The position numbers and the translations under genes are program-made. 64,000 bases of DNA from Calliopsis andreniformis (lineage: Eukaryota; Arthropoda; Insecta; Hymenoptera; Andrenidae), in contig NW_027480548.1 of NCBI RefSeq assembly GCF_051401765.1, forward strand, positions 1,054,001 to 1,118,000, read 5' to 3'. Below, in pieces: positions 1 to 64,000 of this stretch. Position 1 is the first letter of the stretch. Each line of letters begins with the position of its first letter. The notes under the pieces were generated by a model. The model was given only the letters and a program-made list of their open reading frames with translations. It did not search any database and was not told where the DNA came from.

Positions 1-2420
1 TTGAGGATTGAAGATTAGAGGATTGGGGATTGAGGATTGAAGATTGAGGATTCAGGATTGAGGATTCAGAATTGAGGTTTGAGGACTGAGGATTGAGGAT
101 TGAAGATTGAGTATTGAGGATTGAGGATTGAGGATTGAAGAATGAGGATTGAGGATTGAGGATGAGGGCTGAGGGTTGAGGATTGAGGTTTGAGGACTGA
201 GGACTCAGGATTGAGGATTGAGAATTGAGGATTGAGGATTGATGATTGAAGATTGAAGATTGGGTATTGAGGATTGAAGAATGAGGATTGAGGATTGAGG
301 ATTGAGGACTGGGGATTGAAGATTGAGTATTGAGGATTGAAGACTGACGATTGAGGATTGAGGATTGAGGATTGAGGATTGAGGATTGAGGATTGAGGAT
401 TGAAGGTTGAGTATTGAGGATTGAAGGCTGTCGATTGAGGATTGAGGATTGAGGATTGAGGATTGAGTATTGAGGATTGACGATTGAAGTTTGAGTTTTG
501 AGGATTGAGGATTGAGGATTGAGGATTGAGGATAGAGGATTGAGGATGAGGGCTGAGGGTTGAGGATTGTGGTTTGAGGACTGAGGACTGAGTATTGAGG
601 ATTGAGAATTCAGGATTGAGGATTGAGTATTAAAGATTGAGGATTGGGTATTGAGGATTGAAGAATGAGGATTGAGGATTGTGTATTGAGGACTGAGGAT
701 TGAAGATTGAGTATTCAGCATTGGAGATTGCCGACTGAGGATTGAGGATTGAGGATTGAGGATTGAGGATTGATGATTGAAGATTGAAGATTGCTTTTGA
801 GGATTGAAGAATGAGGACTGAGGATTGAGGATTGAGGATTGAGGATTGAAGAATGAGTATTGAGGATTGAAGTCTGACGATTGAGGATTGAGGATTGAGG
901 ATAGAGGATTGAGGATTGAGGATTGAGGATTGAGGATTGAGAATTGAGGATTGAGGATTGAAGATTGAGTATTGGGTATTGAGGATTGAAGAATGCGGAT
1001 TGAAAATTGAGGATTGAGGATTCAGAATTGAGGATTGAGTATTGAGGATTGAAAATTGAGGATTGGGTATTGAGGATGGAAGAATGAGGATTGAGGATTC
1101 AGGATTGAGGATTGTAGATTGAGTATTGAGGATTGAAGATTGACGATTGAGGATTCAGGACTGAGGATTGAGGACTGAATATTGGGGTCAGAGTGTTGAG
1201 GGTTGAGTGATGAGAATTGATGTTTGTGGATAGAGGTTTGATGATTGCAGATTGACTATTGAGTATTGAAAACTGTGAATTGAGGATATTCTATTGAGGA
1301 TTGAGGATTGACAACTGATTGTTGAGGACTGAGGGCCGAAGATTGAGGATTCAGGATTGAGGATTCAGAATTGAGGTTTGAGGACTGAGGATTGAGGATT
1401 GAAGATTGAGTATTGAGGATTGAAGATTGAGGATTGAAGATTGAGGGCCGAAGATTGAGGATTCAGGATTGACGATTCAGGATTGAGGATTGAGGACTGA
1501 GGATTGGGGATTGAGGAATGAGGAATGAGGATTCAGGATTGAAGATTGAGTATTGAGGATTGAAGATTGAGGGTTGAGGATTATGGATTGAAGATTGAGG
1601 ATTTGGGACGGAGGATTGAGGATTGAGGATCGAGGATAGAAGATTGAGGATTGGGGATTGAGGATTGAAGATTGAGTGTTCAGGATTGAGGATTCAGGAT
1701 TGAGGTTTGAGGACTGAGGGTTGAGGATTGAAGATTGAGTATTGAGGATTGAAGGTTGAGGATTGAGGATTGAGGATTGAGGACTGAGGATGAGGGCTGA
1801 GGGTTGAGGATTGAGGTTTGAGGACTGAGGACTGAGGATTGAGGATTGAGAGTTGAGGATTGAGGATTGAGGATTGAAGATTGAGGATTGGGTATTGAGG
1901 ATTGAAGAATGAGGATTGAGGATTGAGGATCGAAGGTTGAGTATTGAGGATTGATGATTGAGGATTGGGGACTGAGTGTTGAGGATTGAGGATTGAAGGT
2001 TGAGGATTGGGGACTGAGCGTTGAGGTTTGAGTGAAGAGAATTGATGTTTGTGGATAGAGATTTGAAGATTGCAGGTCGAGTATTGAGTATTGAAAGCCG
2101 TGAATTGATGATATTCTATTGAGGATGGAGGATTGACAACTGATTGTTGAGGACTGAGGGCTGAAGATTGAGGATTCAGGATTGAGGATTCAGGATTGAG
2201 GTTTGAGGGCTGAGGATTGAGGATTGAGGATTGAGGATTGCGGATTGAAGATTGAGGATTGAGGATTGAGGATTGAGTCTTGAGGATTGACGATGAGGGC
2301 TGAGGGTTGAGGATTGAGGGTTTGAGGACTGAGGACTGAGTGTTGAGGATTGAGAATTGAGGATTGAGGATTGACGATTGAGGATTGAAGATTGAGTATT
2401 GGGTATTGAGGATCGAAGAA
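1..2420 (+). repeat. Long-range duplication in the satellite, copy A
   Basis: This block matches 4691 to about 7125 nearly base for base, including irregular landmarks such as the 'gattagagg' near base 13. The offset is 4690 bp up to about 1890. It becomes 4697 bp where copy B has one extra heptamer. Similarity fades near 2415. The duplicated unit may extend left of the window. Such low divergence between degenerate repeats implies a recent kilobase-scale duplication rather than heptamer slippage. Confidence 0.85.
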
Positions 2421-4690
2421 TGAGGACTGAGGATTGAGGATTGAGGATTGAGGATTGAAGATTGAGTATTAAGGATTGAAGGCTGAGGGTTGAGGATTGA
2501 GGATTGAAGATTGAGGATGTGGTACTGAGGATTGTGGATTGAGGATCGAGGATTGAAGATTGAGGATTGAGGATTGAGGATTGAGGATTGAGGATTGAGT
2601 ATCGTGGATTGAAGACTGAGGATTGAGGTTTAAGGATGAGGGCCGAGGGTTGAGGATTGAGGTATGAGGACTGAGGACTGAGGATTGAGGATTGAGAATT
2701 GAGGATTGAGAATTGAGGATTAAAGATTGAGGATTGGGTATTGATTATTGGAGAATGAGTATTGAGGATTGAGGATTGAGGATTGAGGATTGAAGATTGA
2801 GTATTGAGGATTGAAGACTGACAATTGAGGATTGAGGATTGAAGACTGAGAATTGAGGATTGAGGATTGAGGATTGAAGATTGAGGATTGGGTATTGAGG
2901 ATTGAAGAATGAGGATTGAGGATTGAGGATTGAGGATTGAGGATTGAGGATTGAAGATTGAGTATTGAGGATTGAAGTTTGAGGGTTGAGGATTGAGGAT
3001 TGAAGATTGAGTATTTGGGACTGAGAAATGAGGATTGGGGATTGAGTATTGAAGATTGAGGATTGGGTATTGAGGGTTGAAGAATGAGGATTGAGGATTC
3101 AGGATTGAGGATTGAGGATTGAAGATTGAGTATTGAGAATTGAAGATTGAGGGTTGAGGATTGAGGATTGAAGATTGAGTATTGAGGATTGAAGATTGAG
3201 GATTGAGGATTGAGGATTGAGGATTGAGGATTGAAGATTGAGGATTGGGGATTGAGGATTGAAGATTGAGGACTCAGGATTGAGGATTCAGAATTGATGT
3301 CTGCGGACTGAGTATTGAGGATTGAAGATTGAGTATTGAGGATTGAGGATTGAGGATTGAAGATTGAGGATTGAGGATTGAGGATTGAGGATTGAGGATT
3401 GATGATTGAAGATTGAAAATTGCTTATTGAGGATTGAAGAATGAGGACTGAGGACTGAGGATTGAGGATTGAAGATTGAGTTTTGGGTATTGAGGTTTGA
3501 AGAATGAGGATTGAAAATTTAGGATTGAGGATTCAGAATTGAGGATTGAGGATTGAGGATTGAAGATTGAGGATTGGGTATTGAGGATTGAAGAATGAGG
3601 ATTGAGGATTGAGGATTGAGGACTGAGGGTTGAAGATTGAGTATTGAGGATTGTAGATTGGCGATTGAGGATTGAGGATTGAGGATTGAGGACTGAATAT
3701 TGGGGACAGAGTGTTGAGGGTTGAGTGATGAGAATTGATGTTTGTGGATAGAGGTTTGATGATTGCAGATTGAGTATTGAGTATTGAAAACTGTGAATTG
3801 AGGATATACTATTGAGTACTGAGGGTTGACAACTGATTGTTGAGGACTGAGGGCCGAAGTTTGAGGATACAGGATTGAGGATTCAGAATTGAGGTTTGAG
3901 GACTGAGGATTGAGGATTGAGGATTGGGTATTGAGGATTGAAGATTGAGGATTGAGGATTGACGATGAGGGCTGAGGGTTGAGGATTGAGGTTGAGGACT
4001 GAGGACTGAGGGTTGAGGATTGAGAATTGAGGATTGAGGATTGAGGATTGAAGATTGAGTATTGGGCATTGAGGATTGAAGAATGAGGATTGAGGATTGA
4101 GGATTGAGGATTGTAGATTGAGTATTGAGGATTGAAGGTTGACGATTGAGGATTGAGGATTGAGGATTGAGGACTGAATATTGGGGACAGAGTGTTGAGG
4201 GTTGAGTGATGAGAATTGATGTTTGTGGATAGAGGTTTGATGATTGCAGATTGAGTATTGAGTATTGAAAACTGTGAATTGAGGATATTCTATTGAGGAT
4301 TGAGGATTGACAACTGATTGTTGAGGACTGAGGGCCGAAGATCGAGGATTCAGGATTGAGGATTCAGAATTGAGGTTTGAGGACTGAGGATTGAGGATTG
4401 AAGATTGAGTATTGAGGATTGAAGTTTGAGGATTGAGGATTGAGGATTGAGGATTGAGGATTGAGGATGAGGGCTGAGGGTTGAGGATTGAGGTTTGAGG
4501 ACTGAGGACTGAGGATTGAGGATTGAGAATTGAGGATTGAAGATTGAGGATTTAAGATTGAAGATTCAGTATTGAGGATTGAAGATTGAGGGTTGAGGAT
4601 TATGGATTGAAGATTGAGGATTTGGGACTGATGATTGAGGATTGAGGATCGAGGATTGAAGATTGAGGATTGAGGATTGAGGATTGAGGA

Positions 4691-7125
4691 TTGAGGATTG
4701 AAGATTAGAGGATTGGGGATTGAGGATTGAAGATTGAGGATTCAGGATTGAGGATTCAGAATTGAGGTTTGAGGACTGAGGATTGAGGATTGAAGATTGA
4801 GTATTGAGGATTGAGGATTGAGGATTGAAGAATGAGGATTGAGGATTGAGGATGAGGGCTGAGGGTTGAGGATTGAGGTTTGAGGACTGAGGACTCAGGA
4901 TTGAGGATTGAGAATTGAGGATTGAGGATTGATGATTGAAGATTGAAGATTGGGTATTGAGGATTGAAGAATGAGGATTGAGGATTGAGGATTGAGGACT
5001 GGGGATTGAAGATTGAGTATTGAGGATTGAAGACTGACGATTGAGGATTGAGGATTGAGGATTGAGGATTGAGGATTGAAGATTGAGGTTTGAAGGTTGA
5101 GTATTGAGGATTGAAGGCTGTCGATTGAGGATTGAGGATTGAGGATTGAGGATTGAGTATTGAGGATTGACGATTGAAGTTTGAGTTTTGAGGATTGAGG
5201 ATTGAGGATTGAGGATTGAGGATAGAGGATTGAGGATGAGGGCTGAGGGTTGAGGATTGTGGTTTGAGGACTGAGGACTGAGTATTGAGGATTGAGAATT
5301 CAGGATTGAGGATTGAGTATTAAAGATTGAGGATTGGGTATTGAGGATTGAAGAATGAGGATTGAGGATTGTGTATTGAGGACTGAGGATTGAAGATTGA
5401 GTATTCAGCATTGGAGATTGCCGACTGAGGATTGAGGATTGAGGATTGAGGATTGAGGATTGATGATTGAAGATTGAAGATTGCTTTTGAGGATTGAAGA
5501 ATGAGGACTGAGGATTGAGGATTGAGGATTGAGGATTGAAGAATGAGTATTGAGGATTGAAGTCTGACGATTGAGGATTGAGGATTGAGGATAGAGGATT
5601 GAGGATTGAGGATTGAGGATTGAGGATTGAGAATTGAGGATTGAGGATTGAAGATTGAGTATTGGGTATTGAGGATTGAAGAATGCGGATTGAAAATTGA
5701 GGATTGAGGATTCAGAATTGAGGATTGAGTATTGAGGATTGAAAATTGAGGATTGGGTATTGAGGATGGAAGAATGAGGATTGAGGATTCAGGATTGAGG
5801 ATTGTAGATTGAGTATTGAGGATTGAAGATTGACGATTGAGGATTCAGGACTGAGGATTGAGGACTGAATATTGGGGACAGAGTGTTGAGGGTTGAGTGA
5901 TGAGAATTGATGTTTGTGGATAGAGGTTTGATGATTGCAGATTGACTATTGAGTATTGAAAACTGTGAATTGAGGATATTCTATTGAGGATTGAGGATTG
6001 ACAACTGATTGTTGAGGACTGAGGGCCGAAGATTGAGGATTCAGGATTGAGGATTCAGAATTGAGGTTTGAGGACTGAGGATTGAGGATTGAAGATTGAG
6101 TATTGAGGATTGAAGATTGAGGATTGAAGATTGAGGGCCGAAGATTGAGGATTCAGGATTGACGATTCAGGATTGAGGATTGAGGACTGAGGATTGGGGA
6201 TTGAGGATTGAGGAATGAGGATTCAGGATTGAAGATTGAGTATTGAGGATTGAAGATTGAGGGTTGAGGATTATGGATTGAAGATTGAGGATTTGGGACG
6301 GAGGATTGAGGATTGAGGATCGAGGATAGAAGATTGAGGATTGGGGATTGAGGATTGAAGATTGAGTGTTCAGGATTGAGGATTCAGGATTGAGGTTTGA
6401 GGACTGAGGGTTGAGGATTGAAGATTGAGTATTGAGGATTGAAGGTTGAGGATTGAGGATTGAGGATTGAGGACTGAGGATGAGGGCTGAGGGTTGAGGA
6501 TTGAGGTTTGAGGACTGAGGACTGAGGACTGAGGATTGAGGATTGAGAGTTGAGGATTGAGGATTGAGGATTGAAGATTGAGGATTGGGTATTGAGGATT
6601 GAAGAATGAGGATTGAGGATTGAGGATCGAAGGTTGAGTATTGAGGATTGATGATTGAGGATTGGGGACTGAGTGTTGAGGATTGAGGATTGAAGGTTGA
6701 GGATTGGGGACTGAGCGTTGAGGTTTGAGTGAAGAGAATTGATGTTTGTGGATAGAGATTTGAAGATTGCAGGTCGAGTATTGAGTATTGAAAGCTGTGA
6801 ATTGATGATATTCTATTGAGGATGGAGGATTGACAACTGATTGTTGAGGACTGAGGGCTGAAGATTGAGGATTCAGGATTGAGGATTCAGGATTGAGGTT
6901 TGAGGGCTGAGGATTGAGGATTGAGGATTGAGGATTGCGGATTGAAGATTGAGGATTAAGGATTGAGGATTGAGTCTTGAGGATTGACGATGAGGGCTGA
7001 GGGTTGAGGATTGAGGGTTTGAGGACTGAGGACTGAGTGTTGAGGATTGAGAATTGAGGATTGAGGATTGACGATTGAGGATTGACGATTGAGGATTGAA
7101 GATTGAGTATTGGGTATTGAGGATT
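4691..7125 (+). repeat. Long-range duplication in the satellite, copy B
   Basis: Partner of the block at 1-2420. Only scattered substitutions and one inserted heptamer (near 6530) separate the two. It contains two copies of the divergent landmark segment, around 5909 and 6741. Confidence 0.85.
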
Positions 7126-10100
7126 GAAGAATGAGGATTGAAAATTAAGGATTGAGGATTCAGAATTGAGGATTGAGGATTGAGGATTGAAAATTGAGGA
7201 TTGGGTATTGAGCATGGAAGAATGAGGATTGAGGATTGAGGATTGAGGATTGTAGATTGAGTATTGAGGATTGAAGATTGACGATTGAGGATTGAGGAAT
7301 GAGGATTGAGGATTGAAGATTGACTATTGAGGATTGAAGACTGACGATTGAGGATTGAGGTTTGAGGACTGATGATTGAGGATTGAGGACAGAGGATTGA
7401 ATGTTGAGGGTTGAGGATTATGGACTGAAGATTGAGGATTTCGGACTGAGGATTGAGGATTGAGGATCGAGGATTGAAAATTGAGGAATCAGTATTGAGG
7501 ATTGAGGATTGAGGATTGAAGAATGAGGATTGAAAATTGAGGATTGATGGTTGAGGATTGAAGATTGAGGATTGGCTATTGAGGATGGAAGAATGAGGAT
7601 TGAGGATCGAGGATTGAGGATTGAGGATTGAAGATTGTGTATTGAGGATTGAAGATTGACGATTGAGGGTTGAGGATTGAGGATTGAAGATTGAGGATTG
7701 GGGACTGAGTGTTGAGTGTTGAGTGATGAGAATTGATGTTTGTGGATAGGGATTTGAAGATTGCAGATTGAGTATTGCGAATTGAAAACTCTGAACTGAG
7801 GATATTCTATTGAGGATTGAGGATTGACAACTGACTGTTGAGGACTGAGGGCCGAAGACTGAGGATTCAGGATTGAGGATTCAGGATTGAGGTTTGGGGA
7901 CTGAGGATTGAGAATTGAGGATTGAGGATTGAAGATTGACGATTGAGGATTGAGGATTGAGGATTGAGGATTGGTGATTGAGGATTGAGGATTGAGGGTT
8001 GAGGATTCAAGTTTGAGTACTGAGGATTGAAGATTGAGGATTGAAGATTGAGGATTGGGGATTTAGGTTTGAAGCTTGAGGATTGGTGACTGAGTATTGA
8101 GGGTTGAGTGATTAGAATTGATGTTTGTGGATAGAGATCTGAAGATTGCAAATTGAGTAATGAGTATTGAAAACTGTGAATTGAGGATATTCTATTGAGG
8201 ATTGGGGATTGACAACTGATTGTTGAGGACTGGGGGCTGAAGCTTGAGGATTCAGGATTGTGGATTCAGGATTGAGAATTGAGGATTGAGGATTCAGGAT
8301 TGAAGATTGTGGATTCGGTACTGAGGATTGAAGGATGAGGATTGAGGATTGAGGTATTGAGGATTGAGGATTGCAGATTGAGTATTGAGGATTGAAAATT
8401 GAGGATTAAGGATTGAGGATTGAGGATTGAGGATTGAGGATAGAGGATTGAATATTGAGTATTGAGGATTGAAGATTGAGGATTGAGGATTGAGGATTGA
8501 GGATTGAGGATTGAAGATTGAGGGTTGGAGATTGAGGATTGAAGATTGAGGATTCAGGATTGAGGTTTCAGAATTGTGGTTTGAGGACTGAGGATTGAGG
8601 ATTGAAGATTGGGTATTGAGGATTCAGGATTGAGGATTCAGGTTTGAGGTTTGAGGGCTGAGGATTGAGGATTGAGGATTGAGGATTGAGGATTGTGGAT
8701 TGAGGATTGAAATTTGAGGATTAGTTATTGCGGATTGAACATTGAGGGCTGAGGATTGAGGATTGAGGATCGACGATTGGGGATTGAAGATTGAATATTG
8801 ATGATTGAAGATTGAGTATTGAGAATTGAGGATTGAGGATTGAGGATTGAAGATTGAGGATTCGGTATTGAGGATTGAAGAATGAGGACTGAGGATTGAG
8901 GATTGAGGATTGAGGATTGCAGATTGAGTATTGAGGATTGAAGGTTGAGGATTGAGGATTGAGTATTGAGGATAGAGGATTGAGGATTGAGGATTGAAGA
9001 TTGAGCATTGAGGATTGAAGATTGAGGATTGAGGATTGAGTTTTGAGGATTGAGGATTGAAGATTGAGGACTGGGGATTGAGGATTGAAGAATGAGGATT
9101 GAGGATTGAGGATTGAGGATTGAGGGTTGAAGATTGAGTATTGAGGATTGAGGACTGACGATTGAGGATTGAGGCTTGAGGATTGAGGATTGAGGATTGA
9201 GGATTGAAGATTGAGGATTGGGTATTGAGGATTGAAGAATGAGGATTGAGGATTGAGGATTGAGGATTGAGGGTTGAAGATTGAGTATTGAGGATTGTAG
9301 ACTGACGATTGAGGATTGAGGATTGAGGATTGAGGACTGAATATTGGGGACAGAGTGTTGGGGGTTGAGTGATGAGAATTGATGTTTGTGGATAGAGGTT
9401 TGATGATTGCAGATTGAGTATTGAGTATTGAAAGCTGTGAATTGAGGATATTCTAATGAGAATTGAGGATTGACAACTGATTTTTGAGGACTGAGGGCCG
9501 AAGATCGAGGATTCAGGATTGAGGATTCAGTATTGAGGTTTGAGGACTGAGGATTGAGGATTGAAGATTGAGTATTGAGGATTGAAGTTTGAGGATTGAG
9601 GATTCAGGATTGAGTATTGAGGATGAGGGCTGAGGGTTGAGGATTGTGGTTTGAGGACTGAGGACTGAGGATTGAGGACTGACAATTGAGGATTGAGGAT
9701 TGAGGATTGAAGATTGAAGATTCAGTATTGAGGATTGAAGATTGAGGGTTGAGGATTATGGATTGAAGATTGAGGATTTGGGATTGAGGATTGAAGATTG
9801 AGGACTCAGGATTGAGGATTCAGAATTGATGTCTGCGGACTGAGTATTGAGGATTGAAGATTGAGTATTGAGGATTGAGGATTGAGGATTGAAGATTGAG
9901 GATTGAGGATTGAGGATTGAGGATTGAGGATTGATGATTGAAGATTGAAAATTGCTTATTGAGGATTGAAGAATGAGGTCTGAGGATTGAGGGTTGAGGA
10001 TTGAGGATTGAAGAATGAGTATTGAGGATTGAATACTGACGATTGAGGATTGAGAATTGAGGATTGAGGATTGAGGATTGTGGATTGAGGATTGATAATT

Positions 10101-12839
10101 GAGGATTGAGGATTGACGATTGAGTATTGGGTATTGAGTTTTGAAGAATGAGGATTGAAAATTGAGGCTAGAGGATTCAGAATTGAGGATTGAGGATCGA
10201 GGATTGAAGATTGAGTATTGGGTAGTGAGGATTGAAGAATGAGGATTGAGGATTGAGGATTGAGGACTGAGGATTGAAGATTGAGTATTGAGGATTGTAG
10301 ATTGACGATTGAGGATTGAGGATTGAGGATTGAGGACTGAATATTGGGGACAGAGTGTTGAGGGTTGAGTGATGAGATTTGATGTTTGTGGATAGAGGTT
10401 TGATGATTGCAGATTGAGTATTGAGAATTGAAAACTGTGAATTGAGGATATACTATTGAGTATTGAGGATTGACAACTGATTGTTGAGGACTCAGGGCCG
10501 AAGATTGAGGATTCAGGATTAAGTATTCAGAATTGAGGTTTGAGGACTGAGGATTGAGTATTGAAGATTGAGTATTGAGGATTGAAGATTGAGGATTGAG
10601 GATGGAGGATTGAGGATTGAGGATGGACGATGAGGGCAGAGGGTTGAGGATTGAGGGTTTGAGGACTGAGGACTGAGGGTTGAGAATTGAGAATTGAGGA
10701 TTGAGGACTGAGGATTGAGGATTGAAGATTGAGTATTGGGTATTGAGGATTGAAGAATGAGGATTGAAAATTGAGGATTTAGGATTCAGAATTGAGGATT
10801 GAGGATTGAAGATTGAATATTGATGATTGATGATTGAGTATTGAGAATTGAGGATTGAGGATTGAGGATTGAAGATTGAGGATTCGGTATTGAGGATTGA
10901 AGAATGCGGATTGAGGATTGAGGATTGAGGATTGAGGATTGCAGATTGAGTATTGAGGATTGAAGATTGAGGATTGAGGGTTGAGTATTGAGGATTGAGG
11001 ATTGAGGATTGAGGATTGAAGATTGAAGATTGAGTATTGGGTATTGAGGATTGAAGAATGAGGATTGAAAATTGAGGATTGAGGATTCAGAATTGAGGAT
11101 TGAGGATTGAGGATTGAAGATTGAGGATAGGGTATTGAGGATGGAAGAATGAGGATTGAGCATTGTGGATTGAGGATTGTAGATTGAGTATTGAGGATTG
11201 AAGATTGACGATTGAGGATTGAGGATTGAGGATTGAGGACTGAATATTGGGGACAGAGTGTTGAGGGTTGAGTGATGAGAATTGATGTTTGTGGATAGAG
11301 GATTGATGATTGCAGATTGAGTATTAAGTATTGAAAACTGTGAATTGAGGATATTCTATTGAGGATTGAGGATTGACAGCTGATTGTTGAGGACTGAGGG
11401 CCGAAGATTGAGGATTCAGGATTGAGGATTCAGAATTGAGGTTTGAGGACTGAGGATTGAGGATTGAGGATTGGGTATTGAGGATTGAAGAATGAGGATT
11501 GAGGATTGAGGATTGAGGATTGAAGATTGAGTATTGAAGATTGAAGCCCGACGATTGAGGATTGAGGATTGAGGATTGAGTATTGAGGATGGAGGATTGA
11601 AGATTGAGTATTGAGGATTGAAGATTGAGGATTGAGGTTTGGGGACTGAGGATTGAGGATTGAGGATTGAGGATTGAGGATTGAGGATTGAGAATTGAAG
11701 ATTGAGTATTGAAGATTGAACACTGACGATTGAGGATTGAGTATTGAACATTGAGTATTCAGGATTGGAGATTGACGATTGAGGATTGAGGATTGAGGAT
11801 CGAGGATTGAGGAGTGAGGATTGAAGGTTGAGTATTGAGGATTGAAGATTGAGGATTGGGGACTGAGTGTTGAGGATTGAGGATTGAAGATTGAGGATTG
11901 GGTATTGAGGATTGAAGAATGAGGATTGGGGATTGAGGATTGAGGATTGGGGATGGAAGATTGAGTATTGAGGATTGAAGACTGACGATTGAGGATTGAG
12001 GATTGAGGATTGAGGATTGAGGATTGAGGATTGAGGATTGAAGATTGAGTATTGAGTATTGAAGGCTGTCGATTGAGGATTGAGGATTGAGGATTGAGTA
12101 TTGAGGATTGACGATTGAAGTTTGAGTGTTGAGGATTGAAGGTTGACGATTGAGGATTGAGGATTGAGGATTGAGGATGAGGGCTGAGGGTTGAGGATTG
12201 TGGTTTGAGGACTGAGGACTGAGGATTGAGGATTGAGAATTCAGGATTGAGGATTGAGTATTAAAGGTTGAGGATTGGGTATTGAGGATTGAAGATTGAG
12301 GATTGAGGATTGTGTATTGAGGATTGAGGATTGAAGATTGAGTATTCAGGATTGGAGATTGCCGACTGAGGATTGAGGATTGAGGATTGAGGATTGAGGA
12401 TTGGTGATTGAAGATTGAAGATTGCCTTTGAGGATTGAAGAATGAGGACTGAGGATTGAGGATTGAGGATTGAGGATTGAAGAATGAGTATTGAGGTTTG
12501 AATACTGACGATTGAGGATTGAGGATTGAGGATTGAGGATTGAGGATTGAGGATTGAGGATTGATAATTGAGGATTGAGGATTGAAGATTGAGTATTGGG
12601 TATTGAGGTTTGAAGAATGAGGATTGAAAATTGAGGATTGAGGATTCAGAATTGAGGATTACGGATTGAGGATTGAAGATTGAGGATTGGGTATTGAGGA
12701 TTGAAGAATGAGGATTGAGGATTCAGGATTGAGGATTCAGAATTGAGGTTTGAGGACTGACGATTGAGGATTGAGGATTGGGTATTGAGGATTGAAGTTT
12801 GAGGATTGAGGATTGAGGATTGAGGATTGAGGATTGAAG

Positions 12840-15100
12840 AATGAGGATTGAGGATTGAGGATGAGGGCTGAGGGTTGAGGATTGAGGTTTGAGGACTGAG
12901 GACTCAGGATTGAGGATTGAGAATTGAGGATTGAGGATTGATGATTGAAGATTGAAGATTGGGTATTGAGGATTGAAGAATGAGGATTGAGGATTGAGGA
13001 TTGAGGATTGGGGATTGAAGATTGAGTATTGAGGATTGAAGGCTGACGATTGAGGATTGAGGATTGAGGATTGAGGATTGAGGATTGAGGATTGAGGATT
13101 GATGATTGAAGATTGAAGATTGCCTTTGAGGATTGAAGAATGAGTTCTGAGGATTAAGGATTGAGGATTGAGGATTGAAGAATGAGTATTGAGGATTGAA
13201 GTCTGACGATTGAGGATTGAGGATTGAGGATAGAGGATTGAGGATTGAGGATTGAGGATTGAGGATTGAGAATTGAGGATTGAGGATTGAAGATTGAGTA
13301 TTGGGTATTGAGGATTGAAGAATGCGGATTGAAAATTGAGGATTGAGGATTCAGAATTGAGGATTGACGATTGAGGATTGAGGATTGAGGATTGGGTATT
13401 GAGGATGGAAGAATGAGGATTGAGGATTGAGGATTGAGGACTGAGGATTGAAGATTGAGTATTGAGGATTGAAGGCTGTCGATTGAGGACTGAGGACTGA
13501 GGATTGAGGATTGAGAATTCAGGATTGAGGATTGAGTATTAAAGATTGAGGATTGTAGATTGACGATTGAGGATTGAGGATTGAGGATTGAGGACTGAAT
13601 ATTGGGGACAGACTGTTGAGGGTTGAGTGATGAGGTTTGATGTTTGTGGATAGAGGTTTGATGATTGCAGAATGAGTATTGAGTATTGAAATCTGTGAAT
13701 TGAGGATATACTATTGAGTATTGAGGATTGACAACTGATTGTTGAGGACTCAGGGCCGAAGATTGAGGATTCAGGATTGAGTATTCAGAACTGAGGTTTG
13801 AGGACTGAGGATTGAGGATTGAAGATTGAGTATTGAGGATTGAAGATTGAGGATTGAGGATTGAGGATTGAGGATTGAGGATTGACGATGAGGGCTGAGG
13901 GTCGAGGATTGAGGGTTTGAGGACTGAGGACTGAGGGTTGGGGATTGAGAAATGAGGATTGAGGATTGAGGATTGAGGATTGAAGTTTGAGTATTGGGTA
14001 TTGAGGATTGAAGAATGAGGATTGAAAATTGAGGATTGAGGATTCAGAATTGAGGATTGAGGATTGAGGATTGAAGATTGAGGATTGGGTATTGAGGATG
14101 GAAGAATGAGGATTGAGGATTGAGGATTGAGGATTGTAGATTGAGTATTGAGGATTGAAGATTGACGATTGAGGATTGAGGAATGAGGATTGAGGACTGA
14201 ATATTGGGGACAGAGTGTTGAGGTTTGAGTGATGAGAATTGATGTTTGTGGATAGAGGTTTGATGATTGCAGATTGAGTATTAAGTATTGAAAACTGTGA
14301 ATTGAGGATATTCTATTGAGGATTGAGGATTGACAACTGATTGTTGAGGCCTGAGGGCCGAAGATTGAGGATTCAGGATTGAGGATTCAGAATTGAGGTT
14401 TGAGGACTGAGGATTGAGGATTGAAGATTGAGGAATGAGGATTGAGGATTGAAGATTGAGTATTGAGGATTGAAGATTGAGGGTTGAGGGTTATGGATTG
14501 ATGATTGAGGATTTGGGACGGAGGATTGAGGATTGAGGATCGAGGATAGAAGATTGAGGATTGGGGATTGAGGATTGAAGATTGAGTGTTCAGGGTTGAG
14601 GATTCAGGATTGAGGTTTGAGGACTGAGGCTTGAGGATTGAAGATTGAGTATTGAGGATTGAAGGTTGAGGATTGAGGATTGAGGATTGAGGACTGAGGA
14701 TGAGGGCTGAGGGTTGAGGATTGAGGTTTGAGGTCTGAGGACTGAGGATTGAGGATTGAGAGTTGAGGATTGAGGATTGAAGATTGAAGATTGAGGATTG
14801 GGTATTGAGGATTGAAGAATGAGGATTGAGGATTCAGGATTGAGGATTGAAGATTGAGTATTGAAGATTGAAGACCGACGATTGAGGATTGAGGATTGAG
14901 GATTGAGTATTGAGGATGGAGGATTGAAGATTGAGTATTGAGGATTGAAGATTGAGGATTGAGGTTTGGGGACTGAGGATTGAGGATTGAGGATTGAAGA
15001 TTGAGTATTGAGGATTGAAGACTGAGGATTGAGGATTGAGTATTGAGGATTGAGGATTGAAGATTTAGGATTGGGGATTGAGGATTGATGATTGAGGATT
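12840..15100 (+). repeat. Satellite duplication pair with indels, copy A
   Basis: Matches about 20140-22690. The offset changes from about 7297 to 7444 to about 7550, so the copies differ by indels of roughly 100-150 bp. Shared landmarks include 'aatctgtgaattgagg' and 'gtgttcagggttgagg'. Confidence 0.65.
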
Positions 15101-15610
15101 CAGGATTGAGGATTCAGAATTGAGGTCTGAGGACTGAGGATTGAGGATTGAAGATTGAGTATTGAGGATTGAGGATTGAGGATTGAATATTGAGGATTGA
15201 GGATTGAGGATGAGGGCTGAGAGTTGAGGATTGAGGTTTGAGGACTGAGGACTCAGGATTGAGGATTGAGAACTGAGGATTGAGGATTGATGATTGAAGA
15301 TTGAAGATTGGGTATTGAGGTTTGAAGAATGAGGATTGAGGATTGAGGATTGAGGATTGGGGATTGAAGATTGAGTATTGAGGATTGGGTAGTGAGGATG
15401 GAAGAATGAGGATTGAGGATTGTGTATTGAGGATTGATGATCGAAGATTGAGTACTCAGGATTGGAGATTGCCGACTGAGGATTGAGGATTGATGATTGA
15501 GGATTGAGGATTGATGATTGAAGATTGAAGATTGCCTTTGAGGATTGAAGAATGAGCACTGAGGATTGAGGATTGAGGATTGAGGATTGAAGAATGAGTA
15601 TTGAGGATTG
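15061..15610 (+). repeat. Amplified satellite block, copy 1 (partial)
   Basis: Closely matches the 3' part of the blocks at 16495, 18463 and 29545. The offset to the second copy is about 1561 bp. It shares the irregular heptamers of that block, for example 'attgccgactgagg' and 'attgcctttgagg'. Confidence 0.7.
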
Positions 15611-16494
15611 AAGTCTGACGATTGAGGATTGAGGACTGAGGACTGAGGATTGAGGATTGAGAATTCAGGATTGAGGGTTGAGTATTAAAGATTGAGGATT
15701 GGGTATTGAGGATTGAAGAATGAGGATTGAGGATTGTGTATTGAGTATTGAGGATTGAAGATTGAGTATTCAGGATTGGAGATTGCCGACTGAGGATTGA
15801 GGATTGAGGATTGAGGATTTAGGTTTGAAGCTTGAGGATTGGTGACTGAGTATTGAGGGTTGAGTGATGAGAATTGATGTTTGTGGATAGAGATCTGAAG
15901 ATTGCAAATTGAGTAATGAGTATTGAAAACTGTGAATTGAGGATATTCTATTGAGGATTGGGGATTGACAACTGATTGTTGAGGACTGAGGGCTGAAGCT
16001 TGAGGATTCAGGATTTAGGATTCAGGATTGAGAATTGAGGATTGAGGATTGAGGATTGCAGATTGAGTATTGAGGATTGAAGATTGTGTATTGAGGATTG
16101 AAGATTGACGATTGAGGATTGAGGATTGAGGATTGAAGAATGAGGATTGAGGATTGAGGTATTGAGGATTGAGGATTGCAGATTGAGTATTGAGGATTGA
16201 AGATTGTGTATTGAGGATTGAAGATTGACGATTGAGGATTGAGGATTGAGGATTGAAGATTGAGGATTGGGGACTGAGTGTTGAGTGTTGAGTGATGAGA
16301 ATTGATGTTTGTGGATAGAGATTTGAAGATTGCAGATTGTGTATTGCGAATTGAAAACTCTGAACTGAGGATATTCTATTGAGGATTGAGGATTGACAAC
16401 TGATTGTTGAGGACTGAGGGCCGAAGATTGAGGATTCAGGATTGAGGATTCAGGATTGAGGTTTGGGGACTGAGGATTGAGGATTGAGGACTGA

Positions 16495-17240
16495 GGATTG
16501 AAGATTGAGGGTTGAGGATTATGGATTGAAGATTGAGGATTTGGGGCTGAGGATTGAGGATTGAGGATCGAGGATTGAAGATTGAGGATTGAGGATTGAG
16601 GATTGAGGATTGAGGATTGAAGATTAGAGGATTGGGGATTGAGGATTGAAGATTGAGGATTCAGGATTGAGGTTTCAGAATTGAGGTTTGAGGACTGAGG
16701 ATTGAGGTTTGAAGATTGAGTATTGAGGATTGAGGATTGAGGATTGAAGGATGAGGATTGAGGATTGAGGATGAGGGCTGAGAGTTGAGGATTGAGGTTT
16801 GAGGACTGAGGACTCAGGATTGAGGATTGAGAACTGAGGATTGAGGATTGATGATTGAAGATTGAAGATTGGGTATTGAGGATTGAAGAATGAGGATTGA
16901 GGATTGAGGATTGAGGATTGGGGATTGAAGATTGAGTATTGAGGATTGGGTAGTGAGGATGGAAGAATGAGGATTGAGGATTGTGTATTGAGGATTGATG
17001 ATCGAAGATTGAGTACTCAGGATTGGAGATTGCCGACTGAGGATTGAGGATTGATGATTGAGGATTGAGGATTGATGATTGAAGATTGAAGATTGCCTTT
17101 GAGGATTGAAGAATGAGCACTGAGGATTGAGGATTGAGGATTGAGGATTGAAGAATGAGTATTGAGGATTGAAGTCTGACGATTGAGGATTGAGGATTGA
17201 GGGTAGAGGATTGAGGATTGAGGATTGAGGATTGAGGATT
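16495..17240 (+). repeat. Amplified satellite block, copy 2
   Basis: Nearly identical to 18463-19215 (offset 1968, then 1975 after one extra heptamer) and to 29545-30290. The minus-strand open frames in these blocks share one long peptide sequence, which shows copying of the whole block rather than independent slippage. Confidence 0.75.
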
Positions 17241-17679
17241 GAGGATTGAGGATTGAGGATTGAGGACTGGTGATTGAGGATTGAGGATTGAGGGTTGAGG
17301 ATTGAAGATTGAGTATTGAGGATTGGGGATTTAGGTTTGAAGCTTGAGGATTGGGGACTGAGTATTGAGGGTTGAGTGATGAGAATTGATGTTTGTGGAT
17401 AGAGAACTGAAGATTGCAAATTGAGTAATGAGTATTGAAAACTGTGAATTGAGGATATTCTATTGAGGATTGGGGATTGACAACTGATTGTTGAGGACTG
17501 AGGGCTGAAGCTTGAGGATTCAGGATTGAGGATTCAGGATTGAGAATTGAGGATTGAGGATTCAGGACTGAAGATTGTGGATTCGGTACTGAGGATTGAA
17601 GAATGAGGATTGAGGATTGAGGTATTGAGGATTGAGGATTGCAGATTGAGTGTTGAGGATTGAAAATTGAGGATTGAGG

Positions 17680-18455
17680 ATTGAAGATTGAGTATTGATA
17701 ATTGCAGGTTGACTATTGAGGATTGAGGATTGAGGATTGAAGATTGAGGATTGGGGACTGAGTGTTGAGTGTTGAGTGATGGGAATTGATATTTGTGGAT
17801 AGAGATTTGAAGATTGCAGATTGAGTATGGCGAATTGAAAACTCTGAACTGAGGATATTCTATTGAGGATTGAGGATTGACAACTGATTGTTGAGGACTG
17901 AGGGCCGAAGATTGAGGATTCAAGATTGAGGATTCAGGATTGAGGTTTGGGGACTGAGGATTGAGGATTGATGATTGAGGATTGAAGATTGACGATTGAG
18001 GATTGAGGATTGAGGATTGAGGATTGGTGATTGAGGATTGAGGATTGAGGGTTGAGGATTGAAGATTGAGTATTGAGGATTGAAGATTGAGGATTGATGA
18101 TTGAGGATTGGGGATTTTGGTTTGAATCTTGAGGATTGGGGACTGAGTATTGAGGGTTGAGTGATGAGAATTGATGTTTGTGGATAGAGATCTGAAGATT
18201 GCAAATTGAGTAATGAGAATTGAAAACTGTGAATTGAGGATATTCTATTGAGGATTGGGGATTGACAACTGATTGTTGAGGACTGAGGGCTGAAGCTTGA
18301 GGATTCAGGTTTGAGGATTCGGGATTGAGAATTGAGGATTGAGGATTCAGGACTGAAGATTGTGGATTCGGTACTGAGGATTGAAGAATGAGGATTGAGG
18401 ATTGAGGTATTGAGGATTGAGGATTGCAGATTGAGTGTTGAGGATTGAAAATTGA
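17680..18455 (+). repeat. Satellite duplication pair, copy A
   Basis: About 776 bp that match 27308-28083 at a constant 9628-bp offset, including the unusual 'gatatttgtgg' landmark variant and the 'attttggtttgaa' irregularity. Homogenisation across nearly 10 kb suggests unequal exchange or gene conversion. Confidence 0.75.
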
Positions 18456-18462
18456 GGACTGA

Positions 18463-19215
18463 GGATTGAAGATTGAGGGTTGAGGATAATGGATTGAAGA
18501 TTGAGGATTTGGGGCTGAGGATTGAGGATTGAGGATTGAGGATCGAGGATTGAAGATTGAGGATTGAGGATTGAGGATTGAGGATTGAGGATTGAAGATT
18601 AGAGGATTGGGGATTGAGGATTGAAGATTGAGGATTCAGGATTGAGGTTTCAGAATTGAGGTTTGAGGACTGAGGATTGAGGTTTGAAGATTGAGTATTG
18701 AGGATTGAGGATTGAGGATTGAAGGATGAGGATTGAGGATTGAGGATGAGGGCTGAGAGTTGAGGATTGAGGTTTGAGGACTGAGGACTCAGGATTGAGG
18801 ATTGAGAACTGAGGATTGAGGATTGATGATTGAAGATTGAAGATTGGGTATTGAGGATTGAAGAATGAGGATTGAGGATTGAGGATTGAGGATTGGGGAT
18901 TGAAGATTGAGTATTGAGGATTGGGTAGTGAGGATGGAAGAATGAGGATTGAGGATTGTGTATTGAGGATTGATGATCGAAGATTGAGTACTCAGGATTG
19001 GAGATTGCCGACTGAGGATTGAGGATTGATGATTGAGGATTGAGGATTGATGATTGAAGATTGAAGATTGCCTTTGAGGATTGAAGAATGAGCACTGAGG
19101 ATTGAGGATTGAGGATTGAGGATTGAAGAATGAGTATTGAGGATTGAAGTCTGACGATTGAGGATTGAGGATTGAGGATAGAGGATTGAGGATTGAGGAT
19201 TGAGGATTGAGGATT
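18463..19215 (+). repeat. Amplified satellite block, copy 3
   Basis: Matches copies 2 and 4. Relative to copy 4 the offset is 11069 bp, so related blocks are both adjacent and more than 10 kb apart in the array. Confidence 0.75.
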
Positions 19216-20139
19216 GAGAATTGAGGATTGAGTATTGAAGATTGAGTATTGGGTATTGAGGATTGAACAATGCGTATTGAAAATTGAGGATTGAGGATTC
19301 AGAATAGAGGATTGAGGATTGAGGATTGAAGATTGAGGATTGGGTATTGAGGATGGAAGAATGAGGATTGAGGATTGAGGATTGAGGACAGAGGATTGAA
19401 GATTGAGTATTGAGGATTGTAGATTGACGATTGAGGATTGAGGATTGAGGATTGAGGACTGAATATTGGGGACAGAGTGTTGAGGGTTGAGTGGTGAGGA
19501 TTGATGTTTGTGGATAGAGATTTGAAGATTGCAGGTTGGGTATTGCGTATTGAAAACTCTGAACTGACGATATTCTATTGAGGATTGAGGATTGACAACT
19601 GATTGTTGAGGACCGAGGGCCGAAGATTGAGTATTCAGGATTGGGGATTCGGAATTGAGGTTGGAGGACTGAGGATTGAGGATTGAAGATTGGGTATTGA
19701 GGTTTGAAGATTGAGGATTCAGGATTGAGGATTGAGGATTGAGGATGTGGTCTGAGGGTTGAGGATTGAGGTTTGAGGACTGAGGGTTGAGGATTGAGGT
19801 TTGAGGACTGAGGACTGAGGATTGAGGATTGAGAATTGAGGATTGAGGATTGAGGATTGAAGATTGAAGATTCAGTATTGAGAATTGAAGATTGGGGGTT
19901 GAGGATTATGGTTTGAAGATTGAGGATTTGGGACTGAGGATTGAGGATTGAGGATCGAGGATTGAAGATTGAGGATTGAGGATTGAGGATTGAGGATTGA
20001 GGATTGAAGATTAGAGGATTGGCGATTGATGATTGAAGATTGAGGATTCAGGATTGAGGATTCAGAATTGAGGTTTGAGGACTGAGGATTGAGGATTGAA
20101 GATTGAGTATTGAGGATAGAGGATTGAGGATTGAAGAAT

Positions 20140-22690
20140 GAGGATTGAGGATTGAGGATGAGGGCTGAGGGTTGAGGATTGAGGTTTGAGGACTGAGGAC
20201 TCAGGATTGAGGATTGAGAATTGAGGATTGAGGATTGATGATTGAAGATTGAAGATTGGGTATTGAGGATTGAAGAATGAGGATTGAGGATTGAGGATTG
20301 AGGATTGGGGATTGAAGATTGAGTATTGAGGATTGAAGGCTGTCGATTGAGGACTGAGGACTGAGGATTGAGGATTCAGAATTCAGGATTGAGGATTGAG
20401 TATTAAAGATTGAGGATTGGGTATTGAGGATTGAAGAATGAGGATTGAGGATTGTGTATTGAGGATTGAGGTTTGAAGATTGAGTATTCAGGATTGGAGA
20501 TTGCCGACTGAGGATTGAGGATTGAGGATTGAGGATTGAGGATTGATGATTGAAGATTGAAGATTGCCTTTGAGGATTGAAGAATGAGGACTGAGGATTA
20601 AGGATTGAGGATTGAGGATTGAAGAATGAGTATTGAGGATTGAAGTCTGACGATTGAGGATTGAGGATTGAGGATAGAGGATTGAGGATTGAGGATTGAG
20701 GATTGAGGATTGAGAATTGAGGATTGAGGATTGAAGATTGAGTATTGGGTATTGAGGATTGAAGAATGCGGATTGAAAATTGAGGATTGAGGATTCAGAA
20801 TTGAGGATTGGCGATTGAGGATTGAGGATTGAGGATTGGGTATTGAGGATGGAAGAATGAGGATTGAGGATTGAGGATTGAGGACTGAGGATTGAAGATT
20901 GAGTATTGAGGATTGAAGGCTGTCGATTGAGGACTGAGGACTGAGGATTGAGGATTGAGAATTCAGGATTGAGGATTGAGTATTAAAGATTGAGGATTGT
21001 AGATTGACGATTGAGGATTGAGGATTGAGGACTGAATATTGGGGACAGAGTGTTGAGGGTTGAGTGATGAGGTTTGATGTTTGTGGATAGAGGTTTGGTG
21101 ATTGCAGAATGAGTATTGAGTATTGAAATCTGTGAATTGAGGATATACTATTGAGTATTGAGGATTGACAACTGATTGTTGAGGACTCAGGGCCGAAGAT
21201 TGAGGATTCAGGATTGAGTATTCAGAACTGAGGTTTGAGGACTGAGGATTGAGGATTGAAGATTGAGTATTGAGGATTGAAGATTGAGGATTGAGGATTG
21301 AGGATTGAGGATTGAGGATTGACGATGAGGGCTGAGGGTCGAGGATTGAGGGTTTGAGGACTGAGGACTGAGGGTTGGGGATTGAGAAATGAGGATTGAG
21401 GATTGAGAATTGAGGATTGAAGATTGAGTATTGGGTATTGAGGATTGAAGAATGAGGATTGAAAATTGAGGATTGAGGATTCAGAATTGAGGATTGAGGA
21501 CTGAGGATTGAAGATTGAGGATTGGGTATTGAGGATGGAAGAATGAGGATTGAGGATTGAGGATTGAGGATTGTAGATTGAGTATTGAGGATTGAAGATT
21601 GACGATTGAGGATTGAGGAATGAGGATTGAGGACTGAATATTGGGGACAGAGTGTTGAGGGTTGAGTGATGAGAATTGATGTTTGTGGATAGAGGTTTGA
21701 TGATTGCAGATTGAGTATTAAGTATTGAAAACTGTGAATTGAGGATATTCTATTGAGGATTGAGGATTGACAACTGATTGTTGAGGCCTGAGGGCCGAAG
21801 ATTGAGGATTCAGGATTGAGGATTCAGAATTGAGGTTTGAGGACTGAGGATTGAGGATTGAAGATTGAGTATCGAGGATTGAAGATTGAGGATTGAGGAT
21901 TGAGGGCCGAAGATTGAGGATTCAGGATTGAGGATTCAGGATTGAGGTTTGAGGACTGAGGATTGGGGACTGAGGATTGAGGAATGAGGATTGAGGATTG
22001 AAGATTGAGTATTGAGGATTGAAGATTGAAGGTTGAGGGTTATGGATTGATGATTGAGGATTTGGGACGGAGGATTGAGGATTGAGGATCGAGGATAGAA
22101 GATTGAGGATTGGGGATTGAGGATTGAAGATTGAGTGTTCAGGGTTGAGGATTCAGGATTGAGGTTTGAGGACTGAGGCTTGAGGATTGAAGATTGAGTA
22201 TTGAGGATTGAAGGTTGAGGATTGAGGATTGAGGATTGAGGACTGAGGATGAGGGCTGAGGGTTGAGGATTGAGGTTTGAGGTCTGAGGACTGAGGATTG
22301 AGGATTGAGAGTTGAGGATTGAGGATTGAGGATTGAAGATTGAGGATTGGGTATTGAGGATTGAAGAATGAGGATTGAGGATTCAGGATTGAGGATTGAA
22401 GATTGAGTATTGAAGATTGAAGACCGACGATTGAGGATTGAGGATTGAGGATTGAGTATTGAGGATGGAGGATTGAAGATTGAGTATTGAGGATTGAAGA
22501 TTGAGGATTGAGGTTTGGGGACTGAGGATTGAGGATTGAGGATTGAAGATTGAGTATTGAGGATTGAAGACTGAGGATTGAGGATTGAGTATTGAGGATT
22601 GAGGATTGAAGATTTAGGATTGGGGATTGAGGATTGAAGATTGAGGATTCAGGATTGAGGATTCAGAATTGAGGTTTGAGGACTGAGGAT
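20140..22690 (+). repeat. Satellite duplication pair with indels, copy B
   Basis: Partner of 12840-15100. It has an extra block around 21880-22000 and lacks about 150 bp elsewhere. Boundaries are approximate because the flanks are the same heptamer sequence. Confidence 0.65.
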
Positions 22691-25600
22691 TGAGGATTGA
22701 AGATTGAGGATTGAGGATTGAGGATTGAGGATTGAGCATGAGGGCTGCGGGTTGAGGATTGAGGTTTGAGGGCTGAGGACTCAGTATTGAGGATTGAGGA
22801 TTGAGAATTGAGGATTGAGGATTGAGGATTGAAGATTGAGGATTGGGTATTGAGGATTGAAGAATGAGGATTGAGGATTGAGCATTGAGGATTGAGGATT
22901 GAAGATTGACTATTGAGGATTGAAGACTGACGATTGAGGATTGAGGTTTGAGTACTGATGATTGAGGATTGAGGATTGAGGATTGAAGGTTGAGGGTTGA
23001 GGATTATGGATTGAGGATTGAGGATTGAGGACTGAGGATTGAAGATTGAGTGTTGAGGATTGTAGATTGACGATTGAGGATTGAGGATTGAGGATTGATG
23101 ACTGAATATTGGGGACAGAGTGTTGCGGGTTGAGTGATGAGTATTGATGTTTGTCGATAGAGGTTTGATGATTGCAGATTGAGTATTGAGTATTGAAAAC
23201 TGTGAATTGAGGATATACTATTGAGTACTGAGGGTTGACAACTGATTGTTGAGGACTGAGGGCCGAAGTTTGAGGGTTCAGGATTGAGGATTCAGAATTG
23301 AGGTTTGAGGACTGAGGATTGAGGATTGAGGATTGGGTATTGAGGATTGAAGATTGAGGATTGAGGATTGACGATGAGGGCTGAGGGTTGAGGATTGAGG
23401 TTTGAGGACTGAGGACTGAGGGTTGAGTATTGAGAATTGAGGATTGAGGATTGAGGATTGAAGATTGAGTATTGGGTATTGAGGATTGAAGAATGAGGAT
23501 TGAAAATTGAGGATTGAGGATTCAGAGTTGAGGATTGAGGATTGAGGATTGAAGATTGAGGATTGGGTATTGAGGATTGAAGAATGAGGATTGAGGATTC
23601 AGGATTGAGGACTGAGGATTGAAGATTGAGTATTGAGGGTTGTAGATTGACGATTGAGGATTGAGGATTGAGGATTGAGGACTGAATATTGGGGACAGAG
23701 TGTTGAGGGTTGAGTGATGAGAATCGATGTTTGTGGATAGAGGTTTGATGATTGCAGATTGAGTATTGAGTATTGAAAACTGTGAATTGAGGATATACTA
23801 CTGAGTACTGAGTGTTGACAACTGATTGTTGAGGACTGAGGGCCGAAGTTTGAGGATTCAGGTTTGAGGATTCAGAATTGAGGTTTGAGGACTGAGGATT
23901 GAGGATTGAGGATTGGGTATTGAGGATTGAAGTTTGAGGATTGAGGATTGAGAATTGAGGATTGAGGGTGAGGGCTGAGGGTTGAGGATTGAGGTTTGAG
24001 GACTGAGGACTGAGGATTGAGGATTGAGAATTGAGGATTGAGGATTGAGGATTGCAGATTGAAGATTCAGTATTGAGGATTGAAGATTGGGGGTTGAGGA
24101 TTATGGATTGAAGATTGAGGATTTGGGACTGAGGATTGAGGATTGAGGATCGAGGATTGAAGATTGAGGATTGAGGATTGAGGATTGAGGATTGAGGATT
24201 GAAGATTAGAGGATTGGCGATTGAGGATTGAAGATTGAGGATTCAGGATTGAGGATTCAGAATTGCGGTTTGAGGACTGAGGATTGAGGATTGAAGATTG
24301 AGTATTGAGGATTGAGGATTGAGGATTGAAGAATGAGGATTGAGGATTGAGGATGAGGGCTGAGGGTTGAGGATTGAGGTTTGAGGACTGAGGACTCAGG
24401 ATTGAGGATTGGGAATTGAGGATCGAGACTTGATGATTGGAGATTGAAGATTGGGTATTGAGGATTGAAGAATGAGGATTGAGGATTGAGGATTGAGGAT
24501 TGGGGATTGAAGATTGAGTATTGAGGATTGAAGACTGACGATTGAGGATTGAGGATTGAGGATTGAGGATTGAGGATTGAGGATTGAAGGCTGTCGATTG
24601 AGGACTGAGGACTGAGGATTGAGGATTGAGAATTCAGGATTGAGGATTGAGTATTAAAGATTGAGGATTGGGTATTGAGGATTGAAAAATGAGGATTGAG
24701 GATTGTGTATTGAGTATTGAGGATTGAAGATTGAGTATTCAGGATTGGAGATTGCCGACTGAGGATTGAGGATTGAGGATTGAGGATTGAGGATTGATGA
24801 TTGAAGATTGAATATTGCCTTTGAGGATTGAAGAATGAGGACTGAGGATTGAGGATTGAGGATTGGGGATTGAAGAATGAGTATTGAGGATTGAAGTCTG
24901 ACGATTGAGGATTGAGGATTGAGGATAGAGGATTGAGGATTGAGGATTGAAGATTGAGGATTGAGAATTGAGGATTGAGGATTGAAGATTGAGTATTGGG
25001 TATTGAGGATTGAAGAATGCGGATTGAAAATTGAGGGTTGAGGATTCAGAATTGAGGATTGAGGATTGAGGATTGAAGATTGAGGATTGGGTATTGAGGA
25101 TGGAAGAATGAGGATTGAGGATTGAGGATTGAGGATTGAGGATTGTAGATTGAGTATTGAGGATTTAAGATTGACGATTGAGGGTCGAGGATTTAGGATT
25201 GAGGACTGAATATTGGGGTCAGAGTGTTGAGGGTTGAGTGATGAGAATTGATGTTTGTGGATAGAGGTTTGATGATTGCAGATTGAGTATTGAGTATTGA
25301 AAACTGTGAATGGAGGATATTCTATTGAGGATTGAGGATTGACAACTGATTGTTGAGGACTGAGGGCCGAAGATCGAGGATTCAGGATTGAGGATTCAGA
25401 ATTGAGGTTTGAGGACTGAGGATTGAGGATTGAAGATGGAGTATTGAGGATTGAAGTTTGAAGATTGAGGATTGAGGATTGAGGATTGAGGATGAGGGCT
25501 GAGGGTTGAGGATTGAGGTTTGAGGACTGAGGACTGAGGATTGAGGGTTGAGAATTGAGGATTGACGATTGAGTATTGAGGATTGAGGATTGAGGATTGA

Positions 25601-27307
25601 GGATTGAGGATTGAGGATTGAGAATTAAGGATTGAGGATTGAAGATTGATTATTCAGGATTGAATATCGAGGATTGACGATTGAGGATTGAGGATTGACG
25701 ATGAGGGCTGAGGGCTGAGGATTGAGGTTTGAGGACTGTGGACTGAGGATTGAGGATTGAGAATCGTGGATTGAGGACTGAGTATTGAAGATTGTGTATT
25801 GGGTATTGAGGATTGAAGAATGAGGATTGAAAATTGAGGATTGAGGATTCAGAATTGAGGATTGAGTATTGAGGATTGAAGATTGAGGATTGGGTATTGA
25901 GGATGGAAGAATGAGGATTGAGGATTGAGGATTGAGGATTGAGGATTGAAGATTGAGTATTGAGGATTGAAGATTGACGATTGAGGATTGAGGATTGAGG
26001 ATTGAGGATTGAATATTGGGGACTGAGTGTTGAGGGTTGAGTGATGAGCATTGATGTTTGTGGATGGAGGCTTGAAGATTGCAGATTGAGTATTGAGTAC
26101 TGAAATCTGTGAATTGAGGATATTCTATAGAGAATTGAGGATTGACAACTGATTGTTGAGGGCTGAGGGCCGAAGATTGAGGATTCAGGATTGAGGATTC
26201 AGAATTGAGGTTTGAGGACTGAGGATTGAGGGTTGAAGATTGTGTATTGAGGATTGAAGAGTGAGGATTGAGGAGTGAGGATTGAGGATTGAGGATGAGG
26301 GCTGAGGGTTGAGGATTGAGGTTTGAGGACTGAGGACTGAGGATTGAGGATTGAGACTTGAGGATTCAGGATTGAGGATTGAAGATTGAGGATTGGGTAT
26401 TGAGGATTGAAGAATGTGGATTGAGGATTGAGGGTTGAGGATTGAAGATTGAGTATTGAGGATTGAAGACTGACGATTGAGGATTGAGGATTGAGGATTG
26501 AGTATTGAGGAATGAGGATTGAAGATTGAGGATTGGGTATTGAGGATTGAAGATTGAGGGTTGAGGATTATGGATTGAAGATTGAGAATTTGGGAATGAG
26601 GAGTGAGGATTGAGGATCGAGGATTGAAGATTGAGGATTGAGGATTGATGATTGAGGATTGAGGATTGAAGATTGAGGATTGGGGATTGAGGATTGAGGA
26701 TTGAGGATTCAGGATTGAGGATTCAGAATTGAGGTTTGAGGACTGAGGATTGAGGATTGAAGATTGAGTATTGGGGATTGAAGATTGAGGATTGAGGATT
26801 GAGGATTGAGGATTGAGTATGAGGGCTGCGGGTTGAGGATTGAGGTTTGAGGACTGATGTCTCAGGATTGAGGATTGAGGGTTGAGAATTGAGGATTGAG
26901 GATTGAGGATTGAAGATTGAGGATTGGGTATTGAGGATTGAAGAATGAGGATTGAGGATTGAGCATTAAGGATTGAGGATTGAAGATTGACTATTGAGGA
27001 TTGAAGACTGACGATTGAGGATTTAGGTTTGAGGGCTGATGATAGAGGATTGAGGATTGAGGATTGAAGGTTGATGGTTGAGGATTATGGATTGAAGATT
27101 GAGGATTTGGGACTGAGGATTGAGGATTGAGGATCGAGGATTGAAAATTGAGGATTGAGGATTGAGGATTGAGGATTGAGGATTGAAGAATGAGGATTGA
27201 AGATTGAGGACTGAGGAGTCAGAATTGAGGATTGATGGTTGAGGATTGAAGATGGAGGATTGGCTATTGAGGATGGAAGAATGAGGATTGAGGATTGAGG
27301 ATTGAGA

Positions 27308-28083
27308 ATTGAAGATTGAGTATTGATAATTGAAGGTTGACTATTGAGGATTGAGGATTGAGGATTGAAGATTGAGGATTGGGGACTGAGTGTTGAGTGT
27401 TGAGTGATGGGAATTGATATTTGTGGATAGAGATTTGAAGATTGCAGATTGAGTATGGCGAATTGAAAACTCTGAACTGAGGATATTCTATTGAGGATTG
27501 AGGATTGACAACTGATTGTTGAGGACTGAGGGCCGAAGATTGAGGATTCAAGATTGAGGATTCAGGATTGAGGTTTGGGGACTGAGGATTGAGGATTGAT
27601 GATTGAGCATTGTAGATTGACGATTGAGGATTGAGGATTGAGGATTGAGGATTGGTGATTGAGGATTGAGGATTGAGGGTTGAGGATTGAAGATTGAGTA
27701 TTGAGGATTGAAGATTGAGGATTGATGATTGAGGATTGGGGATTTTGGTTTGAAGCTTGAGGATTGGGGACTGAGTATTGAGGGTTGAGTGATGAGAATT
27801 GATGTTTGTGGATAGAGATCTGAAGATTGCAAATTGAGTAATGAGTATTGAAAACTGTGAATTGAGGATATTCTATTGAGGATTGGGGATTGACAACTGA
27901 TTGTTGAGGACTGAGGGCTGAAGCTTGAGGATTCAGGTTTGAGGATTCGGGATTGAGAATTGAGGATTGAGGATTCAGGACTGAAGATTGTGGATTCGGT
28001 ACTGAGGATTGAAGAATGAGGATTGAGGATTGAGGTATTGAGGATTGAGGATTGCAGATTGAGTGTTGAGGATTGAAAATTGA
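27308..28083 (+). repeat. Satellite duplication pair, copy B
   Basis: Partner of 17680-18455, with the same two landmark copies about 390 bp apart and few differences. Confidence 0.75.
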
Positions 28084-29544
28084 GGATTGAGGATTGAGGA
28101 TTGAGGATTGAGGATTGAGGATAGAGGATTGATTATTGAGTATTGAGGATTGAAGATTGAGGATTGAGGATTGAGGATTGAGGATTGAGGATTGAGCATT
28201 GAAGATTGAGGGTTGGAGATTGAGGATTGAAGATTGAGGATTCAGGATTGAGGTTTCAGAATTGTGGTTTGAGGACTGAGGATTGAGGATTGAAGATTGG
28301 GTATTGAGGATTCAGGATTGAGGATTCAGGATTGAGGTTTGAGGGCTGAGGATTGAGGATTTAGGATTGGGGATTGAGGATTGAGGATTGAGGATTGAGG
28401 ATTGAGGATTGATGATTGAAGATTGAAAATTGCTTATTGAGGATTGAAGAATGAGGACTGAGGATTGACGATTGAGGATTGAGGATTGAAGAATGAGTAT
28501 TGAGGATTGAATACTGACGATTGAGGATTGAGGAGTGAGGATTGAGGATTGAGGATTGAGGATTGAGGATTTATAATTGAGGATTGAGGATTGAAGATTG
28601 AGTATTGGGTATTGAGGTTTGAAGAATGAGGATTGAAAATTGATGATTGAGGATTCAGGATTGAGGATTGAGGATTGAGGATTGAAGATTGAGGATTGGG
28701 TATTGAGGATTGAAGAATGAGGATTGAGGATTGAGGATTGAGGACTGAGGATTGAAGATTGAGTATTGAGGATTGTAGATTGACGATTGAGGATTGAGGA
28801 TTGAGGATTGAGGACTGAATATTGGGGACAGAGTGTTGCGGGTTGAGTGATGAGAATTGATGTTTGTGGATAGAGGTTTGATGATTGCAGATTGAGTATT
28901 GAGTATTGAAAACAGTGAATTGAGGATATACTGTTGAGTACTGAGGGTTGACTACTGATTGTTGAGGACTGAGGGCCGAAGTTTGAGGATTCAGGATTGA
29001 GGATTCAGAATTGAGGTTTGAGGACTGAGGATTGAGCATTGAGGATTGGGTATTGAGGATTGAAGATTGAGGATTGAGGATTGACGATGAGGGCTGAGGA
29101 TTGAAGATTGAGTATTGAGGATTGTAGATTGACGATTGAGGATTGAAGATTGAGGATTGGGTATTGAGGATGGAAGAATGAGGATTGAGGATTGAGGATT
29201 GAGGATTGTAGATTGAGTATTGAGGATTGAAGATTGACGATTGAGGATTGGGGATTGAGGATTGAGGACTGAATATTGGGGACAGAGTGTTGAGGGTTGA
29301 GTGATGAGAATTGATGTTTGTGGATAGAGGTTTGATGATTGCAGATTGAGTATTGAGTATTGAAAACTGTGAATTGAGGATATTCTATTGAGGATTGAGG
29401 ATTGACAACTGATTGTTGAGGACTGAGGACCGAAGATCGAGGATTCAGTATTGAGGATTCAGAATTGAGGTTTGAGGACTGAGGATTGAGGATTGAAGAT
29501 TGAGTATTGAGGATTGAAGTGTGAGGATTGAGGATTGAGGATTG

Positions 29545-30290
29545 AGGATTGAGGGTTGAGGATTATGGATTGAAGATTGAGGATTTGGGACTGAGGATTG
29601 AGGATTGAGGATCGAGGATTGAAGATTGAGGATTGAGGATTGAGGATTGAGGATTGAGGATTGAAGATTAGAGGATTGGGAATTGAGGATTGAAGATTGA
29701 GGATTCAGGATTGAGGTTTCAGAATTGAGGTTTGAGGACTGAGGATTGAGGTTTGAAGATTGAGTATTGAGGATTGAGGAATGAGGATTGAAGGATGAGG
29801 ATTGAGGATTGAGGATGAGGGCTGAGAGTTGAGGATTGAGGTTTGAGGACTGAGGACTCAGGATTGAGGATTGAGAACTGAGGATTGAGGATTGATGATT
29901 GAAGATTGAAGATTGGGTATTGAGGATTGAAGAATGAGGATTGAGGATTGAGGATTGAGGATTGGGGATTGAAGATTGAGTATTGAGGATTGGGTAGTGA
30001 GGATGGAAGAATGAGGATTGAGGATTGTGTATTGAGGATTGATGATTGAAGATTGAGTACTCAGGATTGGAGATTGCCGACTGAGGATTGAGGATTGATG
30101 ATTGAGGATTGAGGATTGATGATTGAAGATTGAAGATTGCCTTTGAGGATTGAAGAATGAGCACTGAGGATTGAGGATTGAGGATTGAGGATTGAAGTAT
30201 GAGTATTGAGGATTGAAGTCTGACGACTGAGGATTGAGGATTGAGGATAGAGGATTGAGGATTGAGGATTGAGGATTGAGGATTGAGAAC
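29545..30290 (+). repeat. Amplified satellite block, copy 4
   Basis: Same block as 16495-17240 and 18463-19215, with a few extra substitutions. It lies at the 3' side of the array, just before the region that lacks the divergent landmark segment. Confidence 0.7.
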
Positions 30291-32507
30291 TGAGGATTGA
30301 GGATTGAGGATTCAAGATTGAGGATTGGGTATTGAGGATTGAAGGTTGAGGATTGAGGATTGAGGATTGAGGATTGAGGATTGAAGATTGAGTATTGAGG
30401 ATTGAAGGCTGACGATTGAGGATTGAGGATTGAGGATTGAGTATCGAGGATTGAGGATTGAAGATTGAGAGTTCAGGATTGAAGATTGAGGATTGAGGTT
30501 TGGGGACTGAGGATTGAGGATTGAGGATTGAGGATTGAAGATTGACGATTGAGGATTGAGGATTCAGGATTGAGGATTGCTGATTGAGGATTGAGGATTG
30601 AGGGTTGAGGATTGAAGAATGAGTACTGAGGATTGAAGAATGAGGATTGAGGATTGAGGTATTGAGGATTGAGGATTGCAGATTGAGTATTGAGGATTGA
30701 AAATTGAGGATTGAAGATTGAGTATTGAGGATTGAGGATTGAGGATAGAGGATTGAATATTGAGTATTGAGTATTGAAGATTGAGGATTGAGGATTGAGG
30801 ATTGAGGATTGAAGATTGAGGATTGGGGATTGAGGATTGAAGATTGAGGATTCAGGATTGAGGTTTCAGAATTGTCGTTTGAGGACTGAGGATTGAGGAT
30901 TGAAGATTGGGTATCGAGGATTGAGGATTGAAGATTGAGGATTGAGGATTGAGGATGAGGGCTGAGGGTTGAGGATTGAGGTTTGAGGACTGAGGACTGA
31001 GGATTGAGGATTGAGAATTGAGGATTGAGGGTTGAGTATGAGGGCTGCGGGTTGAGGATTGAGGATTGAGCACTGGGGACTGAGTATTGAGGATTGAGGA
31101 TTGAGAATTGAGGATTGAGGATTGAGGATTGAAGATTGAGGATTGGGTATTGAGGATTGAGGACTGAAGATTGTATAATGATGATTGAAGATTGAGGACT
31201 GGGGAATGAGGGTTGTGGATTGAGGACCAGGACTGAGGGTTGAGTATTGATGATTGAGGTCTGAGGATCGAGGATTGAGGATTGAGAATTGAGGATTGTG
31301 GATTGAGGATTGAAGATTGAGGGTTGGGTATTGAGGATTGAAGAATGAGGATTGAGGATCGAGGATTGAGGATTGAGGAATGAAGATTGAGGGTTGAGGA
31401 TTGAGGATTGAGTATTGAAGATAGAGTATTGAGGATTGAAGATTGAGGATTGAGGATTGAGGACTGAGGATTGAGGATTGAAGATTGAGTATTGAGGATT
31501 GAAGATTGAGGATTGAGGATTGAGGATTGAGGATTGAGGATCGACGATTGAAGATTGAGTATTGAGGATTGAAGATTGAGGATTGAAGATTGAGGATTGA
31601 GGATTGAGGATTGAAGATTGAGGATTGGGGATTGAGGATTGAAGATTGAGGATTCAGGATTGAGGATTCAGAATTGAGGTTTGAGGACTGAGGATTGAGG
31701 ATTGAAGATTGGGTATTGAGGATTGAGGATTGAGGACTGAAGTTTGAGGATTGAGGATTGAGGATGAGGGCTGAGGGTTGAGGATTCAGGTTTGAGGACT
31801 GAGGACTGAGGATTGAGGAGTGAGAATTGAGGATTGAGGATTGAGGATTGAAGATTGAGGGTTGGGTATTGAGGATTGAAGAATGAGGATTGAGGATTGA
31901 GGATTGAGGATTGAGGATTGAAGATTGTTTATTGAGGACTGAGGACTGAGGATTGAGGATTGAGAATTGTGGATTGAGGATTGAGGATTGAAGATTGAGG
32001 GTTGGGTATTGAGGATTGAAGAATGAGGATTGAGGATTGAGGATTGAGGATTGAGTATTGAAGATTGTTTATTGAGGACTGAGTACTGAGGATTGAGGAT
32101 TGAGAATTGACGATTGAGGATTGAGGATTGAGGATAGAGAATTGAGGATTGAGGATTGAGGATTGAAGAATGAGGATTGGTTATTGAGGATTGAAGATTG
32201 AGGATTGAGGATTGAGGATTGAGGATTGAGGATTGAAGATTGAGTATTGAGGATTGAAGACAGACGATTGAGGATTGAGGATTGAGGATTGAGTATTGAG
32301 GATTGAGGATTGAAGTTTGAGTATTGAGGGTTGAAGATTGAGGATTGAGGATTGAGGATTGAGGATTGAGGATTGAGGATGAGGGCTGAGGGTTGAGGAT
32401 TGAGGTTTGAGGACTGAGGACTGAGGATTGAGGATTGAGAATTCAGGATTGAGGATTGAGGATTGAAGATTGAGGATTGGGTATTGAGGATGAAGAATGA
32501 GGATTGA

Positions 32508-32705
32508 TGTTAGATTATATAATCAAGGAACAAAAACAAGTATCGAAAGTATCGAAGGATACAGAAAGTGTTCTGTCTTGTTTCTATGGTTTTTTATTTA
32601 CTTTTGAATATATTCATGTGAGATCAGATATCGTACAGACTTCTTCCGTGCGTGGAGTTAAAAAATCAAATTTCTTTTTATTTAAAATTGTTCCATATTC
32701 CAACA
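32508..32705 (+). repeat. 5' LTR of Copia element
   Basis: 198 bp, starting 'tgttagattatataatc' and ending 'ttccatattccaaca'. It directly follows the last satellite heptamer. Confidence 0.95.
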
Positions 32706-32719
32706 GGTTATGGGTCCAG
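32706..32719 (+). promoter_or_regulatory. Primer binding site, copia-type
   Basis: The bases 'ggttatgggtccag' begin right after the 5' LTR. They resemble the site in Drosophila copia, which from memory pairs with an internal part of initiator tRNA-Met rather than the tRNA 3' end. The tRNA match was not computed. Confidence 0.6.
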
Positions 32720-32811
32720 AATTCATTCTATAATAATTAAGTGTATCGCGTGTTAATTAGTTTAGTTTTTTTTTAATCAATTAAGTGTAAAATACTTTAA
32801 ACTGCGTGACG

Positions 32812-35800
32812 ATGGAGATGTCCAAAGACAGGAGAAACATTCAGCAATTCAGTGGTACGAAATACAACGCGTGGAAGCATAGAGTTCGTAATTTATTATA
32901 TGAGCTCGATCTATTAAAAGTTCTTGACGAGCAACCACCAGTTCCTGTCACCGCAGTATGGTCGAAGGCGGAACGCATTGCCAAATGCACTGTTGTGCAA
33001 TATTTATCTGATACGCATTTGAAGTATGACACTCCGGGAAGTACAGCAAAATCAATAATATTAAGTTTAGGTTCAGTGTATGAGAGTCAAAGTACGGCTA
33101 CGGAATTATCCATTAGGAAAAAGCACTTAAGATTGAAAATGAAAAGTGACAGTTCGTTGAAAGATCATTTCGAAGTGTTTGACGATTTAGTCACAGACTT
33201 ATCAGCTGCGGGAGTGACTGTGCGGGAAAACGAAACTATTTCAATTTTGTTATCTAGTTTGCCCGAAGTATATGATACGGTGTCAACTGTCATTGAGACG
33301 ATAATGACAGAAGCGAGAATTACACTTGACATAGTTAAAAAGAGACTGTTGGATCATGAAACGAAAATTGAAAGTGAAAATTTGGATACCAGCGCGAAAG
33401 TACTCCAAGCTGAAGTGGAAAATCAAAGACCACATAATTTTGGAAGTACACGCTTTAAAAGAGGAAGTAATAGAAGAGGTAACATTAGAAGAGGAAATAC
33501 ATTCAAGCCGAATAGACAATCTTTTACCGGAAAATGTCATCAGTGTGGAAGAACAGGACACAAGATTAAAGACTGTTATTACTATAAGAAGAGGCTCCAA
33601 TATAGAGCAGAACAAAGAAACAAAAATCAAAATATACATACAATTCAGACGACGGAAGCTGTTACAAGCGACAACGTGTCGGGATATGCCTTTATGACCG
33701 GAGACTACCAGGTCATGAAAACCGGAAGATTAACATTTATCCTGGATTCTGGAGCATCGGATCATATAGTCAAAGAAGATAATGTATTTTCAAATATGAC
33801 CATACTTGATCCACCCATCAGGATTTCGATAGCGAAAAATGGAGAATATATAATTGCATCGAAGAAGGGGCAGATACCTGTGACCACCAATACGGGAATT
33901 GAAGGCGTTTTGGAGGACGTATTGTACTGCCTGGACGTGCCGTACAACTTACTATCCGTTAGAAAGTTGCAGCAAAAAGGAATGAGTATAACTTTCAATG
34001 AGAGGGGCGTCGAAATAATCAAAAACGGTAAAATGATGATGATTGGTAAGCCTTCAAATAATTTAATATTTATAGATTTTGATGTCATCGAAAAAGGAGT
34101 AAATTCACTTAATTCTTATATTTCTAATAAGATAGTTAATAATTATGAATTATGGCATAGGCGCTTAGGGCATATAGGAAAGGCAAAATTTTTACAGTTG
34201 AAGAATAAGCAGATGGTGGAGGATGTGACGTATCTTGAAAAAGTAATTCCAGACGATAATATATGTGAAGCTTGTATTAAAGGAAAACAAGCACAATTGC
34301 TATTTGAAAAGGCAAAAGATAAAAGTCACATTAGGCAGCCATTGTTTATTGTTCACACAGACGTTTGTGGACCGATCACTCCTTCTACAATTAATGATAA
34401 AAAGTATTTTATAACTTTCATAGATGAATTTACGCATTATTGTGTGACGTATTTACTTGAAAATAAATCAGGTGTTTTTACAATCTTTGAGGATTACGTT
34501 GCTAAAGGTGAAGCACGTTTTAATTTAAAGATTGTCAATATATACTGTGATAATGGCAAGGAATATTTATCTAATGAGATGAAAAATTATTGTATACAAA
34601 AGGGTATAAGCTATCACTTAACGGTTCCGCGAACTCCTCAGTTAAATGGTGTTGCAGAACGCATGAATAGAACTATAACTGAAAAAGCACGTGCAATGAT
34701 AAACGGTGCAAGTTTAGGAAAAGAGTTCTGGGGAGAAGCAGTTTTAACTGCTACATATTTAATTAATTTAACCCCATCGAAAGCTCTTAATGTTAATAAA
34801 ACCCCATTTGAATTGTGGCATAATAAAAGGCCCAAATTGAAGTATTTAAAAGTGTTTGGTTCCACAGTGTATGTGCATGATAAAGTTAGGAAATCGAAAT
34901 TTGACGAAAAGTCTTATAAATGTATATTGGTAGGGTTTACACCAAATGGATACAAAGTGTGGAACGTAGAAAATGGGAAATTTGAGATAGTAAGAGATGT
35001 AATAGTTGATGAAATTAATTACTTAGAATCTCGGCCGGTAATAAAGGGAATAGGTTTAAAACGTGGTTTATGTGAAACTGATGCATCTCGTGAAGTGCCG
35101 AAATCAGTAGATATACAGTGTGAAGTAAATAAATCTGATAATCAAAAATCAGATGTGTTAAAAAGAAAAAAATCTGATAACAATAAATCAGATATGATAG
35201 AGCCGAGAATTAAAGTAATGGTAGATCAAGAGAAAAGTAAATCTGTAACTAAAACAGATGTAACAGGAGTATCGGGACCAGAAAATAATCAAGTGGTAGG
35301 ATTAAAAGATAGTATAGAACCTAGAAGGAGTGATAGGATTAAGCGACAGTCTCCTATGTCATATAATGAATTTAATAATGACGATGATTATCTTTTATGC
35401 GCTCAATCGATAATTTGTAAAATACCCAACTCATTTGATGAAATTCAAACTAGAGATGACAGAGCTAAGTGGCAACAAGCTATTGCCGATGAAATAAACT
35501 CGTTAGTCATAAATAAAACTTGGGATTTGGTATCGAAGCCAAAGAATAAGAACATTGTTGATTGTAAATGGGTATTCACGATTAAAAATGATGAATTCGG
35601 AAATCCGTTAAAATACAAAGCTCGATTAGTGGCCCGTGGTTTCAGTCAGAAATATTTAGAAGATTATAATGAAACATTTGCACCTGTAGCTAGAATGTCA
35701 AGCTTTAGATTTCTTATGGCTTTTTCTAATCAGCATAATTTGCTAGTGCACCAAATGGATGTTAAGACGGCATTTTTAAATGGTATTTTAAGGGAAGAAA

Positions 35801-36963
35801 TTTATATGCGAATTCCCGAAGGTGTTAAATGTGATAGTAATAATCAAGTGTGTAAATTGAATAAAGCTTTGTATGGTCTCAAGCAATCAGCCAGATGCTG
35901 GTTTGAGATGTTCGAAAAAGCTCTTTTAGAGAAAGGTTTCCGAAATTCATCAGCGGATCGTTGTATTTATATATTAGATAGAAAGAATATATTAAAGAAT
36001 ATATATGTGGTACTATATGTGGATGATCTAGTGATTATGACTGCTGAATCTGAGACAATGCAAAATTTCAAAAATTATTTGAAAAATAGATTTTGCATGA
36101 CAGATTTAAATGAAATTAAGTTATTTCTTGGAATAAAAGTGGAAAGAACTAATGGACAAGTAACATTGGATCAAAGTGCATATATTAAGACTGTTCTTAT
36201 GAAATTTAATATGTTAGATTGCAAACCCGTAAGTACACCTCTTCCAAGTGTATTAGATCATATAGCTTTGAATTCAGAAGAAGAGTATAATGCACCTTGT
36301 CGTAATTTAATTGGATCCTTGATGTACATAATGATTTGTACGAGACCCGATTTAAGCATAGCGGTAAATATTTTAAGTCGATACTCAAGTAAAAATAACA
36401 GAGAACTGTGGCAAAATCTTAAAAGGGTTCTGAGGTATCTTAAAGGGTCTGCTGATATTAAATTAACATATGTTAAAATTGATTATAAAAATCTATTTAG
36501 TGGATATGTCGATTCTGATTGGGGAGGTAATGAAAATACAGATCGTAAGAGCACAACGGGATATTTATTTAAGTTATATGAACAATGTACAATATGCTGG
36601 AATACGAAAAGGCAAACATCAGTGGCTGTATCGTCCACAGAAGCAGAGTACATGGCTCTTTTTGAAGCTGTGAGAGAGGCATTATGGTTAAAATCCTTGG
36701 CAATCAGTATTAATATAAATGTCTTTGATCCAATAATAATTTACAAAGACAATATGGGTTGCATTAATATTGCGAGTAATCCAAGTAGCCATAAGCGTTC
36801 AAAACATATAGACATAAAATACCACTTTTCAAGAGAACAAGTTGAAAAGAATGTAATAAAACTTGAATATATTCCTACAGGTGATCAACTAGCAGATGCT
36901 TTAACGAAGCCGTTGCCAGCAAGCAAATATTTGGAATTTAGAGCAAAAATGGGATTAGAATAA
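32812..36963 (+). CDS. Copia Gag-Pol polyprotein
   Basis: An open frame of 1383 codons from the ATG at 32812; an in-frame GTG two codons upstream is a less likely start. In order: gag region (about 1-230); CCHC zinc knuckle C-x2-C-x4-H-x4-C (242-255); aspartic protease with DSGAS (312-316); GAG-pre-integrase HHCC zinc finger (H449, H454, C485, C488); integrase DDE triad D517, D580, E616; a hydrophilic linker rich in K/S/D (about 760-840); reverse transcriptase with a QMDVKTAFLNG motif (D983) and YVDD (1069-1072); RNase H with D1234, E1277 and D1313. All catalytic residues are present and no stop interrupts it. The product would be cut by its own protease into particle, reverse transcription and integration proteins. 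Length is typical for insect copia elements. A second, broken copy lies at 60712-64000. Confidence 0.95.
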   Translation: MEMSKDRRNIQQFSGTKYNAWKHRVRNLLYELDLLKVLDEQPPVPVTAVWSKAERIAKCTVVQYLSDTHLKYDTPGSTAKSIILSLGSVYESQSTATELSIRKKHLRLKMKSDSSLKDHFEVFDDLVTDLSAAGVTVRENETISILLSSLPEVYDTVSTVIETIMTEARITLDIVKKRLLDHETKIESENLDTSAKVLQAEVENQRPHNFGSTRFKRGSNRRGNIRRGNTFKPNRQSFTGKCHQCGRTGHKIKDCYYYKKRLQYRAEQRNKNQNIHTIQTTEAVTSDNVSGYAFMTGDYQVMKTGRLTFILDSGASDHIVKEDNVFSNMTILDPPIRISIAKNGEYIIASKKGQIPVTTNTGIEGVLEDVLYCLDVPYNLLSVRKLQQKGMSITFNERGVEIIKNGKMMMIGKPSNNLIFIDFDVIEKGVNSLNSYISNKIVNNYELWHRRLGHIGKAKFLQLKNKQMVEDVTYLEKVIPDDNICEACIKGKQAQLLFEKAKDKSHIRQPLFIVHTDVCGPITPSTINDKKYFITFIDEFTHYCVTYLLENKSGVFTIFEDYVAKGEARFNLKIVNIYCDNGKEYLSNEMKNYCIQKGISYHLTVPRTPQLNGVAERMNRTITEKARAMINGASLGKEFWGEAVLTATYLINLTPSKALNVNKTPFELWHNKRPKLKYLKVFGSTVYVHDKVRKSKFDEKSYKCILVGFTPNGYKVWNVENGKFEIVRDVIVDEINYLESRPVIKGIGLKRGLCETDASREVPKSVDIQCEVNKSDNQKSDVLKRKKSDNNKSDMIEPRIKVMVDQEKSKSVTKTDVTGVSGPENNQVVGLKDSIEPRRSDRIKRQSPMSYNEFNNDDDYLLCAQSIICKIPNSFDEIQTRDDRAKWQQAIADEINSLVINKTWDLVSKPKNKNIVDCKWVFTIKNDEFGNPLKYKARLVARGFSQKYLEDYNETFAPVARMSSFRFLMAFSNQHNLLVHQMDVKTAFLNGILREEIYMRIPEGVKCDSNNQVCKLNKALYGLKQSARCWFEMFEKALLEKGFRNSSADRCIYILDRKNILKNIYVVLYVDDLVIMTAESETMQNFKNYLKNRFCMTDLNEIKLFLGIKVERTNGQVTLDQSAYIKTVLMKFNMLDCKPVSTPLPSVLDHIALNSEEEYNAPCRNLIGSLMYIMICTRPDLSIAVNILSRYSSKNNRELWQNLKRVLRYLKGSADIKLTYVKIDYKNLFSGYVDSDWGGNENTDRKSTTGYLFKLYEQCTICWNTKRQTSVAVSSTEAEYMALFEAVREALWLKSLAISININVFDPIIIYKDNMGCINIASNPSSHKRSKHIDIKYHFSREQVEKNVIKLEYIPTGDQLADALTKPLPASKYLEFRAKMGLE

Positions 36964-37198
36964 TAAGATTAATATAAGCATAAAAATTATTATTATTTTG
37001 TATATACTTTGTATGGTCTGGATGGGTTTTTCTGGGTTTCCCCATTCCCTTGCAACGAATGTTGGACCATTTGTATTTTGTTCCCAGAATTAGAGTCAAA
37101 ATAAAACACAAGGTAGACAGTCTGTACGGTAATACTCGTAGTACACTTATTAGACTTATTAATGTACAATTAATATGAACAGCACCGACTTGTTTTTG

Positions 37199-37206
37199 AG
37201 GGGGCC
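37199..37206 (+). promoter_or_regulatory. Polypurine tract of Copia element
   Basis: A purine run 'gaggggg' plus two C's sits immediately before the 3' LTR, as expected for the plus-strand primer of an LTR element. Confidence 0.75.
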
Positions 37207-37405
37207 TGTTAGATTATATAATCAAGGAACAAAAACAAGTATCGAAAGTATCGAAGGATACAGAAAGTGCTGTGTCTTGTTTCTATGGTTTTTTTATTTA
37301 CTTTTGAATATATTCATGTGAGATCAGATATCGTACAGACTTCTTCCGTGCGTTGAGTTAAAAAATCAAATTTCTTTCTATTTAAAATTGTTCCATATTC
37401 CAACA
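37207..37405 (+). repeat. 3' LTR of Copia element
   Basis: 199 bp, identical to the 5' LTR except for 4 substitutions and one extra T in a T-run. The right flank starts 'ttatatatagc' and is not satellite. Confidence 0.95.
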
Positions 37406-37649
37406 TTATATATAGCTATCCCCACTAGTTTTGTCCCCACTAGATCATCATTCTTATCTTTCACCTGCATGGCAAGATTCTACAGTCTCACAGCGTTCAG
37501 CTACAGAGACAATGTAGTGATGTGTTGTGTGATACATGTATATTCAGGAATCAGAACCATGTTTCTAATCATAACTGCATCTTATTAATACTATATTAAA
37601 TAATGCATTATTGTTGGTCTGTAATCAAAATTTTAATCAATCATTAGTC
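37406..37649. other. Unassigned sequence right of Copia
   Basis: No gene, RNA or repeat recognised. Base composition is mixed and unlike the satellite on the other side of the Copia element. Confidence 0.4.
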
Positions 37650-37960
37650 GGATCATGTTGAACAGTAATCAATCTATATCGACCTATGGTTTAAGCGTAA
37701 TGAACCACAATCGAACCACATTGAACAATGATCAATCCATGTCGAACCATAATAGAACTACAATTGTACAATGATCGATCTACATCAAACCATCAATGCA
37801 CCACATCGAACCACAACTGAACCATGGTTGTACCACATCGAGCCTCAACTGAACCATGATTGTACCGCATGGATCTACAACTGAACCATGATTGTACCAT
37901 ATCGATCCACAACTGAACCATAGGTGATAGATGATTGAACTATATATCAAATCACAATTG
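37650..37960. repeat. Degenerate ~32-bp minisatellite
   Basis: Units built on 'cgaaccacaactgaacc' followed by 'atgattgtaccacat' repeat with substitutions. Four clear successive units lie between about 37806 and 37935, with more degraded copies to the left. An 88-codon minus-strand frame here only reads through the repeat and is not a gene. Confidence 0.75.
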
Positions 37961-38229
37961 AACCACATCGTGCAATGATTTATTATGATTAATGTTATAT
38001 ACTTCAAAATGTTATTAAATAACAATGGAATTTTATCGCACAGCAATTAAATCATTATATTAAAGTAATTAAATCATTGTTACTATTACGTTAAAGGAAA
38101 TGGGGGAGGGATAGAAGAAGAAGAAATATATGGTTTGATAAAATGAATACATATATATTATGCAATTTCTCTTAAACATTCAAAATTAGTAATTGAATAG
38201 TTCAAAATACATGTTTTTACTCTTATTTA
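37961..38229. other. AT-rich spacer next to the Polinton capsid gene
   Basis: No gene seen. The left Polinton terminus should lie here or further left, but I cannot identify a matching inverted repeat near 54.6-55.6 kb by eye. Confidence 0.35.
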
Positions 38230-39404
38230 TTAGTTTATTTTGCGTACAATATTTGTTAATGGATTGTATTTGATTACCCGATCATGTAGAATGAGACAAG
38301 AAACTGTAGTATTTGCTGCAATATTTTCACCACAATCAAATTCTATACGCACATCCACAGTACTGTTCTTGATTGAATCATTTTGGTGTGAACAATCAAT
38401 CACCATGAGAGGACCATGTTGTAGAAACTCATCAATCGTTACAAACGCTTGTCTATTGCTACATCCGTAATAAGCCTTAGAAAAATGTATATACATGTTA
38501 TACAAAGAGCATATTTATTTCTGTTGAAATCAGTGTTTAGATCGTCATATGGATAAAATTCTGAATTGAGATAAATTTTCACGTTGGATAGCTTACCGTT
38601 ATCAAACTCTGTAGCATTTTCACTCATTACATTTTTTTTACCCGTTTGCAAAGCAAAAATTACATATCGCGTCTTTTCCAACTGTGTAGCCGTTTTAACA
38701 GACCAAGAATGCTTAGTCGTGTTTGTAACAGAGGATACTCATACAGATCCCACAACGAAAACACATGCTCAGATTTCGTCCACTTTTTAAAACACGTAGT
38801 AATGATAGTTTAGTAATATCATTCAATATCACAAGTGGTAAGCGCCATTGTACTTTAAATAATTCGATTTCAGGTTCTAGCATTAAAGATCCTACAAGAT
38901 AATTGTTATCATTGCGTGATCGTATTAAAATGAACTCGTGACGAGCATTAATTACTATGTGTTTATAATCTTCACAAAATCCGAATAAAATTTTTAGTAG
39001 TACGCAAAAATTGAAATGGTATTTTACATTCTTCTCATCGTTCCATCTAATGTTCCATCCAGCATTCTTCATAATTTTATCTTCATCGCATGTAAATGAT
39101 ATGTAGTTCTTAAGTGTGCTAGTTATTCCAACGTTTCTATTGTAATCAATTTCCACACCATTCAGTTCGTATCGAATTTCGTCAAGCATGAATGCTATGC
39201 AATTATTTCCCAACTTTATAATTGATTCATCATTTCGATGTTTTCTCACCACCTTGCCTTCCACGTTTAGAAAACTCTCACATGTAATGCGTATAGATCT
39301 TGTTGTTGTATAGGTATTCTAATCTCATCGTCATATCCAAACATCGAGTTAGCATACGGATTATATGTATGAGTTTCAAGCTTGACGAAACGATCGTCGA
39401 ACAT
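38230..39404 (-). pseudogene. Polinton major capsid protein (double jelly-roll), frameshifted
   Basis: Successive minus-strand pieces in different frames follow the order of one Polinton major capsid protein. An N-terminal piece from the ATG at 39404 includes a 'YNPYANSMFGYDDEIRIP' stretch. A piece at 39264-38713 has 'DEIRYELNGVEID' and 'FKVQWRLPLVILND'. A third, at 38681-38439, has 'YLNSEFYPYDDLN'. The C-terminal piece, 38505-38230, ends in 'YNPLTNIVRKIN'. Frame changes occur near 39280, near 38700 and near 38500. The intact protein would form the hexons of an icosahedral particle. Assignment rests on recall of insect Maverick capsid proteins; the decay is seen directly. Confidence 0.85.
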
Positions 39405-40043
39405 GGGTTGTTCAGCAATATTTAAAATATTCACTGTTTTTTAGTAATTATGCACAATGAATCCCAATGATTTTAAAAATGCGATATTCACTGCACTTAG
39501 CTTCTCTTTTTTTTCCTTTCAATGTATTTAGGGGAAGCCTTAATGTCGTATGCAGTCTTATTTGTAAAGGAAAACGTTTTTTGATGCCGTGTTTCGTTGA
39601 ATACAAACATCTGATTTACATGTTAGCGTGAACGTATTTTTAAGAGAGAATTTGAGAAGGATGGCCAGATGATGACTGGTTTTTGATGGATTTATGATAG
39701 GGTCTTAGTTTACGTGTGGCTAATTGAGGATGCATGAGACTAAACAGTCCCGTTGGCAACAGATGGCGGATGGTTACGTTGGACTTCCCAGCTACCGGGT
39801 GTTGTGTGACTGTTTAAAAGAAGAGCGAGTGTTTAGAGAAGGCAAGCGGTCCGATACCGTATTGCAAAAGAATGGGAATATTGTTCCTAAAGGATCTGGC
39901 CACGGAGTGGGGAAGGCTATGCATTTTGGTAAGAGGGCTGTGTAAATCCCACGGCACTTACCCCAGAACATTGTGCAAGGAACCAGTTTTCGGGTAGTTT
40001 TCTTGACATACATGTAGTACATGTAATACATGTATTATCGACA
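39405..40043. other. Unassigned stretch between two capsid genes
   Basis: The part next to the major capsid gene (about 39420-39600) has short minus-strand coding-like pieces ('LSAVNIAFLKSLGF') broken by stops, possibly the end of another Polinton gene. From about 39620 to 40040 the sequence is unlike its neighbours and holds a short plus-strand open frame (39724-39945) and a local 'tacatgta' repeat. I assign no function; a small insertion is possible. Confidence 0.4.
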
Positions 40044-40807
40044 TCACCGTATGTGTAACTTTACTGTAATTTCTTCTCCACGAAAATCAATTAACCGTCC
40101 AGTCTGATCTATGATGCGTATTGTTAGATCCGTAATATTCCGTGCAATGATTGGAAGGTAAATGACTTGAGCAGGCGTTTCTGATATTTCATATCCAGGT
40201 GGTACGTTTGAGGAGAATGCATGTATCGTATGTGCGCACTTATCATTGTTGTATGCGCCAGCAGTTCTATTGCATTCTACTCGAATAATGTTTATATCCA
40301 TGGTATTAATTGGGCTATCCGATTCATGCCGCTGATTCTGTTTCAAAGCGCGAGTGGATGAGAATCCTAACAATGAACCAATGTTGTTAGGTTTGGTAAA
40401 ATTTATTCGATAATCACACTTTATTTCTCTCTTCATAGTATTGTTATTGGCCCGAGTTAATAAATTATCATAGGCATTGTTATCATCGTCATTAATGTCA
40501 AAGTCTATATCCATTTTAGATACATCTGTTGTTAAATAATTATTAGACGACGAGTAGTCTGCATAATTGCGCGATTCAGATACTTTCTTATTGCATACAA
40601 CTCATATGATCCATCGGGAATCACTATTGCTTTGTCATCCTTATCAAAGTAATATGTATTATGGAAAGAATTCACATTTGGTATCGTACTATATGTTTCA
40701 AAAGCTGTTAGACCAAGCTCATAAATATCATCACTCAAATCTACAGGCAGAAATTAGCTTACCGCCAGAATGTTACTCTTACCATTTAACGTAAATGTTA
40801 TCGACAT
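40044..40807 (-). pseudogene. Polinton minor capsid protein (penton-type, single jelly-roll)
   Basis: Starts at the ATG at 40807. A TAA stop at 40754-40756 lies 17 codons in. The frame then continues through 'LGLTAFETYSTIPNVNSF' and '[15 protein letters not shown]', shifts near 40535-40565, and resumes in a 156-codon stretch to 40044 containing '[13 protein letters not shown]', '[17 protein letters not shown]' and C-terminal '[14 protein letters not shown]'. These stretches are characteristic of the Polinton penton-like protein that occupies capsid vertices. One stop and one frameshift mark it as inactive. Confidence 0.85.
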
Positions 40808-40843
40808 GTTTCAAGAAACAGCCCAATTCATACTGAATTATGA

Positions 40844-41509
40844 TTACAAAGATTCAACGTTTAAATTTACTATCAACCGTTTGTAGAAATTGTAGGCACA
40901 ATTGTCACAATTGGCACAATACGGAGCGAGATAAACTCCTCGCCCTTCCATAGCTCGATTGTGACGTTGCATTCCTTCCAGTTGGCCTTCCGTAGCCTTT
41001 TTATCATTTATCGCCTTAGCTACCTCCGCTGCCCCACAAACTAGTGAGCCCAGAACACGTAACAATGATAAAATAGGTAAAATACAACCACGTCTTGCAA
41101 CTGGAAGTATCCGCTTTCTTTTTGCTCCAGTCTTATTTTTGCACTTATTTCTTGTTTTCATTCCCATTCCAAGTTTCGTTTTAGTTTTCATAGCAGCCCA
41201 AAGTGTTGCAGCTGCAGCTTTTTCACTCAGGGTCAAATCTTTTGCAGTGATACGTTTTTGCGCTTTGTCAGCGAGTATATCGTCAGCTCTATGTCTCTCA
41301 CCTAGATTGTTACTATGCGAATATGCAATATCGTGCTCACGACATGCAGCATCCAAGGGATTGATGCCTGAATCAGCTCTTGATAATCGCTTCGAAAGAT
41401 GAGTTCCTGGGCCACAAAATTGATATCCAGGCATATGCAACTCAATGGGAAGAGCGTTTATTGCTTGATTCAAAAACCCACTACCAGCTTTTACTTTTGC
41501 CGAAGACAT
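40844..41509 (-). CDS. PLA2-like / basic core (pX-like) protein of Polinton
   Basis: An intact 221-codon frame. The N-terminal half has a phospholipase A2-type calcium loop, 'YQFCGPGTHL' (about 29-38), and the active-site pattern D-x4-REHD-x-AY ('DAACREHDIAYS', about 53-64), as in the parvovirus-type PLA2 family. A lysine/arginine-rich middle (about 107-142) is followed by a hydrophobic small-residue segment ('LRVLGSLVCGAAEVAKAIND'). This tail resembles the adenovirus pX-like tails fused to PLA2 in adintoviruses and Polintons. In such particles the enzyme is thought to help membrane passage and the basic part to bind DNA. It overlaps the next gene by about 19 bp. It is the only long Polinton gene here without an obvious lesion. 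Confidence 0.82.
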   Translation of the reverse strand: MSSAKVKAGSGFLNQAINALPIELHMPGYQFCGPGTHLSKRLSRADSGINPLDAACREHDIAYSHSNNLGERHRADDILADKAQKRITAKDLTLSEKAAAATLWAAMKTKTKLGMGMKTRNKCKNKTGAKRKRILPVARRGCILPILSLLRVLGSLVCGAAEVAKAINDKKATEGQLEGMQRHNRAMEGRGVYLAPYCANCDNCAYNFYKRLIVNLNVESL

Positions 41510-41757
41510 TCACTACAGCTTTTAATCAGTGGTTCTGGACCATCAATATGTGTTTGCTGCCAAGGACGATTGTAGTGTTCCAAACACCGGCGATATTCTT
41601 GAGCCTCCTTATCAGCTTTTATATATTCCGGAAGCTTATCCCACAAATTGTCAATATATGTATCAAACTTGTGCAATAAAATATTCTTTGGTATATATTT
41701 CAACTGTTCAGAGGTTAAATCATGAATGTTGATGTCATCTGATACGATGGGAAACAT
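41491..41757 (-). CDS. Small conserved Polinton protein, function unknown
   Basis: 88 codons from the ATG at 41757; the open frame extends upstream to 41856 without a better start. It begins 'MFPIVSDDINIHDLTSEQL' and ends with a cysteine pair ('SCSECLRQK'). It is hydrophilic, with no membrane segment or catalytic motif I recognise. Its stop overlaps the start of the PLA2-like gene, so both were probably in one transcript. I recall similar small proteins in hymenopteran Mavericks, but no function. The gap to the ATPase gene (about 80 bp) would hold the divergent promoter. Confidence 0.55.
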   Translation of the reverse strand: MFPIVSDDINIHDLTSEQLKYIPKNILLHKFDTYIDNLWDKLPEYIKADKEAQEYRRCLEHYNRPWQQTHIDGPEPLIKSCSECLRQK

Positions 41758-41838
41758 TTCGACTAGTGAACAAATCTTAATTTGGTGAATGTATATATAA
41801 GAGCGCCATGGATGCGTATGTTTCAGAATCTTGAAAAC

Positions 41839-42511
41839 ATGCGGTTCGTGAGACAATCAATGATTATACGTGTAAAAAATTTCGACAATAGAATTCAAAT
41901 AACTGGCAACAACATGGGATACAGACATGGTAATATGCTACCAAACACTATACGTGGAATTATTTGTGGTCCATCCAATTGTGGGAAGACCAACGTGTTA
42001 ATAAGTTTATTAGAAAGCCCTTATGGTGTACTATTTGAGAATGTCTACGTGTATTCAAAGTCCCTGCAGCAGCCGAAATATCATTATTTGGAGAATTTAT
42101 TGGCATCAATAGATGAAATTGGTTATATTAAATTTTCAAACAATTGCGATGTTATTTCGCCACAATAATCGCTTCCAAATTCAATTTTCATTTTTGATGA
42201 CTTAGCATGTGACAAACAAGATACGATTAGAGAGTATTTTTCAATGGGGAGACATTCAAAGGTAGACTGTTTCTATCCCTGTCAAACGCAATAAAAAATT
42301 CCCAAACATCTTATACGCGATAGTGCGAATCTGTTGATTCTGTTTAAACAGGATGGTACATAATTAAAACATGTCTTTTGATGATTTCAAAACATTGTGT
42401 CGTAGTTGTTGGCAACACAAGTATGGGTTTGTTGTGATCGATAAGGATAGCTCGATGTCTAATGAACTTTCGTGTTACAGGAGAGGATTTAATGAATTTG
42501 CAATAGCATAA
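41839..42511 (+). pseudogene. Polinton packaging ATPase (FtsK/HerA, A32-type)
   Basis: From the ATG at 41839 the frame shows a Walker A loop, 'GPSNCGKT', and after an in-frame TAA (42166-42168) a Walker B strand, 'SIFIFDDL'. Two more in-frame TAA stops occur at 42292-42294 and 42361-42363, followed by a frameshift near 42378. The C-terminal end ('CWQHKYGFVVIDKD') reads to a TAA at 42509-42511 that overlaps the next ATG (TAATG). The enzyme would pump DNA into preformed capsids. Both nucleotide motifs are intact, but three stops make it non-functional. Confidence 0.88.
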
Positions 42512-43368
42512 TGGAATCAATTGTTAATTGTCGCGCGGTGCGAGAAGAACGTTTCTGTTCAAACAATGATTGATGGACCAGATATGAAGGACCGTGAGAG
42601 AATTGCAAAGGAAGATGCTAACGCAAGTGAATCTATTCGCAAAAAATATCGAGTTTTGAAAACAGGCAAGATGGATGAAGATGCTGCATTGAACAGATAT
42701 TTTGAACCACTTGTCGACCCCTTAAAACCGATTGCGGAAAATACTTATACAATGGAAGCTGATGAACAGATTGTGAAAAATGTCTCTGCAATGGACGCTG
42801 ATGAATCATTGTTATCAAGTTCAAATACTAATTTGAATGATACAATAACACCTGTACAATTAAAAGTGAATAATATAAAACGGAAACATTCATCGGATAA
42901 ATCATTCATGACCTCTACACCAATTCAATCGAAACGAAAAAATGTTATACGAACCAAGTCATCGATTTCTTCTATATCAGTGGATCTGGTGGTGCAATCG
43001 TCGACTATCGATGAGGATGATGTTTTTGAAACTACTAATGGATCGATTCTAACATCTGCTAGACAGCAACTACAGACATCCGAAGGTCAAGAAACACTTC
43101 ATAGCTACCTTGGCCCATTAGGTATCAAATACATAGGTGCACAAAAATTCAATATAGACAAGGACGATAATATATTTATAGATGATGTCAAATACATTGA
43201 AACACCAGGTTTATATGAATTAATTTTTATCAGAATTCCTGACGATGCAGTGTACACTGATACTAATAAACAAAAATACAACAGCAAATTGATGGTAACC
43301 AATGCACACAAGCGTGATCTTAACTCTCAAAGCCCCATGGCGTAACAAAAGATTCAAATATAAACATA
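42511..43368 (+). pseudogene. Polinton gene of unknown function, 5' part
   Basis: Starts at ATG 42511, overlapping the ATPase stop. It shifts frame near 42545 and is then open from about 42551 to 43345. The product is hydrophilic, with K/R-rich and S/T-rich middle parts ('NIKRKHSSDKSFMTSTP') and a conserved-looking stretch, 'ETPGLYELIFIRIPDDAVY'. A second frameshift near 43330 leads to 'RNKRFKYKH', where the TIR element at 43369 interrupts the gene. The 3' part is at 45903-46177. I recall this protein from hymenopteran Mavericks without a known role; the gene position suggests a virion or DNA-associated protein. Confidence 0.65.
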
Positions 43369-44347
43369 CAGGGAGTAACAAAAATGTTACAGTTACTCGA
43401 AATAGCAGATTCAGGGGGTGATTTGAAACAACATTTTCCTTAGCGAAAATATAAGATGAGGCTTCGTTAATGAGTTATTAACGAAAAACACCGGCCAATG
43501 AGAGCACGAATTTGCCACCCGAGCGACCGCGGTAGCGTTGGGTACGCGCTGGTCGTTACGATTGTACTCCGAACAAGAAAGTCGGCATGCGTCGAAGGAA
43601 ATAGCATTAGTATGAAAATATTTGCATAACGCATAAACGAAAAAGCAATGCAACAAAAAAAATGAACGGAGAATTGGAGAATTAACGTTGAAGACAAAAA
43701 GGTTGAAAGTAGTCTGCGTTAGATTTAAAACGTAATAATCACTAATGAATTAAATACAATTCATCTGTAATTTGTAAATCTATGTCACTGGGTCACTGTA
43801 CCGACCCTGGTCATCGACCGTCGAAATAGTTTGTGGTTGGGTAGAATTTTTCCAAAGAAGCTCCTTGTACCCCCACGTAGTTTAAGCACCTCAGACCTTC
43901 CTTGTTCGGACACTCCGAGGTCACGTCTCCTTCGAAACCAGAGCAATAAAGCCATAAATTACCTAATGCGTGCCCCTGACCTCTGCAAAGGCGGTTAGAC
44001 TGGTCCTAACAGCGACAACTGGACACATGGTGCCCACAATTTTTTTCTTATTCTTCGGGGACGAAAAAGAGTTCCTCTTCTTCGCGGACCCTTTTGGACC
44101 GATGCACGATGTGTCTGTTTTCTGTCTCGAAGCATTGGATACGTAGTCAGTAAAAGAATGGAGTGAGCACTTTTGTAAAACTGCTTGTTGGTACTCGTTG
44201 TGCACTTCTGCAAAGCACATGTTTTCTTGACAGATACTGATTTTTCTCTCTCTCAACCATGGGGTCGCAGTGAAAGTTAACTAATAATAGAACGATGGAA
44301 AACTATGTGAGGGTGGAGGGAGCTTCTTTGATAAAATTCTACCCTAG

Positions 44348-45387
44348 TGTAACGGATCGTGTGTCGTACATAAAACGTTCACGGATAGAGCGGCTTACCC
44401 GTGAACAAGGGGGTAGGATTCGTGTGGCGCGCGGTTAAGAAATGAGTTCCATAGACTATGATTTCTCTTTTGAAATATAACAAGAAACTATTTATTAGCT
44501 AAATGTTCTACAATAATAGGTTTCTTAACTTTATTCTTATAATGGTACTACCTTTAGTCCTCTGCGTAGTAGATTCTTATCACTATGCAATGAATGCTTA
44601 TCACTAGATTTTAATAGAAATAAAATACTAATTAATCTTAATTTGAGCAGGTGGCAGTGATAGAATGCGTCAAGGAAAGACTAAGGAGCTAGTTGAAGCT
44701 GTCTCAGTCGGTAATGGAGAAGCTAATCAAAACTGCTTCAATTTAGAGGATCAAGGAGCTAGTTAAAGCTGCTTTAGTGAGGTTCGGAGTTTTGGGGAGG
44801 ACTAGGGTTTTTAACACTTATTATTTTAACACTGATTAAATTTTAGCACTTAGTAATTTCGAAGAAGGCTCTCCGCTGGGGCTGGCGCTGCCCTATTTAT
44901 ACAGGGAAATTGCCTCCCTCTTTTGGGCCCAATGACTGACCTCGGTGTAGGGGTAGCGTCGTGTTGCACTTGCGCGTGTAGGAGTCATCGCAGGATATGC
45001 GTCCTCTATTGGTTCCGGGTTTTCAGCGCATGCATCTGGTGGTGTTTGCGCCGGCGTACAGAGAGCGTTGTTTGTTGATTGGCTTGTACTGTCATCATTC
45101 GGTCGTCATCCTGTCGTCAGCGTGTGTTCCATCGCATGCCATAGGATGTCGCCCTGATGACGTACCGATCCCGTGCGCACGCGCGCCGCGTGTCACTGGC
45201 GCGAGGATTCGATTGAGGATTCGATTGAGGATTTGATTGAGGATTCGATTGAGGATTCGAGGTTAGGGTTTTTCTTCCACTGCCACTGTTCGAATTTTGA
45301 TTATCGCTTATTATTTATTAATTATTAAGAGGAAATGTCTTGCGACACTGGACTTCCTCACAAATGAGGTCGCGACTGGTTGTTACA
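44348..45387. mobile_element. Solo LTR with CTAG target duplication
   Basis: A 1040-bp block beginning 'tgtaacggatcg' and ending 'ggttgttaca', flanked on both sides by CTAG (44344-44347 and 45388-45391). TG...CA ends with a 4-bp duplication and no internal coding region fit a solo LTR, probably Gypsy-like; the superfamily is inferred only from the duplication length. It contains a TATA-like 'tatttata' near 44892, two partial repeats of 'aaggagctagtt' (44690-44770) and a 12-bp minisatellite. It sits in the right arm of the surrounding TIR element. Confidence 0.8.
45203..45262 (+). repeat. 12-bp minisatellite (GAGGATTCGATT)n inside the solo LTR
   Basis: About five tandem units, one with T for C. 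The unit contains GATTGAGGATT across its junction, the same 11 bases that form the core of the giant heptamer satellite at 1-32507. Confidence 0.85.
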
Positions 45388-45902
45388 CTAGCATAAACCA
45401 TTTCGACGGTCGGTGACGAGGAGCGGTACAGTAACCCTGTGACACAAGTTGACAAACTACAGGTGCAGTTTGTTCTCCCGTCCCTTTATTTTTTGTTGTA
45501 TTTCTTTTTTGTTTATACGTTATGCGAATAAGAAATTTACGTATTCGTGTCGTTGCGTTGCACGTAGTTTTCCTCGATTTTAACTAATTATTCACTTCAT
45601 GTGATAAACAGAAAAAGGACTCGGTATTATTTATTGTGTCGCTTTCAGTTTTCATACTAATGCTATTTTCTACGATGAATGACGACATTCTTGTTCGGAG
45701 TACAACCGTAGCATCTAGCGCGTGTACCCAACGCTACCGCGCTGGCTCGGACGGCAACCTCGCCCTCTCACTGGCCGGTGTTTTTCGTTAATAACTCGTT
45801 AGCGAAGCCTCATCTTACATTTTGGGTAAGGAACAAGTAGTTTCAAATCACCCCCTGAGTCACCACTTTCAAGCAACTGCAACATTTTTGTTACACTCTG
45901 TA

Positions 45903-46177
45903 TAAATCCTCCCCTACTTGCTCGTGCAATTAAGAGCCGAACAGGTAGAAGATTTGAACATACTACACCAAATGTCATAACAGTTAACAAGCATATACCA
46001 AATGCTATGGCAGTAAACAATAACCAAATCGGTTATATACTTTGGGATGATCCAAACGAATTAGTAGATCGCCTGCGTTTGTTAGAAGCATCGCGTCAAG
46101 CGGGTAAAAATTCACACGACATCGAGTTTCTATCGATTATCGAAGAACTTCGCGAAGCAGGTCTCATTATAAATTAA
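45903..46177 (+). pseudogene. Polinton gene of unknown function, 3' part
   Basis: Immediately after the TIR element an open frame resumes and runs to TAA at 46175-46177. It includes 'GYILWDDPNELVDRLRLLE' and the acidic helix-like end 'IIEELREAGLIIN'. Removing the element together with one TA brings this frame in line with the interrupted gene at 42511-43368. I infer they are one gene split by the insertion. Confidence 0.7.
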
Positions 46178-46248
46178 ACTGCAAGCTCATAATTGATTTA
46201 TTCTCAACGAAATGTTAATCAATAAGTTTGGGGTATCACTTAGAAAGT

Positions 46249-46682
46249 ATGAGACCTCACCAGTATAGTAGTATAAATGGAGTGGCATGTTTCGAAATTA
46301 TATGCTCGATAACGCGCTCTACATGATTGATTCCAACTTTGACGCAAAATACTACAAAATTCGAAATGTTACACAGCTGGAGGTCAACACAGATGCAGTC
46401 AATAAGCAGTACTTGGAACAATGCATATCAATCTTAAAGGTTCAACAGCAGGAATTTGAGAAAAAGTTGAGCACATTTCAAAGCAATGTGGTAACAATAC
46501 AGAATAATGTTCAACAAATACAGCAGGAATTTGAACAAAGATTGGCTACATTTCAGAACAATTTAATAATACTGCAAAATGATGTTCGACAAGTATTGCA
46601 TGTATTGAACCCTCATTCTCAAGAGGAAGATTATATAACAGACTACAGCAGTAACAACAATGTAAAAATCAATGAAATCTAA
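46249..46682 (+). pseudogene. Coiled-coil structural-type protein of Polinton
   Basis: The long frame runs from ATG 46287 to the TAA at 46680-46682 (131 codons). An upstream ATG at 46249 in another frame probably marks the original start, with a one-base shift near 46285. After an N-terminal stretch with 'FDAKYYKIRNVTQ' and 'TDAVNKQYLEQ' comes a long Q/E/N-rich coiled coil (about 55-110) in which a 'QQEFE' segment recurs. The 'I-R-N-V ... DAVNKQYL' pattern resembles the junction segment of phage tail fibres. A trimeric spike or fibre role is only an inference. Its stop overlaps the integrase start. Confidence 0.55.
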
Positions 46683-47610
46683 GGAAAAGCATAGCCTCGA
46701 AAACCAACAGCTTGTAAAGGAGTTGCATGCGTCAGCACGAAGAAATTTCCCCCGCAGACGTGTTATCGTACATGGATATGATGGTCTGTGGCAAGCTAAT
46801 ATGGTTGAGATGCGTCCATACTCACGATTCAATGAAGGTTATCATTACATACTCACAGTTACAGATACATTAAGCAAATATGCATGGGTTGTACCACTCA
46901 AAACAAAAAATGGTTTCGAAGTAGCCAAAGCATTTGCAAAAGTAGTTCGAGATCGATGTCCCAAAAATTTACAAACCGACCAAGAAAAGAAATTTTACAA
47001 TGCTGATGTACAGAGATTCTTAAAAAAACATAATATTAATCAGTATTCAACATATTCAGTGATGAAGGCGTCCATCGAGGAACGTTTTAATCGTACTTTA
47101 AAGCATCCTATTTGGAAACTATTTGTACTCATTGGAACATACAGATGGATCGACGCATTACCGAACCTTGTGGCTGAATACAACATACGGAAACATAGGA
47201 CTATTAGAATGCGACCATGTGGTGTTGCCCCTACAATTGCTGGTAAGCTTTTGAACACAGTATATAGCCATATAAAGATTGCTGCTTCACCGAGATTTAA
47301 GGTTGGTGTCTCTGTACGCGTCAGCAAATACAAAACCGTTTCCGACAAAGGATATACACCATATTGGACTCCTGAAGTGTTCAAGATAATCAAAGTATAG
47401 ATAACTAATCCTCTGACTTATCTGCTGCAAGATTCATGCGGAAAGCCTATTGCAGGAGGATTTTATGAGCATGAATTACAACGCGTTATCAATCCCGATG
47501 TGTATTTAGTGGAAAAAGTATTACGTAAGTAGGATGATAAAGTATATGTTAAATGGTTAAGGTTTGACAATTCACGCAATTCATGGATACATGAAAATAA
47601 TGTACTGTAA
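46672..47610 (+). pseudogene. Polinton integrase (rve family) with C-terminal chromodomain
   Basis: A frame of 313 codons from ATG 46672, interrupted by TAG at 47398-47400 and TAG at 47530-47532, ending at TAA 47608-47610. The catalytic core has the second acidic site in 'LQTDQEKKFYN' and the third in 'ASIEERFNRTLK'. At the first site the codon at 46798-46800 gives Asn ('LWQANMVEM') where family members carry the catalytic Asp. A chromodomain-like end follows the first stop ('VYVKWLRFDNSRNSW'). The enzyme would insert Polinton DNA into chromosomes, the chromodomain choosing chromatin targets. The two stops and the lost Asp make it inactive. Confidence 0.88.
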
Positions 47611-47709
47611 ACATAAAAGGATGTTTTTGCTATAACGTTAATATAAAAGATGCAAATAAATCGATTTTCGTAAAATAATTTTAATCTATTATTGTACAGC
47701 TTCTATCCT

Positions 47710-49076
47710 TTACAATTTTATTTTATAATGCCCCCAAGCTAGTGTATCATTTGAATCAGATATAAGATATCGCTTATCATCATATGGACTGAGAGCAATT
47801 TTCCATTTTGTTACAATATGTACCTTATGCAATTTAGATCTTATGAATGACTGACGACGAGTTATTTCATATGCATTGCGTAAACAATGCTTGTAATCAT
47901 CGAAATTGATCATTTTGGCAACAACATTGTTTTTGACACTTTTCAACGTTTTGACATCTTTTTTACCAAACACTTTCAAAGCATACGCATTTGCTCTGAG
48001 TCCAATGAATTCAGTCATTATTGAATCACTGTTTTCATAATTCATCGAACCAGCCCTTTCTTATTGACAAGCGGTATACCATATACATTGTCTTTTGGAT
48101 AATCGCTGGTGTGGAATCTATGGATATCGCATTTCATCATCTCATAAACATCTTCACATTGAATATAATAAATTAAACTGTCTGTGTCAGTATACATAAT
48201 TTTACATCTTCGTTGGTGTAATGGACACATATAATCGTAGTGGAATATGTTTAGAATGGCCATACCAACGTAAATTGATTTGTTGAATTTAACCATAAGT
48301 TTACGCAACTCAATTGCAATTAAATTTTCTGAAAGAATACTTCTGCTTTGAAAGTTAGGTTTTGAGATTATTGCCTGTACACCAAATCTTCCATCCCATT
48401 TTGTCAGATGTTTTACATCAAGATGATTTCGAACATTTTTCATTGTTTTACCAAATACTGCATTGTTCTTTAATTTATACAAATTTTTTTCAAAATCATT
48501 TGATGCATGTGTTCGAAATTGAGTATTGAGTTCTATATAATCGCGAAGCCATGGTGATTGATTAAATTCGAGAATGCGTTGTATCTTTGTAATGTGAAGA
48601 CCATGATGAATACACTGTTGTAAGTTGCAATAATGTATACCGTAACGCTCCTTATCGTATAATGTAGCTAATAACTTATCCTGTTTCTTACCAGGGGATT
48701 TGGCACGTGTTGGACAAAACGGTAGATCAGCATGATCATCATGTAGATGTTGTGGATATTCTATATCAACTTCAAGAATATAACCTATCGATGAATCAAT
48801 TGCAATTGAGGATACATCAAAATTTTCAACACTATCGATCCATTGAAATCCTGCATATGGTAATGGTTGACACATTGCCCATCCATATAAATTGTTTATA
48901 TCAAAGTACATGAGGTACTATGACGATTTCGATGTATCATAGGATAACATATACTTATTATTGGCTTGCGCATATCTCCCAGAACATTGACTCAAACCAC
49001 CACGTATACACCGCTCGGTAAACAAAACCATTTCGATGTCAGTGAGCAATTCAAAATTAACTTTAGTATGCTTTAA
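47710..49076 (-). pseudogene. Polinton protein-primed DNA polymerase B, C-terminal part
   Basis: The 3' portion of the polymerase gene, left of the piggyBac-like insertion. From 49072 the frame reads '[18 protein letters not shown]', meets a TAG about five codons before motif A, then continues: motif A 'DINNLYGWAM' (near 48900), motif B 'KLKNNAVFGKTMKN' (near 48470-48430) and motif C 'YTDTDS' (48194-48177). A frameshift at about 48045 leads to the C-terminal 'GLRANAYALKVFGKKD' stretch, ending at 47710. The polymerase copies the element from a terminal protein primer. Motifs are preserved, but stops and a shift show decay. Confidence 0.9.
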
Positions 49077-49948
49077 GGGGGCAGACTCCTTGTGTTTTGA
49101 GCTGTGTGCGTGCGCTCACACAAGCAAAGAAAGTCATACACGTATACGCGATGAGCGAGGGAGACAAACGGTTCCGCAAATTACGCTTTACGTCTCGATA
49201 CTTGCATAAATGAATTTTTCGCGGGTACAGAACCCACGAGTAGACTTCACTACAGGGTGCTCTGGTCCGTTTAAACTCCAATAAACACTATACGTTGAGA
49301 AAACTGTAAAATTACAAACTGTAAGCATGAAACAGACGCTGTTGTAAACTAGCAAGATGGCTGCCGAAGTGTCATTTTCGCAAATATCTCACGATTTAAT
49401 GGTTCATAGCTCATAGCACACCAGAGCACCCTTCCTTGAATTAGCACAATATCGTGGAAATGCGATTTTCCTCAATTTAACACTTCTTGAAGGCGTAAAG
49501 CGTAATTTTCGTTGTGCACCCGTTTTGACACAAAAATAGTTCAACGATTTGCCGTTAGAAGCGTTAATGGTATATCTCAATCAATTTGGTCATATTACCA
49601 TCAGCATCGATAAAAATACAGATCAGTCGGTAAATGTAATCTAGAATTTGACAGCTGAATAGCGTATTCATCGAATACACGAATCAGACGCAAGAAAGGC
49701 TTAGTTGCCAAAATGTATTGAAAGTTTCGTTACGCTGTTGCCACATATATGTATGTACATATTACAATTCTGCCCATCAGGAGAACTCGAACGAATCCAA
49801 CTCCAGCCGAGATTTTGATACTTAATAATAAGGGAACATCGCGAGGTGAAAGTCTCCGATTTTGATGAAACTTTGTAGGATTGTAGAATAGCCGAAAATA
49901 TTCGACACGTATTCTTTATTGCTTCTAATTCATCTAAAGGGTGTGAAA

Positions 49949-49971
49949 ACCACCCCCAAAGTTGGGGGTGG
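49949..49971. other. Perfect C/G-rich hairpin
   Basis: 'ccacccccaa' is followed after a 2-base loop by its exact complement 'ttgggggtgg'. It is unusual in this AT-rich element. No poly-T tract follows and no host gene is nearby, so I assign no function. Confidence 0.6.
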
Positions 49972-50889
49972 AAAACATATGTCGTATACCCGGAGGATGG
50001 CAAATTAAACACGAATTGTCGAGATATATAATTCAATACTCTTTATTACAAAAACGATGTGTTCAGTTCAGTGGTCTAATTCTTTCTGACAAAATAAGGG
50101 GGTGCAAGGACAAGGAAAAGCTTAGTGGGGAAAAGAGGGTAAAGAGAAAGTTTTGGGTCCTTGGCAGGGAGGCCGTTTTTATGATGGTATGAAGTGGTTG
50201 AAAAAAACTCTTGGGACTTGACGTTGGCCAGATGCCTACATTTCTGAAGAAAATAAGAAACGAATTCTAGGAGTATCTGACACATATTTCGTTTAATATC
50301 TCCAAAACTAATGCGTATAGCAAAATGATATAAATGGGGCGATTCTGTATTTTTGAACGACGAATCCACCTATGTAAATAGTTTTTAAAAATATCAATTT
50401 ATTTAAAAAATATATTAAAAAATAGTATATTGTCGTTGTTTTCACTGACAACATGCTGATCGATCGTTTTGCAAATTTGTATGCAAATACTATGAACCAA
50501 AACACAAAATACGGCTGAAATAGAATTTTGAATTTTTACGTTATGAACAAAATAGTAGCATTCTTAGTTAAACTGCATTTTGTGCGAAATTGGGCCCTGA
50601 AACGTGTGGTTTTACGAAAAATATATACCCCTATAATGTTTTTGTCATTATATTATGATACATGTTGTTTATTGTTTACTAAATGTATAAATTATAACAT
50701 TGCTAATGAATACTCGCAACGTCTTGCACTCGTTGCAAACAGTACGAGAGGTTCAGTGTGAGTGACTCTTGATCGATGAAAATGTAGCAAGTAAAGGTGA
50801 TTTACAAATCATTATTCTTCAATAGTTATTATTTACTATAAACAAACAATTGGAATTGTTTCAGAAGTTATAGTTTAATCCACTAATTT

Positions 50890-50969
50890 TACCAGAAAGT
50901 ACCTTAGTTGAGTGTGAATTAGGCATTCCTTCATAATCTGTAGGTGCCTAGTTCGAATCTCGTGGTAGC
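50890..50969 (+). ncRNA. tRNA-like segment (possible SINE head or tRNA-Met relic)
   Basis: The segment has a B-box-like 'gttcgaatc', an A-box-like 'cttagttgagtg', a CAT triplet in 'ttcataatc' and pairing ends 'tacca'/'tggta'. The anticodon stem pairs poorly, so a working tRNA is unlikely. A T-rich tail follows, as in tRNA-derived SINEs. Confidence 0.4.
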
Positions 50970-51603
50970 TTTTAATTCTTTTTGTTTTCAATTTTTATTT
51001 CAAATAATTCTAATTTTTGTATACTTTTTCACAGATTACAATTATACCACTTATAACATTTTTATTTTTAAATAAAAAAAAATTAAAATAATTTCGTTTG
51101 TTTATTTCTTAAAAAGTATGAATGAATGAACGAATGAATAGCATGAATTTAATGAATTATTTATTCTGTGGGATTATTTTAGATGGTATGATAGGAAACA
51201 AATGTCAGTGCGATCAAAATTAGAGTTAATTAAATATATTTGAAATGTAACACACCAGCAATCGTACTTATAACCTAATGATAATCTAACAACAACGCGA
51301 CAAAAATGGCCTTTCGCCCAATACAACGTGGTTGTTCCTCCTTCCGAGGTGTTCGGTCAACTGCCCCACGCTTTGCGTTCTTTTTGGCCTCTTGAATGGG
51401 TTTTCCAAACCTAACGACATTTCCCCATCTGGTCGAGGAAAAATGCCTTGCGCCGTTCGCTTCGCCAGGCCTGCAGTCCTTTAACGTGCGACGCGACCCA
51501 GTCGTAAATTATCATACCTAACAATAAGCTTAAAACTAAACGTGTCTAACATCCTACAATTCTATATATATAAGTTTTAGGATTTCACATATTAGTATAT
51601 ATA

Positions 51604-51813
51604 TGTGCCCATAATTATGAAAGTGGTCTAAATTGTATATTTCTTATTTTAGGATATTGAAAGTATTACATTTGAATTAATTAGAAAATATTTCTATATT
51701 ACGTGACATTATAATTAGTCTTGATTAATAAACATTTATTATAAATGTGAAATTTTGTGTGAATCTCATACGAAAATGTTGTTTCTTAGACCACTTTCAT
51801 AATTTTGGGCACA
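51604..51813. mobile_element. Small TIR element (MITE)
   Basis: 28-bp terminal inverted repeats with one mismatch, starting 'tgtgcccataattatgaaag' and ending with its complement ('ctttcataattttgggcaca'), 210 bp overall. No coding capacity; the target duplication is unclear. The ends are of a Tc1/mariner-like type. Confidence 0.7.
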
Positions 51814-51939
51814 TGTGTATTGTTTCATTCGTGATACTCTTTCTTTCTCGCTCGCACCGTCCTTTTCTATATTCCGTATGAAGCAAAATATCGGCTCAAG
51901 GCATATTCAGTAGAGATTTACTGATGCATAAAATTGTAA

Positions 51940-52080
51940 TTGATGTGGCAACAGCGTGACAGAACTTTCCTACGATGCGATTTGGCAATTATACCTTCGC
52001 ACTTCTCATTTGTAATTCAACAGGATAACGCTAGATGCCACATTATCAAATGTCGCATGTATAAATTATATGTTTTCACT
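51940..52080 (+). pseudogene. Tc1/mariner transposase relic
   Basis: A short plus-strand frame contains 'FVIQQDNARCH', which resembles the 'QQDNxxxH' segment around the second catalytic Asp of Tc1/mariner transposases. Nothing else of the enzyme is readable. It lies at the right end of the TTAA element, close to the MITE at 51604. Confidence 0.35.
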
Positions 52081-52145
52081 AATGCCCGTTTCTTCGCAAC
52101 AGCGCTTCGATCGATTCGGAGTAGGCCCCGAAGGAGTCTGCCCCC

Positions 52146-54542
52146 TTAACATAGCATCCCATATAAAACCAGGTAATGTGTAATAGTGAGCCTGATCTAG
52201 ACCATAACTCTTGATACAACTTTCACGGAAATTTTCGAAAATATCTGCTAATAATAAAATATCTGTTTTTAAATACAAATCGCTGTATTCACCTAAAGTT
52301 TTAATCTCGAAAGAATGCCATATGTTCTCAGCGTGTGCGTAATCGCTTTCGGATACTATTTCATCAGTCAACGAACTGTAAAAAGATTCCAGCGATGGTA
52401 AACAAGAATCTTCTAATTTCCCAAAGCAATCAATGTATTCGTACGGAAAGACACCCTTTCACGTCAATAAATCAAATTTTTCTGTGGACAACATTTGAAG
52501 ATTAGATTATAAAATTGTTTGCTTATCTTTACTGAGAAAAGACGCTAATTTACAAAGACTAGTATTTAAAAATTTATACGAATCGATAAATCGTAATCTT
52601 ATATAATTTCGACAACATAATTCTTCTTCTGTTACATCTTTTAAATGTTTTGTAACAGAAATATACTTTTCTTTGGTTATAGGTAGTAAATCAATGTAAC
52701 CTTCAAATGCGTTAGCTAATTCCATGATAATAAAATGTGAATCATATCCAGATAAATTGTGAAAGGCTATCGGGACGTGGAATGAGTTTTTATAATTTAT
52801 ATTACAGTCAACATGTGTAGGACCTCTATAGCGCCCTGTTAAATGACAATGATATCGCACACGTGTTTCGTTGATATCGAATGGTTTCTCACAAATATGG
52901 TAATGTATAACATTGTGAAATTCATCCCACTGCTCTTTCGTTAGGTGCACCATAGAGATATTATTAGATAATATAGATTTAACAGTCTGTGCTAAATTCT
53001 TTAATTCCTGGATAAACCATGAAACGCAGTCTATATCGCGACGATATTGATATGATGATAATGATGTATCATAAGAACAATGCATACAATATCCAATACT
53101 GAATACCCTAGGATGTTGATATGCATGCGATATACATTCATCTGCGACACTATCCTTAATTTTTTCTAAAACACACTCGAGGTCTTCATAAACCACAAAC
53201 GGAACCCGATCCTTTCTGCAATAATTGTTAACTTTGAGCCATTTATCGTCCTCGCTGGCTGGCAGAACAGTGCATTTATTCATATTCTGACAATCATTCT
53301 GATGAGTATCTAACCTCTCACGGGAATTGAAGAAGTGTAAGCTTCTGTAAAAGTATTCATATATAATCGTTTATTCTTCATAAAATTAAAATCTTAATGT
53401 TTTTACACGTTTTATACATACCGATCACAGATGAACTTCTTTTCTTTATGTTTGCTTAATTGTGTGCCAACAAGTCGAGACAAATTTTTTATCCATGCAA
53501 AGTGTCCTATGCCATCATTCTCTATGTACAACAAATTCACATGTCCATCCCTGTTCTGATCAGTGAGACGCAATGGAACGATGACTTACTTCAGATCCTT
53601 CTTTGTTTTCTTGATGTTTTCTTCGATGCTGAATAGATTAACGGAGATATTGTTCATCGTTTCAAACTTTTTAATATCATTCATGGATATTGGATATCCG
53701 ATATTCTCAAAATTAAGCACTGTTCTATAATATGGATAGGAACTTTGTTGAGATGTATGCTGTTTAGCTGAATATAAAGCGGCTGCCACAGCCCATGCGA
53801 AACATGCGTGGTCATAGGATTTTACAGAAATTACTGCTTTTTTAAGTAGTATTTCTCGCGGTAGCTTGAAATGACATTCAACATGCTTCGGATTATACTT
53901 GTTTAAATTGATTATTAAATTCAGTATTTGCGACAATGTCCACCCACTATCACATTCCTGAAATTCTTCCAACAATGTTATTGTACATTCACCAATACAT
54001 CGTTCATACCACTCTTCAAGATCCGATCCGCGAAATAACTAACAGTCTTCGGTATTTAAGCTTTTCGTTTCACATATATCACCTGCTATAAATTCCCCAT
54101 TAAATATTGTATTCACTTTAAGTGCAGTGTGCTTCACCAATGCATGTCTGACATGTAAAAGCACTATACTTCTCGCACCGTGAAGGAAATTACGTGGATC
54201 GATATAATCTGAGTTTATCACAACACCTGCCAATACATGATTTTCGAATGCAGTTTCTAATTCACGCCACAAGAGACCATTGTTTGAATGTCCTGCACCT
54301 TCGTGCACGAAACGAGTACGCGTCACTAGTTTAAGACTTTCAAATTGTGCAATTCGAGCAACCAGAGATTGTTGAGTACCAATTGATAATCGAGGGCGTT
54401 TCTTTACTCGACAATATTGTTCCAATGACTCAAGATATTCGTTGCAACCTTCTTCCCATGCAATGTATTCATCTAGACAATTCAAACGAACGGCTTGTTC
54501 CCGCAATTCGTGTTCAGTAAGAACAAATTCATCCATGTCCAT
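52146..54542 (-). pseudogene. Polinton protein-primed DNA polymerase B, N-terminal part
   Basis: Starts at ATG 54542 (or 54536). One frame runs through a Polinton-specific N-terminal region ('VTRTRFVHEGAGHSNNGLL') with a TAG at 54039-54041 and a TAA near 53586. After a probable intron (53345-53421) the exonuclease domain follows: Exo I 'FVVYEDLECVLEK', a zinc-finger-like H/C motif ('RYHCHLTGRYRGP ... C'), Exo II 'HNLSGYDSHFI' and an Exo III region 'RFIDSYKFLNTSL'. TAA (52507-52509) and TGA (near 52460) stops follow, then '[19 protein letters not shown]' up to the TTAA insertion point. Four stops show inactivation; the catalytic signatures are still readable. Confidence 0.9.
53345..53421 (-). 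other. Probable 77-bp spliceosomal intron in the Polinton polymerase gene
   Basis: On the minus strand a GTATGT donor (53421-53416) and a pyrimidine-rich 'cttttacag' acceptor (ending 53345) bound 77 AT-rich bases with stops in frame. Joining the flanks restores one reading frame across a zinc-finger-like segment ('ICDR' before, 'LHFFNSRERLDTHQNDC' after). Size and sites fit a short insect intron; a simple insertion in a dead gene is the alternative. Confidence 0.6.
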
Positions 54543-55487
54543 GACTTGTTAACTCTTGGATGTAACAGCACATTTCATACAAATCTTTTATTTTACTTTT
54601 ATATATTCTGATCACAGTTTAAACTGGTGTCATATGTCGCAATTACGTTGCATCTGTTTGCTCGTATAAAATTTTTGATAATTTTAGATTATGCTGACAT
54701 TATGCTGACGAGAAGTCACACGCAATTCGAGAAACTAAATAAATCATATAATATGTTACAAATGCATTTTAATAATTAGTCAAGCAAAAAAAAATGTATT
54801 CTTTTTGGAAATTATTTTAACACTTATTGTATCAGTATAAATACAATGCTTACATCTTTTTTTCATGTATTATGCAATGGTTATAAATACAATGCAGATT
54901 TATGACTAGTCAGCTGTTATTGAATCAAGCATTCATTTATACAATTTATAAGAACATAAATACTAAACATAAATATTTCATATTACATTGTGAGATTGCA
55001 AGTGATATATAGATGTATTGCTAATCAATTACGACGAAATATTAGACATCTATTATACAATTTGGCAAAATGTATAATTCTAATTGATGTAGAACATGTT
55101 GACGAATAGTTGTGATGGTAAAGTAAGGGGAGGGGAAACTGAATTCAATGGATGTGGCAGGGGGGGGGGGGGGGGGGGATCGTTCGCGCTCGATATGTGA
55201 TACGAAAGAGAGTAGGAAGTCTCCCCCTCCCAATTGATCATAACAACAAATATAAGTGGAAGGAGTAAAGCATATTTGCAATGGTCGGAAGCCAACTGAA
55301 AACATTTCTTACGGGAACTTGCCTGAGTTATTCATTAAATGCTGTGCTAAAATATAAAGTTCAATCTATAAACTTCGGGTCATACGTGTGAGTTAATTGT
55401 GTTTGAAATATTTCGTACAGAAAAATTGTATTAATTACTATTAATTGTATACCAGAATACAGTTTTTATAAATAGAATTATATCAAA
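54543..55487. other. AT-rich region right of the Polinton polymerase
   Basis: No gene seen. It should hold the right Polinton terminus, which I cannot place. A run of 19 G lies at 55160-55178. Confidence 0.4.
55160..55178 (+). repeat. G19 homopolymer
   Basis: Nineteen consecutive G in an otherwise AT-rich region. The length is a likely site of sequencing error or polymorphism. Confidence 0.9.
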
Positions 55488-55607
55488 ATGTGTTCTCAAT
55501 ATTATGAAGAAAATAATGAATCTGTGACTCATACTCCAATCAACGAATCAACCGAAGATAATGAAACTAAGAAAATTAAATATGTGAAGTATTGTCGGGT
55601 TCGATAA
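55488..55607 (+). other. Short open frame, doubtful
   Basis: 39 codons from ATG 55488, rich in E, N, T and K, preceded about 20 bp upstream by a TATA-like 'tttataaatag'. No family recognised. It could be a first exon or chance. Confidence 0.15.
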
Positions 55608-55949
55608 GATTATGTTATGTTTAAAAACATTTAGACTTAAGTTGTTTATGACTGGGCCATTTGGGACGTTGGTGTTTTGCAGGCGAGTGGCGATGGTCAG
55701 CAGAACCGTGTCCCAAACCCTTGGAGATAGCTTTAGATTTATTGTTTAGGTTTGGGTCGTGAGTGAGACAGAGCATGAAAGAAATGAGTGGTGTCGACGG
55801 TGCGGGATGAAGGAAAATTCGGCAGAGTGGATTGGTAAGCCATAGGGCACAGATCAGAAGTTAAGGCGTAGAATATTGTGTGGATTATTAAAATATTTAG
55901 TCTAATTCATTTAGTAATATTATATTTCCAGCGATTATACAAATATATA
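55608..55949. other. Unassigned sequence
   Basis: No gene seen. It begins near 'tgtcgggttcgataag' and ends 'gcgattataca', which looks LTR-like, but no target duplication supports that reading. Confidence 0.3.
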
Positions 55950-56098
55950 CAGGGTGTAACAAAAAAGTTGCGGTTCCTTAAAAGGGGTGATTCAGGGGGT
56001 GATTTGAAACAACATCTTCCTTAGCGAAAATGTAAGATGAGGCTTCGTTAACGAGTTATTAACGAAAAACACCGGCCAATGAGAGCGCGAGTTTGCCG
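55950..56098 (+). mobile_element. Fragment of the CAGGGTGTAAC TIR family
   Basis: Begins 'cagggtgtaacaaaaaagtt' after a TA. It matches the left arm of the element at 43369 over about 150 bp, including 'gattcagggggtgatttg' and 'gagttattaacgaaaaac'. It stops abruptly where the nonamer array begins. Confidence 0.85.
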
Positions 56099-57935
56099 TC
56101 ATTATTATTATGATCATCATTATTATCATTATTATCATTATTATCATTATTATCATTATTATCATTATTATCATTATTATCATTATTATCATTATTATCA
56201 TTATTATCATTATTATCATTATTATCATTATTATCATTATTATCATTATTATCATTATTATCATTATTATCATTATTATCATTATTATCATTATTATCAT
56301 TATTATCATTATTATCATTATTATCATTATTATCATTATTATCATTATTATCATTATTATCATTATTATCATTATTATCATTATTATCATTATTATCATT
56401 ATTATCATTATTATCATTATTATCATTATTATCATTATTATCATTATTATCATTATTATCATTATTATCATTATTATCATTATTATCATTATTATCATTA
56501 TTATCATTATTATCATTATTATCATTATTATCATTATTATCATTATTATCATTATTATCATTATTATCATTATTATCATTATTATCATTATTATCATTAT
56601 TATCATTATTATCATTATTATCATTATTATCATTATTATCATTATTATCATTATTATCATTATTATCATTATTATCATTATTATCATTATTATCATTATT
56701 ATCATTATTATCATTATTATCATTATTATCATTATTATCATTATTATCATTATTATCATTATTATCATTATTATCATTATTATCATTATTATCATTATTA
56801 TCATTATTATCATTATTATCATTATTATCATTATTATCATTATTATCATCATTATCATCATTATCATCATTATCATCATTATCATCATTATCATCATTAT
56901 CATTATTATCATTATTATCATCATTATCATCATTATCATCATTATCATCATTATCATCATTATCATTATTATCATTATTATCATTATTATCATTATTATC
57001 ACATTATCACATTATCATCATTATCATCATTATCATCATTATCATCATTATCATCATTATCATCATTATCATCATTATCATCATTATCATCATTATCATC
57101 ATTATCATCATTATCATCATTATCATCATTATCATCATTATCATCATTATCATCATTATCATCATTATCATCATTATCATCATTATCATCATTATCATCA
57201 TTATCATCATTATCATCATTATCATCATTATCATCATTATCATCATTATCATCATTATCATCATTATCATCATTATCATCATTATCATCATTATCATCAT
57301 TATCATCATTATCATCATTATCATCATTATCATCATTATCATCATTATCATCATTATCATCATTATCATCATTATCATCATTATCATCATTATCATCATT
57401 ATCATCATTATCATCATTATCATCATTATCATCATTATCATCATTATCATCATTATCATCATTATCATCATTATCATCATTATCATCATTATCATCATTA
57501 TCATCATTATCATCATTATCATCATTATCATCATTATCATCATTATCATCATTATCATCATTATCATCATTATCATCATTATCATCATTATCATCATTAT
57601 CATCATTATCATCATTATCATCATTATCATCATTATCATCATTATCATCATTATCATCATTATCATCATTATCATCATTATCATCATTATCATCATTATC
57701 ATCATTATCATCATTATCATCATTATCATCATTATCATCATTATCATCATTATCATCATTATCATCATTATCATCATTATCATCATTATCATCATTATCA
57801 TCATTATCATCATTATCATCATTATCATCATTATCATCATTATCATCATTATCATCATTATCATCATTATCATCATTATCATCATTATCATCATTATCAT
57901 CATTATCATCATTATCATCATTATTATCATTATTA

Positions 57936-57978
<43 letters not shown>
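56099..57978 (+). repeat. 1.9-kb nonamer microsatellite
   Basis: A short lead-in is followed by a homogeneous (TCATTATTA)n block to about 56845, a mixed zone to about 57010 with two 'tcacattatcacatt' irregularities, then a homogeneous (TCATCATTA)n block to about 57920, ending in pure (ATT)n. Long open frames on both strands (HYY, LSS, poly-I, IMM) are products of the period being a multiple of 3 and are not genes. Confidence 0.97.
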
Positions 57979-57982
<4 letters not shown>

Positions 57983-58257
57983 TTATCCCTCCCATAAGGG
58001 TATTTTTTATAAAATGAATAACTTTAAAAAATTTATTAATTAAATTCAAACGTTTCAACTATGTACTTTCTATTATTATTGCAATTTCAAGACTTACTAT
58101 AACCTGAAATTATTTAAATTTCATTAATAATAATTTATTTAATAAAAATTATTCTAATACATTTTTAAAATACAAACGTTTATATATATGAATTCTAATA
58201 TCATCAAATATCATAATAATTATTCTTAGAATTATATATATTTATTTTAGTATTTAA
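57979..58257 (+). pseudogene. nad2: nad2 3' end (mitochondrial origin)
   Basis: 93 codons in the mitochondrial code ending at TAA 58255-58257, with no internal stop in that code. It begins with a proline pair followed by hydrophobic residues, Lys and Trp, as in the 'PP...FF.KW' region of NADH dehydrogenase subunit 2, and continues as membrane-type sequence. The left end is cut at the (ATT)n tract. Confidence 0.75.
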
Positions 58258-58324
58258 TTTCTAAAAAATTAATTTTTTTATTTTTATATTTGCAATTTAA
58301 TATTTTTCATTAAATTATAGAAAT
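58257..58324 (-). tRNA. trnC: trnC(GCA), mitochondrial origin
   Basis: 68 nt with a perfect 7-bp acceptor stem (ATTTCTA with TAGAAAT). The anticodon GCA (complement of 58291-58293) lies 32 nt from the 5' end. It overlaps the nad2 stop by one base, as is common in animal mtDNA. A relic in the nucleus. Confidence 0.7.
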
Positions 58325-58452
58325 AAATATTCATTTATTTCATTATCAATTTAACTCTTTATTTATTGTAATAATTATATTTACTAAATTAAAGTGCTTA
58401 TAATGTCAATTTAATATGTAAACTTAATATCTATTCTCTCTGTATATATTTA
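58325..58452. other. Spacer inside the NUMT
   Basis: AT-rich 128 nt between trnC and trnY. A weak fold with a GTC triplet in the right loop position could be another tRNA (Asp-like), but the stems have mismatches and I do not call it. Confidence 0.3.
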
Positions 58453-58515
58453 GTATTAGAAATTTTGATTTCATTAATAAATTTACAATTTATTCCTTTT
58501 AATCAGCCATAATAC
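58453..58515 (-). tRNA. trnY: trnY(GTA), mitochondrial origin
   Basis: 63 nt. The ends pair (GTATTA with TAATAC), a 'ggctgattaaaa' D-arm follows the acceptor on the minus strand, and the anticodon GTA is the complement of 58484-58486. Confidence 0.78.
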
Positions 58516-58522
58516 TTTCAAT

Positions 58523-58590
58523 GAGATTTTAAGTTAATTGAATGTATTAATCTTCAAAATTAAATATATAAAATAACTACATAAATCTTA
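58523..58590 (+). tRNA. trnW: trnW(TCA), mitochondrial origin
   Basis: 68 nt. The acceptor stem GAGATTT pairs with AAATCTT (one G-T pair), the D-arm is 'aagttaatt', and the anticodon TCA is at 58554-58556. It lies directly upstream of cox1. Confidence 0.8.
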
Positions 58591-58602
58591 ATTTTTTTAT
58601 GA

Positions 58603-59001
58603 ATTAAAAAATGAATATACTTAACTAATCATAAAAACATTGGAATATTATATTTTATATTCGCTATATGATCAGGAATAATTGGATCATCGTTAAGATT
58701 AATTATTCGATTTGAATTAAGAAATCCTGGTACATGAATTAAAAATGATCAAATTTATAATTCTGTTGTAACATCCCATGCTTTCATTATAATTTTTTTT
58801 ATAGTTATACCATTTATAATTGGAGGATTTGGAAATTGATTAATCTCTTTAATAATTGGAGCACCAGATATGGCATTTCCTCGTATAAATAATATAAGAT
58901 TTTGATTACTACCCCCTTCAATTATCTTATTATTATTAAGAAACTTATTCAATTCAGGATCAGGAACTGGATGAACAATTAATCTCCACTATCATCATTT
59001 A
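58603..59001 (+). pseudogene. cox1: cox1 5' part (mitochondrial origin)
   Basis: From an ATT at 58603 the mitochondrial frame gives the standard start ('KKW' then 'TNHKNIG') and the barcode region, with '[14 protein letters not shown]', 'GGFGNWL' and 'NSGSGTGWT'. A one-base deletion just after that last motif (near 58980) shifts the frame before the expected 'PPLSS'. The gene is then cut by a TIR element with TA flanks at 59004. It is too damaged to be functional mtDNA. Confidence 0.93.
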
Positions 59002-59003
59002 TA

Positions 59004-59260
59004 CAGGGTGTCCCACATAAGGTGGCGGAGCCGAAAAGGGGAGATTCCTGGTGTGATTCTAAACAACCTTTTCCTTTACAGAAATGTTCTCTGAAGCTTT
59101 GTTCACGAGTTATTAACGAAAAACATCGATCAATCAGAAAACGCGGATAGCGAGCGATCGGCCGTTCAGTGACAGCGCACAAGCTACGCGTAGTGTTTCC
59201 TACTCGCTGTGCTCGAATCTTGTACAAGAAACTCAAGGTCTCTATGTTATTGCCCAATTT
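59004..59260 (+). mobile_element. Divergent TIR-family fragment in the NUMT
   Basis: Begins 'cagggtgtcccacataagg' after TA. It keeps the family signature 'gagttattaacgaaaaaca' at the same distance from the end as the copies at 43369 and 55950, but is otherwise diverged. No opposite terminus found; the right limit is approximate. Confidence 0.65.
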
Positions 59261-59809
59261 CTCTTAAACTATTAGATGGGAAATTATGAAAAAAATCACG
59301 GACACGTCAGCTATTCCGACACATATTTTGGAATTTTTTCAAATTTTTAAATGAATTGTCTAAGTTGTAAAAAGTAAAAAACGAGGAAGAAGAATATAAA
59401 AATGCCGATTTATTAAAGTAATGCTAGGCTGAACTTTACTTTGGGGAAACAAAAATTAATGGTTTTTTTTTACATATTTTAATAATACTGGACGAGCGGA
59501 ATCCAAAAATGCAAGTTTTAAGTTTAGGAATCCAGCGGTTGAAAAGTTATGCGTATTTAGAGGTGAGCATTTTTAAACTATTCACTAGCTATTTCGACGC
59601 CATATTGGCTTGTACAGGCAGCTTAGCCAATGAGCGGAGCCGTTGGATATGAGCAATTGCGCCACTGATATCATAATAGCGACCATTTAGGCAGGATAAA
59701 TCAAATTTCGATGTTCAAAGTTTTACGAGTGATTTGATTTACGTGGTGATACCACAATATTCCCATGCGTTTGAGTTTAAGGTGTTCATTGCTAATTTCT
59801 TTGATTTTG
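59261..59809. other. Unassigned sequence, possibly interior of the TIR element
   Basis: No gene or named repeat seen. If the TIR element at 59004 is complete, this may be its inner part. Confidence 0.3.
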
Positions 59810-60125
59810 TGTATTTTCGATTTTAATATAGTATTTCTTGTAGAATAGTAGATTAGTATAGTATTTTAACATTTATAGTGTTGTAGTTTTTATAATATTT
59901 TAGAATTATTTATAGTATTTTATGATTTATATTAGTTTTTATTCAGTATAGTAAATGAGTATAGCATTTTATTAACGTATTTTAAATATCTTATATACAG
60001 TATTCTAACGTTTCATTCATATATTTATAGTATTTTAACGATTCACTCATTTTATTTATAGCATTTTAACGTTTATATTAGCTTTTATTTAGTACATTCA
60101 AGTAGTATAGCATTAATTTTATTTG
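59810..60125 (+). repeat. Degenerate AT-rich repeat
   Basis: Imperfect recurrences of 'tagtattttaacgtttata' at about 20-60 bp spacing. No coding content. Confidence 0.5.
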
Positions 60126-60269
60126 ATTGTTATGTATTATTAACTTTTGCCTACTTTCCGTGTTTTTTTTTCTTTATTAGCTGTAGTACACTTTATATTT
60201 CTATTTTCTTGCAATTATTTATTTTTTTTCTTTTGTAATAATGAGTGTTGGTAAATGGAATTTATCGAA

Positions 60270-60468
60270 TGTTGTAATATGGGATAACGATTTAAAATAA
60301 AAAGAAATTTAATTGTAACACAACGCACGGAAGAAGTCTGTACGATATCAGATCCCACATGAATATATTCAAAAGTAAATAAAAAACCATAGAAACAAGA
60401 CAAAACACTTTCTGTATCCTTCGATACTTTCGATACTTGTTTTTGTTCCTTGATTATATAATCTAACA
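60270..60468 (-). repeat. 3' LTR of the second Copia copy
   Basis: 199 bp. Reversed, it starts 'tgttagattatataatc' and ends 'ttacaaca'. It differs from the LTRs of the first copy at more sites, especially near its 3' end. The left flank is 'tcgaa'. Confidence 0.93.
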
Positions 60469-60711
60469 GGCCCCCTCAAAAACAAGTCGGTGCTGTTCAT
60501 ATTAATTGTACATTAATAAGTCTAATAAGTGTACTACGAGTATTACCGTACAGACTGTCTACCTTGTGTTTTATTTTGACTCTAATTCTGGGAACAAAAT
60601 ACAAATGGTCCAACATTCGTTGCAAGGGAATGGGGAAACCCAGAAAAACCCATCCAGACCATACAAACTATATACAAAATAATAATAATTTTTATGCTTA
60701 TATTAATCTTA

Positions 60712-63700
60712 TTATTCTAATCCCATTTTTGCTCTAAATTCCAAATATTTGCTTGCTGGCAACAGCTTCGTTAAAAAAGCATCTGCTAGTTGATCACCTG
60801 TAGGAATATATTCAAGTTTTATTACATTCTTTTCAACTTGTTCTCTTGAAAAGTGGTATTTTATGTCTATATGTTTTGAACGTTTATGGCTACTTGGATT
60901 ACTCGCAATATTAATGCAACCCATATTGTCTTCGTAAATTATTATTGCATCAAAGACATTTATATTAATACTGATTGCCAAGGATTTTAACCATAATGCC
61001 TCTCTCACAGCTTCAAAAAGAGCCATGTACTCTGCTTCTGTGGGCGAGACAGCCACTGATGTTTGCCTTTTCGTATTCCAGCAGATTGTACATTGTTCAT
61101 ATAACTTAAATAAATATCCCGTTGTGCTCTTACGATCTGTATTTTCATTACCTCCCCAATCAGAATCGACATATCCACTAAATAGATTCTTATAATCAGT
61201 TTTAACGTATGTTAATTTAATATCAGCAGACCCTTTAAGATACCTCAGAACCCTTTTAAGGTTTTGCCACAGTTCTCTGTTATTTTTACTTAAATATCAA
61301 CTTAAAATACTTACCGCTATACTTAAATCGGGTCTCGTATAAATCATTATATACATCAAGCATCCAATTAAATTACGACAAGGTGCATTATATTCTTCTT
61401 CTGTATTCAAAGCTATATGATCTAATACACTTGGAAGAGGTGTACTTACAGGTTTGCAATCTAACATATTAAATTTCATAAGAACAGTCTTAATATATGC
61501 ACTTTGATCCAATGTTACTTGTCCATTAGTTCTTTCCACTTTTATTCCAAGAAATAACTTAATTTCATTTAAATCTGTCATGCAAAATCTATTTTTCAAA
61601 TAATTTTTGAAATTTTGCATTGTCTCAGATTCAGCAGTCATAATCACTAGATCATCCACATATAGTACCACATATATATTCTTTAATATATTCTTTCTAT
61701 CTAATATATAAATACAACGATCCGCTGATGAATTTCGGAAACCTTTCTCTAGAAGAGCTTTTTCGAACATCTCAAACCAGCATCTGGCTGATTGCTTGAG
61801 ACCATACAAAGCTTTATTCAATTTACACACTTGATTGTTACTATCACATTTAACACCTTCAGGAATTCGCATACAAATTTCTTCCCTTAAAATACCATTT
61901 AAAAATGCCGTCTTAACATCCATTTGATGCACTAGCAAATTATGCTGATTAGCAAAAGCCATAAGAAATCTAAAGCTTGACATTCTAGCTACAGGTGCAA
62001 ATGTGTCATTATAATCTTCTAAATATTTCTGACTGAAACCACGGGCCACTAATCGAGCTTTGTATTTTAACGGATTTCCGAATTCATCATTTTTGATCGT
62101 GAATACCCATTTACAATCAACAATGTTCTTATTCTTTGGCTTCGATACCAAATTCCAAGTTTTATTTATTACTAACGAGTTTATTTCATCGGCAATAGCT
62201 TGTTCCCACTTAGCTCTGTCATCTCTAGTTTTAATTTCATCAAATGAGTTGGGTATTTTGCAAATTATCGATTGAGCGCATAAAAGATAATCATCGTTAT
62301 CATTAAATTCATTATATGACATAGGAGACCGTCGCTTAATCCTATCACTCCTTCTAGGTTCTATACTATCTTTTAATTCTACCACTTGATTATTTCCTGG
62401 TCCCGATACTCCTGTTACATCTGTTTCAGTTACAGATTTACTTTTCTCTTGATCTACCATTACTTTAATTCTCGGCTCTATCATATCTGATTTATTGTTA
62501 TCAGATTTTTTTCTTCTTAACACATCTGATTTTTGATTATCAGATTTATTTACTTCACACTGTATATCTACTGATTCCAGCACTTCACGAGATGCATCAG
62601 TTTCACATAAACCACGTTTTAAACCTATTTATTTTATTACCGGCCGAGATTCTCAGTAATTAATTTCATCAACTATTACATCTCTTGCTATCTCAAATTT
62701 CCCATTTTCTACGTTCCACACTTTGTATCCATTTGGTGTAAACCCTACCAATATACATTTATAAGACTTTTCGTCAAATTTCGATTTCCTAATTTTATCA
62801 TGCACATACACTGTGGAACCAAACACTTTTAAATACTTCAATTTGGGCCTTTTATTATGCCACAATTCAAATGGGGATTTATTAACATTAAGAGCTTTCG
62901 ATGGGGTTAAATTAATTAAATATGTAGCAGTTAAAACTGTTTCTCCCCAGAACTCTTTTCCTAAACCTGCACCGTTTATCATCGCACGTGCTTTTTCAGT
63001 TATAGTTCTATTCATGCGTTCTGCAACACCATTTAACTGAGGAGTTCGCGGAACCGTTAAGTGATAGCTTATACCCTTTTGTATACAATAATTTTTCATC
63101 TCATTAGATAAATATTCCTTGCCATTACCACAGTATAAATTGACAATCTTTAAATTAAAACGTGCTTCACTTTTAGCAACGTAATCCTTAAAGATTCTAA
63201 AAGCATCTGATTTATTTTCAAGTAAATACGTCACACAATAATTCGTAAATTCATCTATGAAAGTTATAAAATACTTTTTATCATTAGTTGTAGAAGGAGT
63301 GATCGGTCCACAAACGTCTGTGTGAACAATAAACAATGGCTGCCTAATGTGACTTTTATCTTTTGCCTTTTCAAATAGCAATTGTGCTTGTTTTCTTTTA
63401 ATACAAGCTTCACATATATTATCGTCTGGAATTACTTTTTCAAGATACGTCACATCTTCCACCACCTGCTTATTCTTCAACTGTAAAAATATTGCCTTTC
63501 CTATATGCCCTAAGCGCCTATGCCATAATTCATAATTATTAACTATCTTATTAGAAATATAAGAATTAAGTGAATTTACTCCTTTCTCGATGACATCAAA
63601 ATCTATAGATATTAAATTATTTGAATGCTTACCAATCATCATCATTTTACCGTTTTTGGTTATTTCGACGCCCCTCTCATTGAAAGTTATACTCATTCCT

Positions 63701-64000
63701 TTTTGCTGCAACTTTCTAACGGAGAGTAAGTTGTACGGCACGTCCGGGCAGTACAATACGTCCTCCAAAACGCCTTCAATTCCCGTATTGGTAGTCACAA
63801 GTATCTGTCCCTACTTCGATGCAGTTATATATTCTCCATTCTTCGCTATCGAAATCCTGTTGGGTGGATCAAGTATGGTCATATTTGGAAATACATTATC
63901 TTCTTTGACTATATGATCCGATGCTCCAGAATCCAGGATAAACGTTAATTTTCTGGTTTTCATGACCTGGTAGTCTCCGGTCATAAAGGCATATCCCGAC
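60712..64000 (-). pseudogene. Copia Gag-Pol polyprotein, inactivated, partial
   Basis: Covers protease to RNase H of the family's polyprotein; gag lies beyond the window. In-frame stops are TAG at 63811-63813 (Lys codon in the first copy), TGA at 62653-62655 (Leu), TAA at 62629-62631 (Gly) and TGA at 61297-61299 (Arg, CGA to TGA). The frame is otherwise continuous, with one in-frame 3-base insertion near 60770. The second integrase catalytic Asp is Gly (codon 63127-63129, 'YCGNGKEY'). YVDD and the RNase H acidic residues remain. About 21 differences from the first copy were counted by eye over the 381 residues of one segment. Confidence 0.93.

What the first reader, a model, noticed from the sequence alone, without database searches (positions are those of the whole stretch)
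1..32507. A heptamer satellite of more than 32 kb, TTGAGGA, with no family I recognise
The array fills half the window without interruption, is almost C-free on one strand, and runs off the left edge. A C-free 7-mer is telomere-like in composition, but variants are dense and arranged in long copied blocks, as in centromeric or heterochromatic satellites.
Basis: partly seen in the sequence, partly recalled or inferred. Interest (0 to 1): 0.75.

Follow-up and report, generated by a model that had tools for sequence, protein, structure and literature searches.

The report
Heptamer satellite filling a bee genome
A seven-letter repeat, TTGAGGA, fills roughly two fifths of this 1.02-billion-base bee-like genome in long one-way arrays, and the array in the window reverses direction at an island of mobile DNA that is itself copied to many places, so this satellite seems to spread by copying large blocks and not only unit by unit.

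Summary
The array is real: one uninterrupted period-7 array at 1-32507, unit TTGAGGA, 3.4% C on the + strand. It is not a local curiosity. The window's assembly (1.019 Gb) holds 4.72 million exact (TTGAGGA)3 words; the reversed control has 0. At sampled densities that is about 429-446 Mb, 42-44% of the genome, with a wide error. Of 60 contigs sampled, 41 are this array.

84% of the window array lies in copied blocks (>=300 bp, >=95% identical); five unit-order shuffles give none. It ends at a copia LTR. A 32.6-kb island follows, bounded by inverted copia copies, then the array runs the other way. The same array|LTR junction occurs 21 times in 12 contigs: 9 converging pairs and 3 singles. Each of 6 islands read carries one A and one B array flank.

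Best reading: heterochromatic satellite grown by unequal exchange plus amplification of blocks of tens of kilobases. The kind is known (Drosophila virilis 7-bp satellites, about 40%); I found no report of this unit, but my searches were narrow. Telomere not supported; centromere untested; species unnamed; read depth not available.

The parts
1..32507 (+). TTGAGGA satellite array (type A flank of the island), continuing left to contig position 1 in all sampled stretches
   Evidence: TRF; sampling
1..1930 (+). longest copied block; second copy at 4691-6620, 99.6% identical
4691..6620 (+). second copy of the longest block
1180..1400 (+). example of the diverged signature block (about 200 bp) marked by GATATTCTATTGAGGA; 20 exact markers in the array
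   Evidence: block limits approximate
32508..37405 (+). copia retrotransposon at the array edge: LTRs 32508-32705 and 37207-37405, gag-pol ORF to 36963
37406..60269 (.). island core with Polinton-like genes (double jelly roll, PLA2-like, integrase core, DNA polymerase B matches)
56099..57978 (.). (TCATTATTA)n 9-bp tandem array inside the core
60270..64000 (-). second copia, inverted, 96.2% identical to the first; continues to window-equivalent 65118, after which the satellite runs on the - strand; its ORF is interrupted

Best explanation
A non-coding heterochromatic satellite that makes up about two fifths of a bee-like genome. Shown here: the unit, its abundance, one-way arrays, copied blocks, and a repeated island with fixed A and B flanks at which the array reverses. 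Inferred: growth at three scales, namely slippage or unequal exchange in near-perfect runs, local unequal exchange of 0.3-2 kb blocks, and rarer amplification of blocks of tens of kilobases that carry islands of foreign DNA along. Also inferred: copia copies acted as recombination sites that joined satellite to both ends of a Polinton-containing core in inverted order, and the change of direction then hinders exchange between the two sides. Effect, inferred: bulk constitutive heterochromatin, selfish or weakly selected, without a sequence-specific product.
For: 4.72 million exact 21-mers, control 0; 41 of 60 sampled contigs; 429-446 Mb by density. Copied blocks 84% versus 0 in 5 shuffles. Blocks are shared with array 0-10 and 44-54 kb to the left (74%, 49%) but with none of the two stretches across the island, the contig start, C100 or C300. 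Junction 21 times in 12 contigs, 9 converging pairs. In 6 of 6 islands read, one A and one B flank: bases 241-300 from the junction are 0.97-1.00 identical within a type and 0.70-0.73 between types. A-type array found again at 1-30 kb from three other islands, 12 of 12 pieces. Both copias share the array at the 5' side but have different sequence directly after an intact 3' LTR.
Against: No chromatin, FISH or read-depth data, so heterochromatin and true copy number are unproved. Bootstrap range of the share is wide, 331-645 Mb. Scores of A pieces (154-194) touch the top of the 20 null pieces (78-154), and most A pieces are not colinear with the window; C52 and C76 agree at 1 and 15 kb but not at 5 or 30 kb. 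In the third 60-base bin 8 of 15 A-A pairs fall to 0.88. Multiple contigs could partly be haplotypes.
Confidence: 0.75

Rival explanations
1. It is the functional centromere satellite, maintained for centromeric chromatin or by centromere drive.
For: Extreme abundance and local homogenisation are usual for centromeric satellites (general knowledge); a 166-bp satellite of nucleosome-like length occurs within a few kb of it on C7.
Against: At 42-44% of the genome most of it cannot be centromere core. The 166-bp and 118-bp satellites are equal or better candidates. The signature block is not more conserved than its surroundings.
Confidence: 0.1
2. The abundance or the repeated islands are assembly artefacts (collapsed or duplicated contigs, retained haplotypes).
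For: Contigs break inside arrays; read depth not available; several islands have nearly the same length (six of nine at 41.80-41.87 kb).
Against: Island lengths differ (21.4, 32.6, 37.2 and 41.80-41.87 kb), flanks differ in sequence and order at 5-30 kb, and 41 of 60 contigs spread over the size range are array.
Confidence: 0.1
3. It is a telomeric or telomere-derived repeat.
For: G-rich, nearly C-free strand; (TTAGG)5 has 0 hits in the assembly.
Against: Arrays are internal, change strand, and match the perfect unit at only 0.85 on average. Three of three chromosome-scaffold starts read carry a 118-bp satellite instead; which end of a scaffold is terminal is not known, and telomeres may be unassembled.
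Confidence: 0.02
4. The signature block is a selected protein-binding site and the satellite is kept for it.
For: 127,743 exact copies of its 16-base marker genome-wide.
Against: In 86 aligned copies its conservation (0.86-0.95 per 20 bases) is about that of its flanks (0.84-0.91), and the highest bin contains the marker used for selection.
Confidence: 0.03

Closest known systems
Drosophila virilis 7-bp satellites 1-3 (ACAAACT, ATAAACT, ACAAATT)
   Same: 7-bp unit; given as about 40% of the genome by density gradients (PMC6922343, passages; PMC10783647, passages), close to the 42-44% here.
   Different: Unrelated unit. TAREAN recovered only about 12% in D. virilis and most arrays are missing from its assemblies. 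Block and island structure was not compared: the dedicated D. virilis paper was not held.
Heterochromatin of Xylocopa violacea (1.02-Gb carpenter bee assembly, PMC11589580)
   Same: Bee assembly of the same size, about 80% masked as repeats, much of it outside the chromosome scaffolds (outline and passages).
   Different: There 109/217-bp and 95-bp satellites and TTAGG telomeres, 1,300 scaffolds; here 7-, 166- and 118-bp satellites, no (TTAGG)5, 489 contigs. The held copy may omit small contigs, so the contig number alone decides nothing.
Short TTGAGGA runs in bacteria
   Different: Median array 35 bp and longest 336 bp among the 118; no sign of kinship.

Membership tests
Satellite DNA | long tandem arrays of one unit | tested here: met
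   32.5 kb in the window, 9 of 9 samples over 1.05 Mb of C139
Satellite DNA | high copy number in the genome | tested here: met
   4.72 million exact 21-mers, control 0
Satellite DNA | non-coding | tested here: inconclusive
   long minus-strand ORFs of ILNPQSS heptads exist; their search gave 62 rows, none naming an insect
Satellite DNA | heterochromatic location | not testable with these tools
   no chromatin or cytological data
D. virilis 7-bp satellites | unit ACAAACT or a one-base variant | tested here: not met
   unit TTGAGGA against units quoted in PMC6922343; reverse complement and rotations compared by eye
D. virilis 7-bp satellites | about 40% of the genome | tested here: met
   42-44%, bootstrap 331-645 Mb
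Telomeric repeat | terminal, one orientation towards the end, few variants | tested here: not met
   internal, strand change across the island, 0.85 mean identity
Canonical insect telomere | TTAGG repeats | tested here: not met
   (TTAGG)5: 0 hits on either strand
Centromeric satellite | bound by the centromeric histone | not testable with these tools
   no profiling data
X. violacea satellites | 109- or 217-bp monomer | tested here: not met
   periods 7, 166 and 118

The most novel reading that the evidence does not exclude
The heterochromatic arms of this genome descend from one ancestral arm. The same order recurs on many contigs: CATAGC satellite, palindromic mitochondrial-DNA island, TTGAGGA; and within TTGAGGA, A-array, copia-Polinton-copia palindrome, B-array. 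Blocks of 100 kb or more, perhaps whole heterochromatic arms, would then be copied between non-homologous chromosomes, and palindromic islands would mark where array direction flips and homogenisation stops. Contigs are not assigned to chromosomes here, so copying between chromosomes is a guess.
Probability: 0.3. Interest if true: 0.78.

Novelty: new member of a known kind. Interest (0 to 1): 0.6.

Why it matters
How a satellite comes to fill almost half a genome is an old open question. These arrays carry long landmarks (copia/Polinton islands and mitochondrial-DNA islands) with a fixed, repeated arrangement, so block amplification can be told from unit-by-unit slippage and dated. It would extend the D. 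virilis case to a bee-like genome in an assembly that actually contains the arrays.

Tried and rejected
Telomere reading: rejected. Coding reading: the minus-strand ILNPQSS ORFs are what a C-poor heptamer gives; their search returned 62 rows, the named ones bacterial or metagenomic and none an insect. That says little about other bees, as such ORFs are seldom annotated. Kinship with bacterial runs: rejected, they are short. X. violacea as source: rejected on repeat periods and telomere motif. Species name: not obtained. Hairpins: a plain array stretch folds at -0.2 and 0 kcal/mol, the signature block at -0.5 and -0.9, none better than shuffles; one non-array control gave -3.6, also no better than its shuffles. 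G-quadruplex: three-G motifs 0, two-G motifs cover 33% of the array; left open. Selection on the signature block: no excess conservation. A 34-mer from window 31212, unique in my samples, proved common (46,246 hits at <=1 mismatch); the listing shows only the first places and omits the window's own copy, so positions from it were not used. Two further flank words did not complete. COX1 copies: 8 contigs hold a diverging pair, but C89 holds two in the same direction and several contigs hold one, so pairing is not universal. Two of the 8 pairs (C11, C24) were not tested for flanks.

Full report
OBSERVATION. Tandem Repeats Finder gives one row for 1-32507: period 7, 4648.6 copies, TTGAGGA, 76% matches. 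C is 1,115 of 32,507 bases and the reverse-complement unit is absent from the array. GC skew is 0.80-0.86 in all 16 two-kb bins. Mean identity to the best-phased perfect repeat is 0.85 over 464 seventy-base windows. In 162,389 bases of array (the window, 13 stretches of about 9-10 kb and 1 kb of C11) there are 23,254 units of 556 kinds: TTGAGGA 9,127, TTGAAGA 2,061, TTGAGTA 1,165, CTGAGGA 848; one-base deletions 338, insertions 32.

COPIED BLOCKS. Self-comparison shows irregular offsets and a longest block of 1,930 bp at 99.6%. Blocks of >=300 bp at >=95% cover 84% of the array; five unit-order shuffles give 0; eight other 10-kb stretches give 18-89%. Sharing is local: the window shares such blocks with array 0-10 kb (74%) and 44-54 kb (49%) to its left and none with the contig start, two stretches across the island, C100 or C300.

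SIGNATURE BLOCK. A run of diverged heptamers about 200 bp long, marked by GATATTCTATTGAGGA, recurs: 20 exact markers in the window, 46 in 120 kb of other array, 127,743 in the genome. In 86 aligned copies its conservation per 20 bases is 0.86-0.95, its flanks 0.84-0.91. A second word behaves alike: 46,246 hits at <=1 mismatch.

GENOME SHARE. The window is C139:1054001-1118000 of an assembly of 1,019,246,659 bases in 489 contigs; (TTGAGGA)3 occurs 2,377,976 times on + and 2,338,040 on -, reversed control 0. At 0.0106-0.0110 words per base in sampled array this is 429-446 Mb (42-44%); bootstrap over the 41 small samples alone, 331-645 Mb. Second approach: 200-base samples of 60 contigs gave 41 TTGAGGA, 5 of a 166-bp satellite, 14 other; contig lengths then give about 397 Mb outside C1-C12, a crude figure because unsampled contigs take the class of the nearest sampled one. 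All eight of C13-C18, C20 and C25, read at 1 kb, have period 166; a 22-base marker of it has 1,469,364 hits at <=2 mismatches, at least about 244 Mb if one per monomer. C1-C12 at one point each: only C11 gave TTGAGGA. C1, C2 and C3 begin with a 118-bp satellite.

ISLAND. A copia LTR begins at 32508. After a 22.9-kb core a second copia lies inverted, 96.2% identical, ending at window-equivalent 65118, and the satellite continues on the other strand. The LTRs of the left copia are 97.5% identical over 199 bases. Of seven core ORFs scanned, four have Pfam matches: double jelly roll, PLA2-like, integrase core, DNA polymerase B, a Polinton-like set by my knowledge of those elements. Both copias share the array at the 5' side but run into different sequence right after the 3' LTR, with no matching target duplication on the array side. 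Array homology between the two sides of the window's island ends after about 200-240 bases. Ectopic recombination through copia copies would explain this; that is inference.

REPEATED ISLANDS. The array|LTR 33-mer (<=1 mismatch) occurs 21 times, all listed, in 12 contigs. Nine contigs hold a converging pair, starts apart by 41,871 (C52), 41,836 (C59), 37,158 (C76), 41,804 (C135), 41,873 (C138), 32,610 (C139, the window), 21,399 (C141), 41,862 (C222) and 41,798 (C251). Singles on C171 and C240 lie within 21 kb of the contig start; the single on C434 lies at 120.9 kb of a contig whose length I did not fetch. Flanks were read for 6 of 9 pairs. Each has one A and one B flank. Bases 241-300 from the junction are 0.97-1.00 identical within a type and 0.70-0.73 between types; in the third bin 8 of 15 A-A pairs fall to 0.88. 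Pieces of 200 bases at nominal 1, 5, 15 and 30 kb on the A side of C52, C76 and C222 match the window's A array with scores 154-194 (12 of 12); 20 pieces from other arrays score 78-154; 4 of 4 B pieces match B (151-188) better than A (84-102). Two A pieces, at 1 kb on C52 and C76, also score 164-165 on B, at the stretch next to the junction that both sides share. Most pieces are not colinear with the window: only one, C76 at 5 kb, falls near its expected place. C52 and C76 agree with each other at 1 and 15 kb (99.5%) but not at 5 or 30 kb. So a block of the island plus some 15 kb or more was copied and later rearranged.

SECOND ISLAND TYPE. COX1-like mitochondrial DNA (96 scored of 308 candidates) forms diverging pairs 38-74 kb apart on eight contigs: C11, C24, C86, C111, C119, C153, C154, C227; C89 has two copies in one direction and others are single. 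In 6 of 6 pairs tested, one side is TTGAGGA and the other a CATAGC satellite, in the same relative order. With the A/B islands this is the basis of the bolder reading.

INTERPRETATION. Shown: unit, abundance, direction, copied blocks, repeated islands. Inferred: heterochromatin, growth by exchange and block amplification, copia as recombination site, direction change as a barrier. Untested: centromere function, chromosome placement, read depth. Array stretches fold no better than shuffles.

COMPARISON. The nearest kind is the D. virilis 7-bp satellites, about 40% of that genome by density gradient, though TAREAN recovered about 12% (PMC6922343, passages; PMC10783647, passages). The X. violacea genome paper (outline and passages) describes a bee assembly of the same size with other satellites; it cites Hoshiba and Imai 1993, not read by me, for growth of heterochromatin in bees. 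On print: six of 14 spellings of two tandem units gave one unrelated paper; listings for bee satellites were seen as listings only, and supplements were not searched. So I can say only that I found no report of this satellite.

Noticed in passing
G000 contigs C276, C304, C364, C374, C381: COX1-like mitochondrial DNA repeats in tandem at about 11.61 kb, many copies per contig: a nuclear mitochondrial megasatellite or an assembly of concatemers.
   Followed up: no
G000 contigs C86, C111, C119, C153, C154, C227 (also C11, C24 untested): Diverging pairs of mitochondrial DNA 38-74 kb apart sit between TTGAGGA and a CATAGC satellite, in the same relative order in 6 of 6 tested.
   Followed up: partly
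G000 C13-C18, C20, C25 and others (L157-L164): A 166-bp satellite with at least about 1.47 million marker hits, roughly a quarter of the genome.
   Followed up: partly
Starts of G000 C1, C2, C3 (L138-L140): A 118-bp satellite begins all three chromosome-like scaffolds read.
   Followed up: no
window 37406-60269: Polinton-like provirus remnants between two inverted copia copies.
   Followed up: partly
window 56099-57978: (TCATTATTA)n array, 208.8 copies, 98% matches, open in several frames on both strands.
   Followed up: no
L001-L118: Perfect TTGAGGA runs of 4 or more units occur in many bacterial phyla (at least 118 stretches, capped), an unexplained preference for the same heptamer, median array 35 bp.
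   Followed up: partly
G000 whole assembly: No (TTAGG)5 at all, so telomeres are unassembled or of another motif.
   Followed up: no
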